In this document: positions 1-64,000 of the stretch, one piece after another
How the letters are laid out: the number at the start of each line of letters is the position of its first letter
How positions within the stretch are numbered: position 1 is the stretch's first letter
Origin: Ulota crispa
Taxonomy: Eukaryota; Streptophyta; Bryopsida; Orthotrichales; Orthotrichaceae
Direction of reading: 5' to 3'
Assembly (NCBI GenBank): GCA_963920765.1
Contig: OY987247.1
Coordinates: 22,788,471 to 22,852,470, forward strand
DNA: 64,000 nucleotides
Program-made: the position numbers and the translations under genes
The notes under the pieces: generated by a model
The model's database searches: none
What the model saw: only the letters and a program-made list of their open reading frames with translations
What the model was told of the DNA's origin: nothing

Positions 1-840
1 TTTAATTGTGCTTCATTGGATATTTTTTAATTTAGCTTTGGAAAATATCAAATTTCTTTGTACTCTTTTTATGAATGACTTACATTTCTTCTTACTAAAT
101 TAACTTCAAACAAACATTGTAACTTGCTCACATTATTAGAAAATCTATATTAGAATCATATTATTTCAGATATTTAAATTGATTTAATACCAATCTTTTC
201 TTTCAAATGAAATTTCTACTAAAAAATTTGAGTTGAACTTCTCCAAAAAAAATGCTAAATGGGTTTGCAAACTCATGTACTTATGCTAAATGGAAACATC
301 ACATTTACCTTTGCAATGCTAAATGGGGCTAGCCCCCTTTTTAGTAAATCTCCCTCTTTTTTGTTTTTCAAAATTTGCCAATTTGAATCCTACACCACCA
401 TGATAAACAAGTCTTGAGACCATTTTGCGATAGCAAAATGGGATTAGGACTTATCTATCCTTATAAAAGAATGACCACTTTTCCTTTATATTTTTTGTGT
501 GTTTGTTCTTTGGTTTGATAATTAGTGATTGGCTGAGGGCCAAGGGGCAAAGTGAAAGGGCAATGGCACACTTATTGGGTGTGAAATGACATCTTTTGGT
601 GAAAACCATTGAATCTTTTCCCAAATTGCTTGTGAAATTCAACTATAAACGGGTGGGGAGGGAAAGATGAAGAGGCAAATTGATATGAATGAAATGAAAC
701 CACATTGGAGATTTTATTAATTCTAAAATTGAAATTCAATATTCTTCAAGAATGAGGAGAAGTTTTCAATTTCAATTTGAACGTCTTCAAAGGATGAAAA
801 ATTCAAGGGGTGGGGAGGTGTGATTGACATTTTTGAATTT
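1..840 (+). repeat. Tandem-array block A (one ~0.8 kb monomer, left end cut by window)
   Basis: This stretch is one monomer of a tandem repeat that recurs at 2831-5550 and 15390-17665. Shared landmarks in order are: an AT-rich segment with a 'catt-gg-atattttttaattt' start; a run of three 'tgctaaatgg' motifs (about 250-330); 'cacaccaccatgatagacaag'-type sequence; a palindrome at 402-459; and a conserved core 'gataattagtgattggc' at about 517-535. No coding potential is supported. The short open frames are the same repeat read in other frames. Confidence 0.85.
402..459. repeat. Conserved palindrome inside array monomer
   Basis: Two arms of about 27 bp ('gataRacaagtcttgagacc' ... 'ggatYaRgacttRtctatc') flank a 4-base centre next to 'ttttgc/gcaaaa'. 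The same palindrome occurs at 3390-3446, 4982-5039, 16060-16115 and, best preserved, at 16791-16848. It could form a cruciform in DNA or a hairpin in RNA. No function is known from the sequence. Confidence 0.75.
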
Positions 841-2830
841 TGAGTTTGCATTTGATTTTTGAAGTGTAAATGGAAGTAAAGTACATACTAGTTTTGAAAT
901 ATAATGTGAATGCATGGTTAATTGTCTTGTGAATGGACATTAGGCTATGGACGGGTAGTTAGTTATGCGGTTAGGAAATTGTATACGGGAATGGGGAGAG
1001 TCAGACCATAAAAGGCTATTGACGTTCTTATTTTATTTGGAGCAGAATTTAGATATAACTTCCCTTGTAGTTTCTTTGTTTTCTTTCTTGTATTTGTTTT
1101 ATGTTAATAATATGAGGGCACACAATCGTGTAGATTGAGGAAGGCAATATTCTGTGTATGTTTGACTATTGATTCCAACTTGCAAATAGCAAAGCCGATG
1201 TGTTTGGTTAGTACTTTGTGAATGTGTTTGCTATAGTTTACTTGACTTGTGACAGAGGCAATGGCCAATTTAACTCAATGAGTGAGTGTGCAGATTATAA
1301 ATAGCAAGTAATGCTTGTGGAACCTGCAAGAGGTAAGCATGGCTATAATCTATTTATATACTTGTTCATAGAAGCAGAGACTATAGCCAGGGTGAGAGTC
1401 TCTTAGAAATTGAGAGCTTAAAGCAATAGGTGATTGGTTAATTAATGAATGAATGCCTTGTGGGCGGCAAGATGCAATACTGAACTAATATTAATCAAAA
1501 ACAATAGACAGAGAGAGAATTAACTTGAGAGAAGTTGCTCCAGATCATTGTCAAGATCATTAGCAAATATCATGCAAGTATTTCTGAGAGAGAATGCTTA
1601 AGGCAATTGACTAAAATTGTAATTGCAAAACTCAATGCACAAATTCATTTAAAGAAGTGAGATGCTTCTAAGAGATTTAGTATTAATCATATTAGAGTGG
1701 TTGTTGATTATAATAAAAGCTTGTGAGGATATAGCCAAGGTTATTAGATCTGAAGGAAAGGCTATAATTTGATAGTGATGATGGAGATGAGTTAATGCAA
1801 TGCTTGAGTAAGAAGATGATGGCCATGATTTGAGAGCAATTCTTTGTGTGTGCTTTTTATGATTGAATATTGGAACAAAGGAGAACAGCTATAGCCTGGA
1901 GCGTGAAGCATAAGCAAAAGATTATAAATTTATAGCTAATTGCAATATTCTTGTGAATTACAAAATACTATAAGTGAAAGCAGATGGCTATTGACTAGTT
2001 TGTTATTTATCCTTGTAATGATTACAAGATAGTTTCTGTGATAGAAACTAAGGCAATAATAAATAGATTCAATATTCTGTGATAGAGTTGAACTAGCTCT
2101 TGACTGGTTGCAATGTATATTAACTGACAAAGATAGAATAGAACTACTCTATAGAATCAGTATGATTGAATAGCTTATGCTATATGTAATGGAAACTAAA
2201 GATTATGAGCAAATAAAGAGAAGAATATTGAATTGGTTATCTCTTTATCTAAATCCCTTTTGGATAGGCCATAGACTCACCAATACAAATTGTGATTTAG
2301 TATGGAAGATAATCAAATTGATTATATGTGATTACTTAATGATGTCAATTACTAACTCATAGTTTATGATAGACAATACACTGCCAAACTATAGCCTTGT
2401 CAAATGGATATGACATTAAATGAATGACTATTGCCTTGGACTATTTGGTTGTTGATTGTGTCCATTGCCAAAGATTATTGCCTGTGTGTGTTTGATGAAT
2501 CTTTATTCTCCTAATCCCATTTTTGATTCTTGATAGTATTATAGCATTTGCATGGGATTGCATTCATGTTTAATAAACTAATTATTAGTTACTAAAACCC
2601 ACATAAAAGAGGGTAAACACAAGTCTATTTACCCAATTCTTAATAGGATAAACCTTCATCATAACCTTATTTTTACATTTCCTAAATTAATTTTTATTTA
2701 CCTTATATTTGATCTTAGTTTACAAACCTTAGCTATTTCAGACTTTCCCTGAACAAATTTGGTGTTAGCTTGTCCTTGTATTTTGCAAAGCTAGTCATCA
2801 AATTATTACTATTAGAGGTCTATTTTGCAT
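841..2830. other. ~2 kb non-array insert with recurrent GGCTAT / ATAGCC motifs
   Basis: The tandem array stops near 840 and resumes near 2830. The intervening sequence carries at least nine copies of GGCTAT or ATAGCC (about 942, 1012, 1341, 1381, 1732, 1761, 1890, 1985 and 2391), together with many 'ggcaat/attgcc' words. Short motifs in both orientations resemble the subterminal repeats of DNA transposons. I could not find matching terminal inverted repeats or a target duplication, so the boundaries are approximate. No gene is supported. Confidence 0.4.
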
Positions 2831-5550
2831 TTAATTAAGATTAAATTACCTCATTGAGTATTTTTTTATTCAATTTTAGTAATTTTTTGAAATTTTTGTC
2901 TACTCATTCAATTAATGGCATATGAATTTGTATTACAAAATCAAATTCAAAACGCATTAGAATTTGTTGATTCTTCAATTTTATTTAATTTGAAATTATT
3001 TTAGTTTGGCTTAGAATTATTTTAATTCACAAAATTAAAGTTTTGCAAAAAAATGCTAAATGGGGTTGCCAACTCATCTACCTATGCTAAATGGAAACAT
3101 CACATTTACCTTTGCTATGCTAAATGGGGCAACTTCCTTCTTTAAAAAAATTTCCTCCTTTTTGTTTTTCAAAATCCCCAACTTGAATCCCATACCACCT
3201 TGATAGATAAGTCAATTCATCTACCTATGCTAAATGGAAACATGACATTTACCTTTGCTATCTACCTATGCTAAATGGAAACATCACATTTACCTCTGCT
3301 ATGCTAAATGGGGCTACCTCCTTCTTTAGTAAAATTTGTCTCCTTTTTTTTTTTTTCAAAATCCCCCAACTTGAATCCCACACCACCTTGATAGACGAGT
3401 CTTGAGACCATTTTGCGGTAGCAATATGGGATTAGTACTTGTCTACCCTTATAAAAAATGCCCACTTTGTGTAGTGTACTTTGTGTTTGTTAATTTGTTT
3501 GTTTGTTTGTGTGTTTGGTTTGATAATAATTAGTGATTGGCCAAGGGCCAAGGGACAAAGTGAAAAGACAATGGGATGGGTGTTGGGTGTAAAAGGACAT
3601 CAGTTGATGAAACCTATTGAACACTTCCTACTTTAAAATTTGAAATTCAAATAAAACGGGTAAGAACGGAGGTGAAGAGGCAAATTGATTTGAAATTAAA
3701 ATCCAAACAATAAGGAGGTAAATGAAAAAACAAGTTTGTATTTGATGCCTCATTAGATGTTTTTCAATTTAATTAAAAAAATTTGAATTTCTCTGTATTC
3801 TTTTTATGAATGTAATATTTTCTTTTTACTAAATTACATTCTTTATCCAATTGGGTTTATTTATCTTCAACTATTTAAGTTTAATTTAATACCAATCTTT
3901 TTGAAAATTTAGGTTTCTAATAAAAATTACAAATTAACTCATCTATCTATGTTAAATGGAAACACCACATATACCTTTGTTTTGCTAAATGGGACTACCT
4001 TCTTTTCCAATATATTTTCCTCCCTTTCTAGTTTTCAAATACAAATTTAATACCGTTCCAACCCACATAGACAAGTCATGAGACCATTTTGTTGTGGCAA
4101 AATAGAATGAAGATGCTCCTTTTCCATAGTGTATTTTGTGTTTGTGTGTGTCCGTCGGTTTGATAATTAGTGATTGGCCGAGGGCCAAGGGGCATTGAGT
4201 TGAATTTGGAAGATGAAAAAACATTCATAATGAACCTTATTGGATAGCGCTTAATTTGTATTTTAAATTGAATACAAAGGGGTAGGAAGGGGTAGGGAGG
4301 GAGATGAAAAGACAATTTAATTTCACCCCTTTGAATGTTTTTAAAACTTAAATGTAAAATTTAAAATTGGAAGAGGTATAGATTGAGATGAAAAGACATA
4401 TTTAATTGATGAGCCCCATTGTATAATTCTTAGTTTGAACTTCAAATTCAAATTTAATAAACAAGGCAATAAATGAAAGGGCATAATTATATTGGTTTAA
4501 ATTAAAAAGTGCATCATTGGATGTTTTTTAATTTTATTTCAAAAAAATTCAATTTCTTTATATGTTTTTTTATGAATAGCATCTTGTATATGATTTTTTT
4601 ATTAAATTAAACTCAAATGATCATAATAAACTTCTCTAGTTATTAGAAAATTCATATTAGAATTATTTGATTCAATTTATTTAAATTCAACTATTTGAAT
4701 TTAATTTAATATCTTTTTTTTTTAAATATAAATTTCTACTAAAAATTTCAAGTTAAATTTCTACACAAAAATGGCAAATGGGACAACTCATCCACCTATG
4801 CTAATTGGAAACACCACATTTACTCTATTGTTCTAAATGGGGATATATCCTAAACCACCATGATAGATGAGTCCTAAGAACATTTCACGGTAGCAAAATG
4901 GAGCTAAATTTCCCTCTTTTTTTTGTTTTTCAAATACAAGTTTCCTACTTAAATCCCCCAACTTGAATCCCACACTACCATGATAGACGAGTCATGAGAT
5001 CATTTTGCGATAGCAAAATGGGATCAACACTTGTCTATCCTTTGAAAAAAATGCCCACTTTTGGTAGTGTATTTTGTGTGTGTGTGTTTGTGTGTGTGTC
5101 CGGTTTGATAATTAGTGATTGGCCAAGGGCCAAAGGGCAATATGAAAGGACAATGGCATGGATGTTGGGTGCCTTTGGACCTTTTTCCAACTAAATCAAC
5201 TACAAAGGGGTGAGGAAGGAGAGATGAAGAGGCAAGTTGGTTTTAATTTAAGAAATGGATTGAACCACATGGGAGATTTTATTTGATTTAAAATTCAAGT
5301 TCAATTCTTCAAGGAATTTTATTCATTCCAATGAAATTCTTTGTGCTCTTTTTATGAATGACATATATTTCTTTTTACTAACTTAAATTCAAACAATCAT
5401 CATAATTTGCTCATAATATTAGAAAATTTACACTATAATTATTTAAATTCAGCTATTTAAATTGATTTAGTAGCTATGCTAAATGGAAACATCACATTTA
5501 CCTCTTCTATGCTAACTTTATAAAAAAAAATAGTACTTTTCCTTCTTTAA
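2831..5550 (+). repeat. Tandem-array block B (about three full monomers plus a partial)
   Basis: Equivalent AT-rich starts are at about 3738, 4506 and 5285, giving a period of roughly 770-790 bp. Each unit has the 'tgctaaatgg' motif cluster, the palindrome and the 'ttgataattagtgattggcc' core (about 3520, 4158, 5103). The first monomer has a local duplication of the motif cluster (about 3055-3130 and 3205-3315). The last unit is cut near 5550, where A-rich sequence begins. Confidence 0.85.
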
Positions 5551-8290
5551 TAGAACCTATGATTTATTCACATGAACCAAAAAAAAGGTTTTGTTCAACC
5601 AAAAAAAAAAAAAAAAAGGTTTTGTTCAACCAAAAAAAAGAAGTTTTTGGTAACCACAAATAGTTAGTTATTTCTAACCAATTCTTAACTTATATACTTC
5701 TAAACACTATATTTGCAATGTCTTTTGCAAAAACAAGATTATAATTAGAAGTGAGGCAATGTGGAATGAAAACACAAAAAACAAGATTATAATTAGTAGT
5801 AGCCTTTTGCAAAAACAAAATTATAATTACTCGTGAGGCAATGTGGAATGAGAACACAAATTTGGAGTATAAATTAAAAAGTTGGAGCATGGAAGAGAGT
5901 TACTCAATTTTATCTTTGAATGTAAGTATTTAATTTTTTATTGTAATGTTTTATATAAGTTTTAATGTTTTACATAATATGGACACATTAATAAAGCACA
6001 CATTCAAGGAACTATCTTTAAGGAAAATAAATTAAATAAGGACACATTCAATATTGAAGGAACTATCTTTAAGGAAAATTATCTAAAAAAGGACATATTC
6101 AATATTGAATTTGCTTTTGAAAAACAAAAACTCAAATTCAAACATGGACACATTAAAAAAGCACACATTCAAGGAACTATCTTTAAGGAAAATAATCCAA
6201 AAAAGGACACATTCAATATTGAATTGCTTTTAAAAAACAAAAACTCAAATTCAAACACTAAAAAAGCACATATAAGGAACCAACTCTTAAGATAATGAAA
6301 AAATGTTTAGATAAAAAACAAAAAAAATTAGAAATTGAAAAAGCACTTGTAAGGAACCAATCTGATTTTAAATAAAAATCAACAAAACCAAACAAAAAAG
6401 CATAGAAAATGAAATGTAATTATGAACTTCAAAAAAAGCAAGACAAAAACTCAAATTCAAACACTAAAAAAGTACTCATCCAAGGAACCAATCTTCAAAG
6501 AAGCAAATATGAAAACTAAATTTAAAATCTAAAAATTGACAAATTTAAAATTGAAGATTTGTTCAAAGAACAAAAAAATCAAATTCTACCAAAAAAAAAA
6601 GCATAGAAATTGAACATTTGTTCAAATAACAAAAACTCAAATTCAAACACTTAAAAGGTACACATTCAAGGAACCAATCTTTAAGGGAAAAATTTTGAAA
6701 AACAATTTTGAAAAAAAACACACATGTGCAATATTGAATTTTCTTTCAAAAAACAAAGACCTAAATTCAAACACCAAAAAAGCACATATAAAGAACCAAC
6801 TTTTAAGATAATGAAAATATATTTAGATTAAAAAAGAAAAAAATCAAAAATTAAAAAAACACATGTAAGGAACTAGTCTAAATTTGAAAATAGAAAATTC
6901 ACGGGGAGAGGTGGTCTATTTTGTACAAATAGACCTAAATTTAGAAATTCAAAAAAGCAAATACCTTAGAACTATCAAGCATAGTTAATGGATTGAAAAA
7001 GCAAAGACCTTAGAAATAGAGAATTCAAGAAAATAGCAAAGAAGAAATCTAAATCTGAAACCTAAATTTTAAAACAAGTAAAAAAAATTTCAGAAATTCC
7101 AAACAAAATAGAAAGAGGAGGGGTGGGCATAGAAAATGCTTTGAAAAAGCAAAGACTTTAGAAATAGAGAATTCAAGAAAATAGCAAAGAAGAAATCTAA
7201 ATCAAGTAGACAAAAATTTAGAAGTTCTAAACAAAATAGAATAGAAAAAGCAAAGACCCTAGAAAATGGAGATATGGTATGGATATGAAAACTATTTTTA
7301 AAAACAAGTAGACAAATTCTAAAATTTAAAATAGCAAAGTTCAAATTCAAAAAAATAGCAAAGAAGAAACCTAAATCTAAAACCTAAATTTTAAAACAAG
7401 TAGACCAAAATTCAAAAAGTCCAAACAAAATAGAATAGAAAAAGCAAAGACCTTAGAAAATGGAGACATGGTTTGGATATGAAAACTATTTTTAAAAACA
7501 GGTAGACAAATTCTGAAATTCAAAATAGCAAAATTCAAAATCTGAAAACTAAAGCGTAGTGAAGACCTTAGAAAATAGAGCCATAGTATGAAACATGAAA
7601 ACTAAATTACAAAAAAAACTAGACCAAAATTCAAAAATAAGAACAAATAGACTTGCATTTAGAAATTCAAAAAAATAAAAGAAGCAAAGACTTTAGAGAA
7701 AAAATTTCAGAAATTTGAAAAAAAACTCAGAACTAGAGAGAATACCATTAGAAGCTTAGAGCTTTTATAGGTTGATAAATGAAAAGATTTGACCTTGATA
7801 ACGTTTAGGTCCCAATGGCGTTCACAGTTTAGCGAGAATTGACATTTTATAGATTTTAAAACTAAGTTTTATGGTAGTACAAAATTTAAATTTGTGATAA
7901 CAATTATTCAATTCTTTGCTTTATATAAGTGTAAGTCTTTTGAAATTCATAAAAACATATGATAAAAATTCAGATTGTTTTATTTTGCAAGAACAATGAG
8001 GGATAAAATTTCAAAAAAATGAAAAAAGTGAAGACCTTAGAAAATAGAGCCATCATGTGAAATATGAAAACTAAATTTAAAAACAAGTAAAAAAAAATTC
8101 CAAAATTCCAAAAAAATAGAAAATAAAAAAGACCTTAGAAATAGAGACATAATATGAATTGAGAAATTCAAAAAACAAAAGAAGCAAAGACTTTAGAGAA
8201 AAAAATTTAGAAATTTGAAAAAAAAACTTAGAACTAGAGACATAATGATTCCAACATAGAGATTCTATGATTGACTAGAAGTCCTGAGGA
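5551..8290. repeat. A-rich, purine-skewed tract of degenerate tandem repeats
   Basis: About 2.7 kb with a strongly A-rich plus strand and no supportable gene. It contains local direct repeats: a ~105-bp unit twice at about 5705-5865 ('attataatta...gtgaggcaatgtggaatg'); 'aaggaactatctttaaggaaaa' units around 5975-6260; and a ~199-bp unit ('aatagaaaaagcaaagacc') at about 7230 and 7429, with weaker versions to 8240. It lies directly upstream of the Helitron coding region and could be its 5' part or an older repeat into which the element inserted. Confidence 0.6.
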
Positions 8291-8369
8291 TTGACCTAAA
8301 ATTGGTCAATTTTACATCATGCACAAACATTTGGGAAGAGGCTGTGGGAGACCTTGCATTCACAACAGT

Positions 8370-11300
8370 GCCGAGGAAAAGACAGCTGCTGCTGCATCAC
8401 GTAGGAGGCTCATGCGTGCTAAGGCATGACAAACTGAGCAAGCTTAGACGCAAGAACATTGCCAAATTGTACAAACTGATGGTTTGCAAGAAGCAAGACA
8501 AACAGTTGATGTTGTGCGATAGAGGATAGTACGAGAGATGGAAGCAAAGGATGCGCGAGAAGCGCGACGAGCAACAAATGCCGAGCGATAGAGGATAGCA
8601 CAAGAGATGGAAGCAAAGAATGCACAAGATGAGCAATGAGCAGCAAATGTCAAGCGGCAGAGGATAGTACAAGAGATAGAAGCAAAGGAAGTACAAGATG
8701 CGCAATAGGCAACAAAAGCTGCAAGACAAAGGGTAGCATGAGAGATGGAAGCGGAAGAAGTGCGAGATGCACGACAAGCAGCAAATGCCAAGCGATAGAG
8801 GATAGCACAAGAGATGGAAGTGGAGGAAGCGCAAGATGCGCAACAAGCAGCAAATGCCAAGTGACAGAGGGAATATTGTCAAAGACAAGCTCAAGAGGAT
8901 CGTCTTCAAGCTGCTCGCCCACCCGAATTGCGGGACATCCGTTTTCCTATGGCAGATCCACTTGTGGACATGGAGGTTTTAGAAGGCATGAACCAAATGT
9001 GCCGTTTTTGTGGGGCGCGCTATTGGCTCCAAGAGAAAACGGGTGGCTCAATCCAAGCACCAAAATATAGTAAGTGCTGTGCAGACGGTAAGGTTGTGCT
9101 CCCGCCAATTTGTACCCCTTGAGAGTATTTAGCACTGCTGCAAGACCCTAGAGACATTGATTTGTGCTGGAAGATTTGATCGTATAACGTTGTGTTTGCA
9201 TTTACATCTACGCAAGTTCAAAGTGTGGGCTTTGAGCTTGGACCAAGAGTGCACACTTACAGAGTGCATGGAGGATACTACCACATGATTGGTGGGATGG
9301 TACCGGAAGAAGGACAGGTACCACGTTTTCTTCAGGCATATGTTTATGATACAGCACATGAGGCCCAGAATCATGAATTGCAAAACCCAAACCCTCAATC
9401 CCGAGACATTGACTACCATAAGAGCCATCCTTGGACATATAAATCCATATGTCAATGTCTTCGTGCGTGCATCAGACCGCATTGCTGCAAACCTTGCTGA
9501 GGTAGTTTGAATCATATTCATGGCTGCTCACGAACAATATGACCAAGGAGATTCACGTCAATACATTGCACCAAGCGCCAATGAAGTTGCTATGATCATC
9601 CCCAGAGAATTAGGGGAGGTTGGAAATCAAGATATCATTGTGCAACATCGATATAGAGGTGGATTGTTACAAATGAGTGAGTTAGCACCATCATATGATC
9701 TTTTGCAGTATCCCTTATTGTTTTTGGCAGGAGAAGATGGATGGTTTGAGAATATCTGTTTATGAAACAATGAGGGAAGAGCTCGACATAGAGTCACAAT
9801 GGCTGCATTCTATGCACAACAATTGCATTTTACCAAGAAGCTGTCAGCATTACACTTTGGAGGGCGGCTGTTTCAATAGTACATTGTTGATGTCGCTGCC
9901 AAAACAAAGCAAAATATGCTCAACTATTTGAGCCACAATCAAACACTGCTTCAGGCTGAGTTGTACCAAGGATTGATTGACATGTGGCAGCAAGATACTG
10001 GAGTTGATTTAGCTCAAGCCGGCCACAGAGTTGTTTTGCTTGCCAGTTCACCCTAAAACCCCTCAATTTATGATGGAGGCATATCAAGATGCTATGGCCA
10101 TTGTTTGTACAATGGGCATATCCAATGTATTCTTAACATTTACATGCAATTCTAATTGGCCAGAAGTTATTTCCAAACTTCAACAAGGTCAGACGCCCGT
10201 GGATTGTTTAGAATTGGTTGCTTGAGTGTTTCAAATGAAGACAAGACTCTTTTGAGGGGATTGGTAAAGATGAGATGGTTTGCACAAGTTGTGGGCAACA
10301 TTTGGATAAGAGAATATCAGAAATGAAGCTAGCTGCACATTCACTTGCTGTTGATTTTTCCTCATGCACAGAAGGTGATAACAGTGGACGACATTGATCG
10401 TTTGGTTTCAGCTGAGGTGCCTTTGAGGGATAATGCAGAACTCTATGCAATAGTTACCAAGTACCTTCTACATGGACCTTGCGGTGCGGAGTATCCAAAT
10501 GCCTGTTGCATGGTGGATGGCCGTTGCAAAAAACATTATCTGTGCTCATTTTCCAAAGAGACAGCGCAAGGAGAGAATGGATATGCCTTGTACCAACGTT
10601 GCAATGATGGTCGTATGTTTCAAAAAACCCCTAGTGGATTCATATACAACAATTGGTGGGTGGTCCCTCACAACCCTTATTTGACCAAGAAGTTTAATGC
10701 CCACATAAATGTGAAGGTTTTTGCGGAGATTTGGAGTGTGAAATGTCTGTTCAAGTACATCTATAAGGGACAAGACCACGCTGCAGTGGAGGTAGACAGA
10801 CCAATAAATGAGGTCAAGCAATATACTGATGTACAATATTTGAGTGCTGCAGAAGCTGTAGATTCATTGTTGTTGTTCAAGAAACATATAGAGTGGCCTT
10901 TTGTTATACGATTGGGAGTTCATTTACTAGGACAACATAACGTATTATTCAATGCTCATGAGGACTTGGCAGCAATCACAGAATGTGCTGCAAATCAGAG
11001 AACAACATTGACGGGGTATTTTGCATATAATGCAAAAAATGAAGATTCATGACATATACTTTACATTGATTTCCCACGCAGACACATATGGAAATGCCAA
11101 GAAAAAGCTTGGTTTGCACGTGAGAGCGGCGAAGAAGCTGTTGGTTGGATGTATTTTGTTCATGCACTAGCAAGTGAGCAATTCTACCTACGGTTGACAC
11201 TAACCTTTGTACCAGGAGTAACATCATTTGAAAATCTATGGACAGTAGATGACATTGTATATCCAACCTTTCATTCCGCTTGTGGTGCATTGGGTTTGTT

Positions 11301-13103
11301 GCAAGACGACATGGAGTGAGATCTCTGCATGCATGAGGCATGCATTGATCAAAATGTAGGGAGATTGAGAAATTTATTTGTCATTCTATTATTGTTTTGC
11401 TCCCCTTTGCATGCGAAGATATTGTAGGAGAGGTATCAAGATGAAATGTCCCATGACACGCGCTATTGGAGAAGAAATGAGGGCAAGACCATTGAGGAGG
11501 CGTATAATGATTCACTTTTGCTTATGGACGCAAGACTAGGGTTTGCAAATAAAAGCTTGCAAGCCTATTTGCAAATGCCCTTGGCGGTTGCACCCGTGGG
11601 AGTCAAGTGCGTCAATGCGTACCTAGCAGCGGAGCTTAATTACGATAGGATTGCGTTGCAGACCCAGGTAGAAAGAAGCCTAGATCTCTCCTAAACATTG
11701 ACCAAAAAAGGGCCGTCACATTGATTCTTGACGTTGTACGCCTTGACAAAGGCAAAGTCTTTTTTGTTGATGGACCAGGGGGCTTTGGCAAAACATGTGT
11801 GTACAGTGTCTTACTGACTTCTGCTCGGAGAGGAGGTGACATAGCTGTTGCTGTGGCTTCTTTTGGAATTGCAGCTCTTTTGTTGGATGGCGGGCGGATG
11901 GTGCATTCAAGATTCAAGATCCCTATAGACATTGATAGGGGTTCCGCCTGTGGCATCTCAATAAGATCCGACATTGCCGACGTGCTTCGTGCAGCCAAAC
12001 TTATTGTTTGGGATGAGGCCCCAGCCCAGCACAGACATTGTGTTGAAGCAGTGAATCAAACTTTGCAAGACATACTACAACGGCCCAACTTTCCTTTTGG
12101 TGGAAAAGTGGTTGTATTTAGCAGTGACTTTTGGCAGTGTGTACCTATTGTGGCTCAAGGATTGCGCTCGGCAATCGTTGGTGCAGCCTTCAAGCGGTCA
12201 ATGCTTTAGAGGCATGTGCATATTCTGACACTAACAGAAATTATGCGATTATGTGCAGATCTAGATTCTCAACCATATGTAGAATACATTCTTTGTGTTG
12301 GAGATGGTATTGAAGGTACAGTTCTTGAAGCAGACCAACCCCCTCTGCCACATGTGGGCGCTGCACCATTTGTTGAAATGGAGGTTGCCCTATACCCTAA
12401 GATTACACGTTGCACAAGTCTTCAAAACTTTATTGACGCTGTGTTTGCAAATCTTCCTATGCAATACGCAAACCTTGGATATATGGATGGTTGGGCTATC
12501 TTAACAACAAAAAACGCGGTTGTGAATAGAACTAACACGGAGATTGCTACGACAATGCCTGGAAAAGACATTTTTTTTGTTAGTAGACATAGTTGCACCG
12601 GGTGACAATTGAGCCATGAGGATTGGAAGTGACTTCTTAATGTGATCACCTTGGCTGGGATGCCCCCGCATCAGCTCGCTTTGAAGATTGGAGTACTTCT
12701 TATATTATTGCAAAACTTAGATGCAAATTCTGGCCTCTGCAACGAGACCCGACTCATTGTTCAACGTCTTGCATGCCATTTGATCATGGCAAAGATTGTT
12801 GGTGGTACGCATGCAGGCACCATATGGAACATTCCAAGAATTACCACGTCGTCCACCGGTCATTGCTGGCCGTTTACACTTTTGCGGCGGCAATTTCTAA
12901 TACAGCTTGCATTTGCAATGACAATCAACAAGGCGCAAGGCATGACCATGGGAACGATGGGCATTTATTTGCTAGAGCCCGTATTCATGCATGGTCAGAT
13001 GTATGTAGCATTGTCTTGAGTTACCAGTGTTGGGAATGTGGCACTACATTGTCAGAATGGTGAAACAATGACCAATGTTGAGTACAAAGAGTTGTTGCGG
13101 TGA
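8370..13103 (+). pseudogene. Decayed Helitron replicase/helicase (HUH-type Rep plus PIF1 helicase)
   Basis: Helitrons move by rolling-circle replication using one protein with an HUH endonuclease and a PIF1-family helicase. Conceptual reading from 8370 gives, in order: a 23-residue charged repeat (to about 8870); a Cys-containing zinc-finger-like segment (CRFCGARYW, about 9000-9030); the Helitron N region ('YHxIGGMVPEEGQ', about 9280); a Rep block with FLTFTCNSNWPE (about 10130); an HUH motif read as HIH at 10336-10344; 'YLLHGPCGAEYPNA' (about 10465); 'VVPHNPYLTKKFNAHINV' (about 10662); and the tyrosine motif at 10744-10758. The PIF1 helicase follows, with Walker A GPGGFGKT at 11772-11795, VWDEAP at about 12006, 'GMPPHQLALKIG' at about 12660, and 'FAMTINKAQG' at about 12910. 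The frame ends at 13103. At least 11 in-frame stops lie before 9180, and there are several frameshifts (about 9370, 9765, 10210, 11690), so it is inactive. The first catalytic Tyr is Cys. The start is uncertain. Confidence 0.93.
8517..8870 (+). repeat. 69-bp tandem repeat encoding a 23-residue coiled-coil-like repeat
   Basis: Five units with a 69-bp (23-codon) period start at about 8520, 8589, 8658, 8727 and 8796. Read in the Helitron frame they give Arg/Gln/Glu/Ala-rich helices of the form 'RIAQEMEAEEAQDAxQAAN'. The exact multiple-of-three period shows that the repeat expanded while coding. Stop codons in some units sit where sibling units keep CAG or CGA. Confidence 0.85.
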
Positions 13104-13199
13104 CTATTTGGAGCACAGCTTGACCATGAGATTTATTGGAAGACCTAGGTAGAATCTACAATGATATTACTCAAAGGTTGAAATCCCTTGCAAAAAGCA

Positions 13200-13244
13200 A
13201 AAATGGCTGCATGGATTGCTACCTTCACGTGGTGCAGCCATTTT
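13200..13244. repeat. Perfect 12-bp-stem hairpin downstream of the Helitron frame
   Basis: AAAATGGCTGCA (13200-13211) pairs perfectly with TGCAGCCATTTT (13233-13244) across a 21-base loop, about 100 bases after the helicase stop. Helitron 3' ends usually carry a hairpin just before a CTRR terminus. No CTRR lies within the usual dozen bases here, so assignment as the Helitron end is tentative. Confidence 0.45.
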
Positions 13245-13289
13245 AAACAAAAGCGTCCAATATGAGACTATTTCACAAAGTTCCTACTT

Positions 13290-13374
13290 GAATCCCTCAA
13301 CTTGAATTCCACACCACCACGATGGTCTCAAGACTTGTCTATCATGGTGTTGTGGGATTCAAGTTAGGGATTTT
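13290..13374. repeat. Inverted pair of array fragments (palindrome)
   Basis: 'aatccctcaacttgaat...ccaccac' at 13290-13320 is followed by its reverse complement at about 13341-13374 ('gtgttgtgggattcaag'). Both arms match the segment found in array monomers around 16030-16080. The right half is an array fragment in antisense orientation, the only one seen. It may mark a junction of the composite insert or a fold-back rearrangement. Confidence 0.7.
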
Positions 13375-13649
13375 CTAATAATATACTCATAAACATATAT
13401 GAAATAATGAACACTTTTCTTTGACGGAGTCAATTCAAAAGTCCCCATGAACTTTACGCTCCAAGACATCTTGCTTGGTAAATAATTTTCATGCTCTTGA
13501 ATGGATCATGTTTGCTTTGCTCCCATTCTTTGAAACTTGAACTTAACAATATTTTCATGCACTATGGAATGTGGATCATGCAGATATGGATTCAAATATT
13601 CAATCGTTTGCATATGTTTGGAGTTGACCTTCAAGATCCTACAAAGGAT

Positions 13650-13770
13650 GTCCAAAAGTCAATCTATGTCTAAAAGTCCATACCTATCTGAAAGTCCATA
13701 TCCGTCTGAAAGTCCATATCTGTCTGAAAGTCCACCCATGGGCCATGACTTGATGACCCATGTGTAAAAG
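13650..13770. repeat. ~18-bp minisatellite ('tctgaaagtccatatc' units)
   Basis: About five degenerate copies of an 18-bp unit of the form 'tctgaaagtccatatctg' run in tandem, followed by two dispersed 'aaagtccaccca' words. The short open frames across it are repeats of SESPYPSESP type and are not supported as genes. Confidence 0.7.
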
Positions 13771-13946
13771 TCCACCCATTAACACAACCTACATGGTATG
13801 AATGTTCAATATCAACTACACCAAATAGTGCATTTAGGTTATTCCATCCTAAATTCTTGATATTTTGCATTATTTAAATACTTATTATAGCTATAGTAAA
13901 TTCAGAAATAATTATTGCAATATGCAACTTTTAATGGTCTTGGCAA

Positions 13947-14316
13947 CATGGTTGTTATATTGGACCGCCCGTTCGCTTGCCTGCCCGTATGCCCGAAGTG
14001 TCCGATTGAGATCATGGTCCGTCTAATGAAGTCAACTCATAGTTGACTTTAAAAAATGGTGTAAAATGATAAAAAAAGCTTACTTTGTATGTGCTAGTGA
14101 CACTCATTGTTGCCAACATGAAGTCAAAACATGGATTCAAAGCCATATCACATAATAAAAATGAAAATTTATTATTTGAATCTTCCATTTTTAGGTCAAA
14201 AACCCTAAAAATGCCCTAAAAAACGTGAGCAGATGGACTTGCCCACTTGTTTGGGCCGATTTGTGCGCCCGTCTATGTTGTTTGATAGCCTCAACTTGCC
14301 CAAAGTAACAACCATG
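13947..14316. mobile_element. hAT-type miniature element, copy A (370 bp)
   Basis: It starts CATGGTTGTTAT and ends GTAACAACCATG, giving terminal inverted repeats of about 12 bp. A perfect 8-bp target duplication CTTGGCAA lies at 13939-13946 and 14317-14324. Eight-base duplications and CA-GGTTG-type ends are typical of the hAT superfamily. It has no coding capacity. It is in reverse orientation relative to the copies at 35332 and 45658, which share the interior. Confidence 0.92.
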
Positions 14317-14475
14317 CTTGGCAATAACAACAAAGTTCCATAAAGACAAATTAGCGGTATTCATGTTGTAATTCATGTAAAATTCTAATATCTAAAGAGT
14401 TACATGTGTTTACAAGTGCCCAAGCCATGAGTTGTGAGCTAACTTTCCACGGTAAGCCAACCAACTAATTGTTAA

Positions 14476-15389
14476 CCCCTAAAAGACCATGGCCTTTATT
14501 TTGTCAAAAGACACTCAAAACTGCCACCTCTATGGCAAAGAGTAAAAAAGTTTGAAAATCAGTCTTTTTGCATCTCTAACCGTAGGATCTTGTACTAGAC
14601 TACTATAAAAATGTGTCATACAAAACTCAAGAACCTTGACCGTACAAGTTGGAAGATATTTGCATTTCAAAAGTAAAAGACAACTTTTTTTGCACCTTGC
14701 TTGACTAGATTATTTAACTTTGAACTTTCTTAACTTAATTATTTTTGCATCATTGAATTTGGCATTCTATTTGGGCTTGGTGGGAAGTTGAGTTGGTAAT
14801 CTTGGGAAAAAACAAAAAAAACAAAAAATAATTAATTTTCATTCTTAAAATAAAAATAAGCAAAAAAAGATATGAGATTGAACAAAAACTTAAATTGCCA
14901 ATAACCTTGCAATTGAATTGAAATGCAATGATCCCGATGGCAAGATTGTTCTAGAAAGCAAACTTCACCCTCTCCAACATTATTTTTTGAAAAAATGTTA
15001 AAATTACATTCAAAAATGAAGTTTATAAGTTATTTTTTCAAGAGGATCCTTGAATTGTTTGAGAAACAAGATTGTCCATAACTTTCTCATAACTAGTACA
15101 AATGGAATGAATAAAAGCTTTAGATGTAGACAAAGATATAATCTATGAGAAAAAAAAATTCAAGTTTTTATAAGAATTTTCTTTGCTGCCGGGAGTCCCC
15201 AAATTTGTGCTAATTTGGGCATAACTTTTGCTCCCTGGCATCAAATGGAATAAAATTTAGTTGCCCATCTAGATCTTTGAATTCCCCATCTTCAATAAAA
15301 GTTTCAAAAAATCATGAAAAGTAGTTTGGCCATAGGTACATGCCCAAAATCCCATTTGTCCGTTGAACAAACAATTGATCCTTTAGGGG
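14476..15389. mobile_element. TTAA-type non-autonomous element, copy Y1 (914 bp)
   Basis: It is nearly identical (by eye about 98%) to 39689-40600. Its left end is TTAA|CCCCTAAAAGAC and its right end ...CCTTTAGGGG, forming a short inverted repeat. The left flank is TTAA but the right flank is TTGC and joins array sequence directly, so the right junction is altered or recombined. It has no open frame worth calling. Ends plus TTAA targets resemble piggyBac-like or Kolobok-like elements. That is inference only, since no transposase is present. Confidence 0.75.
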
Positions 15390-17665
15390 TTGCCCACTCT
15401 CCAGAGTGTATTTTGTGTTTGTGTATGTCTATCGGTTTGATAATTAGTGATTGGCCAAGGACCAAGGGGCAAAGTGAAAGGACAATGACATGGGTGTTGG
15501 GTTTGGAAGGACATCCTTTGTGATTCGACCTTTTTCCAATTTGGAATTGAAATTCAACTACAAAGGGGTGGAGAGGGAGAGATGAAGAGACAAGTTGATT
15601 TGGAATTGAAATTGAAACAATAAGGATATAAATGAAAGTGCATGTTTGTAATTGTTTCAATTTAATTGTACCTCATTGTATATTTTTTAATTTAATTTTA
15701 GAAAATATCAAATTTCTTTGCACTCTTTTTATGAAAGGCATATGTTTCTTTTTACTAAATTAACTTCAAACAAACATCATAATTTACTACAATGATTAGG
15801 AAATCTGTATTATAATTATTTAATTTCAGATATTTAAATTGATTTAATACCAATCTTTTCTTTTAAATGAGAATTTCTACTAAAAAATTCAAGTTGAATT
15901 TCTCCAAAAAAAATGCTAAATGGGGTTGCAAATTCATGTACTTATGCTAAATGGAAACATCACATTTACCTTTGCTGTGCCAAATGGGGCTACCTCCTTC
16001 TATAGTAAATTTTCTCCTTTTTGTTTTCAAAATCCCTAACTTGAATCCCACACCACCATGATAGACAAGTCTTGAGACCATTTCACGGTAGCAAAATGGG
16101 ATCAGGACTTCTATCCTTAGAAAAGAATGCCCACTCTCTATAGTGTATTTTGTGGTTGTGTGTTTGTCCATTGGTTTGATAATTAGTGATTGGCTAAGGA
16201 TCAAGGGGCAAGGTGAAAGGACAATGACTTGGATGTTGGGTGTGGAATGGCATCTTTTGGTGAAACCCATTGGATCTATTTCCAACTTGGAATTGAAATT
16301 CATCTACAAAGGGGTGGGGAGGGAGATGAAGGGGCAAATTGATTTGAATATAAGAAATGGATTGAACCACATTAGAGACTTTACTCATTTTGAAATTAAA
16401 TTTCAATATTCTTCAAAAGGTGGGGAGCATTTTTCTGTTTTAATTTTTTTAGTTTAAATTTTAAAGTGACTCATTGTACATTTTTTCATTTGATTTCAAA
16501 TGACCATCATAATTTGCTCAATTTATTAGAAAAAACATATTAGAATGATTTAAATTCAGCTATTTAGATTGATTTAGCACTTATCTTTTTTGTTAAATGA
16601 AATTTCCACTAAAATTTCAAGATGAATTTCTACAAAAAAAATGCTAAATGGAGTTGCCAATTCATCTATGTATGCGAAATGGAAACATCACATTTATCTT
16701 TGCTATGCTAAATGGGGCTACCTCCTACTTTAATTACTTTTCCTCCTTTTTGTTTTTCAAAATCCCCCAACTTGAATCCCTCACCACCATGATAGACGAG
16801 TCTTGAGACCATTTTGCAGTAGCAAAATGGGATCAAGACTTGTCTATCTTTATAAAAGAAACCCCTCTCTCCATAGTGTATTTTGTGTTTGTTTGTGTAT
16901 TTGTCAGTTTGATAATTAGTGATTGGCCGAGGGCCAAGGGGCGTTGAGTTGGATTTGGGAGATGAAAAAACATTCTTAATGAACCTTATTGGATAGTTCT
17001 TAATTTGAATTCTTAATGAACCTTATTGGATAGTTCTTAATACAATACAATAGGGAGGGCAATGAAATGGAAATTTGATTTCACCCTTTTGAATATTATT
17101 AACACTTAAACCTGAAATTTAATATTGGAAGAGGTACAAATTGATATGAATAGACATATTTAATTGATGAGCCCCATTGGATAATTCTTCATATGAGCTC
17201 CAAGTTCAAATTTAAAAAACAAAGGGTTAACTAGAAGGATGTTTCAATTTATTTAAATTTTAAAGTGCCTCACTCAATATTTTTTATTTTGATTTCAAAT
17301 TTTTTGAATATATTTGTAAGTTTTTTATGAATAGGGTACTTATTGTTATTACTAAATTAAAATAAAATGATCAATAAAAATTATAACAAAATTCTCCAAT
17401 TCAATTTACTTAAATTCAACTAATTGAATTTGCTTTAATAGCATTCATTTTTGAAAATTTAAAATTACACTAAAAATTTCATGTTAAATTTCTACAAAGA
17501 AATGTTAGAAACATCACATTTACCTTTGCTATGCTAAATGGGGCTACCTCCTTCTTTAATACATTTTCCTCCTTTTTATTTTTCAAAATCCCCCAACTTC
17601 CATCCCACACCACCATGACAGACAAGTCATAAGAACTTTTTGCTACTGCAAAATGGGATTAGGGC
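15390..17665 (+). repeat. Tandem-array block C (partial, two full and a truncated monomer)
   Basis: The array resumes exactly at the right end of the TTAA element. Equivalent starts lie at about 15667, 16467 and 17262 (period about 800 bp). The 'gataattagtgattggcc' core is at about 15440, 16180 and 16910. The monomer near 16975-17040 has a 30-40 bp internal duplication ('cttaatgaaccttattggatagtt'). The block ends near 17665, after the left arm of a palindrome. Confidence 0.85.
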
Positions 17666-19425
17666 TTGTTAACCTAATATATAAAGACTAACAAATAAAC
17701 CTCTTATTTTTAACTTTCTCTAATCTACAATATTAATATGAGGATTTGGAGGCTAATTTTTTTTGGCTATTTGATCATACAAAAACATGTATGATTTTAG
17801 AGACTTCTATCTTGTTGTTGTAGTATACATGTACATATTTTGACCCATAATGGATCTCACTCAATCTCAAGCCATGATTAGTTAAGAAATAATTCAAAGG
17901 AAAAAGAGCTCATGATGTTATTTAATATTCAATAAATAAAATGCTCTACAACAATTGCAATTGCCTATAATGACTACACAACAATTATCATATGATGCAA
18001 TTATAGTTGTTGGAGACAATTGCATTTGTTGTGAACATCTAAATTTGTTGTGAACTAATTGTTTTTTGCACATTTTATTTCTTATGTAAGGTGTCATTTC
18101 ATGTATGCAATTTTTTTTGATTAAATTGATGGTGAATTTTAGTGAGTGCAAAGTTATAGAATACATAAACAAAACGCATAACACTTAACAAAACTTGAAT
18201 AAATTTAAGACAAACATTATGCAACTTGATGAATGCCTAAAATTTATTAAAGTGGTAAGGTAGAAGGCTCTAATTTGGAGCATGCTCTCAAATGTACTTT
18301 GTTGTACATGTTGTTTTTCATAGTCCTTCAATAACGTACTGTACAAGTCACGTAAATTTGAGGCGGTGCTCCATTTTAGAGCCTTATGGCTTTTCTACTT
18401 CAAATTTTCACAATTAGTTCCACAAAGTTCCAAAAAATATGAAACAATTTGGGTTAGATGTCAATTTGTCTTGTCTTTCAAGAAAAATTGACAAAAAAAT
18501 ATTTCAAGAAGTTTCACCTACCCAAAATTAAGTTTCAACCCTAAGATGCTCTATTTATAAGCCTCCTGTTTTAGGTCCATAACATCTACGCAAAATATGG
18601 TGCATTATCATAATTTGCAAAGGTAAATTTTGCAAAGTGTGGCAAACTTAAGATAATTGGTTGGTGCTAGAGTACCAAAGACAAGCAAGCAAAGTCAACA
18701 AGTCAAAGACAACATAGCAATGCACTCTATGATACAATTAAATAGTTCTAATGAATAATCATATAATGAAGGGATAGTATGCCACAATATATAAGGTGCA
18801 AATTGAAGCAACTTTGCTTATGATTTTATTTGAGAAACTAGTGGACCCTTGTACCTGCCGTTCCGGCGGAGGGCCATCACGAGAGGGGGTTCTTGCAAAA
18901 TATTAACATGACCTTCCTCATAATCACCTTCTTTAGGCTTCTTCTCCTTTCTATGACAATGAGCTTACTTGTACTATGCCTACCTACGCGCTTTGCCTCC
19001 TTCTCTAGGTGTCCATCTCCTATTCTCGTGTATACCCAATATCCAAAGACAACCATAACCGCCACATAATCATACAAATAAGAATAACTGCTACATAACC
19101 GCCATTTAATCTTCTTGTAGCAACACCTAACTATTCAACTAATAGAGATTTTATTCTATTACAAACACCTAGCTACCCAACTAATGGAACCAAGCCTATT
19201 ATTAGTATAGATTGGTGGAAAAGATACTAATCACCATTGCATTCAATTTGCCCTAGCAAAGATAAAGCTCCAAAACAAATGCATGGTAACGGAAGTTCTA
19301 CTTCTAAAAGTTATGTGGTTCATTGTAAGCCATGCACTTAAAAATGAAAGCTATACATTTTGATGGTATGAAAAAACTTTACATCACATGTAGAACCTAA
19401 ATTACAAGTATTCTAACAAAATCTT
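17666..19425. other. Gene-free AT-rich stretch
   Basis: I see no gene. It includes a cluster of 'caattgc/gcaattg' and 'gttg/caac' words at about 17950-18060. A segment at about 18400-18560 ('...aagaagtttcacct') is loosely repeated at about 59190-59290. A short GC-rich sentence lies at about 18845-18890. Confidence 0.4.
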
Positions 19426-19980
19426 TGTTGTAGCACAAGAAAGTATTTATCTTCTTGTTGGCATAAAAAATAGTTTAAAATACTAAGAAGATGACTTGTT
19501 CTTGTTCCACACAAATTTAGTTTGTAGATCCTCAAGATTAATCGTAATAGAGTGAAGAAATCCTATTTGTAATTTGCAATCACTCACAAACACACACACA
19601 AGGAAAAAGAATTAGAAGTTCTATAATCAACTGATCAGACTCCTAACTATGTCTTCCCCTTCTTCACAATCAAACCAAAATCCAAGAAGGAGTGTCCAAG
19701 CATTGTGGCTCTTCCAAATCCGGTTACAACATAAAATTTTGAGTAAAAGAAGTTTATCCTCTGTATTAGAGGGTTTTGCAATTTGATTAAGGAAGGCATC
19801 ATGAGGTCCTATCCTTCCAGAATTAATAGTGAATGAAGTATCACTAGCTAAATCAACAACAAAGAACACAAAGACAACAGGGTGCAATTACTCCCTTACA
19901 GTCAGTCTGGAAGTAGATCCAAACTAACAAGTCACACAAGGAACCCCTACAATCCCAAACTACTACAATGACAGACCTTT

Positions 19981-22900
19981 TGTGACAATTTAGAATTTAC
20001 TAAATATACATGTTTTTGAAAATTCAGGATAAGCCACTCCTTTCCAACAAAACTTTTTATTTTCTTAACCAAAAACAGAATAATGATTGAAATAAAGGTT
20101 TGGCATATTATAGAATCCGGAATTAGTTAAAACCGGTTAAGCAAGGACATTATGAGTCATCTCTAAATCTAGATATAAGTCCAAAATTTATCCTTGAATT
20201 TGGACGCAAGTAATTTTGATAGTGGCAAGGGTACTGAAGCAGTCTAGGAACTCTTAGAGACAATACCAAACTCAGTATTGGGATTGGCCCAGTACTCCAA
20301 CGGTTTCAGTCACATCCCTAACAATGTTTGGGATAAGGTGTTTGAACTCCTAATCATCACACCCCAATGGCCGCAATGGTCTAATCAACCGCTGAAATTA
20401 AAATTAGGAGGGAATGGCAGATGGGTTTCTCACTTACCTCCTTGCCCTCACTTTCTTTTTCTTACCTCCGAATAGCAACTAAGCAAGTTAGAGTGTTGTT
20501 AGAGATTAGACGCAAGATTGTACAAGTTATCTGTAGCTCCTGGATTGTAGCACTACCGAAACAATGGGGAAGGAGAAGGACTCTTTGCATATAACCCTCA
20601 GATTTGTAAGTTTGGGCATATCCAAGGAGCTCAGTAAGCGGCAGATATTGGTAGATGATTTGCAACGAATGGACTGTCAAGGATTGTTGGCAATGTTGTG
20701 GAGTTTGAAGGAGAAGGATATGGTCTGGGACGTGTTGGAGGAGCCGCAAAGCCAATGGGATTGCACAAAGCGAGCTTGACCGGATTTGTGGACGAAGGAT
20801 GACTGGTGCGCAGTTTACCATTTCAATCCTATTAGAGAGGGGTTGGCCTCCCAAAACAACAATTTTGTCACAGGTGAATTCACTTTTGGACTCCACTTGA
20901 AGAATAGTTATTCGATAGCGAATAGTAAGACTCCCCGCGAGAGGACGTTGCTTGAATTCCTAATCCCTATTCTACTTCCAAAACAACCCGTATATATAAC
21001 AGTCACCCTAGCCAGCACCATCTATGGATCATTGTTGGAGGACAAACCAATGAGTTGGGGTGTAGTAATCTAGGATCAAGTGTTGATAAAGATGATTAGA
21101 TTGTTAGGGAATACTAAGGCCTCCGGGCTTAGCCCCTTTATGTACCATTTGTATCATTCACTGGATTTGCTAGGGAAGAACAAGAAGATAGCCTATACGT
21201 CAGCCCTAGTAATACTAAAGCACAACCTTGTTCCGGAGGCAGAACCAGACGAGGAATCTGAGGAGGAAAGGGAGGAAGTCAAGAAGAAAGAGAAGAAAGA
21301 GGAGACCTCCAATCAAGAGAAGAAGAGGGGAGCCAAGGGGAAAAGTAAGGAGCCGGTTGAAGGAACCAAAGTGTCAGACAAATTGGACGTGAGGACCTCC
21401 AAGGTGATCCGACCCTTTGCTGAGGTTATGACTCAATTGGAGGTGGTGTAGTTGAGGGTTATGTTTGATCGGGAAATACTTGATAAAGTAAGTGCGCTGG
21501 TGGACATCTTTCACCTTTATGAAATATTTGATAATGTAAAGACTCTTCGCCAGCTCAAGATGGCAGGTGAAGTAGAGGTCAAGAGGTTATCCGGACAAGT
21601 GGCCGACCTACGGGCCTAATTGAGGTAGGATGCAGAAGAAAACAAGATGGCTACCAAGGCATTTTGCAACATTACCAGCCTTCGGAACTTTGTAATAATT
21701 TTGGGCGACATGGTAAATAAAGCCAGATTGTTTGATGCTGAAATCCTAAAGGAAGGACCACAGCTAGTGCCACAGCTGGTTGGGGTCTTAGAGGAGTATG
21801 CGAAGAAAATGGAGTTGGTCCTGCAGCAGATGAAGAACATCTTGAACGGCCTCCAAGTAAGATCAGAGGGAGGGGAAGGATCCACAAAAGCCAAAGGAGC
21901 TACCCCTGCCAAGAAAAGTCCTCCACATCTTTCACCTTGTTTTCCGAAACAAAAGGAAGCCAAAGAGGTGATAACCCCCGTTCTACCTGACTACCCTATA
22001 AGGTGGACTTTGGACCAGAAGAAGCGTTGACGCCCGGGGTCTCGGACCAGAATTCAAACCAGGGTGACGCCTAACAGCGGAGGCCCAGCAAAAGCACCAA
22101 GCCCAATGAAGAGGATGACCACAAAAAAGCAATGTAGAGAGTTGACTTCTTCGATCCCGATCAACCTAGATGACGAGCCATCCGCCTCTAGCACGGAAAG
22201 CAAGAGTGATTCCAGGGAGTTGCGAGAAGAATCCAGAGATTCCGATCCTAAAGGGGTGGCTTTGTCACGTAGAGGGAGGAAGGAGCCCAACCAAAAGAAA
22301 GGGAAGGCCGCAAAGGCAACTCAAGCTCCAACTGGCAAGAAGCAACTAATCTGGAAGGAGATACCAATTACTTCAAAGAAAAGGAAGGATGCCTAGTAGT
22401 ATTGTATTAATAATAACAGTAGTACTAGGATAAATAAAATAAAGTTTATTTACTTCAAGAAGTCAGAAGTAGTTGCTTCTTGATGAGATGAACCTAGACA
22501 CCGGATCTGGAATTTTAGGATTTGAGATCTGTTACCTTTTGAGCTTTGCAAAATAGAGGAGGACCAGCACTTTTTGGATCAGGGAATGAAACATGTCATT
22601 CCATGTTCAGTAGCTAACCAAGAAAATACCCTTTAGGATTTTCTTCATGATTTACTATTAGAGGTAGAATTGAACCTTGTTGCCTCGGGTGGTTTTATAT
22701 TTTTGATTCCCCTCAATGCAAGCAAAGTTTCTTATCAAAGAGCTCTGAATTGATCACTTGGTGTTTTTGTGCATGAGAATGCAAGTGTTAGGGAAGCGGA
22801 ATAAGAGTAACCCTTGGATTTTGTCCGATCTGATTTTTAGAAGCAAGTAACGGTGGTTGGAAAACTGTGTGTACTAGAGGACAATCTTTGTTTGGGCTTA

Positions 22901-23640
22901 TGATCTAAAGACTTTTGTGAGGAATAACCGCCTTTAGACTTGAGCGATTCGGATAGTGATCCCAAGACCTGCTAGTTGACGGCTTAAAAGGTTCTACTAT
23001 CATCAGGAATGCTTGTGAGCAAAGGAATAGAGATCCGCTAATTATCCAATTACCATCTTTGCAACTAGAATTGAGTAGAAGAGAGTCTATTGTTGTAGTA
23101 CTTTGGGGTTGTGGGGGTTTCCTATATGACTTGTCAGTCTAAGATCACTTTTGGATTGGCTGTGAGGAAGTAATTGCGCCTTTGTCATTGTGTTTTTGTC
23201 TTGTTTTGTTTAGTGACACTTCAGTCACTCTAAACTCTCAAGGGGTAGGAACTCATGCTGCCTTCCTCAATCAAACTGCAGAACCCTCTGATATAGAGGC
23301 TAAACTTTTGTTACTCGTAATTTATGTTGTAACCGGATTTGGAATAGGTGCTAGGATTGGACACTCCTTTCAGAAGTCCAAATTGTTGATGTAACTAGGA
23401 GGGTATAATCAAGGGGTCAAATCAATTGATTCAAGAACTTCCAGTTTCCTTCCCAAAAGTGTAGGTTTGTCTATGTGTTGTGATTACATGCAAATTATAA
23501 ATTGGATTTCTTCATCTTGTTTTGGTCACCTTTAGGATCTACGAACTAAATCCCTATGGAACAAAAACAAGTCATCTTTGTGGTATTTTAAGTTGCTTTT
23601 AATGCCAACAAGAGGATAAGTACTTTGTTGTGCTATCACA
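19981..23640 (+). mobile_element. Family X element X-B (3660 bp), nested in X-A
   Basis: Starts TGTGACAATTTAG and ends GTGCTATCACA. It is flanked by CCTTT (19976-19980) and CCCTT (23641-23645). The uninterrupted sister at about 53093 reads 'acaaacccttcctg', which supports an original CCCTT target with a C-to-T change on the left. The layout is a ~580-bp leader, a 610-codon reading frame (20564-22396), then a ~1.24-kb trailer. Leader and trailer do not resemble each other, so there are no internal LTRs. Only a weak TGTGA inverted repeat links the two ends. Confidence 0.93.
20564..22396 (+). pseudogene. Family X protein (610 codons, unknown function), six in-frame stops
   Basis: I do not recognise this protein. 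One unbroken reading frame starts at an ATG and runs 610 codons. Its only lesions are in-frame stops at 20777, 21071, 21449, 21617, 21626 and 22028; there is no frameshift. Visible regions are: a conserved N-terminal domain (about residues 1-200; 'GISKELSKR', 'SYSIANSKTPRER', then 'LGNTKAS' and 'HLYHSLDLL' near residues 180-205); a Glu/Lys-rich hinge (about 225-260); a coiled-coil-like region (about 285-430); and a basic Ser-rich tail ending SKKRKDA, possibly a nuclear signal. Sister copies at 24336-26171 and 53757-55635 share all of these. The stop at 20777 aligns with Arg, and that at 21449 with Gln, in the sister at 53757-55635. It is perhaps a retroelement accessory protein; this is inference. 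Confidence 0.8.
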
Positions 23641-24335
23641 CCCTTCTTGACCTAATTCCTTTTGCTAAAGCTAGTAACTAGATAATTATAGGATCCTATT
23701 CCTTTGCTCACAATCACTCCTGACTATAGTGGAACCTCTTCAACCGTCAGCAAGCATGCATTGGGATTGCTATCCGGATCCTGCCTAGCTTAAAGATGGC
23801 TATTCTTCACAAAAATCTCCAGATTATAAATCCAAACAAAAACTGCCCTCCAGTACACACAGTTTTTCAACCACCTTGAAATTGCTCCAGAAAATGGATC
23901 AAACAGGATCCGAGGGTTACTTCCCTCTTTCTTCTCTAACACTCACATTCCCATACACCCAGCACAGCAAGTGATCAGTTCAAAGTTCTGAGGTACAATT
24001 TCAAAACTTTGCTTGCATTACAAGAATCAAGAATACAAAATCACTTGAGGCAACCATTGTAGATCTACCTCTAATAGCTAATCACTAAAAGAATTCCTAG
24101 AGGCCTTTTACTGAAAAGCTAGTAACAAAAGAATGACAAGTGTCATTTCCTTGTCCAAAAAGTAGTGGTCCCCCCTCACTTTGCAAAATTCTGTAAATAG
24201 TGGATCTCAGATCCTATAAACTTGGATCCAAGCGTCTACATTCATTTAACGAGGAAGAAACTACCGTTTACTTTTGAGGTTAACAAACTTTATTCTATTT
24301 ACCTAGTTACTACAACCTCTTACTGCCACTATAGT

Positions 24336-26171
24336 ATTAGATGCTTTTCTTCTTCTTCCAGACTGTGGTTGCCTCCTTTTGCACTGGTTGCTTCTAGCTG
24401 TTGCTTGTTGACTTACCCTTGCCAAGAGCCAGTCCTCTCTTCTTCCTAGTTCCTTGCTCAACAAGCCATATAGCTTCCGATTCATTGTCACTAGATGAAT
24501 CCAAAATTTCCAATCCCCCTGATGAGTCTAAAGTCTCTTCATCACTTGCTGTTAGTTCTAAAAGAGAGTCATGCGGAAGGTTAATCTTGATTGGAGAGAT
24601 TGACTCTCTTGCACGCTTTGCTATCAACTTCCTCTTCACCGGGCTGGTCAACTTTGTTGCACCTTGACCTACCGATGTCGTGGGGTCCTAATGCTGGCCC
24701 TAGGTTCTAGTTGCAACCTTCTCTTCTCCAGTTCCCAAGTTGATTTTGCTGGGTAACTAAGCAAAAGTTGTAGTTTGCACTACCTCCTTTTCTTTTGGTG
24801 TGGTGGACTTCAGTGATTAGAAAGAAAGAGACTTCTAAGCGGATGTAACTTCCTTACCTTGCCCAAAACCTTCTACAATCTCTTGTTGCGGTCGAAGGCT
24901 AGTTAGGATGCTCCTCATCTCATGCAGCATCACCTCCATCTTGTCTCCATATTTGACCATGACACTCACCAATCTAACCTCCACTTGCGGTCTGCTTTCA
25001 AAACCTCAATGTCATAAAGCTTGGCCTTGTTCACCATGTTGCCAGGATTACCCACAAAATGCCTAAGCCGGGCAATCTTGATATTGGCTTTGCAAGTTGC
25101 TTTGTCCTCGTCGGTCTCTTCTTTTAGTGTGACCTGCAAGTCCCTCACCTGTTGGGTCAAACTATCCACCTCAACCTGCCATGAGGTTTTGAGCTTGAGA
25201 AATCTCTTTACTTCTACAAACAAAGCTTCTAGCAAAGCCGCTTCCACCAATTTATACAATTTTTGATTGTGCTCTTGTAGGGTACGCATCACCTGCTAGA
25301 CTACTCCTAGTTCTTTTATAATTCCGGTGATGGGGTCGCCTTTACACTTCTTGGAAACTACAGGAACAAAGTCCTCTGAGGGTTCTACACTCTCAGCAAG
25401 CTCCTTTCCCTTACCTCAGATCTCCCTTGTCACCTCTGCTATTGGTGACTCACCTTCTGATCCCTCCACTTTGTCTTCCAGTCCCGGTTCTGGTTCTGGA
25501 ATAATATTGTGTTGCAGCATGACCTTGGCCTTCTTATATTCCATGTGCTCCCTATCCCTCAAAAGTTCTAAAGAAGAATAGAGATGAAAAAAAAGACTAA
25601 TTTTGGATGGCTTAGTATTTCCTAGTGCTTGGAACAATTGGTCCACTAGATCTCTGATCACTACCCCCCATCTCACTTTCCACTCTCTTGACAGCAAACC
25701 AAGGATAATATTTGTGAAGGTGAGCTTAAGACAAGTTGGGCGTTTTGGAAGTTAAATAGGAACCAGGAATTCCAACACGCGCCTCTCCCTCTGGGTCCTG
25801 CAATTAGCAATAGAGTAGCCATTCTTTGGATGTGGAGTACCAAAGAACTTTTCCTTGTAGAATTTGGCGGACCGGCTTGCTAGTCCCTCATTTCTTGGAC
25901 CCAAACCATAAACCTTGATCCATACTTCCTTGGTCTAGCTCTCTAGACTAGCTCTCATAGTTCCATGCCACTCACTAGAGGGTTCATGTGATAGTTTCCT
26001 CACCATCTCCTTATCCCTCAGATTCCAAGGAACCTTGATCAAGCCATGGCATCCCATCTTCCTCAAATCCTCCTCCAGAAACTTTCTCTCAGCAGGATCT
26101 TTGGATATGCCCGGATAGATCAATCTAAGTGCTATGGCCGCTACCTCCTCTTCTTGTTCTGTCCTCACCAT
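24336..26171 (-). pseudogene. Family X protein copy in X-A (unknown function)
   Basis: This is the sister of the frame at 20564-22396, read on the minus strand from an ATG at 26171. Conserved pieces include 'YPGISKDPAERKFLEEDL' and 'MGCHGLIKVPWNLRDKEMV' near the N-terminus, 'GYSIANCRTQRERRVLEFL', 'LGNTKPSK' and 'HLYSSLELL'. A coiled coil follows with 'EEDKATCKANI'-like sequence ('DEDKATCKANIKIARL'), then a Ser/Asp-rich basic tail ending in a Lys cluster. Several in-frame stops (for example at 25934 and about 25755) and probable frame changes show decay. An extra upstream open stretch to 26291 contains a hydrophobic run that is not shared, so I start at 26171. Confidence 0.75.
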
Positions 26172-26730
26172 TTGTCTTGACAAACGAGGAATCAAAACTA
26201 CAAGATATTGACTTCCGTAGTAACGCACAGCAACCCTAATGCAAATAATCAAGAAGATAACCATAGAGAGCACAAGAGAAGATAAGATCATTAGAAGAAG
26301 AATAAGAAGATCAGTCCGTCCTCACCAAATTTCCCTTGATTACTTGATTCCATGATTATGGCCGTTAAGAATCATTGGACCTAATCATGACGTTTTAATT
26401 ATGTCCTTGATTTCCATTTAAGGGTCTGTTGGCATTATTTATCGTCCGATTGGCCTCTGGCTTGTCTCCGATACCCTTCCCTCTATTTGAAGCGGTTTAT
26501 TACGGACTTCAGGGGAAAATGCTGGCTTCTAATCTGAGTAAGATAGGAACTCAATTTTCTTTTCTTATCCTTTTTATCTATTCTAGAATTTCTATACTAC
26601 GCCAATCCTTTATTTCAACAATTCTTATGTTTCCGGCTAAGAAAACAAAAAGATTTTGCTAAAAACAACTAGCTTATCCAGATTATAACTTAATAATTTC
26701 TTTGTCTGAATTCTAGGTTGTCACAATCTT

Positions 26731-28839
26731 CAATAAATTAAGGTGTAATAATCTATCAATGATAGATGTGGTTAAAGTTCATTAGATGCACATATTCATG
26801 CAGAAAGATAGAATGTTTGAATGTACAAAATGATACATCATATATTTGACTATCTTTGCAAAAATGTTTACATTTTCATTTCTTTCAACTACATTGCTGT
26901 CTATTTTCCTCTTGATAAACTACAAGTATCTAATTGATAAACTACTAGATACATTAATTTTAAGTAAAAAACATGAAATCTTCAAACATGTTTGTATCTT
27001 CTATGGCAAAGAGTGAGATCAAATACACAAAAAATTTGTCTAGAGGTGGCGTACTTGCATAATAAGAGCATCTTTAATCTACTTAACAAATGAGCCCAAT
27101 AGTAAGCCATACTTTCTTAATAAACAATAGAGCACAAAAAAAACTAATTGTAATTTTACTACAAGGAGAATCTAGTTCAAATTGACACGATTATCACGAT
27201 TGTGTCAATTTGGTGTTAATTTGGTGTCAATTATAGGGAAGTTCATGTCAACTTTTCATACTGGTGTTACCCTTAGTGGACACAATTTTTGAGTGCAGCA
27301 TTGCACAAGCGTGTGCGTGCATTTTTGGTAATTACAAATATTTCCTTAAGTGCTGCATTCATGGTTGGCCTTATCTTACATTCCATCCCATTCTAGTACA
27401 TAGCTATACATATTGAAAGTACACCACATCTCAATAAATATCAACTTATGGGATTTTTAATTCATACAAAGACACAATTCAAATACTCTTACACTATCTA
27501 GTATTCCACAACATACTTTAACCAGAAGACATGCCCATATGATGACACCCATATGTGACTTGGAATAATATTAAAAGTATGTAGGGTAATGCCTCACTAC
27601 GCAAGAAATGCAACCAAATCAAGATAATGATGATAGAGAATTGTTCAAAGTAACATTGTGCCTCATTTTGCACCTTGCTAATGTCAGTTGCTTGTACTTT
27701 TCCAAGTTTGTGTCAACTTTATATTAATAATGTGAAAATATGGAAGTATTGTAATACTGGTATTTATTTCACAAAGCTCCAAATATGCAAATTACTGCAT
27801 CCAATAAAATAGTACATGCAAATTGGAAATTACCTTTCTCACACCAGATGACACAAAAATCACTTGGTTTTGTGCATCATCTCCACCAAAGTATAGCAAC
27901 CTGCTCCTTCATAATAAATTTTGATTATTCAATTTCTTAATAGTGGTAAAATACTTTTTTCCATTTACATGTATGAACTCATAATCCAACATATATTGTT
28001 AGATAGTCTGTAGGTTCTTTTTAAGTACGAGTTAAGAAGTTGAAACAACAATGCTTACTTTATAGCATTGCAACCACAAAATATAATCCAACTACTATTG
28101 CACTTGTAAGTGCAAATAATTTGAAATACAAATCTTTCCTTTCCAAACAAAATAATTTATTGCAGGTTCCTTAAAGAATAACTAGACTTCAAGATATAAC
28201 AAGTATGCTAAAATGGAAATTATCAATTTTGATTCAATTTTGTTTCTTGTGTTGTAACCACACTTGAGCAATTGCGTTTCTATTGTCACAAGGCTGTATG
28301 AAATACCCTTTACAGTAAACTCCATCCAACTTTGTTCGGCTCTTTGGTAGCTAAAAAGGGATTTCTAACTCATTGTTGAAGGCCTTAAAGAATACAAAAA
28401 CCTATATAAAACAGAAGCACATCAGTAGCTGACAACATGCTTGGATAGAAATCTTGAAAGACATTGTGGCCACAAAGAAATCAATCTTCACTAACAATTT
28501 TTTTTGGAATTTGCAACAATTCTTCAACACACTCTCCACTACTACGCTCTTACTTACAATTGTCTCTTTGAATACTTGGCAACTATTCAAAACTATTACA
28601 ATTTTAAGTGTCTTTGTGTTTCAATTTTATGAAGATTTACTCTAGTGCAATTGATTCTCATATTGCACAAGTTTTGGTAACCTTACCTTATTGAAGTTCA
28701 TAGTGTTGGGGCAGTTCAGAATCTTTCATGCTTGTGAGCCTATGGTTATTGCATACCCTTTTGTTTGCAACATATTTATCAGAAATTTTAGTACACCACC
28801 CTTCAAAGACAAATGGGTGATTGCAAGAAACACTTGTAC
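26731..28839. other. Gene-free AT-rich stretch
   Basis: No gene is supported. One perfect hairpin with 11-bp arms (CAAATTGACAC at 27178-27188 and its complement at 27202-27212) lies in a patch of repeated 'ttggtgt(t/c)aatt' words. Otherwise I see only low-complexity AT-rich sequence with short unconvincing open frames. Confidence 0.4.
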
Positions 28840-29600
28840 TATATTTTGTCCCCTTCACATCTTGCGAGTGCTTTTTGGCTTGTAACTTTTGCTCAAAAAG
28901 TTCTTTTAAGCTAAAATTTTAGAAGAAGGTACATGTCATAGTCATAAACCTTCTATAATTTTGGTCGTTTTTTTAAAATTATTTTATTATTTTTAAATAG
29001 CCTCCAAATAGGTGTCTACCTTAGCCATTCTGGGGGTTTTTAGTACTATTCTAGGTCCAAAAAAGCAAATCTCACGCCACAAATCAAGGAAGTTGTTCAT
29101 CATAGAGCATCACATGGACATCTAGAAGGGTTCTAGAAAATTGTGAATTTGCTGCCTTCCACATGCTCTCAAACTGGGCATCCTTTGGTCAATGATTGGA
29201 GAAAGAAAACAAACTTCCCCAAAAAAGCAATTCCATCAGTACAAGCGTCTTGAATAGAGAATAAATGACCATTTTTTGTTTTATTGTTTTGATTTTTTTT
29301 ACTATTCTCTAAAATTCAAAAAGGAAATTGTCTTTTTGTGGGTAATTTTTGTCCCTCTATTTTTGTGCATAACTTTTAGAATATATTTTTTCTAAGTTTG
29401 AATGTTCATAAGTATGTTATTTTAAGTGGTTTACAAATAATCTGTATTTTATTTTATTTAAAAAAAAATTCAAAAGCTTGCAATACTACCTAGTACTACA
29501 AGTTTTAAGGGTGTTTGAGACAAAACTACAAAGAGTTTCTTGCAACTATCCAAATACACATAACACATGTATTCCCACTGAGACACGGGAAGCAAATGTT
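28840..29600 (+). repeat. Dispersed repeat, copy 1 (pair with 41040-41900)
   Basis: It shares ordered blocks with 41040-41900: 'ttttgtcccctt', 'tttagaagaaggt', 'gggtttttagt', 'gccacaaat...ggaagttRttcatcat', 'caaag/caaac tggRcatcc', and 'ttcttgcaactaYYcaYat'. By eye similarity is roughly 70-80% with small indels. It has no coding capacity. The type of element is unknown. Confidence 0.65.
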
Positions 29601-32600
29601 GCAACAACCACCTTCTCTTGTTAAGCCACAAATGCTTATATTAGTTTGATGGCGTAATAGATAACTAAAGCCTATAAGACTGGTTCCACAAAAAAATTGC
29701 ACTTGTTATTTATTTATGAATAAAATAGTAAATTCCTCATGCATAGCAAATAAGTAAGACAACAACAATGATGAAGAGGGTGAAAACTCTTAAAGTTGGT
29801 CACTATATATGCATTCTACCAAAGTAATAATTCTTCCCTTGATCAAATTGATTCCATCAATCTAGCCACATACTATACAATAACCAAAGAATAATAGAGA
29901 GAGGACCAAAAGAATGAAAACCAGTAAGTAAAACGGTTTACGCCCAAATCTCTGCAATTAAGCACTCTCAATTAGCATGATTCTATAATAGAATCAATGA
30001 CCATTTTCAGTTCAAAAGTCCCCTTGTCTAATAGATTTCCATTCCACATTACAATAACACACAACCGTTAGAACATGGAGGTTAATAGAGTTTAGGGTTT
30101 ACATGTCACTATTCTACATATTCCTCATGTAATGTCACGTATCAATGTCACACAATAATCTCACACCTTTCAATATTTTGAGAAACTCAATATCTTAAGG
30201 CAGTGCAAATACAAAAGTTTTAGTTGAGTACCATGGATATAGCAGCCCACCTTGTATATGCACGCCAAGAACTAACTACTGATGGATGCAACAACATCTT
30301 CTGGCTTGATGCCATCATCTGTATTAACATTCTCTTTCAACTCCTTAGATTCATTTGGAAAGTCATCATCTTTTCTTCTTGCTTGCCTTACCTTCCGCAA
30401 TACAATATTCATTAATTTGGAAAAAACTCTTTTCCAAAACAAACTTTCAAGATACTAAATTTTGCTTTTGTGAAATTACTTTGGTGATTTAAAATGATTT
30501 TTTCATTAATCCTTTCAAGATATTATATAAGTCATATAAGATCTTGAAGAAATCATCACAGAAGTCACTTTGAATCACCAACTATCTTTTAAAAACATAA
30601 AATCCAAAAGTCCCAACATTGCGGTTTTTCCCCAAATTAACAAATACCACATTGAATGTTTATGGACTAGTTTCCAATTTCACATTGCTCTTAGTAACCA
30701 AATCATTAAAGAATTTGGAAACTCATCCATTTTGGAACAACACCATTTTAGAGCTAGCTGCATACACCAATTAGCAAATGCTTTGAGTTATTTCTAAATA
30801 AACAAGTTTTGAGGTATCTCGAGGCTAACAAGGAGCTGATGAGGACCAAAGAGAATTGATCAAATTCAACCTCTTAAGCCAAGGAGCATTAATCTTGCAA
30901 CAAAACATTGGAAAAAAATGGCAATAAGAGAATCACCCAAGTCCTTCATCTTTTTGTTTGAAAAAAACATGCTAATCTGTCTATTGTGACACCAGCGTCA
31001 AATGCTTCCTTCTTCTACTAATTTTTATTGCTGGACATTGATCATCAATCTAGAAAAATATGTAGTTTTCCAATACATTCCACTAGGAACCAAAAAAAAA
31101 AAAAATGTTGCATGCAAAATTATACCATCATTGCATTGTATCACTTGCATTTTTGCAATGAAGCCTTCAAATTTGCGTGCTGTCAGCAAAAGTACAAAAT
31201 CCTAATCCAAAAGGGACTACAATAATTATCAACTCTTGCATATTAGCGGCAGGTTCTACAAAAGAACATTTTATGCATTTGAATACAATAGGCTGTAATA
31301 AAATAGACACATCCTTTTCCAACCTAGGCTCTCCAATTTTGCACCCTACTTTTGGGGGCTACTCTCCTATGGTTGAACCCAAAGTGAAGCAATAAATGCA
31401 TCTTGCACAAGCAAATTCTACCACGTGTTAAGTGCTAAGCTACTTTGAGATAGTTGGGATTGGGACCCTTAAGTGCTATTTTAAGAACACACCCAAGCAA
31501 TTCAAGGTTACTCTAGAGTTGCTAATATGTATCCTATGAGGTGAAAATTTGCCCTTTTATTTAAAATAATCTACAATTATTTTTTCCACAAACATTACGT
31601 TTCACAACATCTTCTTGAAAGACTAACTCTATCAATTTTTCTTTTGATTTTTCCAAGACCTTTAGGTACCTGAAACCCTTAAACGGTTGGATATGAGTCT
31701 GTCTCCTTTACATCTTTCTACTTCTTAATGAAGAACATCACTGCACATCATACTTTTGAGAAATAATAAAAAAAAATCAGCAATTCATGGCCTCTTCCAA
31801 AACCTTCACTATTGTTACCAAAGACATCAACTGAAAAGAGTACTTACAACCATTGTTGCTCCAACTTTCTTTTCTATATACACCATTGAGTAGATCCTTA
31901 TATTATGCCAGCCACAATACCATGTCATCCAAGATTGCATTTTAGAAACAAAAAATCCTTAATAGATGCACTTCTCACGTACATTTAAGTCATTGATGAC
32001 AAGAATTGCAATTGTTTAGTGACGGCTTCTCACAGTCAACCACTACCACCCACTATCAGCCTACAAAAGATGTAAAACTTCAATTTCAAACTAAGGAAGT
32101 AAAGCTTGATTGTGGATATGAATACCACCTATGCATCCTCCTCTCAACATTGCTCACCCACAATATTTCCCTTTTTCTAGACATAGACAACGCTCATCAA
32201 ACACCTACCATTTTTTTCATAGAGTTCTCACATGTGTGGAACTCTGTTTCTTAGCAAAGGGAAATCATAATAAATCAATTGTAATTTTTGTAGAGCACCA
32301 ATATCAAACTGCAAGGCTTTGTTATTAGAACACTATTTTCAAAAAAATCTAGTGGCATCAAAGAACATTGTCAATGAATGCCTAACTACATGAAACAACA
32401 TTCTTTTGGTTCAAATGTTTTTCAACAACAATTGTCCTCTGATTCACAGTTTTCTCAATAGCTTGTATGTTACTTTCTATAGGAAGACTTGCACAGTGAA
32501 CATTTCAAAATCAACAATAATCCCAAACTATGCCACATGAATTATAGCAGCTTTATTCCTCTTTTGACCTTGACAAACTCATGCATATGGCTTCCCCATG

Positions 32601-34074
32601 CTTTTCTCCTACTTTATAAAACATTTTGGTCCACATACATGCATTAATTAAACTACATTGCTGCATTTCATATATTTGCACATATTTTGTTTCTGTCTGT
32701 CAACCACATTCAAAGTTGTCATTGGTTTCACTAAGGAAGCACTCCGTACTATTGCTGCTAATCAATTATGCCACAATAGTTGCAAACTTACTCAAAGCAC
32801 CTGCCATAATTCACATATTGCATTACTACAAGTATAGCTTGTAATTTAAATGCACTGTGCTATATATTTGCCCATTTGAAAAGCTCTTAGCTCAAAAAAA
32901 GTTGCATGTGTTGAGGGAAATCCCAACCCTAGGTACCCTAGCACCAACATTTTCAGCCACATTTAAATTGCATTGTCAGCAGCAAAGTCAAGGATGGCAT
33001 TGTTACAAGGACAACAACATCAAAGTTGAATAGGCATTTCAAAAAAAGGTTTACTAAATAACCGCAAACCATTCATCCAAAACCTTCTCCTCCCTCAGTA
33101 ATTTCATCATACAAAAGTCTGCCGTAGTGTTTCCTTATGAATTATCCTCATCTAAATGAAATGACATGGAATAGTTTGATTATTACAGGCAAAATATTCT
33201 TCCTTCTTTATTGTTTAAAAGAGGCAATTTTTTTCTTATTGCATTGATCACAATTGTTTACCACAATTGTTTTTTAGTGTGGCAAACGCAACTATGTGAA
33301 TTTATTTTTGGAAAAAAATGCCAAAATACATGTGGCATACCTTAATTCTACAACTGTTCATTCACTATTGGAGTTCTTTGAGGATGATGTGAAGGAGGAG
33401 CTGCTACTTGCACTCTCTTCAACTTCACTAGACTATTCAAACTTGGTATTTGGTTCTCCTGATTCTACTCCATGGTAGTTTCTTGTCATGCAGCCACCAC
33501 TTGAACTCTTTGCTGCCCTCCTCAAACCACCATGTAGCACTTGTTCATTTTTCCATATGCAATGCATCTTCATTTTGTTGATGCTCACAATCTGTGCCAT
33601 TCATTTCATTCTCATTAGCTCAGGGGGGGCACTCTTTGTACTTTTTGTGCACCATGTGCAATGACGGGTTGTTATTTAAGGGGCTATTTACCTTCGGACT
33701 AGGAATAAAAGGGTCTCTATAATTACTTAATATGTGAAAATGGCTTATGTTTTGGTACTCTATCATTATTTATAATGAGAAAGTGAAGCTAATCTTTGAT
33801 ACACCACATTATTTATAATGAAAAAATTGAATTGAAAAGCAAAGTTTAAAGGTTTAGTTGGTTGGCTAAAAAGTAGCCCAAAACCATATATGATATTCAA
33901 ATTTTATAATTAGGGTTTAGAGCACAAGGTTTAGGGTATGACTTCACCTTAAGCACAATGGACATAGACCTTCATGGTTTAGGTGTTTAGGAGTTTAGTG
34001 CTTTTTAGACAAAATTGAAAACCAAAACAAAAAATTAAACAACATGAAACATTAAAGAGTGAACCTTTATATCA
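29601..34074. other. Gene-free stretch, A+C-rich on the plus strand
   Basis: There are many short open frames of 60-80 codons, but none has family-like features or a consistent neighbour. A short frame at 33296-33478 (ending in an acidic, Leu-rich segment) is the most protein-like. I do not call it a gene. Confidence 0.35.
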
Positions 34075-34185
34075 ACCATGAACAAAAATATGAAACAACC
34101 ATGAACAAGAAAAAATGAAACAACCATGAGCAAAAAAAAAATGAAACAACAATGAATAAGAAAGAATGAAACAACCATGAATCCA
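34075..34185. repeat. ~27-bp minisatellite ('atgaaacaaccatgaacaag' units)
   Basis: About four to five imperfect copies of a unit containing 'gaaacaaccatga(a/g)cAAg/a' with A-rich spacers run in tandem. No gene. Confidence 0.7.
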
Positions 34186-34660
34186 AGCTAGCAAATGCAA
34201 AAAACAAATCTATATGTGTTCACAAACACAAAATGAACATCCACAATTCCACACAAGCAGCAACGCCAAGAGTCCATGCTCCAAGTGTCAGACAATTTGC
34301 ATAATGTTATTGCCTAGCATGATTGGAAAGAGCTAGAGTGAAAGAAATGCATGCATGTGTCACTACAAATGTCCTAAACAACCTCTCACTGACATGAACA
34401 AATGCTATTGAAGTCTGAATGCCATTGTCTATAGAGCCAACATAGTTGTATTGCCTTGTATATTGTCTGTACTATTAATTTTTTTGCCTAGGATCCATAT
34501 ATAAGCCTCTATATTACATGTACAAAAATGTAATGGACCAGATTAGAATCCTAGCTATATTATTTATAATATGCGTCCCTACAATAAGTGACCCATACCT
34601 TTCTTCTAATTTGTTAATAATTTTTACCTCAACTAAATTAAATTGTTTCTATATTAAGCC

Positions 34661-35158
34661 CTACATGGTTTCTAAAATACTCCAAGTAGATCTCCCAAGC
34701 TCATTTGTTGTAGAATTGAGCATGCCATCTATGCTAGAACTCATCTGCATACAACGTCCAACACTACCCCCTCTTGTAGCAGCCTTGTGTGCACTTCCCT
34801 GCCATATTCCATTGCCTCGGCTTGTTTGACCTCTTCTTTGAAGAAGAAAAAATGGGGGAAAAAGGGACTGCAATTAACAACTGCATTTTAGTGGTTTATG
34901 GCATGAAACTACTCAAGTACAACTAGATGGACTGCAGCTGTAATTTAGTTAACCATAGTAGTATGCTAGTGACAATGAACCTGTCACTTTTGCCAACCAC
35001 TCAAAAACAAGTGCGACCTTTTCATCCATTGCCCCTACTAAATTTTGGTAATAACTTGCCATCTCTATCCTTCTTTTTTCTTTGTTAGAAGACATCTTTC
35101 TCTCTAATCCCAATGTCTTTATTAATGTACATCTGACACACAAATGACCAAGTGCCAC
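34661..35158 (-). pseudogene. Possible decayed coding remnant (unknown)
   Basis: Two minus-strand open segments (35158-34949 and 34873-34661) have protein-like composition: 'ERKMSSNKEKRRIEMASYY' followed by an Ala/Val/Leu helix, and 'QRRGQTSRGNGIWQG' followed by a Ser/Thr-rich end. They lie beside the GTTG-motif cluster that starts near 35200, so they may be the tail of a transposon gene. There is no recognisable domain and confidence is low. Confidence 0.2.
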
Positions 35159-35199
35159 TTGTCATATTTATAAAGATTCTGGTCAAATTTAAACAATTT

Positions 35200-36300
35200 C
35201 ATGAAATGTGAAATTGATAATCCACAATGGCATGTGTCCCTTGCAATTGTAAAGCAATTGTAATTTAGTAGTAAAGTAGTTGCTTTGCAATTGCTTATAT
35301 TTTTTTAGTAGAAAAATGGTTCATCTATAATCAAGGTTGTTACTTTGAGCTAGTTGAGGCTATTGGACAACATGGGCGGGTGGACAAATTGGATAGCATG
35401 GGCAGACAAATTAGACCAAACAGGTGGATTAGGGCATTTTTAGGGTTTTTGACCTAAAAATGGAAGATTCAAATATAAATATTCATTTTTATTACATGAT
35501 ATGGCTTTAAATCCACATTTTGACTTCATGTTGGCAACAATGAGTGTCACTACCATGTACAAAGTAAGTTTTATTATTATTTTGGACCATTTTTTAAAAT
35601 CAACTATGAGTTGACTTCATTGGACGGACCATGACCTTAATTGGATACTTCAGGCGTACAAGCGAACAGGCGGACGGGCGGTCCAATGTAACAACCGTGC
35701 CTATAACTTTAGTTGCATATAATTAGTTGTTTTTTAGTTGTCATATAGTTGATTTATAATCAAGTTCAGGACATAAGTGACTCTTTACTCTTTTTTGGTA
35801 CTATAGTACAATTGCAATGTATAGTAGATTGACAGTAATAGTTGCAATTTGGTTGTAACTAAGTTGATCTCTCAACTTACATGCCAAGCCATGCAATTGC
35901 AAGACAGTTGTATTTCAATGGCTCCAGTAGCTTTGTTATCATTGATTAGTTGCACCGTAATTCTCACTTAATAGGGACAAAGTTGTATTTTTGTTGCATT
36001 TTTGTTGCAACTTAGATGCATTCTAGTTGCAATAGAGTTGCAAGCTAATCATAAACATAACTCCTTCTAGTCATGATTGGGTTGTAGTGCAGCTGCCACA
36101 AAGTTGTAATCTAGTTGCATAGTAGTGGCAAAGAAGTTGTACATCAGTTACACATTAGTGATTGAATAGTATATTGCAATAGGGATTCAGGAGTCCATGA
36201 GTAGGGCAAAATACCTAATACAAGGGCCAGTTGCAATGTAGTTGCACATTGGGCTTCTCTTCTGCAACATGATTAAATCATAGTATAGTTTAGGGCAATA
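35200..36300. repeat. Dense AGTTGYA motif cluster (CACTA-subterminal-like)
   Basis: Outside the hAT element at 35332-35699, this kilobase is packed with 'agttgca', 'agttgta' and 'tagttg' words, mostly in one orientation. Short repeated motifs in arrays a few hundred bases long are typical of subterminal regions of CACTA transposons. A similar cluster lies at 61860-62226 beside a CACTA terminus. No terminal repeat of a CACTA element was found here. Confidence 0.5.
35332..35699. mobile_element. hAT-type miniature element, copy B (368 bp)
   Basis: It starts CAAGGTTGTTAC and ends GTAACAACCGTG. The flanking 8-mers TCTATAAT (35324-35331) and CCTATAAC (35700-35707) match at 6 of 8 positions, consistent with an aged duplication. 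The interior is shared with the copies at 13947 (reverse orientation) and 45658. It sits inside the AGTTG motif cluster. Confidence 0.88.
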
Positions 36301-36354
36301 CAAAATATGCAGCCAATTTTTGCGTGCTTCACCTTCTAATAAGTGTTGATCTTC

Positions 36355-36925
36355 AGCCCTTCTGAACTGCTACAAAAATCATATCTAAACATCAAAGATC
36401 AACAACAAGCAACCTAACTTCAATGATACATATAAGCCCTTCTAAACTCCTCTAAATACCATAAAAGCAACACCAAACTTCAATGTTAAACAACCTTAGC
36501 TTCAACTACAAAAATCAGTCCTTCTAAACACCTTTAAACACCATAAAAGCAACAACAAAGCTCAATGCAAAACAACCTAACTTCTAATATAAAAACCAGC
36601 CCTTCTACACTCCTCTAGAAACCCTATTATCAACATCAAAGATCAATGACAAGCAATTTACCTTCAATGAAGCAAATGGGCTCTTCTAAACACCTTTAAA
36701 CACCATAAAAGCAACCACAAATGTCAATGTTAAACATCCAAACCTCTACTTTAGAAATCAGTCCTTCTAAATGCCTCTAAACACCCTAAAAGTAACAACA
36801 AAGCTCAATGCCAAATAACCTAAGTTCAAGGATGCAAATCAATCCCTTCTAAGCACTCATAGACACCACAAACAAACACCAAAGCTCATTACCAAACAAC
36901 CTAACCTCAATGATGCAATTCAACC
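36355..36925. repeat. 81-bp minisatellite, seven units
   Basis: Units begin 'agYccttctaaac' at 36355, 36435, 36517, 36598, 36678, 36759 and about 36841, a period of 80-82 bp. Each contains 'accataaaagcaacaYcaaa' then 'ctcaatg...aaacaacctaa'. Minisatellites of this kind occur inside large plant transposons, and flanking CAAC/GTTG clusters support a CACTA context. That context is inference. Confidence 0.88.
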
Positions 36926-38418
36926 TCTCTCAAAGGATTTCCAAATACCATAGCTCCTGTGGGCCAAGTGCAAAGTGAGATATGGACTATGCTGCCTTGA
37001 AGAAGTCAAGGTTTGGGCATTTACTAACACAACTGTAATATAACTATAAGCTACCTAAAAAACAACTAAATATTCACTCAAGAACAATTGAAAAACAACT
37101 GTCCCACTAGGATACAACTAACGCCGTCCAGCAATCCTACTACATTTATTGCTTATGTGTTGCATGGCGGCAACAAAAAACGATTGAAATATCACTAAAA
37201 AAACAACTAAAAAACAACTACGTGACTTAAATATAGTTGATGTTGTCTAGCACTTTAGCATTTATTTCTTAGTTACTGCATGGCAACGAGGACTATGACA
37301 TGAACTACATTAAAAAAATAAATTGGTTACAATTTCCCATTTACGACCTGTAATGGCACAAATTTAGAAGCAAGCTCAACAAGTCTTGCATCCTTGAGTA
37401 ATTTGTAAGTATATTCTTTCCTTCTCTATTGTGCTTGTGGTTTGTAATTGCTAGATTGATTGCAAGTTTAGAGATTGAATCTAAATCCTTCATTTGTCAC
37501 AAACAAAAATGAGCATGCAGATTCCACTAAAGGAAAAGTACAAATAGTGGAGGAACCATAGAACAGAGACACACCTATTCAAAATTATGTTGCTATTGTC
37601 CTCGTAAATTTGCAAAGAAATAGGGAAAAAACAATGAAGACAAGTAAGATGTCTCAAATATCCAGAGTTCAAGAACAAATGACTTCTTGAGTTGTATAAC
37701 AGTAATTTTTACTATTGCCATACATTTGTCAATTGTGTAGTAGTTGTATGTTAGTTGTTACGCAAGTAGTTATATTTGATAGGTCATATTGGAGTGAGAT
37801 ATGAGTTGTTTTATAGTCACACTACAATTACACTCCACAAATAAAAGCCAACAACACTCTAAGTCTGAATTGAATACAAATTTAGTAATTGTTGGTTCTT
37901 TCTATATGTAAATAGAGCATGGAAGTCTATGAGTTGCCCATTTTTAATGCGCATAGGGTACGGTTGAAGGACAAAATTAATGCAATGGACTAGAGAAATC
38001 AAAAGAGGATTGCTCTTCCACAAAGAGCACTTCTACTAACCTTGTTGTGTGTGCAATGGAAGGAGGAAGTGCCTATTGAGAACAGTGAAGAAGCAACTAA
38101 GTGATCATGGTAAAGAACTCAAATTTAAGGTTTGGAGGAGATTAGGTGAATGAAACGCCTCCAACAATGATTAGGAAGAACTGTTGCAAAGACATGTTGT
38201 ATTGATGGAGGTCAACATAGAGTGTTCAAGATTCTTTTGGAAACATTGTGTATCAATGCAATAAAATGATATTTTGAGAATTTATTTTGCTTTGTACAAA
38301 TCACAAACCGCAATCATTTTTGAACTTTGAAGTATCAACTTGCATTCCAGATTTAAATAAAGTTTAACTCTTACTTGTTATCATAAATAAATTGACTGCA
38401 GTTGTCAGGTAGTTGTAT
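36926..38418. other. CAAC/GTTG motif clusters between the minisatellite and a miniature element
   Basis: Clusters of 'acaactaaa' words in one orientation lie at about 37020-37240, and 'agttgta/tagttgtt' words in the other orientation at about 37690-37810. No gene. The strand switch suggests two facing subterminal regions or an inversion. Confidence 0.45.
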
Positions 38419-38635
38419 CACTAGTAGAAAACTGCGTTGAAATCCACTAAATTATGTCTAGTTGTTTTTATTGAGTTCCTTGTTTCCAATGCAAAATTCA
38501 GCAGAATAAGGCAAAGTTCTGCAAAATTTTAACGCAAAAACTCGTTCCAACTCAAAAATCCGCATTAGTAATAAGGAACTCAACAAAAACAATTGGAAAT
38601 AATTTTGTGGATTTCAACGCAGTTTTCTACTAATG
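38419..38635. mobile_element. CACTA-type palindromic miniature element (217 bp)
   Basis: It starts CACTAGTAGAAAACTGCG and ends with the complement of CATTAGTAGAAAACTGCG. The inverted repeats extend about 65-70 bp with few mismatches, so nearly the whole element can fold back. A 3-bp target duplication TAT lies at 38416-38418 and 38636-38638. CACTA-type ends with a 3-bp duplication define the superfamily. It has no coding capacity. Confidence 0.88.
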
Positions 38636-39688
38636 TATCTTCAAAAAAAACAGTTGTACATTGAAAATGCAATTGCAGTACAACTAAAGAGTAAACCCCC
38701 AAGAACAACTACAAATTGAGTGAGGTCAAATTCAAACAACTAAGATTCAACTACAACACAACTACCCTATGATAACACATTTACATAACAATCATGAAGG
38801 GTAATAGCAGCACATCTAACAACACGTGAGAGTAAAAAAAATGAGGCAAATGCTTGATTCTTACAAAAGAAACCGTATCTCCAAATCCCATTGGAAGCAA
38901 TCACACAATAGTTGTTTTGTAGTAGCAAATCAGCCGTGTCCTACCCAAAAACAACTAATTTGCAACTTTTTTACAATTGCAATAAATTATCCTATTCACA
39001 CTAACAACTACAGAAGTAATTTCAGTCCCCTAAATCGCCCAAGGCTAGAAAGCGGGTCTTTGGCATTGTGCACTAGCATGGAAAAAATCAAAGAGATGGT
39101 GGTAAAAATAGGTAGAAAATGTGGAGTTGTTTTTCAATTAACTTGCAGTAGTAGAAGTCTAATAAAAACTAATAAGCAACTACAATACAACTTTAAACTC
39201 TAAAATGCATTCACAATAAACCCCAAACATAAATAGTTGAACAAAATTAACTGTCCAAAGCAAAGAAAGGGCAGCTTCAAATGCTAATAGAGCAAAAAAT
39301 AAAGAGCAATATGAAGAACAACTACTTCAGTCACTACAAAGAGAATGGTAACCCACTAGACTGAAGTCTGTCAGATTTTTGTCAAATCCTAGCTAGTTTG
39401 AAGACCTTGTATCAAACATGCCATTGACAGAACTTTGTCCACACGGTTGTCACAACTTTGTTCAGTCGTACACTACAACTCATAAATAAAATGTGTGGGT
39501 CAGGGCCACATGTGGAGCATTTTAACCTGAGGTTAAAAACTTACATCACTTTCACCTTGGCCTTTTAGTGCTTACTAAAGAAAACACTACCTTTACAAAA
39601 TTGTGTAGTTCAATTTTGTGATTACATCTGGCAAGCTAAGGTTGGGCTTTACCTTGTTGCCCTATCAAAATGTGGCATTTAGGATTAA
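38636..39688. other. CAAC motif cluster and unassigned sequence
   Basis: Positions 38640-39350 again contain many 'acaacta/caactaca' words. The rest, to the left TTAA of the next element, is unassigned. A 125-codon open frame at 38826-39203 is low-complexity in this motif context and I do not support it as a gene. Confidence 0.4.
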
Positions 39689-40600
39689 CTCCTAAAGGAC
39701 CATGGCCTTTATTTTGTCAAAAGACACTCAAAACTGCCACTTCTATGGCAAAGAGTAAAAAAGTTTGAAAATCAGTCTTTTTGCATATCTAACCGTAGGA
39801 TCTTGTACTAGACTACTATAAAAATGTGTCATACAAAACTCAAGAACCTTGACCGTACAAGTTGGAAGATATTTGCATTTCAAAAGTAAAAGACAACTTT
39901 TTTTGCACCTTGCTTGACTAGATTATTTAACTTTGAACTTTCTTAACTTAATTATTTTTGCATCATTGAATTTGGCATTCTATTTGGGCTTGGTGGGAAG
40001 TTGAGTTGGTAATCTTGGGAAAAAACAAAAAAAACAAAAAATAATTAATTTTCATTCTTAAAATAAAAATAAGCAAAAAAAGATATGAGATTGAACAAAA
40101 ACTTAAATTGCCAATAACCTTGCAATTGAATTGAAATGCAATGATCCCGATGGCAAGATTGTTCTAGAAAGCAAACTTCACCCTCTCCAACATTATCTTT
40201 TGAAAAAATGTTAAAATTACATTCAAAAATGAAGTTTATAAGTTATTTTTTCAAGAGGATCCTTGAATTGTTTGAGAAACAAGATTGTCCATCACTTTCT
40301 CATAACTAGTACAAATGGAATGAATAAAAGCTTTAGATGTAGACAAAGATATAATCTATGAGAAAAAAAATTCAAGTTTTTATAAGAATTTTCTTTGCTG
40401 CCGGGAGTCCCCAAATTTGTGCTTATTTGGGAATAACTTTTGCTCCCTAGCATCAAATGGAATAAAATTTAGATGCCCATCTAGATCTTTGAATTCCCCA
40501 TCTTCAATAAAAGTTTCAAAAATCATGGAAAGTAGTTTGGCCATAAGTACATGCCCAAAATCCCATTTGTTCGTTGAATAAACAGTTAGTCTTTTAGGGG
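39689..40600. mobile_element. TTAA-type non-autonomous element, copy Y2 (912 bp)
   Basis: It is nearly identical to 14476-15389, with about twenty differences by eye. Ends are TTAA|CTCCTAAAGGAC and GTCTTTTAGGGG|TTAA, so both flanks are TTAA (39685-39688 and 40601-40604). The terminal inverted repeat is about 12 bp with two mismatches. It has no transposase. The intact flanks make this the better reference copy. Confidence 0.82.
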
Positions 40601-41039
40601 TTAATAAACAGTTGAACGAGCTAAGCAACAAAATATAAAGAAATGCTTTTTTGTTTTCAAGGGTGATGACTTGTCCTACTTGGACTTTGAAATCAGCCGT
40701 CCAATCATCAAACATGTGTATGGCTTGCATATTCCTTGAGTCTTCTTTTTAGTTGTTTGGAACTAAAAACCAAATGCTTTGGATCACCATATTAGGTAAA
40801 TTAGGAAAAAAGGTATAATTTGGTACTTTTAGACCTGCTTCAAAAGTTTGAGGTGATCTCCTCAAACTAAGGTCAAGAATATTTTTTTGCACATGCATCC
40901 TCACTTGAGAGGAGGGGTTTGCGAGGGAAAATTGTTTAGTGGCCCAAACTAAATCTTATACCTTCAAATCTAAATTTTAGGCTTTGGAGGGGAAAACAAA
41001 GTGGGACACCCTTTTTTCAAAATTTACCTAGTATGGTGT

Positions 41040-41900
41040 TTTGGGTTGTTGCAAAACACTTGTCTTGCTTTTTGTCCCCTTGCTACACAACGTGTGGTTT
41101 TAGGGGTGTATTTTTTGCTTACTAACTTCTTTTCACGTGAAAATTTAGAAGAAGGTTCACACTAAAGTTATTGACCTATTGTGTTTTTCTGGGTTTTTTT
41201 TAATATCATTCACTAATTTTAAATGGATTTTGATAATATTCTACCATGCTTGTTTTGTGGGTTTTTAGTGCTGCATTGAGGCAAAAAAAAGAAATTTAGT
41301 GCCACAAATTTTGGAAGTTATTCATCATTGAACATTACATGGATTTGCTGAGGGGTTTTGAAAAATGTAAATTATATGCCCTCTACTTTCCCTCAAAGTG
41401 GACATCCATTGGATAGGCTTAAGTGCATGGAAACAAACATTTTTCAAAACCTATTTGCATCAGACCATGCCCCTCACAAGTTATCCAAATGGCTATTTTT
41501 GATATAATTTTTAGACTTTTCTTGTAATTACTAAAATTGAAAAGCTGGCAGCCTTGAATTTTAGCTAATTTCTAGTGCAGAGGCCTATAGAGTACTATTG
41601 TATCGTTACTGGTACTATGTAGTACTACTGACCATTGACATCATCTGAGGATGTGAATTTTTTTTCATCCATTCATTGAATTGCCATTATTGATAATTGG
41701 CCTTCCTAAATGACATGCCAAGTGCCTTGTTCCCAATAGATTTGGGATGGGAGGAACATTCCAGATTTCCACTGCAAGGATATTATGTAGTACTTGTAGT
41801 ACTAGTAGCACTATCCAATGTTACACCCAAAAAGAGGCATTTTGACACAAAACAGTGAAGTGTTTCTAGCAACTACTCATATGCAGTTTTTTTCACAAAG
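41040..41900 (+). repeat. Dispersed repeat, copy 2 (pair with 28840-29600)
   Basis: It is colinear with 28840-29600 over ordered short blocks. It includes extra 'tagtacta' words at about 41590-41830 that also appear in shorter form near 29490. No gene or terminal structure was found. Confidence 0.65.
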
Positions 41901-43164
41901 TATGCAAGATAACCAGTTCATGGATATCAACTAGCTTTGTAGAAAAATACGGTGAGAGAATTTTCAAACTCCGTACATCCTTATATGAACAATATTTAGA
42001 AAACACAAGCAATCCTATGGATGGTGGCTGGTCGGGCACATCCTCCCTCAGAACTCAGATAATGACATACTACAAATCAATATGTATTGTTTGTTGACCA
42101 TTGCATCCCCACTAGATGTAGCGACCAACATATAAATATTGCATTATAAATCGTTAACATATGTCAAACACGGCAACTTCGTCTTGTCCTTCTTGAAGTT
42201 ATTGCTGGAGATTACAAGTCCTTCCAGTGTCCTTCCACCGTAATCTGCTGTTTGTCACTTGCTAATGGATGTTTAATTCAGCTTTCCTCACTTCCTTGGC
42301 CGGCTAGCTTTATGATTGCGCTCACCACACAGGCGTTGTGAAGCTCCGTCTCTATACTGCATACATATGACAAACATTTTAGTGATTCTTTCTTACTACA
42401 GTTCCTATCAAAGCACCAACAATATAACACTTGTACAACATTTTGCTCGTCTAGTCCTCTACAAAATGTTAAATACTACATCACAAAGAACAAACACTTC
42501 TCTTCAGTTTCACAACACTTGCATTAGTATCTGCAATTTCAGCCACTGAGGCTTTTGATCTCAATATACATTGTATGGTAACATGCGATACAATATTCAC
42601 ATAAATTTTCTAGAAAAAAACTATGTAGAAGTATAACACTTGATTTCAAGGGACTGTTGCATTACAACAACAATACATGGCTTTCAAAGTCCAAAATATA
42701 CCTCCTTTAGCTGACGCTGTGTTGTTGTCTGTTCCTGCCCCACACCTTGCAAAACCAACATACCAAACATTACTCCACCATTTCATTTGCATAAATCTCT
42801 CACTCTACACACACATCCTAAACATAAGTCTCCCCATTCACTACAAACATTTCATAAAAACATGCAATACTAGTATATTGCATTTTCAAAATTGGTTTCA
42901 TGTACAAACACTAGATTTTTCAAGATACAATCCTCATCTAAGTTTGGAGCAAGTTCTTTTGAGGTTATGCATTCTTCAACTTCTGTGTCAACTGTAGAGG
43001 ACTGGTTCATTCCACCATTGACCCTTGATGGTCTTTTGTGACCTGATACTACCTCCTCTGAAATTTGTACCGATTACCTTGTAATTCAATGAACAGGTAG
43101 GAAATCTTGACAAGGGACAGTGAGAGCATAATACCAATACATCGGGGAATGGAAACGACTAAAA
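41901..43164. other. Gene-free stretch
   Basis: No gene is supported. It has AC-rich sequence with short open frames and no repeat family that I could pair inside the window. Confidence 0.35.
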
Positions 43165-44313
43165 TTAGTTTTTAGCTCTGCCCAGTTCAGTTTCTAGTGA
43201 TGTTATCTTCTGAAGTAGTTTCATGACAATTGGGTCTTTCACGGCCTCTCTCTCTGCAGCTGTACACACTAGATGTCCTCTTGTTTCTGTACAACCCACC
43301 TGGACTATTGTTAAGGCATTAGCATCTCTTTGCAATTTAACTTGCCAAGTGCCCACATGCTTCTTTGGTTCCTCTTCCAAAATGGAACCATTTGGACATT
43401 TCCATGAGGATCACTCCTACCAAAGACCGAGGTTACATGCCCACTTCTGTACATGATATGCTCAAATGACCTCTTTCTCCAACATATTCCGCCGTATCCC
43501 TTGTCCCTAGATATTTTGGCCTACAATTTGTGAGGGTCCGGAGACCGGCCCAAGTCTGACCTCAATCTATGGCACACTCCAATCTCCACGCCAAGACCCA
43601 TCCTCCAAAAATTTTGTCAGCTAGCATTTACTTTACTGCAATTCTCTGACTTCAAGATTGTAGTTGGACTCTTCAACTCTCTTGCTAGTAAATGCCAAGC
43701 TCGATCAAAAACGTCGTCTGATTTTGGTTCCTTTGCCCTTATTTTCTTCCACAACTCACCACGCCTTCAAGTTACCCCTTGTCCAATGACCTCTCTAATG
43801 AGTTCAAATTTAATAGGGCTGCTATACTTCCATGACTCTTGAATTTTAGCCACAATCTCCATAACAGCATTGATTTGCTGCTACTTGATGAACCCTATGG
43901 ATGGGTCAAGTTTCTTTGATAAAAGCATGAGTTCTTGTTTCCACTCAAATATGCCCATCTTCAACAAGGATTTGGGTGTATGGATCAATATCAAGTGTAT
44001 GCGGAGGTAGACCTAACGCAACTTGTTGTTTTTCTTCTCTTTCTCTAGTTGCTTGAGTATGTCTCCAAATTCAACAACAAACAAAGTCTAGCTAAAAAAT
44101 GTTGTCGTCTTGCATGACAACATCATTGTCAACGTGAACGGCAACCTCTACATGTTGATGTAACTGATGCTCTTCATCTATGTTGCCTCCCCAATCCTAA
44201 AATACCAATGCCAGTCTCAGATTTTGCTCTTCCTTGTCACTAGGCTCTAAAGAGAGCTCATGCAATTCTACCCCACAATGAAACCCCATTCCTTCTTGCA
44301 GAGAATACAAATG
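43165..44313 (-). pseudogene. Decayed coding region of unknown function
   Basis: I do not recognise the protein. Minus-strand reading gives a coherent protein-like sequence in three successive frames: an acidic His/Asp-rich start (about 44313-43990, including 'LGLPPHTLDIDPYTQILVED'); a central Lys/Glu-rich part (about 43990-43395, including 'GELWKKIRAKEPKSDDVFD' and 'WHLLARELK'); and a C-terminal part (43420-43165) with 'EPKKHVGTWQVKLQRDAN' ending 'LQKITSLETELGRAKN'. Several single stops interrupt each part. Sense-like composition over 1.1 kb and a helical C-terminus suggest a former gene, perhaps transposon-borne. A plant En/Spm-type accessory protein is possible but unproven. Confidence 0.4.
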
Positions 44314-44530
44314 TTATACAAAAGACTTGCCAATGACAGGTGTGTATATGGAATTGGTAATGCATGACTTAGTATTGCCTATACTGCAAACATGTTCCAT
44401 GAAAGCGCCAAATACTCAAATTGGAATGTACAAACAGTATTCATTCCTTCTTTGTACTACTTGAGGCATGCAATGAACTACAAAACGGAATAGCATTACT
44501 CACGTTGTTTGTATTTCTTATAGACACTGC

Positions 44531-44870
44531 CTATGGAGAAGTTACACTTTGAATTTCAAAAGCAATGGTGGGGCATCTTGTAAAATTGGCAGGAGCCATT
44601 TGACTATGCACATTACCCTTGACAACACTTGCATCACGGTTTGACCTTTGCTCCACTCTGCATTGAATTTTGTCATCACTAGAAGATGGCGCAGCATTTT
44701 CCCATCCATGGCCTTCTAAATTCTTCTTCAAAGTTTCATTGCACTCCCATGTCAAAGGTGACATCAGCTGTTGAGTATGGACATCCTTCCAAGTATCTTC
44801 AATTTATGTAGAACTTTGGCCTACTCTTTGCAACTCCCTTGTGAATGTAGTTATGAACAATGACGCTTTT
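44531..44870 (-). pseudogene. Upstream part of the same decayed coding region
   Basis: The minus-strand frame reads 'TFTRELQRVGQSST', a stop, then 'IEDTWKDVHTQQLMSPLTW' and continues to a stop at about 44531. Just downstream on the minus strand a GTGAGT splice-donor-like sequence (44503-44498) precedes the next coding block at 44313. This suggests an intron about 180-190 bases long. The link between the two blocks is inference. Confidence 0.35.
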
Positions 44871-45400
44871 AAGTTAATCGTTAACTTCATCTCCTAGCAT
44901 CATCTTCCTTGATTAGTGACGCTCATCATCTATAGTAATTATTAGTCACATTACATACTGACATGCACATACTCTATAATCAACTATGAAGAACTATAAC
45001 TCAATTGATCATTGGGAAGATTTGCGTTGCCAATCTTGCTATGAGGATACATATCACAAAAGTAATCTCCACCGTATCCTTAAACACTTATTATAATATT
45101 CATTATTGTATACCAACAAGTAATACCGCATTGTAGAAAGACATGACCTATACCTTCTATTGCTAAAACTCTCGATCAAGGGGTTCCACCTTACCACCAA
45201 AAAAAAATCCAATTAAAGATAAGTCATGTTACTAAGATTGTTTGAATACATAAACGAGTTACTGGCTTATTTCTTGGCATGACGTAAACAAACTAAGAAT
45301 ATAGTAAGGAGTTTTGAAATTCCCAAACTAGAAAAAGCCTCATTCAAAACAACAAAAACTTCTGTCCAACAACCTCATGATACAATGTTAGGAATTGAAA

Positions 45401-45631
45401 TCATGTACTTTCTACAACAGTTTCAATGAAGTCATTCTGCTTAGGCAGACCCTGCCCATACCTTAGCTCCGATGCAAAGTCGTCGTCATCGTCCTCCTCA
45501 TCATATTCTTGGAATTCTTTGATCATGAGCTTCTTTGATGTTGCAGACCTACTGGTGTTGCCATGACGTATTGGATTACCGTATTCACGAATAGCAGAGA
45601 CAGATGTAACATTCCTTATTGGAGTATTCAC
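45401..45631 (-). CDS. Small acidic open frame (76 codons), unknown
   Basis: It encodes a short protein with a run of Asp/Glu ('EYDEEDDDDDFASELRYG') near its middle and lies upstream of, and on the same strand as, the decayed region at 43165-44870. It could be an exon of that former gene or a chance frame. The hAT element at 45658-46025 sits just upstream and would have split any gene reaching 46274. Confidence 0.25.
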   Translation of the reverse strand: MNTPIRNVTSVSAIREYGNPIRHGNTSRSATSKKLMIKEFQEYDEEDDDDDFASELRYGQGLPKQNDFIETVVEST

Positions 45632-45657
45632 TTCTACTTCTCCGCTTTGGCTGCCAT

Positions 45658-46025
45658 CAAGGTTGTTACATCGAGCGACTTTTGGCTATCAGACGGGAGA
45701 TTCAAGCAATCAAAAAAGATAGGACGGGCGGAGGTGTCTGTCCTCTTGTAGTTTTATGACCATTTTAGGGTTTTTGACCTCAAAATGGAAGAATCAAATT
45801 ATTATTTTTCATTTTATCACATGATATGGCTTTAAATCCACATTTTGACTTCATATTGGCAACAATGAGGATCACTAGCATGTACAAAGTAAGTTTTTTT
45901 TAATGATTATGTACCATTTTTTGAAGTCAATTACAAGTTGACCATATCGGACAAACATGAGTTCAATCAGGCACTTTTGGCAGGCAAATAGGCAGGCATA
46001 TGGGCGGCCCAATGCAACAACCATG
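45658..46025. mobile_element. hAT-type miniature element, copy C (368 bp)
   Basis: It starts CAAGGTTGTTAC and ends GCAACAACCATG. Flanking 8-mers GCTGCCAT (45650-45657) and GTTGCCAT (46026-46033) match at 7 of 8. It has the same orientation and interior as the copy at 35332. Confidence 0.9.
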
Positions 46026-46033
46026 GTTGCCAT

Positions 46034-48769
46034 ACTCCATCCTATTGAAAGCAATAGATGCATGGTTACATACATTAATTCTGGAATCACAATTTGTGAG
46101 TTGAAGAGTACTTTTGGTCGTTGACAACACAATGTGACAACATGCGGCTCTAGCCTTGCCGGGAGACCTTTGTGATTCTCTCCATTCCAATAACTTCTCA
46201 TGCCCCATTGCAGCATTAGCTGGCAAAGCCATTTCTTGCGATAACAATATGAATTTCCATGAACAATAGTACATGCATGTACCATCCTAGATTTAGAACT
46301 AAATATTCTACTTAAACAATCTAGGGTAAGAAGGTAGAAATAAATAGAAAATGATTCAAAATACATGCTATGTCAATATTACAAATGAGGAAGACATGTG
46401 TTTGTATTGGAATTCATTTATCTTTACAGCCTAAGCTCTACCAAAATGCCACTAGTATACCACTACACTTACCATGTTAGCCTACTATCACAATGACGCT
46501 CCTTAATGCAATGCACGATATGGTAATGATATGCCTACCTTGCTCAACAAGGAAGGTGCATTTGTGAAGGAACCTGTAATTTCCATTCCATTGAGAATCT
46601 AAGGTTCATAATATAATACATACATGTGGCCTTCATATTTAATTTATGCAACTCAAATCTTTAGAACTGTGGACTAAAGCCCTTCACTTAGGGATACTCC
46701 TTAGTCTCTGACGCAATTTCATTGATATTCTTAATATTTGAAACTTTTAGTACTTGATGTTGTTCATCTTGTCAGTGGTATGCAAAGATGCTCCACATGA
46801 CACATACACAATGGCATATTATGTCTAGAACTATTGTATTTTTAATAAGACATTTAGGAGTTTAAAAAAATCATATAGTTCATGCTTGAACATGCTTATT
46901 GAAATCAGCTTTGTACTACAATTCATCAACCTCTTCACCTCAAACATTTTGCATGTGATTTCAGCAAATACTATAGACAATCATTAATCAATATAATTTG
47001 GATGATAGAAAACAAGCAAACTCTATTGTGCAAAGATTGGAATGAACACAAAAAGCTACAAGAGCTTTAGTAGCTTTTCCTAACCCATGTGTTCATGTTA
47101 TGACATATCTTTGCTATGATAATTATACAGAGACATCTCTACACTTTTTAGTAGTTATTGGCTCATTAACTTTGGTGATTTTAACTCAACACAATTTAGC
47201 CTTTTGGTATGAACAGAGACTTATCTTCATAAGAAATTGACCATTGAATATTAAGGGCTGCCATTTGTTGCCATTTGCTAAAGTGAAGGTGGACCTATAT
47301 CTGTCCACAACTAACAAGTGCATTGGATATAGAGGAATTCAAATGTAATGAACATTCATACGCACTTTCAAATCCCATGCAAGTGTTGGTTTAAGGTCAA
47401 TTTTTTAACCAAGAAACCTCCAATTTATGCTCCGATTTTTCTTGAATCCAAATTTCAGTGATGTCACCTAAATCTAGCCACATTTGATGACGCTGTCCCA
47501 TCAACTCTGTTCTTTGTGTCAAGTGTATTCTTCCAACTCCATAAGCTTTTTTATTTGAAGAATATCATACACAATGAGTATGCTACTGTAGCAAAGACTC
47601 ACATAAACACACAGAAGCGTTGTGCATTGACTTCAAGTTTCCCTTTCATACATGTTCATATGGACTAATTTCTTTGCATAATTTCCACATTTTTGGCACG
47701 GCTGAACTTCATCTCTTCATTTTGAAGGAACTGGCATTGTAACATGTGAGCACTTTTACATTATAGTACAATTCTCTTTCCTAAACACAAAAACAAGTAA
47801 AACCACACATGAAAGCAAGATAAACATCAAACAAGAAAAATTGCATTTGATTGTAGCAGCAAACATTGCAAAAAATACTATAACCATAGAAATTTAGATT
47901 GACGCATGCAACAGCGCTCACTTGTTAGCAAGGTCTCTCCAACAACAACTGTTGACAGGAATGCATGCCCTCTAGGGAAGAAGACTACAACTCCCAAAAG
48001 TGGCCCGGGAGCCACTCCTTCATAGGAACTGTTCACAGTGACTCACCGTTGTCCTTCCTAAATTCAGAACCAAAGATAGCTTTTATCTTTCTACTAATTT
48101 TAACCGCAGTTAGAAATTACCGCGCTATCCAAATTAGTAGTTGCTCCATGTAAAACCCATGGTCAATTTGCATGACATTCTGTAAAACCCCCCACAAAGA
48201 GCGCCATCCCGCACAATTTGGCTTCCCATGATTTCCACCCTGCTTGCTATTGTCTCAATGAACATTCCCAAAGCCAAAACCTGCGCTGCTCATGCAATTC
48301 ATATGAATAGAAAAAGCAAAATTAGGTCTAAATGAGGAGCAGGAAAATGTTCCATTGCATTGCAAAATTCACTTCAAACAGTACAAAGTTCTCAATAGAT
48401 GCATTTCAAATTTTGAAGAACAGTACTTGCTCGGCCAAATCTATACTTGCCGTTGAGAATGTTTGAATGAGGAGCCCATGTGAGTGCTCAAATCTCCCCC
48501 TCTCAAGAAGTCAGCGCAAACACAACTGGGTTTTAATGAAACTGAAAAACAAGCTAAACGTGTAATAATAGCAAGAGGATAGGTTTGTTTGTAGATTTCG
48601 GATGCCTTCTAAGCAATGGATATTTCCTAACAAGTCTACAACATACAATAGTGAACAAGGAAGTAATTGTCCAAGAAATTGGATGTTGAATTTAAAGTGA
48701 ATCAATCAAGACAAGTGTCAAAGATCACACCTCATCGTGGGGGCCCACATACTCTACCGCATGATTGTA
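46034..48769. other. Mostly gene-free stretch; possible 5' coding remnant near 46034-46274 (minus)
   Basis: A minus-strand open segment ending at the hAT insertion site reads 'MALPANAAMGHEKLLEWRES' and is protein-like. It may be the 5' part of the decayed region to its left, but this is weak. Beyond 46300 I see only AT-rich sequence with no convincing gene or repeat pair. Confidence 0.3.
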
Positions 48770-51700
48770 AATGGCCTCTGTCCTCTTTGAAATACAATGT
48801 CAAGGGTTGTTACTAGGGTTGCGCTTGACTTGACTTTAGGAACAAATAATCACAACATGTTAAGGGGGTTAGGCGTCCAACCTCCCCTAATAAACTGGCC
48901 TATCTTTTGGGTATGTGACAAATAATCATAAGATAACCCAAGTGTTGGTGAGGTAACCAAAAGTGAAGTCACTCTCCTCTTAACCAAATCAAAAGAGTAT
49001 TAGCCTAGGCAAGGGTGCCAATGGCAGGTTTGCTATCCCATAAGCCAAATGATGAAGTAGTTGAAAATAACAGAGAGGCAATAATCTCAAAGATGGTTTA
49101 GAGATCAATATTTTAACTTCCTTTCTTAATGACTTGAGTGGAAATATCCTACCTAGCAAGAAGGTTGCTGAGGAATATCGAGACTTGTGCCCCTTTCCTT
49201 CTCTTGTCTTTTCTTTCTTCTAGCTTCTAGTTTGGCTTTGGGAGCCAAATTAGAGAGGAGGTCTGGAGGGCAGGCTTGGGCTAATAGAACCAAGGGTCCA
49301 GAGAGAACCGAGTATGGGCGGGTCTGGAGCCAGGCGCGAGTGGCCTCTTTGCTGGCGTTGTGGCTGCGTTGATGTCTGCCGTGAGCTGTTGGCCAAGTGC
49401 CGTGACTAGATTGATTGGCTGAGCGCGAGAGATGCTGCGGCTGTGAGCAGCTCCTTGAGAGTAAACTAGAGCTTAGACTAGTCGATAGCTGAGCTTGTGA
49501 GGGAGGCTTAGGGCCGTGAGGGCAATTCTTGATGAGCAAGCTGTGAAGCTAGACTGATCGGTTGAGCTTGTGAGAGAATGCTAAGGCTGCGAGGGCAATT
49601 CCTTGATGAGCAATCTGGGAAGCTAGATTGATCGGCTAAGCACGTGAGAGAATGCTAAGGGCCGTGAGGGAATTCTTGATGAGCGCTGCAAGCTTAGACT
49701 ATTGGATAGCTAGTCCTAAGGGGATGCTATGGCCTTGACGGCAATGCTTGATGAGCGAGCTGTGAGCTAGACCAATTGGCTAAGCTCAGGAGGATGCTAC
49801 GGCTGTGAGGGCGATTCTCAATGAGAAAGCTATGGCTAGACTGATTAATAGCTGGGCCGTGAGGGGAGCTAATGGGCCTTGAGGGCAATTCTCGATGAGC
49901 ACTGTGAAGCTAGACTAATTGATTGAGCTTGTGAGAGAATTCTAAGGGTTGTGAAGGCAATTTCTTTGTGAGCAAGCTAGGCTAGACTGATCGATAGCTG
50001 GGCGCGTGAGGGGAGCTAAAGGGTTGTGGGCAATTCTTAAAATGCAAGCTATGAGCTAGATTGATAGTCTACTTGAGAGAATAATAAGGCTGCGAGGGCA
50101 ATTCTCGATGAGCGTTGGAGCTAGACTGATTGATAGCTAAGCTTGTGGGGATGCTACAGCTGCAAGGACAATTTCTTGGTGAGCAAGCTATGAGGCTAGA
50201 CTGATCGGTTGAGCTTGTGAGAAAATGCTAAGGGCCGTGAGGGCAATTTTTGATGAGCGAGCTACGCTAAATTGATTGATAGCTGGGCTTGTGAGGGGAG
50301 CTCAGGGGCTGTGAGGACAATTCTGGATGAGCGAGTTGTGAGCTAGACTGATTGATGTCTAAGCTTGTAAAGGAGGCTAAGGGTTATGGGCAATTCTCGA
50401 TGAGCAAGCTGTGAAGCTAGACTGATCGGCTGAGCTTGTCAGAGAATGCTACGGCTTAAAGGGCAATGCTTGATGAGTGAGCTGGAGCTAGGCTGATGGC
50501 TGAGCTTGTGAGGAACGCTACGGCTGCAAGGGCAACTCTTGATGAGCAAGCTGTGAAGCTAGACTGATGGCTGAGCTTGTGAGGAACGCTACGGCTGCAA
50601 GGGCAACTCTTGATGAGCAAGCTGTGAAGCTAGACTGATGGATACCTGGGCCACAAGGGAATGCTAAGGGCCATGGGCGATTCTTGATGAGTGAGCTGGA
50701 GCTAGACTGATGGCTGAGCTTGTGAGAGAATGCTAAGGGCAATGAGGGAATTCTCGATGAGCAAGCTAGGCTAGACTAATGGATACCTGGGTCGTGAGGA
50801 GATGCTACGCTGTGAGGGCAATTCTCAACAAGCGAGCTGTGAGCTTGGCTAAGGGCAATGGTCACACGCTTGAGCAACTTTGAGAGCAAGGGCAGGCCTC
50901 TGGCTCAAGGAATTTGGTGAGCAAGGTGACTTCTCAGAGAGTTCCAAAGGAATCAAGAAAGCTGGCCAAAGCTAAGCTCAAAGGATAATGGTAGAGCTGC
51001 TAGGAGGGCTTTTTAGGGTAAGGTGCAAAGTTCTGATACGAGAATGATACTTGAAACTATGGAGACAAGTGTCACTCTAATGACCAAAAATCAACAGGAA
51101 CCACAAGTACTAACTAGGACTTCTAGGAAGCATGGAAAAGCGACATCGCCAATTGTAATCCAACTTCCTAGAGATTAGTAAGACGCCTAATGCTTGATAC
51201 TCCAATTTCTAACTAGACCTAGACCACACAACTTTAGGGAAAGGAATGAGACAATGACCCAAGTCGGGAAGTAGTGCTAAGAACAAGTGGAGGTGGTCTA
51301 AAAACATAAAGGAAGATGAAAAGAGTGGGGTTACAAGTAATGAATGATGACAAGTGTAGTTTTTGGGAGGAGGTGGACCTTCCTTTATACCTTTGAGGGA
51401 GGACACCTCGGCCCTCTATCTAGGAGGTCCATAGATCCCTTGAAATCTACCTAAAATCTAAAAAAAACTCAAAGTGGATGAAATCTAGATGAATTCGCTA
51501 TAACTTTTGGAGCGTAGCTCCAAACAACAAACAAATGGTGGCATTGGATTCTTTGGACCCAAAGTAGCCAGTTTTGGTTATTTACACTCCCAATTCCAAG
51601 CTACAAAGCGTCAGGAATCTTGTATGCAGGGTTAAGGGTGGATGGATGAAAAACCCAGAATTGGCAATTCATCCCAAATTAAGAAATTGACTTCTCGAGG

Positions 51701-52060
51701 TCTTCCAATGTTGTCGAGGGAACCAGGAAACACTCCTTGCTTCCGTCAATGGGGCTTCAAATGGATGATATCTTGAAACTAGATGTTGCGTGCCTTCTTG
51801 AAACTAGATGGATGTCGTCGTTAGAGGCTTGGCCAATATCAAAACGACTTGAAACTTAGGGGATCTTTGTAAATCCTTGAGAAACTCTTCCTTGAATTTT
51901 GGTGGCATTTTACTGCCATTTTTCAACCTCCTTTCACCGGGGTTGACTGGTAGCCTAGCAGGATTAACTGTTTGGAATCACGCTCTCTAAAAAACGGAGG
52001 GTCTTGGGAACCTTGGGTATAGATGCACCAAAGTGATAACGTGATGTGAACTAGGTGATG
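48770..52060. other. ~3.3 kb unit of unknown type containing a minisatellite
   Basis: Composition changes near 48770 and again near 52060, being more G-rich than the neighbours. Sequence left of the minisatellite ('gttaagggggttagg') and right of it ('aattaggttagcgg') has no clear inverted or direct terminal match. No reverse transcriptase or other domain is seen. It could be a non-autonomous retrotransposon. Confidence 0.3.
49400..50880. repeat. ~73-bp minisatellite, about 20 units
   Basis: Degenerate units contain, in order, 'gctgagcttgtgag', 'aatgctaaggctgtgaggg', 'caattcttgatgagc' and 'aagctgtgaagctagactga'. Two adjacent units (about 50502-50642) are essentially identical, pointing to recent unequal exchange. 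Unit length varies by a few bases, not multiples of three throughout, so it is not evolving as coding sequence. Confidence 0.88.
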
Positions 52061-52540
52061 TGGCCCTTGGCCATGACTTAGCTAATCTACTTCTAAACTA
52101 ACCCTCTCTAATTAGGTTAGCGGGGACTTTTGAAGGGGATCCCAAGCCCCATGTATGTGTGTCACTCAAACTAACTAAAAACTATTAATTCTCACTAATT
52201 CACTTCTAATGACTTACCAAGTGGAATAGGGTATAAAGCGTACCGCTAACCATTTGGTTTAACTAATCTAAATCAACATAAATGGCTATTCCACTTGTAT
52301 TAATGTAATTTCAAAGCTAAATAAAACAAAAAATGAATTCAAGACTTCTGGTGCTGAATCTAGAACTCACAACCTATAATTGTTCACTACTTGAAGTGGC
52401 AATATTGGTGGTGTCCATGTCCATTGTGGAAAGAAGAAACCAACAGAGCTTTGACCTTAGTAAAGACTAAGGGGGACAATGTACATGGTGATAGAAACTG
52501 AAGGAATAGGTTAGTGAGGCACATATCCCTTGTTTGTAAT

Positions 52541-55500
52541 TGTGATAGCACAGGAAAATACTTGTCATCCTGTTGGCATTTAAAAACAACTTAAAACACC
52601 AAGTAGATGACTTGTATTTGTTCCATAGAGATTTAATTTGTAGATCCTTAAGGTTGTCTGGTACAGGATGAAGAAATTCTATAGGTAATTTGCAAATAGA
52701 CACCAAACACACACACAAGGAGAAAAGGTAATCAGAAGATCCTTAGTCAATCAACGAAACTCCTAACTATCTTTCCTTTCTTTACTAACGTTATAGACTC
52801 CAAGAAGGAGTGGCCAATCCGTGTACTTCTTCTAGATTTGGACGTCAAACACACAACAGTAACAGAAGTTTAGCCTTTATATCAGAGGGTTCTGTGATTG
52901 GAGATTAAAGAAGGCCACGTGAAATCCTAGCCCTTAGTTGGCTATAGTGAGTGATGTATGACTAGACAAAACAACAACAAAGAACACAAAAACAATAAGA
53001 TGCAGTTACTCCCTCACAACCAATCTAAAAGTGATTTCAAACAAACAGGTTGCCCTAGAAACCCCTACAACCCCAACATACTACAATGACAAACCCTTCC
53101 TGACCTAATTTCTGATGCAATGATGGTAATTGGATAATTAAAGGATCCTTGCTTCTTTGCTCCCAATCACTCCTAGTGATAGTGGAACCTCTCAATCGTC
53201 AACTAGCATGCATTGGGATTGCTATCCGGACGCACCCAACTTGAGATTGGCTATCCCTCACAAGAGTATCTAGATTGAAAACCCAAATAGAATCTGCCCC
53301 TTAGTACACACAGTTTGCTAAACACCTTCCTATTGGCTCCAAAAATCAGATTAGACAGGATCTAGGGCCACTTCTCTCTCCTCTTCTTCCAACACTCACA
53401 TTCCCATACACAACATCCTAAGTTATCAATTCAAAATGCAGAGATGAAAAACTTTGCTTGCATTAGGAGAATTAGAGATACAAAATGAACCAAGGCACTA
53501 ACCTCAACCATGCCTCTAATAGCTAATCATTGAGAAACTAAGAAGTCTCCTCTTGAAAAGCTGTGGTCTTGGGAATGATAGATGTCATTCCTATCACCAA
53601 AAGTAGTGGTCCCTCCCCATTAGCCACAAAGTTCCAGAATTAGCGGATCTGAGATCCTATAATCTCGGATCCTGATGTCTGAACATATTGAACTAGGAAG
53701 TAACTGCTATTTACTTCTAGTGTTTAGTAAACTTCTTTCTATTTATCCTAGTTACTTTATTTATTACTATATCCTAGTAACGAGGCGGTCTTCCTCTTCT
53801 TCTTCTGAGCGATGGATATAGCCTTTCGCAATGGCAATTTTTGGCTCCCGCTTGTGCCTTTACCTTTGGCAAGATTCTTATCTTTCCTCCTCCGAGTACT
53901 TTGAGCGGCAAGCCTAACTACTTTTGAATCAAAGTCATCGAATGAATCCAAACTCTCCAATTTGTTCAAGGTCTTTGAAATCTCTCCATCACTTGCTGTT
54001 GCCTTAGTCGGAGAGTTGTCCAAAATGTCAATCTTGACCGCAAATCCCTCGCTCTTGTTTGGAGAAAACAACTCTCTTGCAAGCTTAACAGTTGTCTTTC
54101 TCTTCATCGGACTGGACACGAGTTTCAAAGCTTGATCCTCTGGTGTAGTGGGATCCAGGATCTGATCCTAGGATCCAAGTGTTGACTTCTCCACTTTGGC
54201 ACCCAAATAGATCTTGCTAGGTAGACAACCAGACATTGGGGTCGTCACTCTATCCTTCTCTTTCAAAGTAGTCGGCTTTGGTGACCTTACAATAGGGGAC
54301 TTCCGGGTGCGTGTTGTCTCTTGACTTTGCCCGGATCCTCTACCTGCACTCTGTCGGGCTTTCATACCTGCTAGGATGGTCCTCATCTCCATCAACATCA
54401 CCTCCATCGTCTCTCCATACTCCACCACGACTGAAACTACTTTAGCCCCAACTTGCAATTTGACCTTCAAGGCTTCTGTCTCATAGAGCTTTGCTTTGGT
54501 CACCATGTCGCCCAGATTCCCAATGAAGCGCATGAGCTTAGCAATCTCTATGTTGGCCTTGCAAGCCGCCTTGTCTCCCTCACTCTCATCCTTCAACTTG
54601 CCCTGCAAGTCCTTCACCTGCCTGGACAACTTGCCCACCTCCAATTGCAGCGAGGTTTTGAGTTCCATCAAACTCTTCACCTCGGCAATCTTGTCATTTG
54701 GTGTAGTCACCCCTAGGAGCTTGTGCATGTTCTGGTTATGCTCCTGGTGGATGCGTATCACCCGTTGGACCACCTTCAGCTCCTTCACAATTCCAAGAAT
54801 AAGATCCGCCTTTAGCCTCTTTGTTCCTACTTGTTCTGGAACCTCTGAAGATTGAGCGGTTTCCTTCCCCTTATCTTGGACTTTCCTGGTCACCTTGATG
54901 TCTTGTGCCTCCTCATCCAAGAATTCCTCCTCTTCTTCCTCTTCCAGTTCCAGTTCAAGAGTGATGATATTCAGCCTCATCACCTCTGCCTTCTTCCACT
55001 TGAGGCTCTCTTTGTCTCTCAGCAATTCATGGTAAGAGTAGAGATGTAAGAGAAAAGAAGAAAGCTTGGAAGGTTTGGTGTTCCCTAACCCTTTGACTAG
55101 TCTATCCATGAGTTTTCCAATTACTACCCCCGGTTCACCAGAAACTCTCTTGATAGCGCATTGAAAATGGTGTTGGCAAAGATGAGTGTGAGATAAGTAG
55201 CACGCTCAAGCAGCAGGAATCGGGATCATGAACTCTAGGACTCTCCTCTCTCTCCAAATTTTGCAATCCAAGACTGAGTGACTATTTTTAGAATGGGCTG
55301 CGTTAAGAAACTTCCCCTTTGCGTACTTGTCATTTTGGGTAGCTAATCCGTTGCCCTTCCGGCCAAACCCGTAAACCTCACTCCAAACTTTGGGAGTCTA
55401 ACTGTCTGGTCTAGCCCTAAGGGTATTGTGCCACTCGCTAGACGGTTTCTTCATCAACTCCCTCACAATCTCCTCATCCCTGAGATTCCCGGGTACCCGG

Positions 55501-56198
55501 ATCTCCATGGCATTCCATCTTCTTCAAATTTTGCTCTAAGTGCTCCCTCTCCGTAGGATCCTAGCGTATGCCCGGATGGATTGACCAAAAGGGTTTTGTT
55601 GTTGGAACCTTGTCCTGTCCAATCCTCCCCATCATTCCTGACACTCCGGATACTAAAGAATAGCTACAACTTGGTCTATCACAAAGCCAAACTCACACAA
55701 GCTCTCAAGAGGGGAAGGAAGAGCAAGAACAACATAGAAGAAAAGTGAGAGAGAAGAATAAGAGAGGAAGGGGAAGGATAAGATTGTTTTGGCCTATCCC
55801 AACATAATATTGGTCCGGGCCTATGATTAGTGATGTTATAAACTGTTGCGCCTAATCATGAGGGCATTAAATTGTTTTAAAAATCCCTTCAAAGGTTCCG
55901 ATAGGTGTAATTACTGCAGGGTGTACCTTTAACCACCCTTGGTACTGTTCACACTGCTTAGGAACCTTTGATTTTGGATTCTGGCGTTAAGTTCTGGCTG
56001 ACAATCCGGTTAAGACCAAAACCAAAAGGTTCATTCTTAACCAGTTTATCTAATCTGGAACGGCTATAATACACCAACCATATTCCTCTCTAAAATTTCA
56101 TGTTTCCGCTTCAAAAAATTAATAATTTTTAACAAAAGAGGTTAGGTAATATCTATAAAATAGGAATAGCTCTCTTTCTTGATTTTTAGGTTGTCACA
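52541..56198 (-). mobile_element. Family X element X-C (3658 bp, minus)
   Basis: On the minus strand it begins TGTGACAACCTAAAAATC at 56198 and ends CTGTGCTATCACA at 52541. The 5-bp target duplication GTAAT is perfect (52536-52540 and 56199-56203). It is an uninterrupted copy colinear with the two nested copies at 19426-26725. The leader is about 560 bp, the coding part 53757-55635, and the trailer about 1.2 kb. No internal LTR is visible. Confidence 0.93.
53757..55635 (-). pseudogene. Family X protein copy in X-C (unknown function; longest open part 313 codons)
   Basis: Reading from an ATG near 55635, the N-terminal part shows one frameshift (about 55500) and a few stops. It keeps 'VPGNLRDEEIVRELMKKPSS', 'EVYGFGRKGNGLATQ' and 'WRERRVLEFM'. 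From 55109 a 313-codon frame is open. It holds 'LGNTKPSKLS', a Glu-rich run ('ELELEEEEEEEF'), a long coiled coil ('LQLEVGKLSRQVKDLQGKL') and 'GDKAACKANIEIAKL'. One TAG at 54168-54170 separates it from the in-frame basic tail (54128-53757), which ends near 'IAQKKKRK'. Coiled-coil and tail lengths match the sister copies. Confidence 0.8.
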
Positions 56199-56203
56199 GT
56201 AAT

Positions 56204-57663
56204 TCACAACTATCACATTTCAAAGTGACCACTATGAAAGTATGGGAAGGTAGCTCCATTACAAATGTAACCGAGGTACTTCAACTAAGCAGAGAGTGGC
56301 CTCTGTAAACGGGTGCTATCCGTTGTAGGGTTTCTCTGCATTGGCTGTTTTCTACAATTTTTAGTGTGCAAGGTTTGCATTGCAATGTAGTACACTGTCG
56401 CCGTGAAAAGTGTGAGTGACTTACATTTCTGCTTATTGAATATGATAACTCTATTTGGTTACTGTTATAATGCAGTGATTGCGGCTACCCTCACGGCTGT
56501 CTAAAAATTTTAACACCTCTCATACTCTCAATAGATCTCCATCCTCAACGTCGACTTGCAATTGCAATAGCAACAACAGAATCACCTACTCTCTATTCAT
56601 TGCATTATCATTTTTGCAACAACGTGCATCACCCTTGACCTCATCACCTTTGCTTACAAAGATACAACATACAAATAGCATTATCAAGGTTAGCTAATTT
56701 GACATTGATTAAAAATGTTTTGGGCATGTTGTATTGTATTGCTTGTTTGTTCATTAGGAATTATAAGAAATTGGAGAACTGAATTCCGTGGTCTTGAGCT
56801 ATTAGGAACAATTTTGTCATTACCCAATTCCTTTGCGTGCGTGATTTAACAAAGTTGTTCCCTTCATTTTTTTTATTTCCACATTATACTAATGTGGTGC
56901 TCACAATTATAGTATAGTGTTAAGCATGTTAACTTCCGGGCTTGATTAAGGCTGCATAATCATGACATTTATCCATTCCTGAGACTCCTACTTTATTCCA
57001 CCAATGCAAGATTAGTAGTCACTTAGCTAAGTCCATTTATTTATTTTCATAATTTGAAATTGTACAGTGTTCTCCCGTGTTAATATATGGTAAATGACAA
57101 CCAAGTCCTTAGCTTATTTGGTGAAGAAGTGAGGATACTACCAATAAAATTCCAGTAATTCACATTTAAAATATGCATTTTTCATAATTCTATTGCAATC
57201 CAATTCCTTACTCAATATTGAGCGTTCAACCAACTCTAGTCTAGGAAAAGAGTCTTCTATATTTGTTTGTGCATTTTCTCACTAAATAAACAACTACTTA
57301 ATTACAAACATTAGGATCTAATAGAATTTACAAGTGCTTTTACAGATATGGCAGACATGGCGGACAGACTTAACGCTGCCTATCACATTGAGCATCAAGA
57401 GGTAGCAAAGAAAGGGATTCAATGTTATCTTTGTGCATGCAAAAAGTGTCACAGATTTAAAACTCAGACAATTATGAATGTACAGAAAGATCATTGACAA
57501 TTTGGACGAGATCAAAATTTAATTGAGCCCCTACTGGGTATTGTGACTGAATGGATAATGTTGTTTTGAATGAAAAAAATGTTTGTTAACTTTGTGATTG
57601 TGACAAATGTGGGCTGCTTGTGTTACGCAATGTTTCCATGTTTGTCACACTTTGGACGCAATG
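56204..57663. other. Gene-free stretch between family X and the CACTA element
   Basis: No gene is supported. AT-rich sequence with short unsupported open frames; no repeat pair was found within the window. Confidence 0.35.
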
Positions 57664-57720
57664 CACTACAAGAAAAACTTGTGTGAGAATACATTATAGA
57701 CTTTATTTGGCAAAACAAAT

Positions 57721-58473
57721 GGTATTAAGTGCAGGGAAGACTTGCGTGACAGGAATATTTGGCCCCATTTGCACATAAAAGCCAATCCAAAAGGTAGGTC
57801 TTTCTTCATGCTCGATGCCCCATTTGTGCTATCCAAAGAAGATTGAAACCTATTTTTGTCTAAATTGAGGGGATTAAAATTCCCCTCTAACTATGTCAAT
57901 TCTTTTAATGACAAGATTCATGATGGACGGTTGTGTGGCCTCAAAACTCACAACTACCACATTTTGTTGCAGTAAGTACTACCACTATGTTTACGAAATA
58001 TAGGGGATTATTTTGTTGTGGGCACGATGATGAGAATTAGCGGAGTATTTCAAAAACTTTGTGCAAAGGTGGTGGACTTGTCAATTAAAGAACAAATGCT
58101 TGAGGAGGTGGAGGAAACCATTTGTAGCTTGGAGAAAGAGCTACCGCCATCTATTTTTGTAATTATGTTACATCTACCCATACATTTGGTAGATGAGCTT
58201 TTTTTGTTTGGCTCTGTCCAAACACGTTGGATGTTCTTGTTTGAAAGGTATATTAAGGTGTTGAAAGGGTATGTGAAGAATAAGGCAAAGCTTGAAGGTA
58301 GCATGGCGTACAAGTATTTGAGGGAGGAATCTATGGGCTTTCTTAACAAATACTTATCCCAATATATAGCAACTATAAAGAGGGCGTGGAATGAAGATGA
58401 AGAGCCTAGCATGTATGACAAGAAGTTTGATGAAGTAGGGAAGAGAGATCGCCCAATATCTGTAGTGTTTTAG
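57721..58473 (+). pseudogene. CACTA transposase fragment, DUF4218-type region
   Basis: One frame from 57721 to 58473 has two internal stops (about 57844 and 57972). It reads 'CREDLRDRNIWPHLH', 'LKFPSNYVNSFNDKIHDG', 'LCGLKTHNYHILLQ', then 'LCAKVVD', 'LEKELPPSIFVIMLHLPIHL', 'TRWMFLFERYIKVLKGYVKN' and 'GSMAYKYLREESMGFLNKYL'. This order and these motifs are those of the DUF4218 segment of plant CACTA (TNP2-like) transposases. The catalytic core that normally lies upstream is missing. About 1.7 kb of unassigned sequence follows before the next transposase block. Confidence 0.88.
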
Positions 58474-60239
58474 ACAATGATCCATTTCTTTGTTATGGAG
58501 AACACAAAGCACATGGAAGAGTACAAGAGGTACAGTCTTCCGTTTTTCTTTTTGATATGTTCTTGTTATGTAGGTTGTGATGGCTTTTGGAAGGTACAAA
58601 CTGGACTCTGAGATGTTGATGGATCTTACTGAGATTGTGTCAGCATTCCCCCTCTGCTGTGATTGAGTGAAAAATTAGTACTATAACAATAGTTTGGTAG
58701 TTGTCAATCAGGTTTAAGGTGCGTAGTTTTGAAGCTAAATCGAGTAGCACAATGTAGCACCTTGGCTTTAAGGTATAGAGGACAAAAGAAAGTGAGGTGA
58801 AGCACTTGATTGTTTGTGGTTTCTGGAAATGAAAAGTTCTACATTAATGCCTTATAAGTGGTCAATGCATTGAAGCAATTCACAAGGAAAGTGACATACC
58901 ATTTGTAGCGGCTCTTTAAACATGAAGTCTGGTTGGAGTATTGGTATGACGAGCTAATATTACTAGACCTTGCGACATGTCTTGGAACAAAAAGTGTATT
59001 ATGGTATAAGGTAAGAGGCTCAACCTCTATTACGACATTATTACTGGTCACCTTCCTAATTGAACTCCACCGGTACATGCCCTTATTCATAGCCTTTCAA
59101 AAATGTACAATAGGCGTACATTTGATGAAGTGATCCATGTTGGAGACTTTTGATGTTTCCATTTCAAAATTTCATAACTAGTGACACAGTGGTTCAAAGA
59201 ATACAAAAAAACTTGAGTTAGATGCCAATTCCTTGTGTGTTTCAAAGAAAATAAATTGAAAAATATTTTAAGAAGTTCCACCTTTCTAAAATCTAGATTA
59301 TGCTCTTATATGGTGAGGTTATGAGCCTCTTAGAATGCAATGTGAGCATGTAATGTTGGGAGTGAGTGTTGTGATAGGTTATCGTCCTTATAGAGTGTCA
59401 TTTGTTAATGATTCTAGGAATCATTCCTTCATACAAGAACAAATGAATGTTGAACAGATAAACCTGTAGTAGTCTAGTTTTCTGAGAGGATGTGCTGGAT
59501 CTTAGAGCCCATTGTGGTCTGTAAAGCATGTATTGAGCTCAGTAAGAATTATTAGTGCTTGCATAAGGATCAAGTAAGTCAAAAATTTCCTTGCATTTGA
59601 TTTAGGTGAATGCTTATTTAATTCATTGTAATGGTTGGGGCTAGTTCAATCATCAGAACAAAGGAACAGACATGATTGTAACATTAACTATATATGAGAA
59701 TTGATTACCGTAGGTCAGTAGTAGTTGAAATGATTCCTAAATTTTTTACTATCGTTTCAATGATGGATGCATATGCTAGGGCTGTAGATGGTTACTTGTG
59801 ATGTTGTTTTCACTTTATTCCTGGGATTTTGGAGGAGGAAACGTTTGAATCGTTATGTCACCTACAAAAAGGAGAAATGCAGCTGATGCAAAGCTGTTTT
59901 TATGCAATAGTATTTAAGTATGCATGGATTGTAATATGGTGGACTTGCAGTATGTGAGTGTGCTGGAATATTTGAGTTAAAGTCTTGTAGATTACAGTGA
60001 GGAGGGTGCTTCCTGGTAATGGATGAATGCCAGTCCATGGAGGTGGTAGCAAAAATGACTATTCAATGCAAAGAGATAAACAATCAAATATGACTTGGTG
60101 GGAATGATGCGGTTCAATTAACATTGTCTTTTTTGAATAAAATAGATACCAACATGAGAAAAATCTTTGAGATATGGCAAGGCATCTATTTAGATTGGAA
60201 AATTGACATTGAAGGAGGAGGGCAGGGTTTGCATTCCCC
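58474..60239. other. Non-coding gap inside the CACTA element
   Basis: Between the DUF4218- and DUF4216-type blocks no transposase similarity is visible. A segment at about 59190-59290 loosely matches one near 18460-18560. It is likely a degraded or inserted sequence. Confidence 0.4.
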
Positions 60240-61427
60240 CCAAACCTACAGTTATTACCAAACCTTGCACAATGGCTGGTTCAAGAGGTTGCAGAAAAGG
60301 AGGAAGCGGGGACTATTGTTCCTGTAGATGTGAAGGATACTTCAAGGGGCCCTTTACTAATAGCAACCTCCTAAAAATCTATGGTGGCTTATGGTAACCA
60401 TCTTAGAGTTCTTGGCATTGAGTGATCCTTGAAAACAACAAATAGTGGCTTTGCTTTAAGTTTTGATCAAGTTCGTCGGAATGGAATTTATGATCTAAAT
60501 CTAGTACATGCTACTATAAAGTACTTAGGTCACACTATAGAGATATTGGAGTTGAATTATAGGAGGCATTGTCTAATAGTACTTGTTTGTGATTTTGTGA
60601 AAGCAAATTACATTGATGCAAATGCAATAGTTAAGAGAGGCGATTGGAGATTCACTCTAGTGAATTATGATAGGCAATTTGAGCATGCTTCCTATGATAG
60701 TTCATGTTTTCCTAATCAGTGCAAACAGGTATGTTATTCCCAAGCAAGTGCAAGATCAAGCTGGAGAGTTGTTTTAAAAAACAAGTGCGTGGCAGAAGGG
60801 TGACCCCAAACACAAAGGACACCTATTGTGAGAACTTGTTTGACATCGGGGTAGATAGGAAGTTTGCAAGGCTCTGTTCCACCGCAAGAGTTGGAAAGGA
60901 ACCTCTAGTCTCGCCCTTGATGGGCTAGACAATCGTGGCGCATGAGGTTTTTGTAGGTGGACACAAGAGGTTGGTGAGATTCATGAGAGGGAGGGGCCGT
61001 CAACCTAGGCGCGGCACTCAAGAAGAACTTGCAACTACTAGAGAAAATTGTGGTGTTGAACAACGCCAAGGTCAAGGTGAATCTCGTGGAGGTCGCCGTG
61101 CAGGTCGTCCTGGCAGTCGTCGTGGAGGAAGGACATCATCAACTATTGTTGACGTGCACATTGAGAATGATGAAGATGAAATTGCAACAAAACAAAGTCA
61201 AGCAAGTCAGACTTCAGGCAAGCTTTGAAGAAAAGGTCGTGCCAGCCGCATTGCTAGAACAGCACTAGCAGGAGGTTCTCATGCAAAGGTTGTTGATGAT
61301 GGGACACAGTTCAATCAAGATAGTGACAACATGCTAGGAAGTGAGGAAGATGTCTGTAGTTCATCCAAATCTCTGCATGGTAGCTTCATGAGCACCGAAT
61401 TTGCAGAGGGCATAGTTTTGCCAGTGT
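60240..61427 (+). pseudogene. CACTA transposase C-terminus, DUF4216-type region with Arg/Gly-rich tail
   Basis: The frame from 60240 reads 'AYGNHLRVLGIE', a stop, then 'SGFALSFDQV', 'LGHTIEILELNYRRHCLIV', 'CDFVKANYIDANAIVKRG' and 'WRFTLVNYDRQF...QVCYSQ', with 'SWRVVLKNK' at about 60755-60785. This matches the DUF4216 arrangement at the C-terminus of plant CACTA transposases. After a frameshift near 60785 the continuation ('VRGRRVTPNTKD', 'FDIGVDRKFARL') runs with two stops (60926, 61226) to 61427. It passes through an RG/RGG-rich segment ('GGRRAGRPGSRRGGRT', about 61090-61130) and an acidic end. Confidence 0.85.
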
Positions 61428-62446
61428 GAGCTCAATCTTCTTTAGACAAAGCTAGTTTTTCATGAAGCATTTATGAAATGGATGTGCTTTTCTAATGTAC
61501 TTGATGACATGCTTGAAATTTTTTTGTTGATCTCACAGTGTATTTTAGTCACAAAATAGCAATAGCATTGTCACCTCATGTGTGAACAAGTTGGGTTTTG
61601 CTTTTTTTGCTTTGTAGACGTGTTGGAATTTCAAGAAAGTATTAACAGAATTTACCTAGGTCAAGAGAAGTCAACGGCCATATCTTCAGGATTTTGGCTC
61701 ATGGTTCTCACGACCATTTATTGGCTATTCTGTTCTGTCAAGTTGGACAGTTGAGATGGAGAGAAGAAAAAGGTTAAAGAACGTCTCAGGCAACACAAAT
61801 GTAATAGAAACCTAGGTTCTATTGAAAAAGACAATTTTGTGTCATGGTTTTATTGTTTAAAACCACATTTCCTCATAGTGAGTTGCAAGTGAGTTGTTTT
61901 TAATGTATTGCAATTGTCAAAACCACTCAAGAACAACTACGGTGGTACGTGGATGATTATTGGAGTCCATATGAACGGATAGCATCCATGACTAGATTGA
62001 AAGTTGATGATGATAAATTTTGTTGTCCTCATTAGTTTTTTAGCTAGTTTTTGTAGTAGTGTGGACAACTACAATACAACTTAGAGTTATTTAGGATAGT
62101 CTCTTTGTTGTTGGACTATTTTTTTGAATGACTATGTGATTTTCTAGTTTTTTTCCAATTGTATCACAGCTTAGTTTCATTTCAGTTGGATAATTGTAGT
62201 TGTATATTACAATTTTTCTTCTAGTGTTCTAGGAGTGGCATAATGCCTTCATCTACTAAACAAATCTTGGCAATATATGTTACGTCTTATTGAAATAGGG
62301 GGTTCCGAGGCTTCTCCAACATCTTTGTCTATCCGGAGTCCCTCATACTCTTCATCATGCTACATGTTCAACAGTAATGAATGCATGTTGTCTTTGGTTT
62401 TGGATAACACTCTCTTGCCCCTCACCTCCTTCCGCAATACTACCCT

Positions 62447-62690
62447 CTAACCAGACACTTCTTTTGCTTTAGAATAAATAACTTGTTCACAATGCCTAAA
62501 AAAGGTAAAGCTATCCCTAGAAATAGTATTTGGCCTTCTTTTGTAGTTTGCCATAGTGAAGCTCCATCTACTTTTTTTTATTGTGGCATTCACTTCAATG
62601 TAGTTTGCTTTCACAAAATTGCAAACAAAAACCTTAATAAAATGCTGCCTATAAGGTAGAAGCACCCATAAGCATTACTTTAAGGGTTTT
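62447..62690 (-). pseudogene. Second CACTA transposase fragment (DUF4216-type), opposite strand
   Basis: Minus-strand reading gives 'YRQHFIKVFVCNFVKANYIE', then a 'NATIKKSRWSFTMANY' stretch and 'FRHCEQVIYSKA'. It lines up with 60550-60740 of the neighbouring element, so it is a separate CACTA copy in inverted orientation just outside the 62226 terminus. Only about 80 codons are recognisable. Confidence 0.8.
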
Positions 62691-64000
62691 GAACATGATG
62701 TCACAAGACGTGGCGTTAAGGGCTTCTTTGCATCTTGATGTTTTTGTGTGGACATTCATCCAACAGATGAATTTCATCCATTAGGGTTTGCTTGGGTGTA
62801 TGTTGTACACACCAATGTTTGGCTTGACTGTCTTTGTCAAGTCAAGCCTTGTGAGTGAGTTTAGAATTTTCATGGATTGTCTTTGCTTGTAACTGATGGT
62901 TTGCCATTAGTAAAGCTTTTTGTTTCTCTACAATTTTGCACTTGTTTATTCTTCCTTGGTGGCGTGTAAGACGCTTGACTTCTACCTATTCACTTGACAA
63001 AGAGATTTTGCTTCTAGTAGACGTACTCATGCTTTCAGTGTTTGAAATTCGTGAGAGATTAATATTTTGTTAATTCTTGGATTAAATTTTGTACTTGTGA
63101 TTTGTACTTGTGGGTGAATTCTAAGAGTAACAAAGCTGTACGGAGCTATTCAAGAGTGACTTCTAGCAACATGGAGAGATTTGGAAGCCGCAGGTAGCAG
63201 CTCGTGAGCTTGGCTGGAGTCGCGAGGCATAGGGCGACGGCAACCAGCTAGGGTTTTGGTGGCCAAAACCGCAGGCTAGTGCAACCACAGCGTAGGAGCC
63301 AGCTGGACAACGCGACAAGGAGCGGCAATTGGCCAGAGAGCGGTGGCACAAAGTTGGCATCGATGCAAGAGACAGGAGCGGCGCGGCGCGAGTTGCGGTT
63401 GATGGAGCTGCAGCTGCAAGACACACTAGGGTTTCACCCCATCTCTTTTCAACAATTTCATCCATAGCTTCTTATCCGCTGTGTTTCCCATCTGCCCTTC
63501 CTACTTTCATCCCTTCCATTCTCCTTTCCATCCATAGCGGCTTTCATTCCTTCCAAACATTATCCATTACATGGATGATACTACATTTTAAGGGCAAAAT
63601 TAAATTACTGTGAGCTAATAGAGCCCAAAATAAAAATTATTTTGGAATTCCAATTGTGGATTTGAACTCCTAGAGGGAGTAATTACCTAAGGAGGAAGAA
63701 AAATTTAAGTTTCTAGGGTTTTTCAAAAACCATTAGTTTTTTTTTTTATTATATCTAAACTTTGGAGGTAGATTGTGAGAGCAATTTTACTTGGATTTGA
63801 GTGAAATTTACACTTACACTTGAGCATTTTTGCCACTTAATCCAATTATAGTGTTGGATTGGCATTTTGGCATGTTATATCACCCATTCTTGCAATTTGC
63901 ATTAGAGGATTTGTATTTTCTGAACACCGCGACTGAAGTACTCTAATACCTCTTTAGTTTTAGACATCAGAAGAGCACTTTTAGTGTTTTCCTTTGCTTT
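62691..64000. other. Unassigned right end of window with a short GC-rich patch (63170-63440)
   Basis: No supported gene. At 62821-62848 a perfect 9-bp-arm hairpin (GGCTTGACT/AGTCAAGCC) is seen. Positions 63170-63440 are clearly more GC-rich than anything nearby and contain CpG and CpNpG words. Open frames on both strands there are mirror images without domain signals. It may be the edge of a retrotransposon or gene outside the window. Confidence 0.35.

Follow-up and report, generated by a model that had tools for sequence, protein, structure and literature searches.

The window analysed here, the whole 64-kb stretch of Ulota crispa DNA, holds three units of about 3.65 kb for which a preliminary description had reported TG/CA ends and 5-bp duplications together with the lack of an LTR pair, reverse transcriptase, protease and integrase, and which it read either as giant, ORF-bearing solo LTRs or as a non-LTR element mobilised by integrase. 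The question is what these units, here called family X, are and how they came to be inserted. The three units measured 3640, 3660 and 3658 bp (X-A, X-B and X-C), and their 5-bp duplications were exact for X-A (ATCTT/ATCTT) and X-C (GTAAT/GTAAT) and agreed at 4 of 5 positions for X-B (CCTTT/CCCTT). Their parts are located as follows.

19426-19980 + 23641-26725, + strand: X-A whole, 3640 bp, interrupted by X-B
19421..19425: X-A target duplication ATCTT, left, matching the right copy
19426..19980, + strand: X-A left part, with the TGTTGTAGCACA end; conserved noncoding
23641..26725, + strand: X-A right part, terminating in TTGTCACA
24394..26321, - strand: X-A gene remains, broken by stops
26726..26730: X-A target duplication ATCTT, right, matching the left copy
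19976..19980: X-B target duplication CCTTT, left, within X-A, 4/5 match to the right copy
19981..23640, - strand: X-B, second subfamily, inside X-A in opposite orientation, 3660 bp; on the + strand TGTGACAA...TATCACA
20537..22396, + strand: X-B gene remains in several stop-free pieces that follow P0001 residues 1-567 colinearly at 32% identity
22811..23320: section of the X-B noncoding block that is conserved between subfamilies
23641..23645: X-B target duplication CCCTT, right, 4/5 match to the left copy
52536..52540: X-C target duplication GTAAT, left, matching the right copy
52541..56198, + strand: X-C, main subfamily, 3658 bp; TGTGATAGCACA...TTGTCACA
52865..53370: X-C conserved noncoding block, identity between subfamilies about 0.7-0.85 in most 100-bp intervals
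53757..54167, - strand: X-C gene, 3' part, 136 aa, basic tail
54168..55205, - strand: X-C gene, main stop-free piece, 345 aa, acidic, coiled-coil-like
56199..56203: X-C target duplication GTAAT, right, matching the left copy

Sequence comparison and genome search showed that X-A, X-B and X-C are three subfamilies within a single family, and some of the earlier statements on their likeness had to be corrected. The terminus ...TATCACA, described in this or a closely variant form as common to all three, was found on the + strand of X-B only (TGTGACAA...TATCACA), whereas X-A and X-C run from TGTTGTAG or TGTGATAG to TTGTCACA. The first ~600 bp had been called unrelated, but X-A is 74% identical to X-C in an alignment spanning bases ~6-1226, and X-B 72% identical to X-C over 1 kb; for the last 1.2 kb, called unrelated as well, the DNA alignment among the three window copies was indeed poor, but the protein coded there is colinear. 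The left ~900 bp is the part best conserved between subfamilies, and the two ends are unequally conserved.

In the 275-Mb genome, the 27-bp left end was found at 187 places with up to 3 mismatches, in comparison to 0 for the reversed-pattern control. The ends therefore recur genome-wide, and the doubt that they might be irreproducible among other copies was not borne out. The search with X-C recovered 26 further copies aligned almost end to end at 73-86% identity, and a second subfamily equals that of X-C in copy number. Complete copies are about 3.63-3.68 kb, near constant across several subfamilies, and all copies opened were lone units. The end pattern is TGTNR...YNACA, the left-end variants of the subfamilies (TGTGA, TGTCA, TGTTG and TGTCG) all fitting TGTNR, and the inverted match at the ends covers about 5-7 bp only. 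Terminal direct repeats and long inverted repeats (LTR, TIR) were absent in 9/9 copies tested, and in the same 9/9 no direct match between the 700 bp at one end and the 700 bp at the other exceeded that of shuffles, which argues against an internal LTR pair, as had been reported, and likewise rules out very short LTRs or TIRs of the unit's own.

A single gene of ~600 codons is present in each copy, mostly broken today, with a longest stop-free frame of 568 codons. The gene is colinear between subfamilies at protein identities down to 32-38% and shows codon-position asymmetry, showing that it was kept while the family moved. Pfam identified no known domain in the frames tested, and among them no reverse transcriptase, protease or integrase, in agreement with the preliminary description, nor any integrase-like transposase; weak Pfam/PDB matches (Glyco_hydro_70, Y1_Tnp and others) were below cut-off and were taken as chance. 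The two AlphaFold models were poor (mean pLDDT 53.6 and 53.0) and mostly helical; the protein has an acidic linker and a basic tail and likely contains a coiled coil. Some retroviruses carry a gene in the LTR, and by analogy the X product may be an accessory protein like those LTR-borne ones. Family X is old and large, its members being mobile DNA units of 3.65 kb with one gene each, and a discrete unit carrying an ORF is strongly supported.

The mode of insertion was examined through the 5-bp flanks of 37 copies, 7 of which had been picked by eye. The duplication was exact in 9/37 and within one mismatch in 23/37, the expectation from mismatched copies being 0.08 and 0.67; the other 30 copies had 6 exact duplications and 16 within one mismatch. 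The duplication length is exactly 5 bp, lengths of 3, 4 and 6-8 not being prominent. Two copies, L024 and L029, occupy positions about 250 bp apart, in opposite orientation, within one and the same host repeat, and at each locus the site used by the other is empty, the 5-bp target being present once. The TG/CA ends, 5-bp duplications and empty sites strongly support the integrase-type joining proposed earlier, by which X inserts as a retrovirus does. Recurrent left flanks were within the range of chance, as 8 pairs among 100 flanks agreed at 7 or 8 of 8 bases while column shuffles gave a mean of 3.7 and a maximum of 9; two of these pairs were identical and resemble duplicated regions, and the pair L014/L040 was dissimilar further out.

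The preliminary description had suggested that direct pairs around a pol interior, with a primer site right after TATCACA, would settle the units as LTRs, and this search was negative among the copies examined. No shared interior was found next to X in 30 loci (60 flanks of 1.5 kb, the 10 bp adjoining each unit excluded); the flank match of L024 and L029 is the host repeat holding both insertions, and no other matching flank pair adjoins the unit in both loci. After merging same-strand matches less than 3.7 kb apart, 3 direct neighbours within 20 kb were found among 166 places, each joining two different subfamilies. In a list of 124, 5 direct pairs lie within 30 kb, three of which unite different subfamilies; another, C6:21718410/21725273, is 77% alike with unlike outer flanks and no long pol-like frame between, and C6:21089259/21091362 lies 2.1 kb apart. 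An iMet-type PBS was found at none of the mapped ends. For rve, 0 of 150 scored matches (629 candidates) fell within 5 kb of a mapped left end and 2/150 within 15 kb of X in comparison to 2.7 expected, while for RT_RNaseH 5/150 fell within 15 kb in comparison to 2.7 expected, and the nearest two of these are nested insertions. The L020 copy lies by itself within a frame that reads as Ty3-type polymerase, with polymerase sequence on both sides. An LTR pair with pol around X was thus rejected for the copies examined, and among the listed or opened copies of this genome there was no complete LTR-interior-LTR element with PBS, PPT and gag-pol. Given the age of the copies examined, reduction to solo LTRs may already have run its course, and the negative pair search therefore does not decide between the two readings first proposed, of which the joining type, the unit and the ORF stand.

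The copies also recombine with each other. Three head-to-head pairs of neighbours are near identical (L021/L022, 99.8%; L026/L033, 99.6%; L048/L038, 99.8%), with zero differences across ~3.3 kb or more inside and differing ends, and the target duplications are exchanged between L038 and L048 and, less exactly, between L026 and L033. Recent transposition as the source of these pairs was rejected in favor of gene conversion, of which these inverted repeats are clear examples. Because such recombination occurs, direct LTR pairs would be expected to collapse. In P. patens, the ratio of solo to full-length elements is high and gene conversion is little, according to the available part of PMC7251063. 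The head-to-head arrangement of these pairs also suggested a large composite element with 3.65-kb X inverted repeats, which was set aside because the spacers differ and the outer flanks have no common duplication by eye, although those of L021/L022 would fit one if the register is shifted by one base.

RNA structure was not supported as the cause of conservation of the noncoding block. The consensus fold of the gene strand had 94.2% of cells paired in comparison to 93.2% for shuffled partners, and 13 pairs were changed on both sides in comparison to 11.8, a number reached by 194/500 shuffles. Folds of single copies gave z values of -0.23, 0.36 and -0.06 on the gene strand in three copies and 0.88 on the other strand. 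On the other side, the covariation score and percentage paired were above all 500 shuffles and sliding the fold partners reduces nearly all measures, but related sequences can behave in this way without structure. No known structured RNA, for example of the kind in ribozyme-bearing retrozymes, was recognised by Rfam in X-C at E values up to 1.

We lean toward the reading that X consists of gene-bearing solo LTRs from a lost retrotransposon lineage of Ty3/gypsy type, which we hold to be somewhat probable; an LTR pair was not found, so that the assignment of X to the LTR retrotransposons is not established. The units would be very large (3.65 kb) solo LTRs whose complete copies are gone from the genome. 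Read along the gene (TGTGACAA...gene...TATCACA), U3 would comprise the variable, gene-containing ~2.5 kb that comes first, and promoter, R and U5 would lie in the conserved ~1 kb of the opposite end. The full element would have been LTR-gag-pol-LTR, every interior of which would have been removed by crossing-over between the two long LTRs. The TGTNR pattern is reported for Gypsy LTR ends (PMC2836005, in part), the absence of TIRs beyond the terminal bases is more in keeping with an LTR than with a DNA transposon, and the unequal conservation of the ends would be expected of U3 versus R-U5. Solo LTRs of this kind would provide a case of a gene carried within a plant LTR, which had never been identified according to the available text of a 2010 review (PMC2851119). 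It is possible, without being probable, that X is instead a stand-alone, single-gene element like Revolver which never had an interior and was moved by an integrase-type enzyme in trans with participation of its own protein. The lone copies of near-constant length over several subfamilies, the colinear gene with its codon-position asymmetry, the solitary L020 within its polymerase-like frame and the lone insertions L024 and L029 with their mutual empty sites all suit it, as does Revolver itself, which is described in part of PMC2851119 as 2.9-3.0 kb long with TGT-starting TIRs, one gene and no known transposase. However, the enzyme and mechanism are hypothetical, Ginger-type TIRs are 40-270 bp (PMC2836005, in part) and X has none, and Revolver shares sequence with LARD LTRs (PMC2851119, in part), so that the analogy leans also to LTRs. 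A stand-alone X would add a second kind of Revolver-like element and raise the question of how DNA lacking LTRs is moved by an enzyme of integrase type.

We consider it rather unlikely that X is a separate class without LTRs or interior, whose bare 3.65-kb DNA would enter by retroviral-type strand transfer, with its own protein needed and the conserved ~1-kb end as recognition or replication signal. Quite improbable is a non-autonomous Ginger2/TDD-type DNA transposon that lost its TIRs save the terminal bases: the TGTNR ends agree with it, as does the 5-bp duplication, which TDD-4 and TDD-5 also have, but X has no TIR in 9/9 copies and the hosts named in the available part of PMC2836005 are non-plant. 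That X is not mobile and represents segmental duplications of a host gene region is extremely improbable; shared flanks exist at C9:41140/C10:141326 and C6:12967197/13042253, but the duplication statistics, the empty sites, the sharp ends at 187 places and the insertion of X-B within X-A refute it for the bulk of copies examined.

Among known systems, X resembles TRIM, TR-GAG and other non-autonomous LTR elements in its lack of autonomy and its LTR-type ends; these elements possess LTR pairs together with PBS and PPT, none of which was found for X (no LTR pair within the unit in 9/9 copies). Ginger2/TDD elements, with TGTNR ends, 4-5-bp duplications, TIRs of ~50-180 bp and an integrase-like transposase (PMC2836005, in part), are like X in ends and duplication, whereas neither TIRs nor such a transposase were found in X. 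Copia RLC5 of Physcomitrium is clustered, and its LTRs occur solo too (PMC7466625, in part); rve frames reaching about 1377 codons are likewise clustered in the genome that hosts X, with a main cluster on every one of C1-C11. No relation of RLC5 to X was seen, and X copies are not confined to these clusters. The LARD LTRs of barley, ~5 kb long, also solo, noncoding, without pol and part of an LTR element (PMC2851119, in part), share with X the large LTR-type unit, the solo occurrence and the lack of pol, whereas X has a gene inside and no LTR pair was found. Revolver is a transposon-like gene family of Triticeae with TGT-starting incomplete 20-bp TIRs and a spliced, transcribed gene of 139 aa (PMC2851119, in part). 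In contrast to it, the ends of X are inverted over ~5-7 bp, its stop-free frame reaches 568 codons, its duplications are of exactly 5 bp and its copies are mostly broken. As far as the available description of Revolver allows comparison, both are dispersed units of ~3 kb with TGT ends, a single gene and no RT or known transposase, Revolver being partly similar to LTRs and X being LTR-like.

The placement of X-A, X-B and X-C, the three units of about 3.65 kb in the preliminary description, was borne out, with X-B nested within X-A; the + strand of X-A and X-C reads TGTTGTAG or TGTGATAG...TTGTCACA, and X-B is read in the same sense on the - strand. BLAST aligned X-C with the left 1.2 kb of X-A at 74% and with X-B over 1 kb at 72%. 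The preliminary description is therefore wrong in calling the first 600 bp of the copies unrelated: X-A, X-B and X-C are subfamilies of a single family. In the genome (274.8 Mb, 157 contigs), of which the window takes up C6:22788471-22852470, the X-C query returned 48 matches from the best 40 of 304 candidates, and in these 40 at least 26 matches besides X-C itself were near end-to-end, spanning base 17 or earlier to base 3637 or later at 73-86%. The queries for other subfamilies gave 44 matches from the best 40 of 328 candidates (L043, 3.0 kb; most nearly full-length, 80-86%), 43 from the best 40 of 69 (X-B), and 44 from the best 40 of 299 (right part of X-A; few approach full length). Allowing up to 3 mismatches, there are 187 genomic occurrences of the 27-bp left end and 0 of its reversed pattern.

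Target duplications were compared in 37 copies, namely 28 of the 30 loci taken with their flanks (L036 and L037 were left out because one end was off) and X-A and X-B, all with ends placed by script, and 7 copies paired by eye in a non-exhaustive pairing. The results showed that the 5-bp duplication was exact in 9 of the 37 and had at most one mismatch in 23, versus 0.08 and 0.67 expected; without the 7 eye-paired copies the counts were 6 and 16 of 30. Lengths of 3, 4, 6, 7 and 8 bp gave no comparable excess in the same 37 copies. The right end of L021 was misplaced by the script, and by eye GAGGA flanks this copy on both sides. L024 and L029 share a host repeat, in which they are oppositely oriented and their sites are separated by about 250 bp; the repeat extends over at least 2.6 kb and is 84-86% alike between the two loci. 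The L029 site reads ACCGT-unit-ATCGT where L024 has a single ATTGT, and the L024 site reads TTTGG-unit-TTGGG where L029 has a single TTTGG; each thus provides the pre-insertion site of the other, without the unit and with the 5 bp doubled on insertion. Two or fewer duplication bases match in 9 of 26 copies (L010, L017, L018, L022, L026, L027, L032, L034 and L038), a count which omits L020, L021, L025 and L033 because the right end of each is either cut short or wrongly placed. Copies without a duplication are more numerous than mutation alone should make them, probably as a result of exchange between copies.

Nearest neighbours among the 30 loci are at most 88% alike, save L021/L022 (99.8%) and L026/L033 (99.6%), and L048/L038 form a third near-identical pair (99.8%). 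Each of the three is an inverted, head-to-head pair at short distance: 8.8, 3.5 and 21 kb, respectively. Differences between L021 and L022 fall at 13, 30 and 69 and next only from 3391, and there are none over 105-3380 in L026/L033 or over 4-3524 in L048/L038; the outer bases are unlike within each pair. GAATA is both the left duplication of L048 and the right duplication of L038, and ACGTG, to the right of L026, is nearly identical to ATGTG, to the left of L033. The sequences of these two pairs are those expected if inverted copies underwent gene conversion accompanied by crossing-over, with one half of the exchange seen; as to the reciprocal duplications, the right end of L033 is missing and the left end of L038 is unlike the right end of L048. 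L021 retains its own duplication, so L021/L022 show conversion only. Equal match scores make a fourth near-identical inverted pair likely at C7:12870615/12875453. Near-identical pairs were found exclusively head-to-head, and we read them as products of conversion and inversion. Neighbouring copies with gaps of 3.7-20 kb, among 166 places, form 10 inverted versus 3 direct pairs, weakly suggesting that direct neighbours are rarer than expected.

X carries one gene, in the direction TGTGACAA...TATCACA, and the longest stop-free frame in the 30 loci (568 codons) is found in L021 and L022. A colinear homologous protein is present in X-C (63%), X-A (46-53%), X-B (32%), L041 (36-38%), L042 (36-43%) and L043 (33-38%). 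Differences in the gene at codon positions 1, 2 and 3 were about 0.45-0.48, 0.38 and 0.61 between subfamilies, 0.31, 0.29 and 0.49 for X-A, and 0.20, 0.16 and 0.27 within the main subfamily, that of X-C. By triplet position the conserved noncoding block was flat, at 0.18-0.19 among copies of the main subfamily and 0.25-0.35 across subfamilies. The other noncoding DNA, which precedes the gene and offered only about 50-150 triplets per pair, was flat within the main subfamily (0.25-0.27) but uneven across subfamilies (0.37-0.55, with the lowest value at position 2), which makes it an imperfect control. From these comparisons of sequence we take it that purifying selection formerly acted on the gene; a protein that stays colinear at 32-38% argues for this more strongly than the codon positions do. 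The protein search gave 85 matches from the best 77 of 498 candidates, and in these 77 only L021 and L022 were full-length and stop-free, some partial matches also being stop-free. TAG was by eye the commonest stop in broken genes, as expected of C-to-T decay at CAG. Searches of Pfam, PHROGs, NCBIfam and PDB with the gene product gave no convincing match, and its AlphaFold models were poor (pLDDT 53.6 and 53.0) and nearly all helical. Between subfamilies, identity per 100 bp falls to 0.4-0.7 in the gene region and is mostly 0.7-0.85 in the left ~900 bp (lower at 101-300 and 801-900 in some). This conserved left end showed no codon pattern, Rfam match or convincing RNA structure; it may have a regulatory or recognition role, or may have been exchanged between subfamilies.

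X could represent solo LTRs of a lost retrotransposon lineage or a stand-alone single-gene unit. Terminal repeats inside the unit were absent in all 9 copies examined, and no interior common to the loci was found in the 60 flanks of the 30 loci. Among 100 of 127 left ends and 52 right-end matches (control 4 for the latter) no flank recurred beyond two duplicated regions, and the number of near-matches among left flanks lay inside the range given by shuffles. The preliminary description suggested looking for a tRNA primer binding site (PBS) next to the TATCACA end; TNNCACA followed by an iMet PBS matched 7 times, at 6 sites, 0 of them at mapped X ends. Direct neighbours within 20 kb amount to 3 pairs, each mixing two subfamilies. 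Within 15 kb of X, using 167 X places, we found 2 of 150 listed matches to rve (integrase core) and 5 of 150 to RT_RNaseH (polymerase-associated), versus 2.7 expected for each. The two RT_RNaseH cases within 5 kb are an insertion in the C10:141326 copy and a frame beside L020; what we take from its motifs to be Ty3-type polymerase sequence flanks L020 on both sides, so L020 sits within that older element. These results fit old solo LTRs and lone units alike. LTR-type ends without TIRs, unequal conservation of the ends and exchange between copies tip the balance towards LTRs.

Elsewhere in the window, frames at 10333-13060 presumably belong to a decayed Helitron with helicase (one piece, 10333-11052, had no Pfam match), and those at 57976-61225 to what we assume is a CACTA-type transposon. 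Two direct repeat copies of 920 bp (14472-15391 and 39685-40602), separated by 25 kb and 97.8% identical, may represent the LTRs of one element or have arisen by recent duplication. Related blocks of diverged repeat, ~60-86% alike, occupy 1-5500 and 15400-17700, and a tandem repeat array (49399-50852) lies left of X-C.

The merged matches of the searches with X-C, L043, X-B, the right part of X-A and the left end define at least 166 places, a lower bound, and regional shares are approximate since the match lists favour the best-matching copies. C11 (6.3 Mb) holds 44 of the 166 versus 3.8 expected, and the last 4.3 Mb of C6 (18.6-22.9 Mb) 38 versus 2.6; together these regions, away from presumed centromeres, hold 82 of the 166 mapped copies in ~4% of the genome, and are perhaps low-recombination regions or a sex chromosome. 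Copies at C9:37508-41140 and from C10:141326 onwards lie near contig starts with identical flanking bases, the latter carrying the insertion with the RT_RNaseH frame. Frames with rve, up to 1377 codons, form by eye one main cluster on each of C1-C11, copia-like examples being C5:25.0-25.14 Mb, C7:21.88-22.0 Mb and C11:2.63-2.70 Mb. These clusters resemble those of RLC5, a copia family of Physcomitrium (PMC7466625), from which we take the host to be a moss; the RLC5 clusters are considered markers of moss centromeres.
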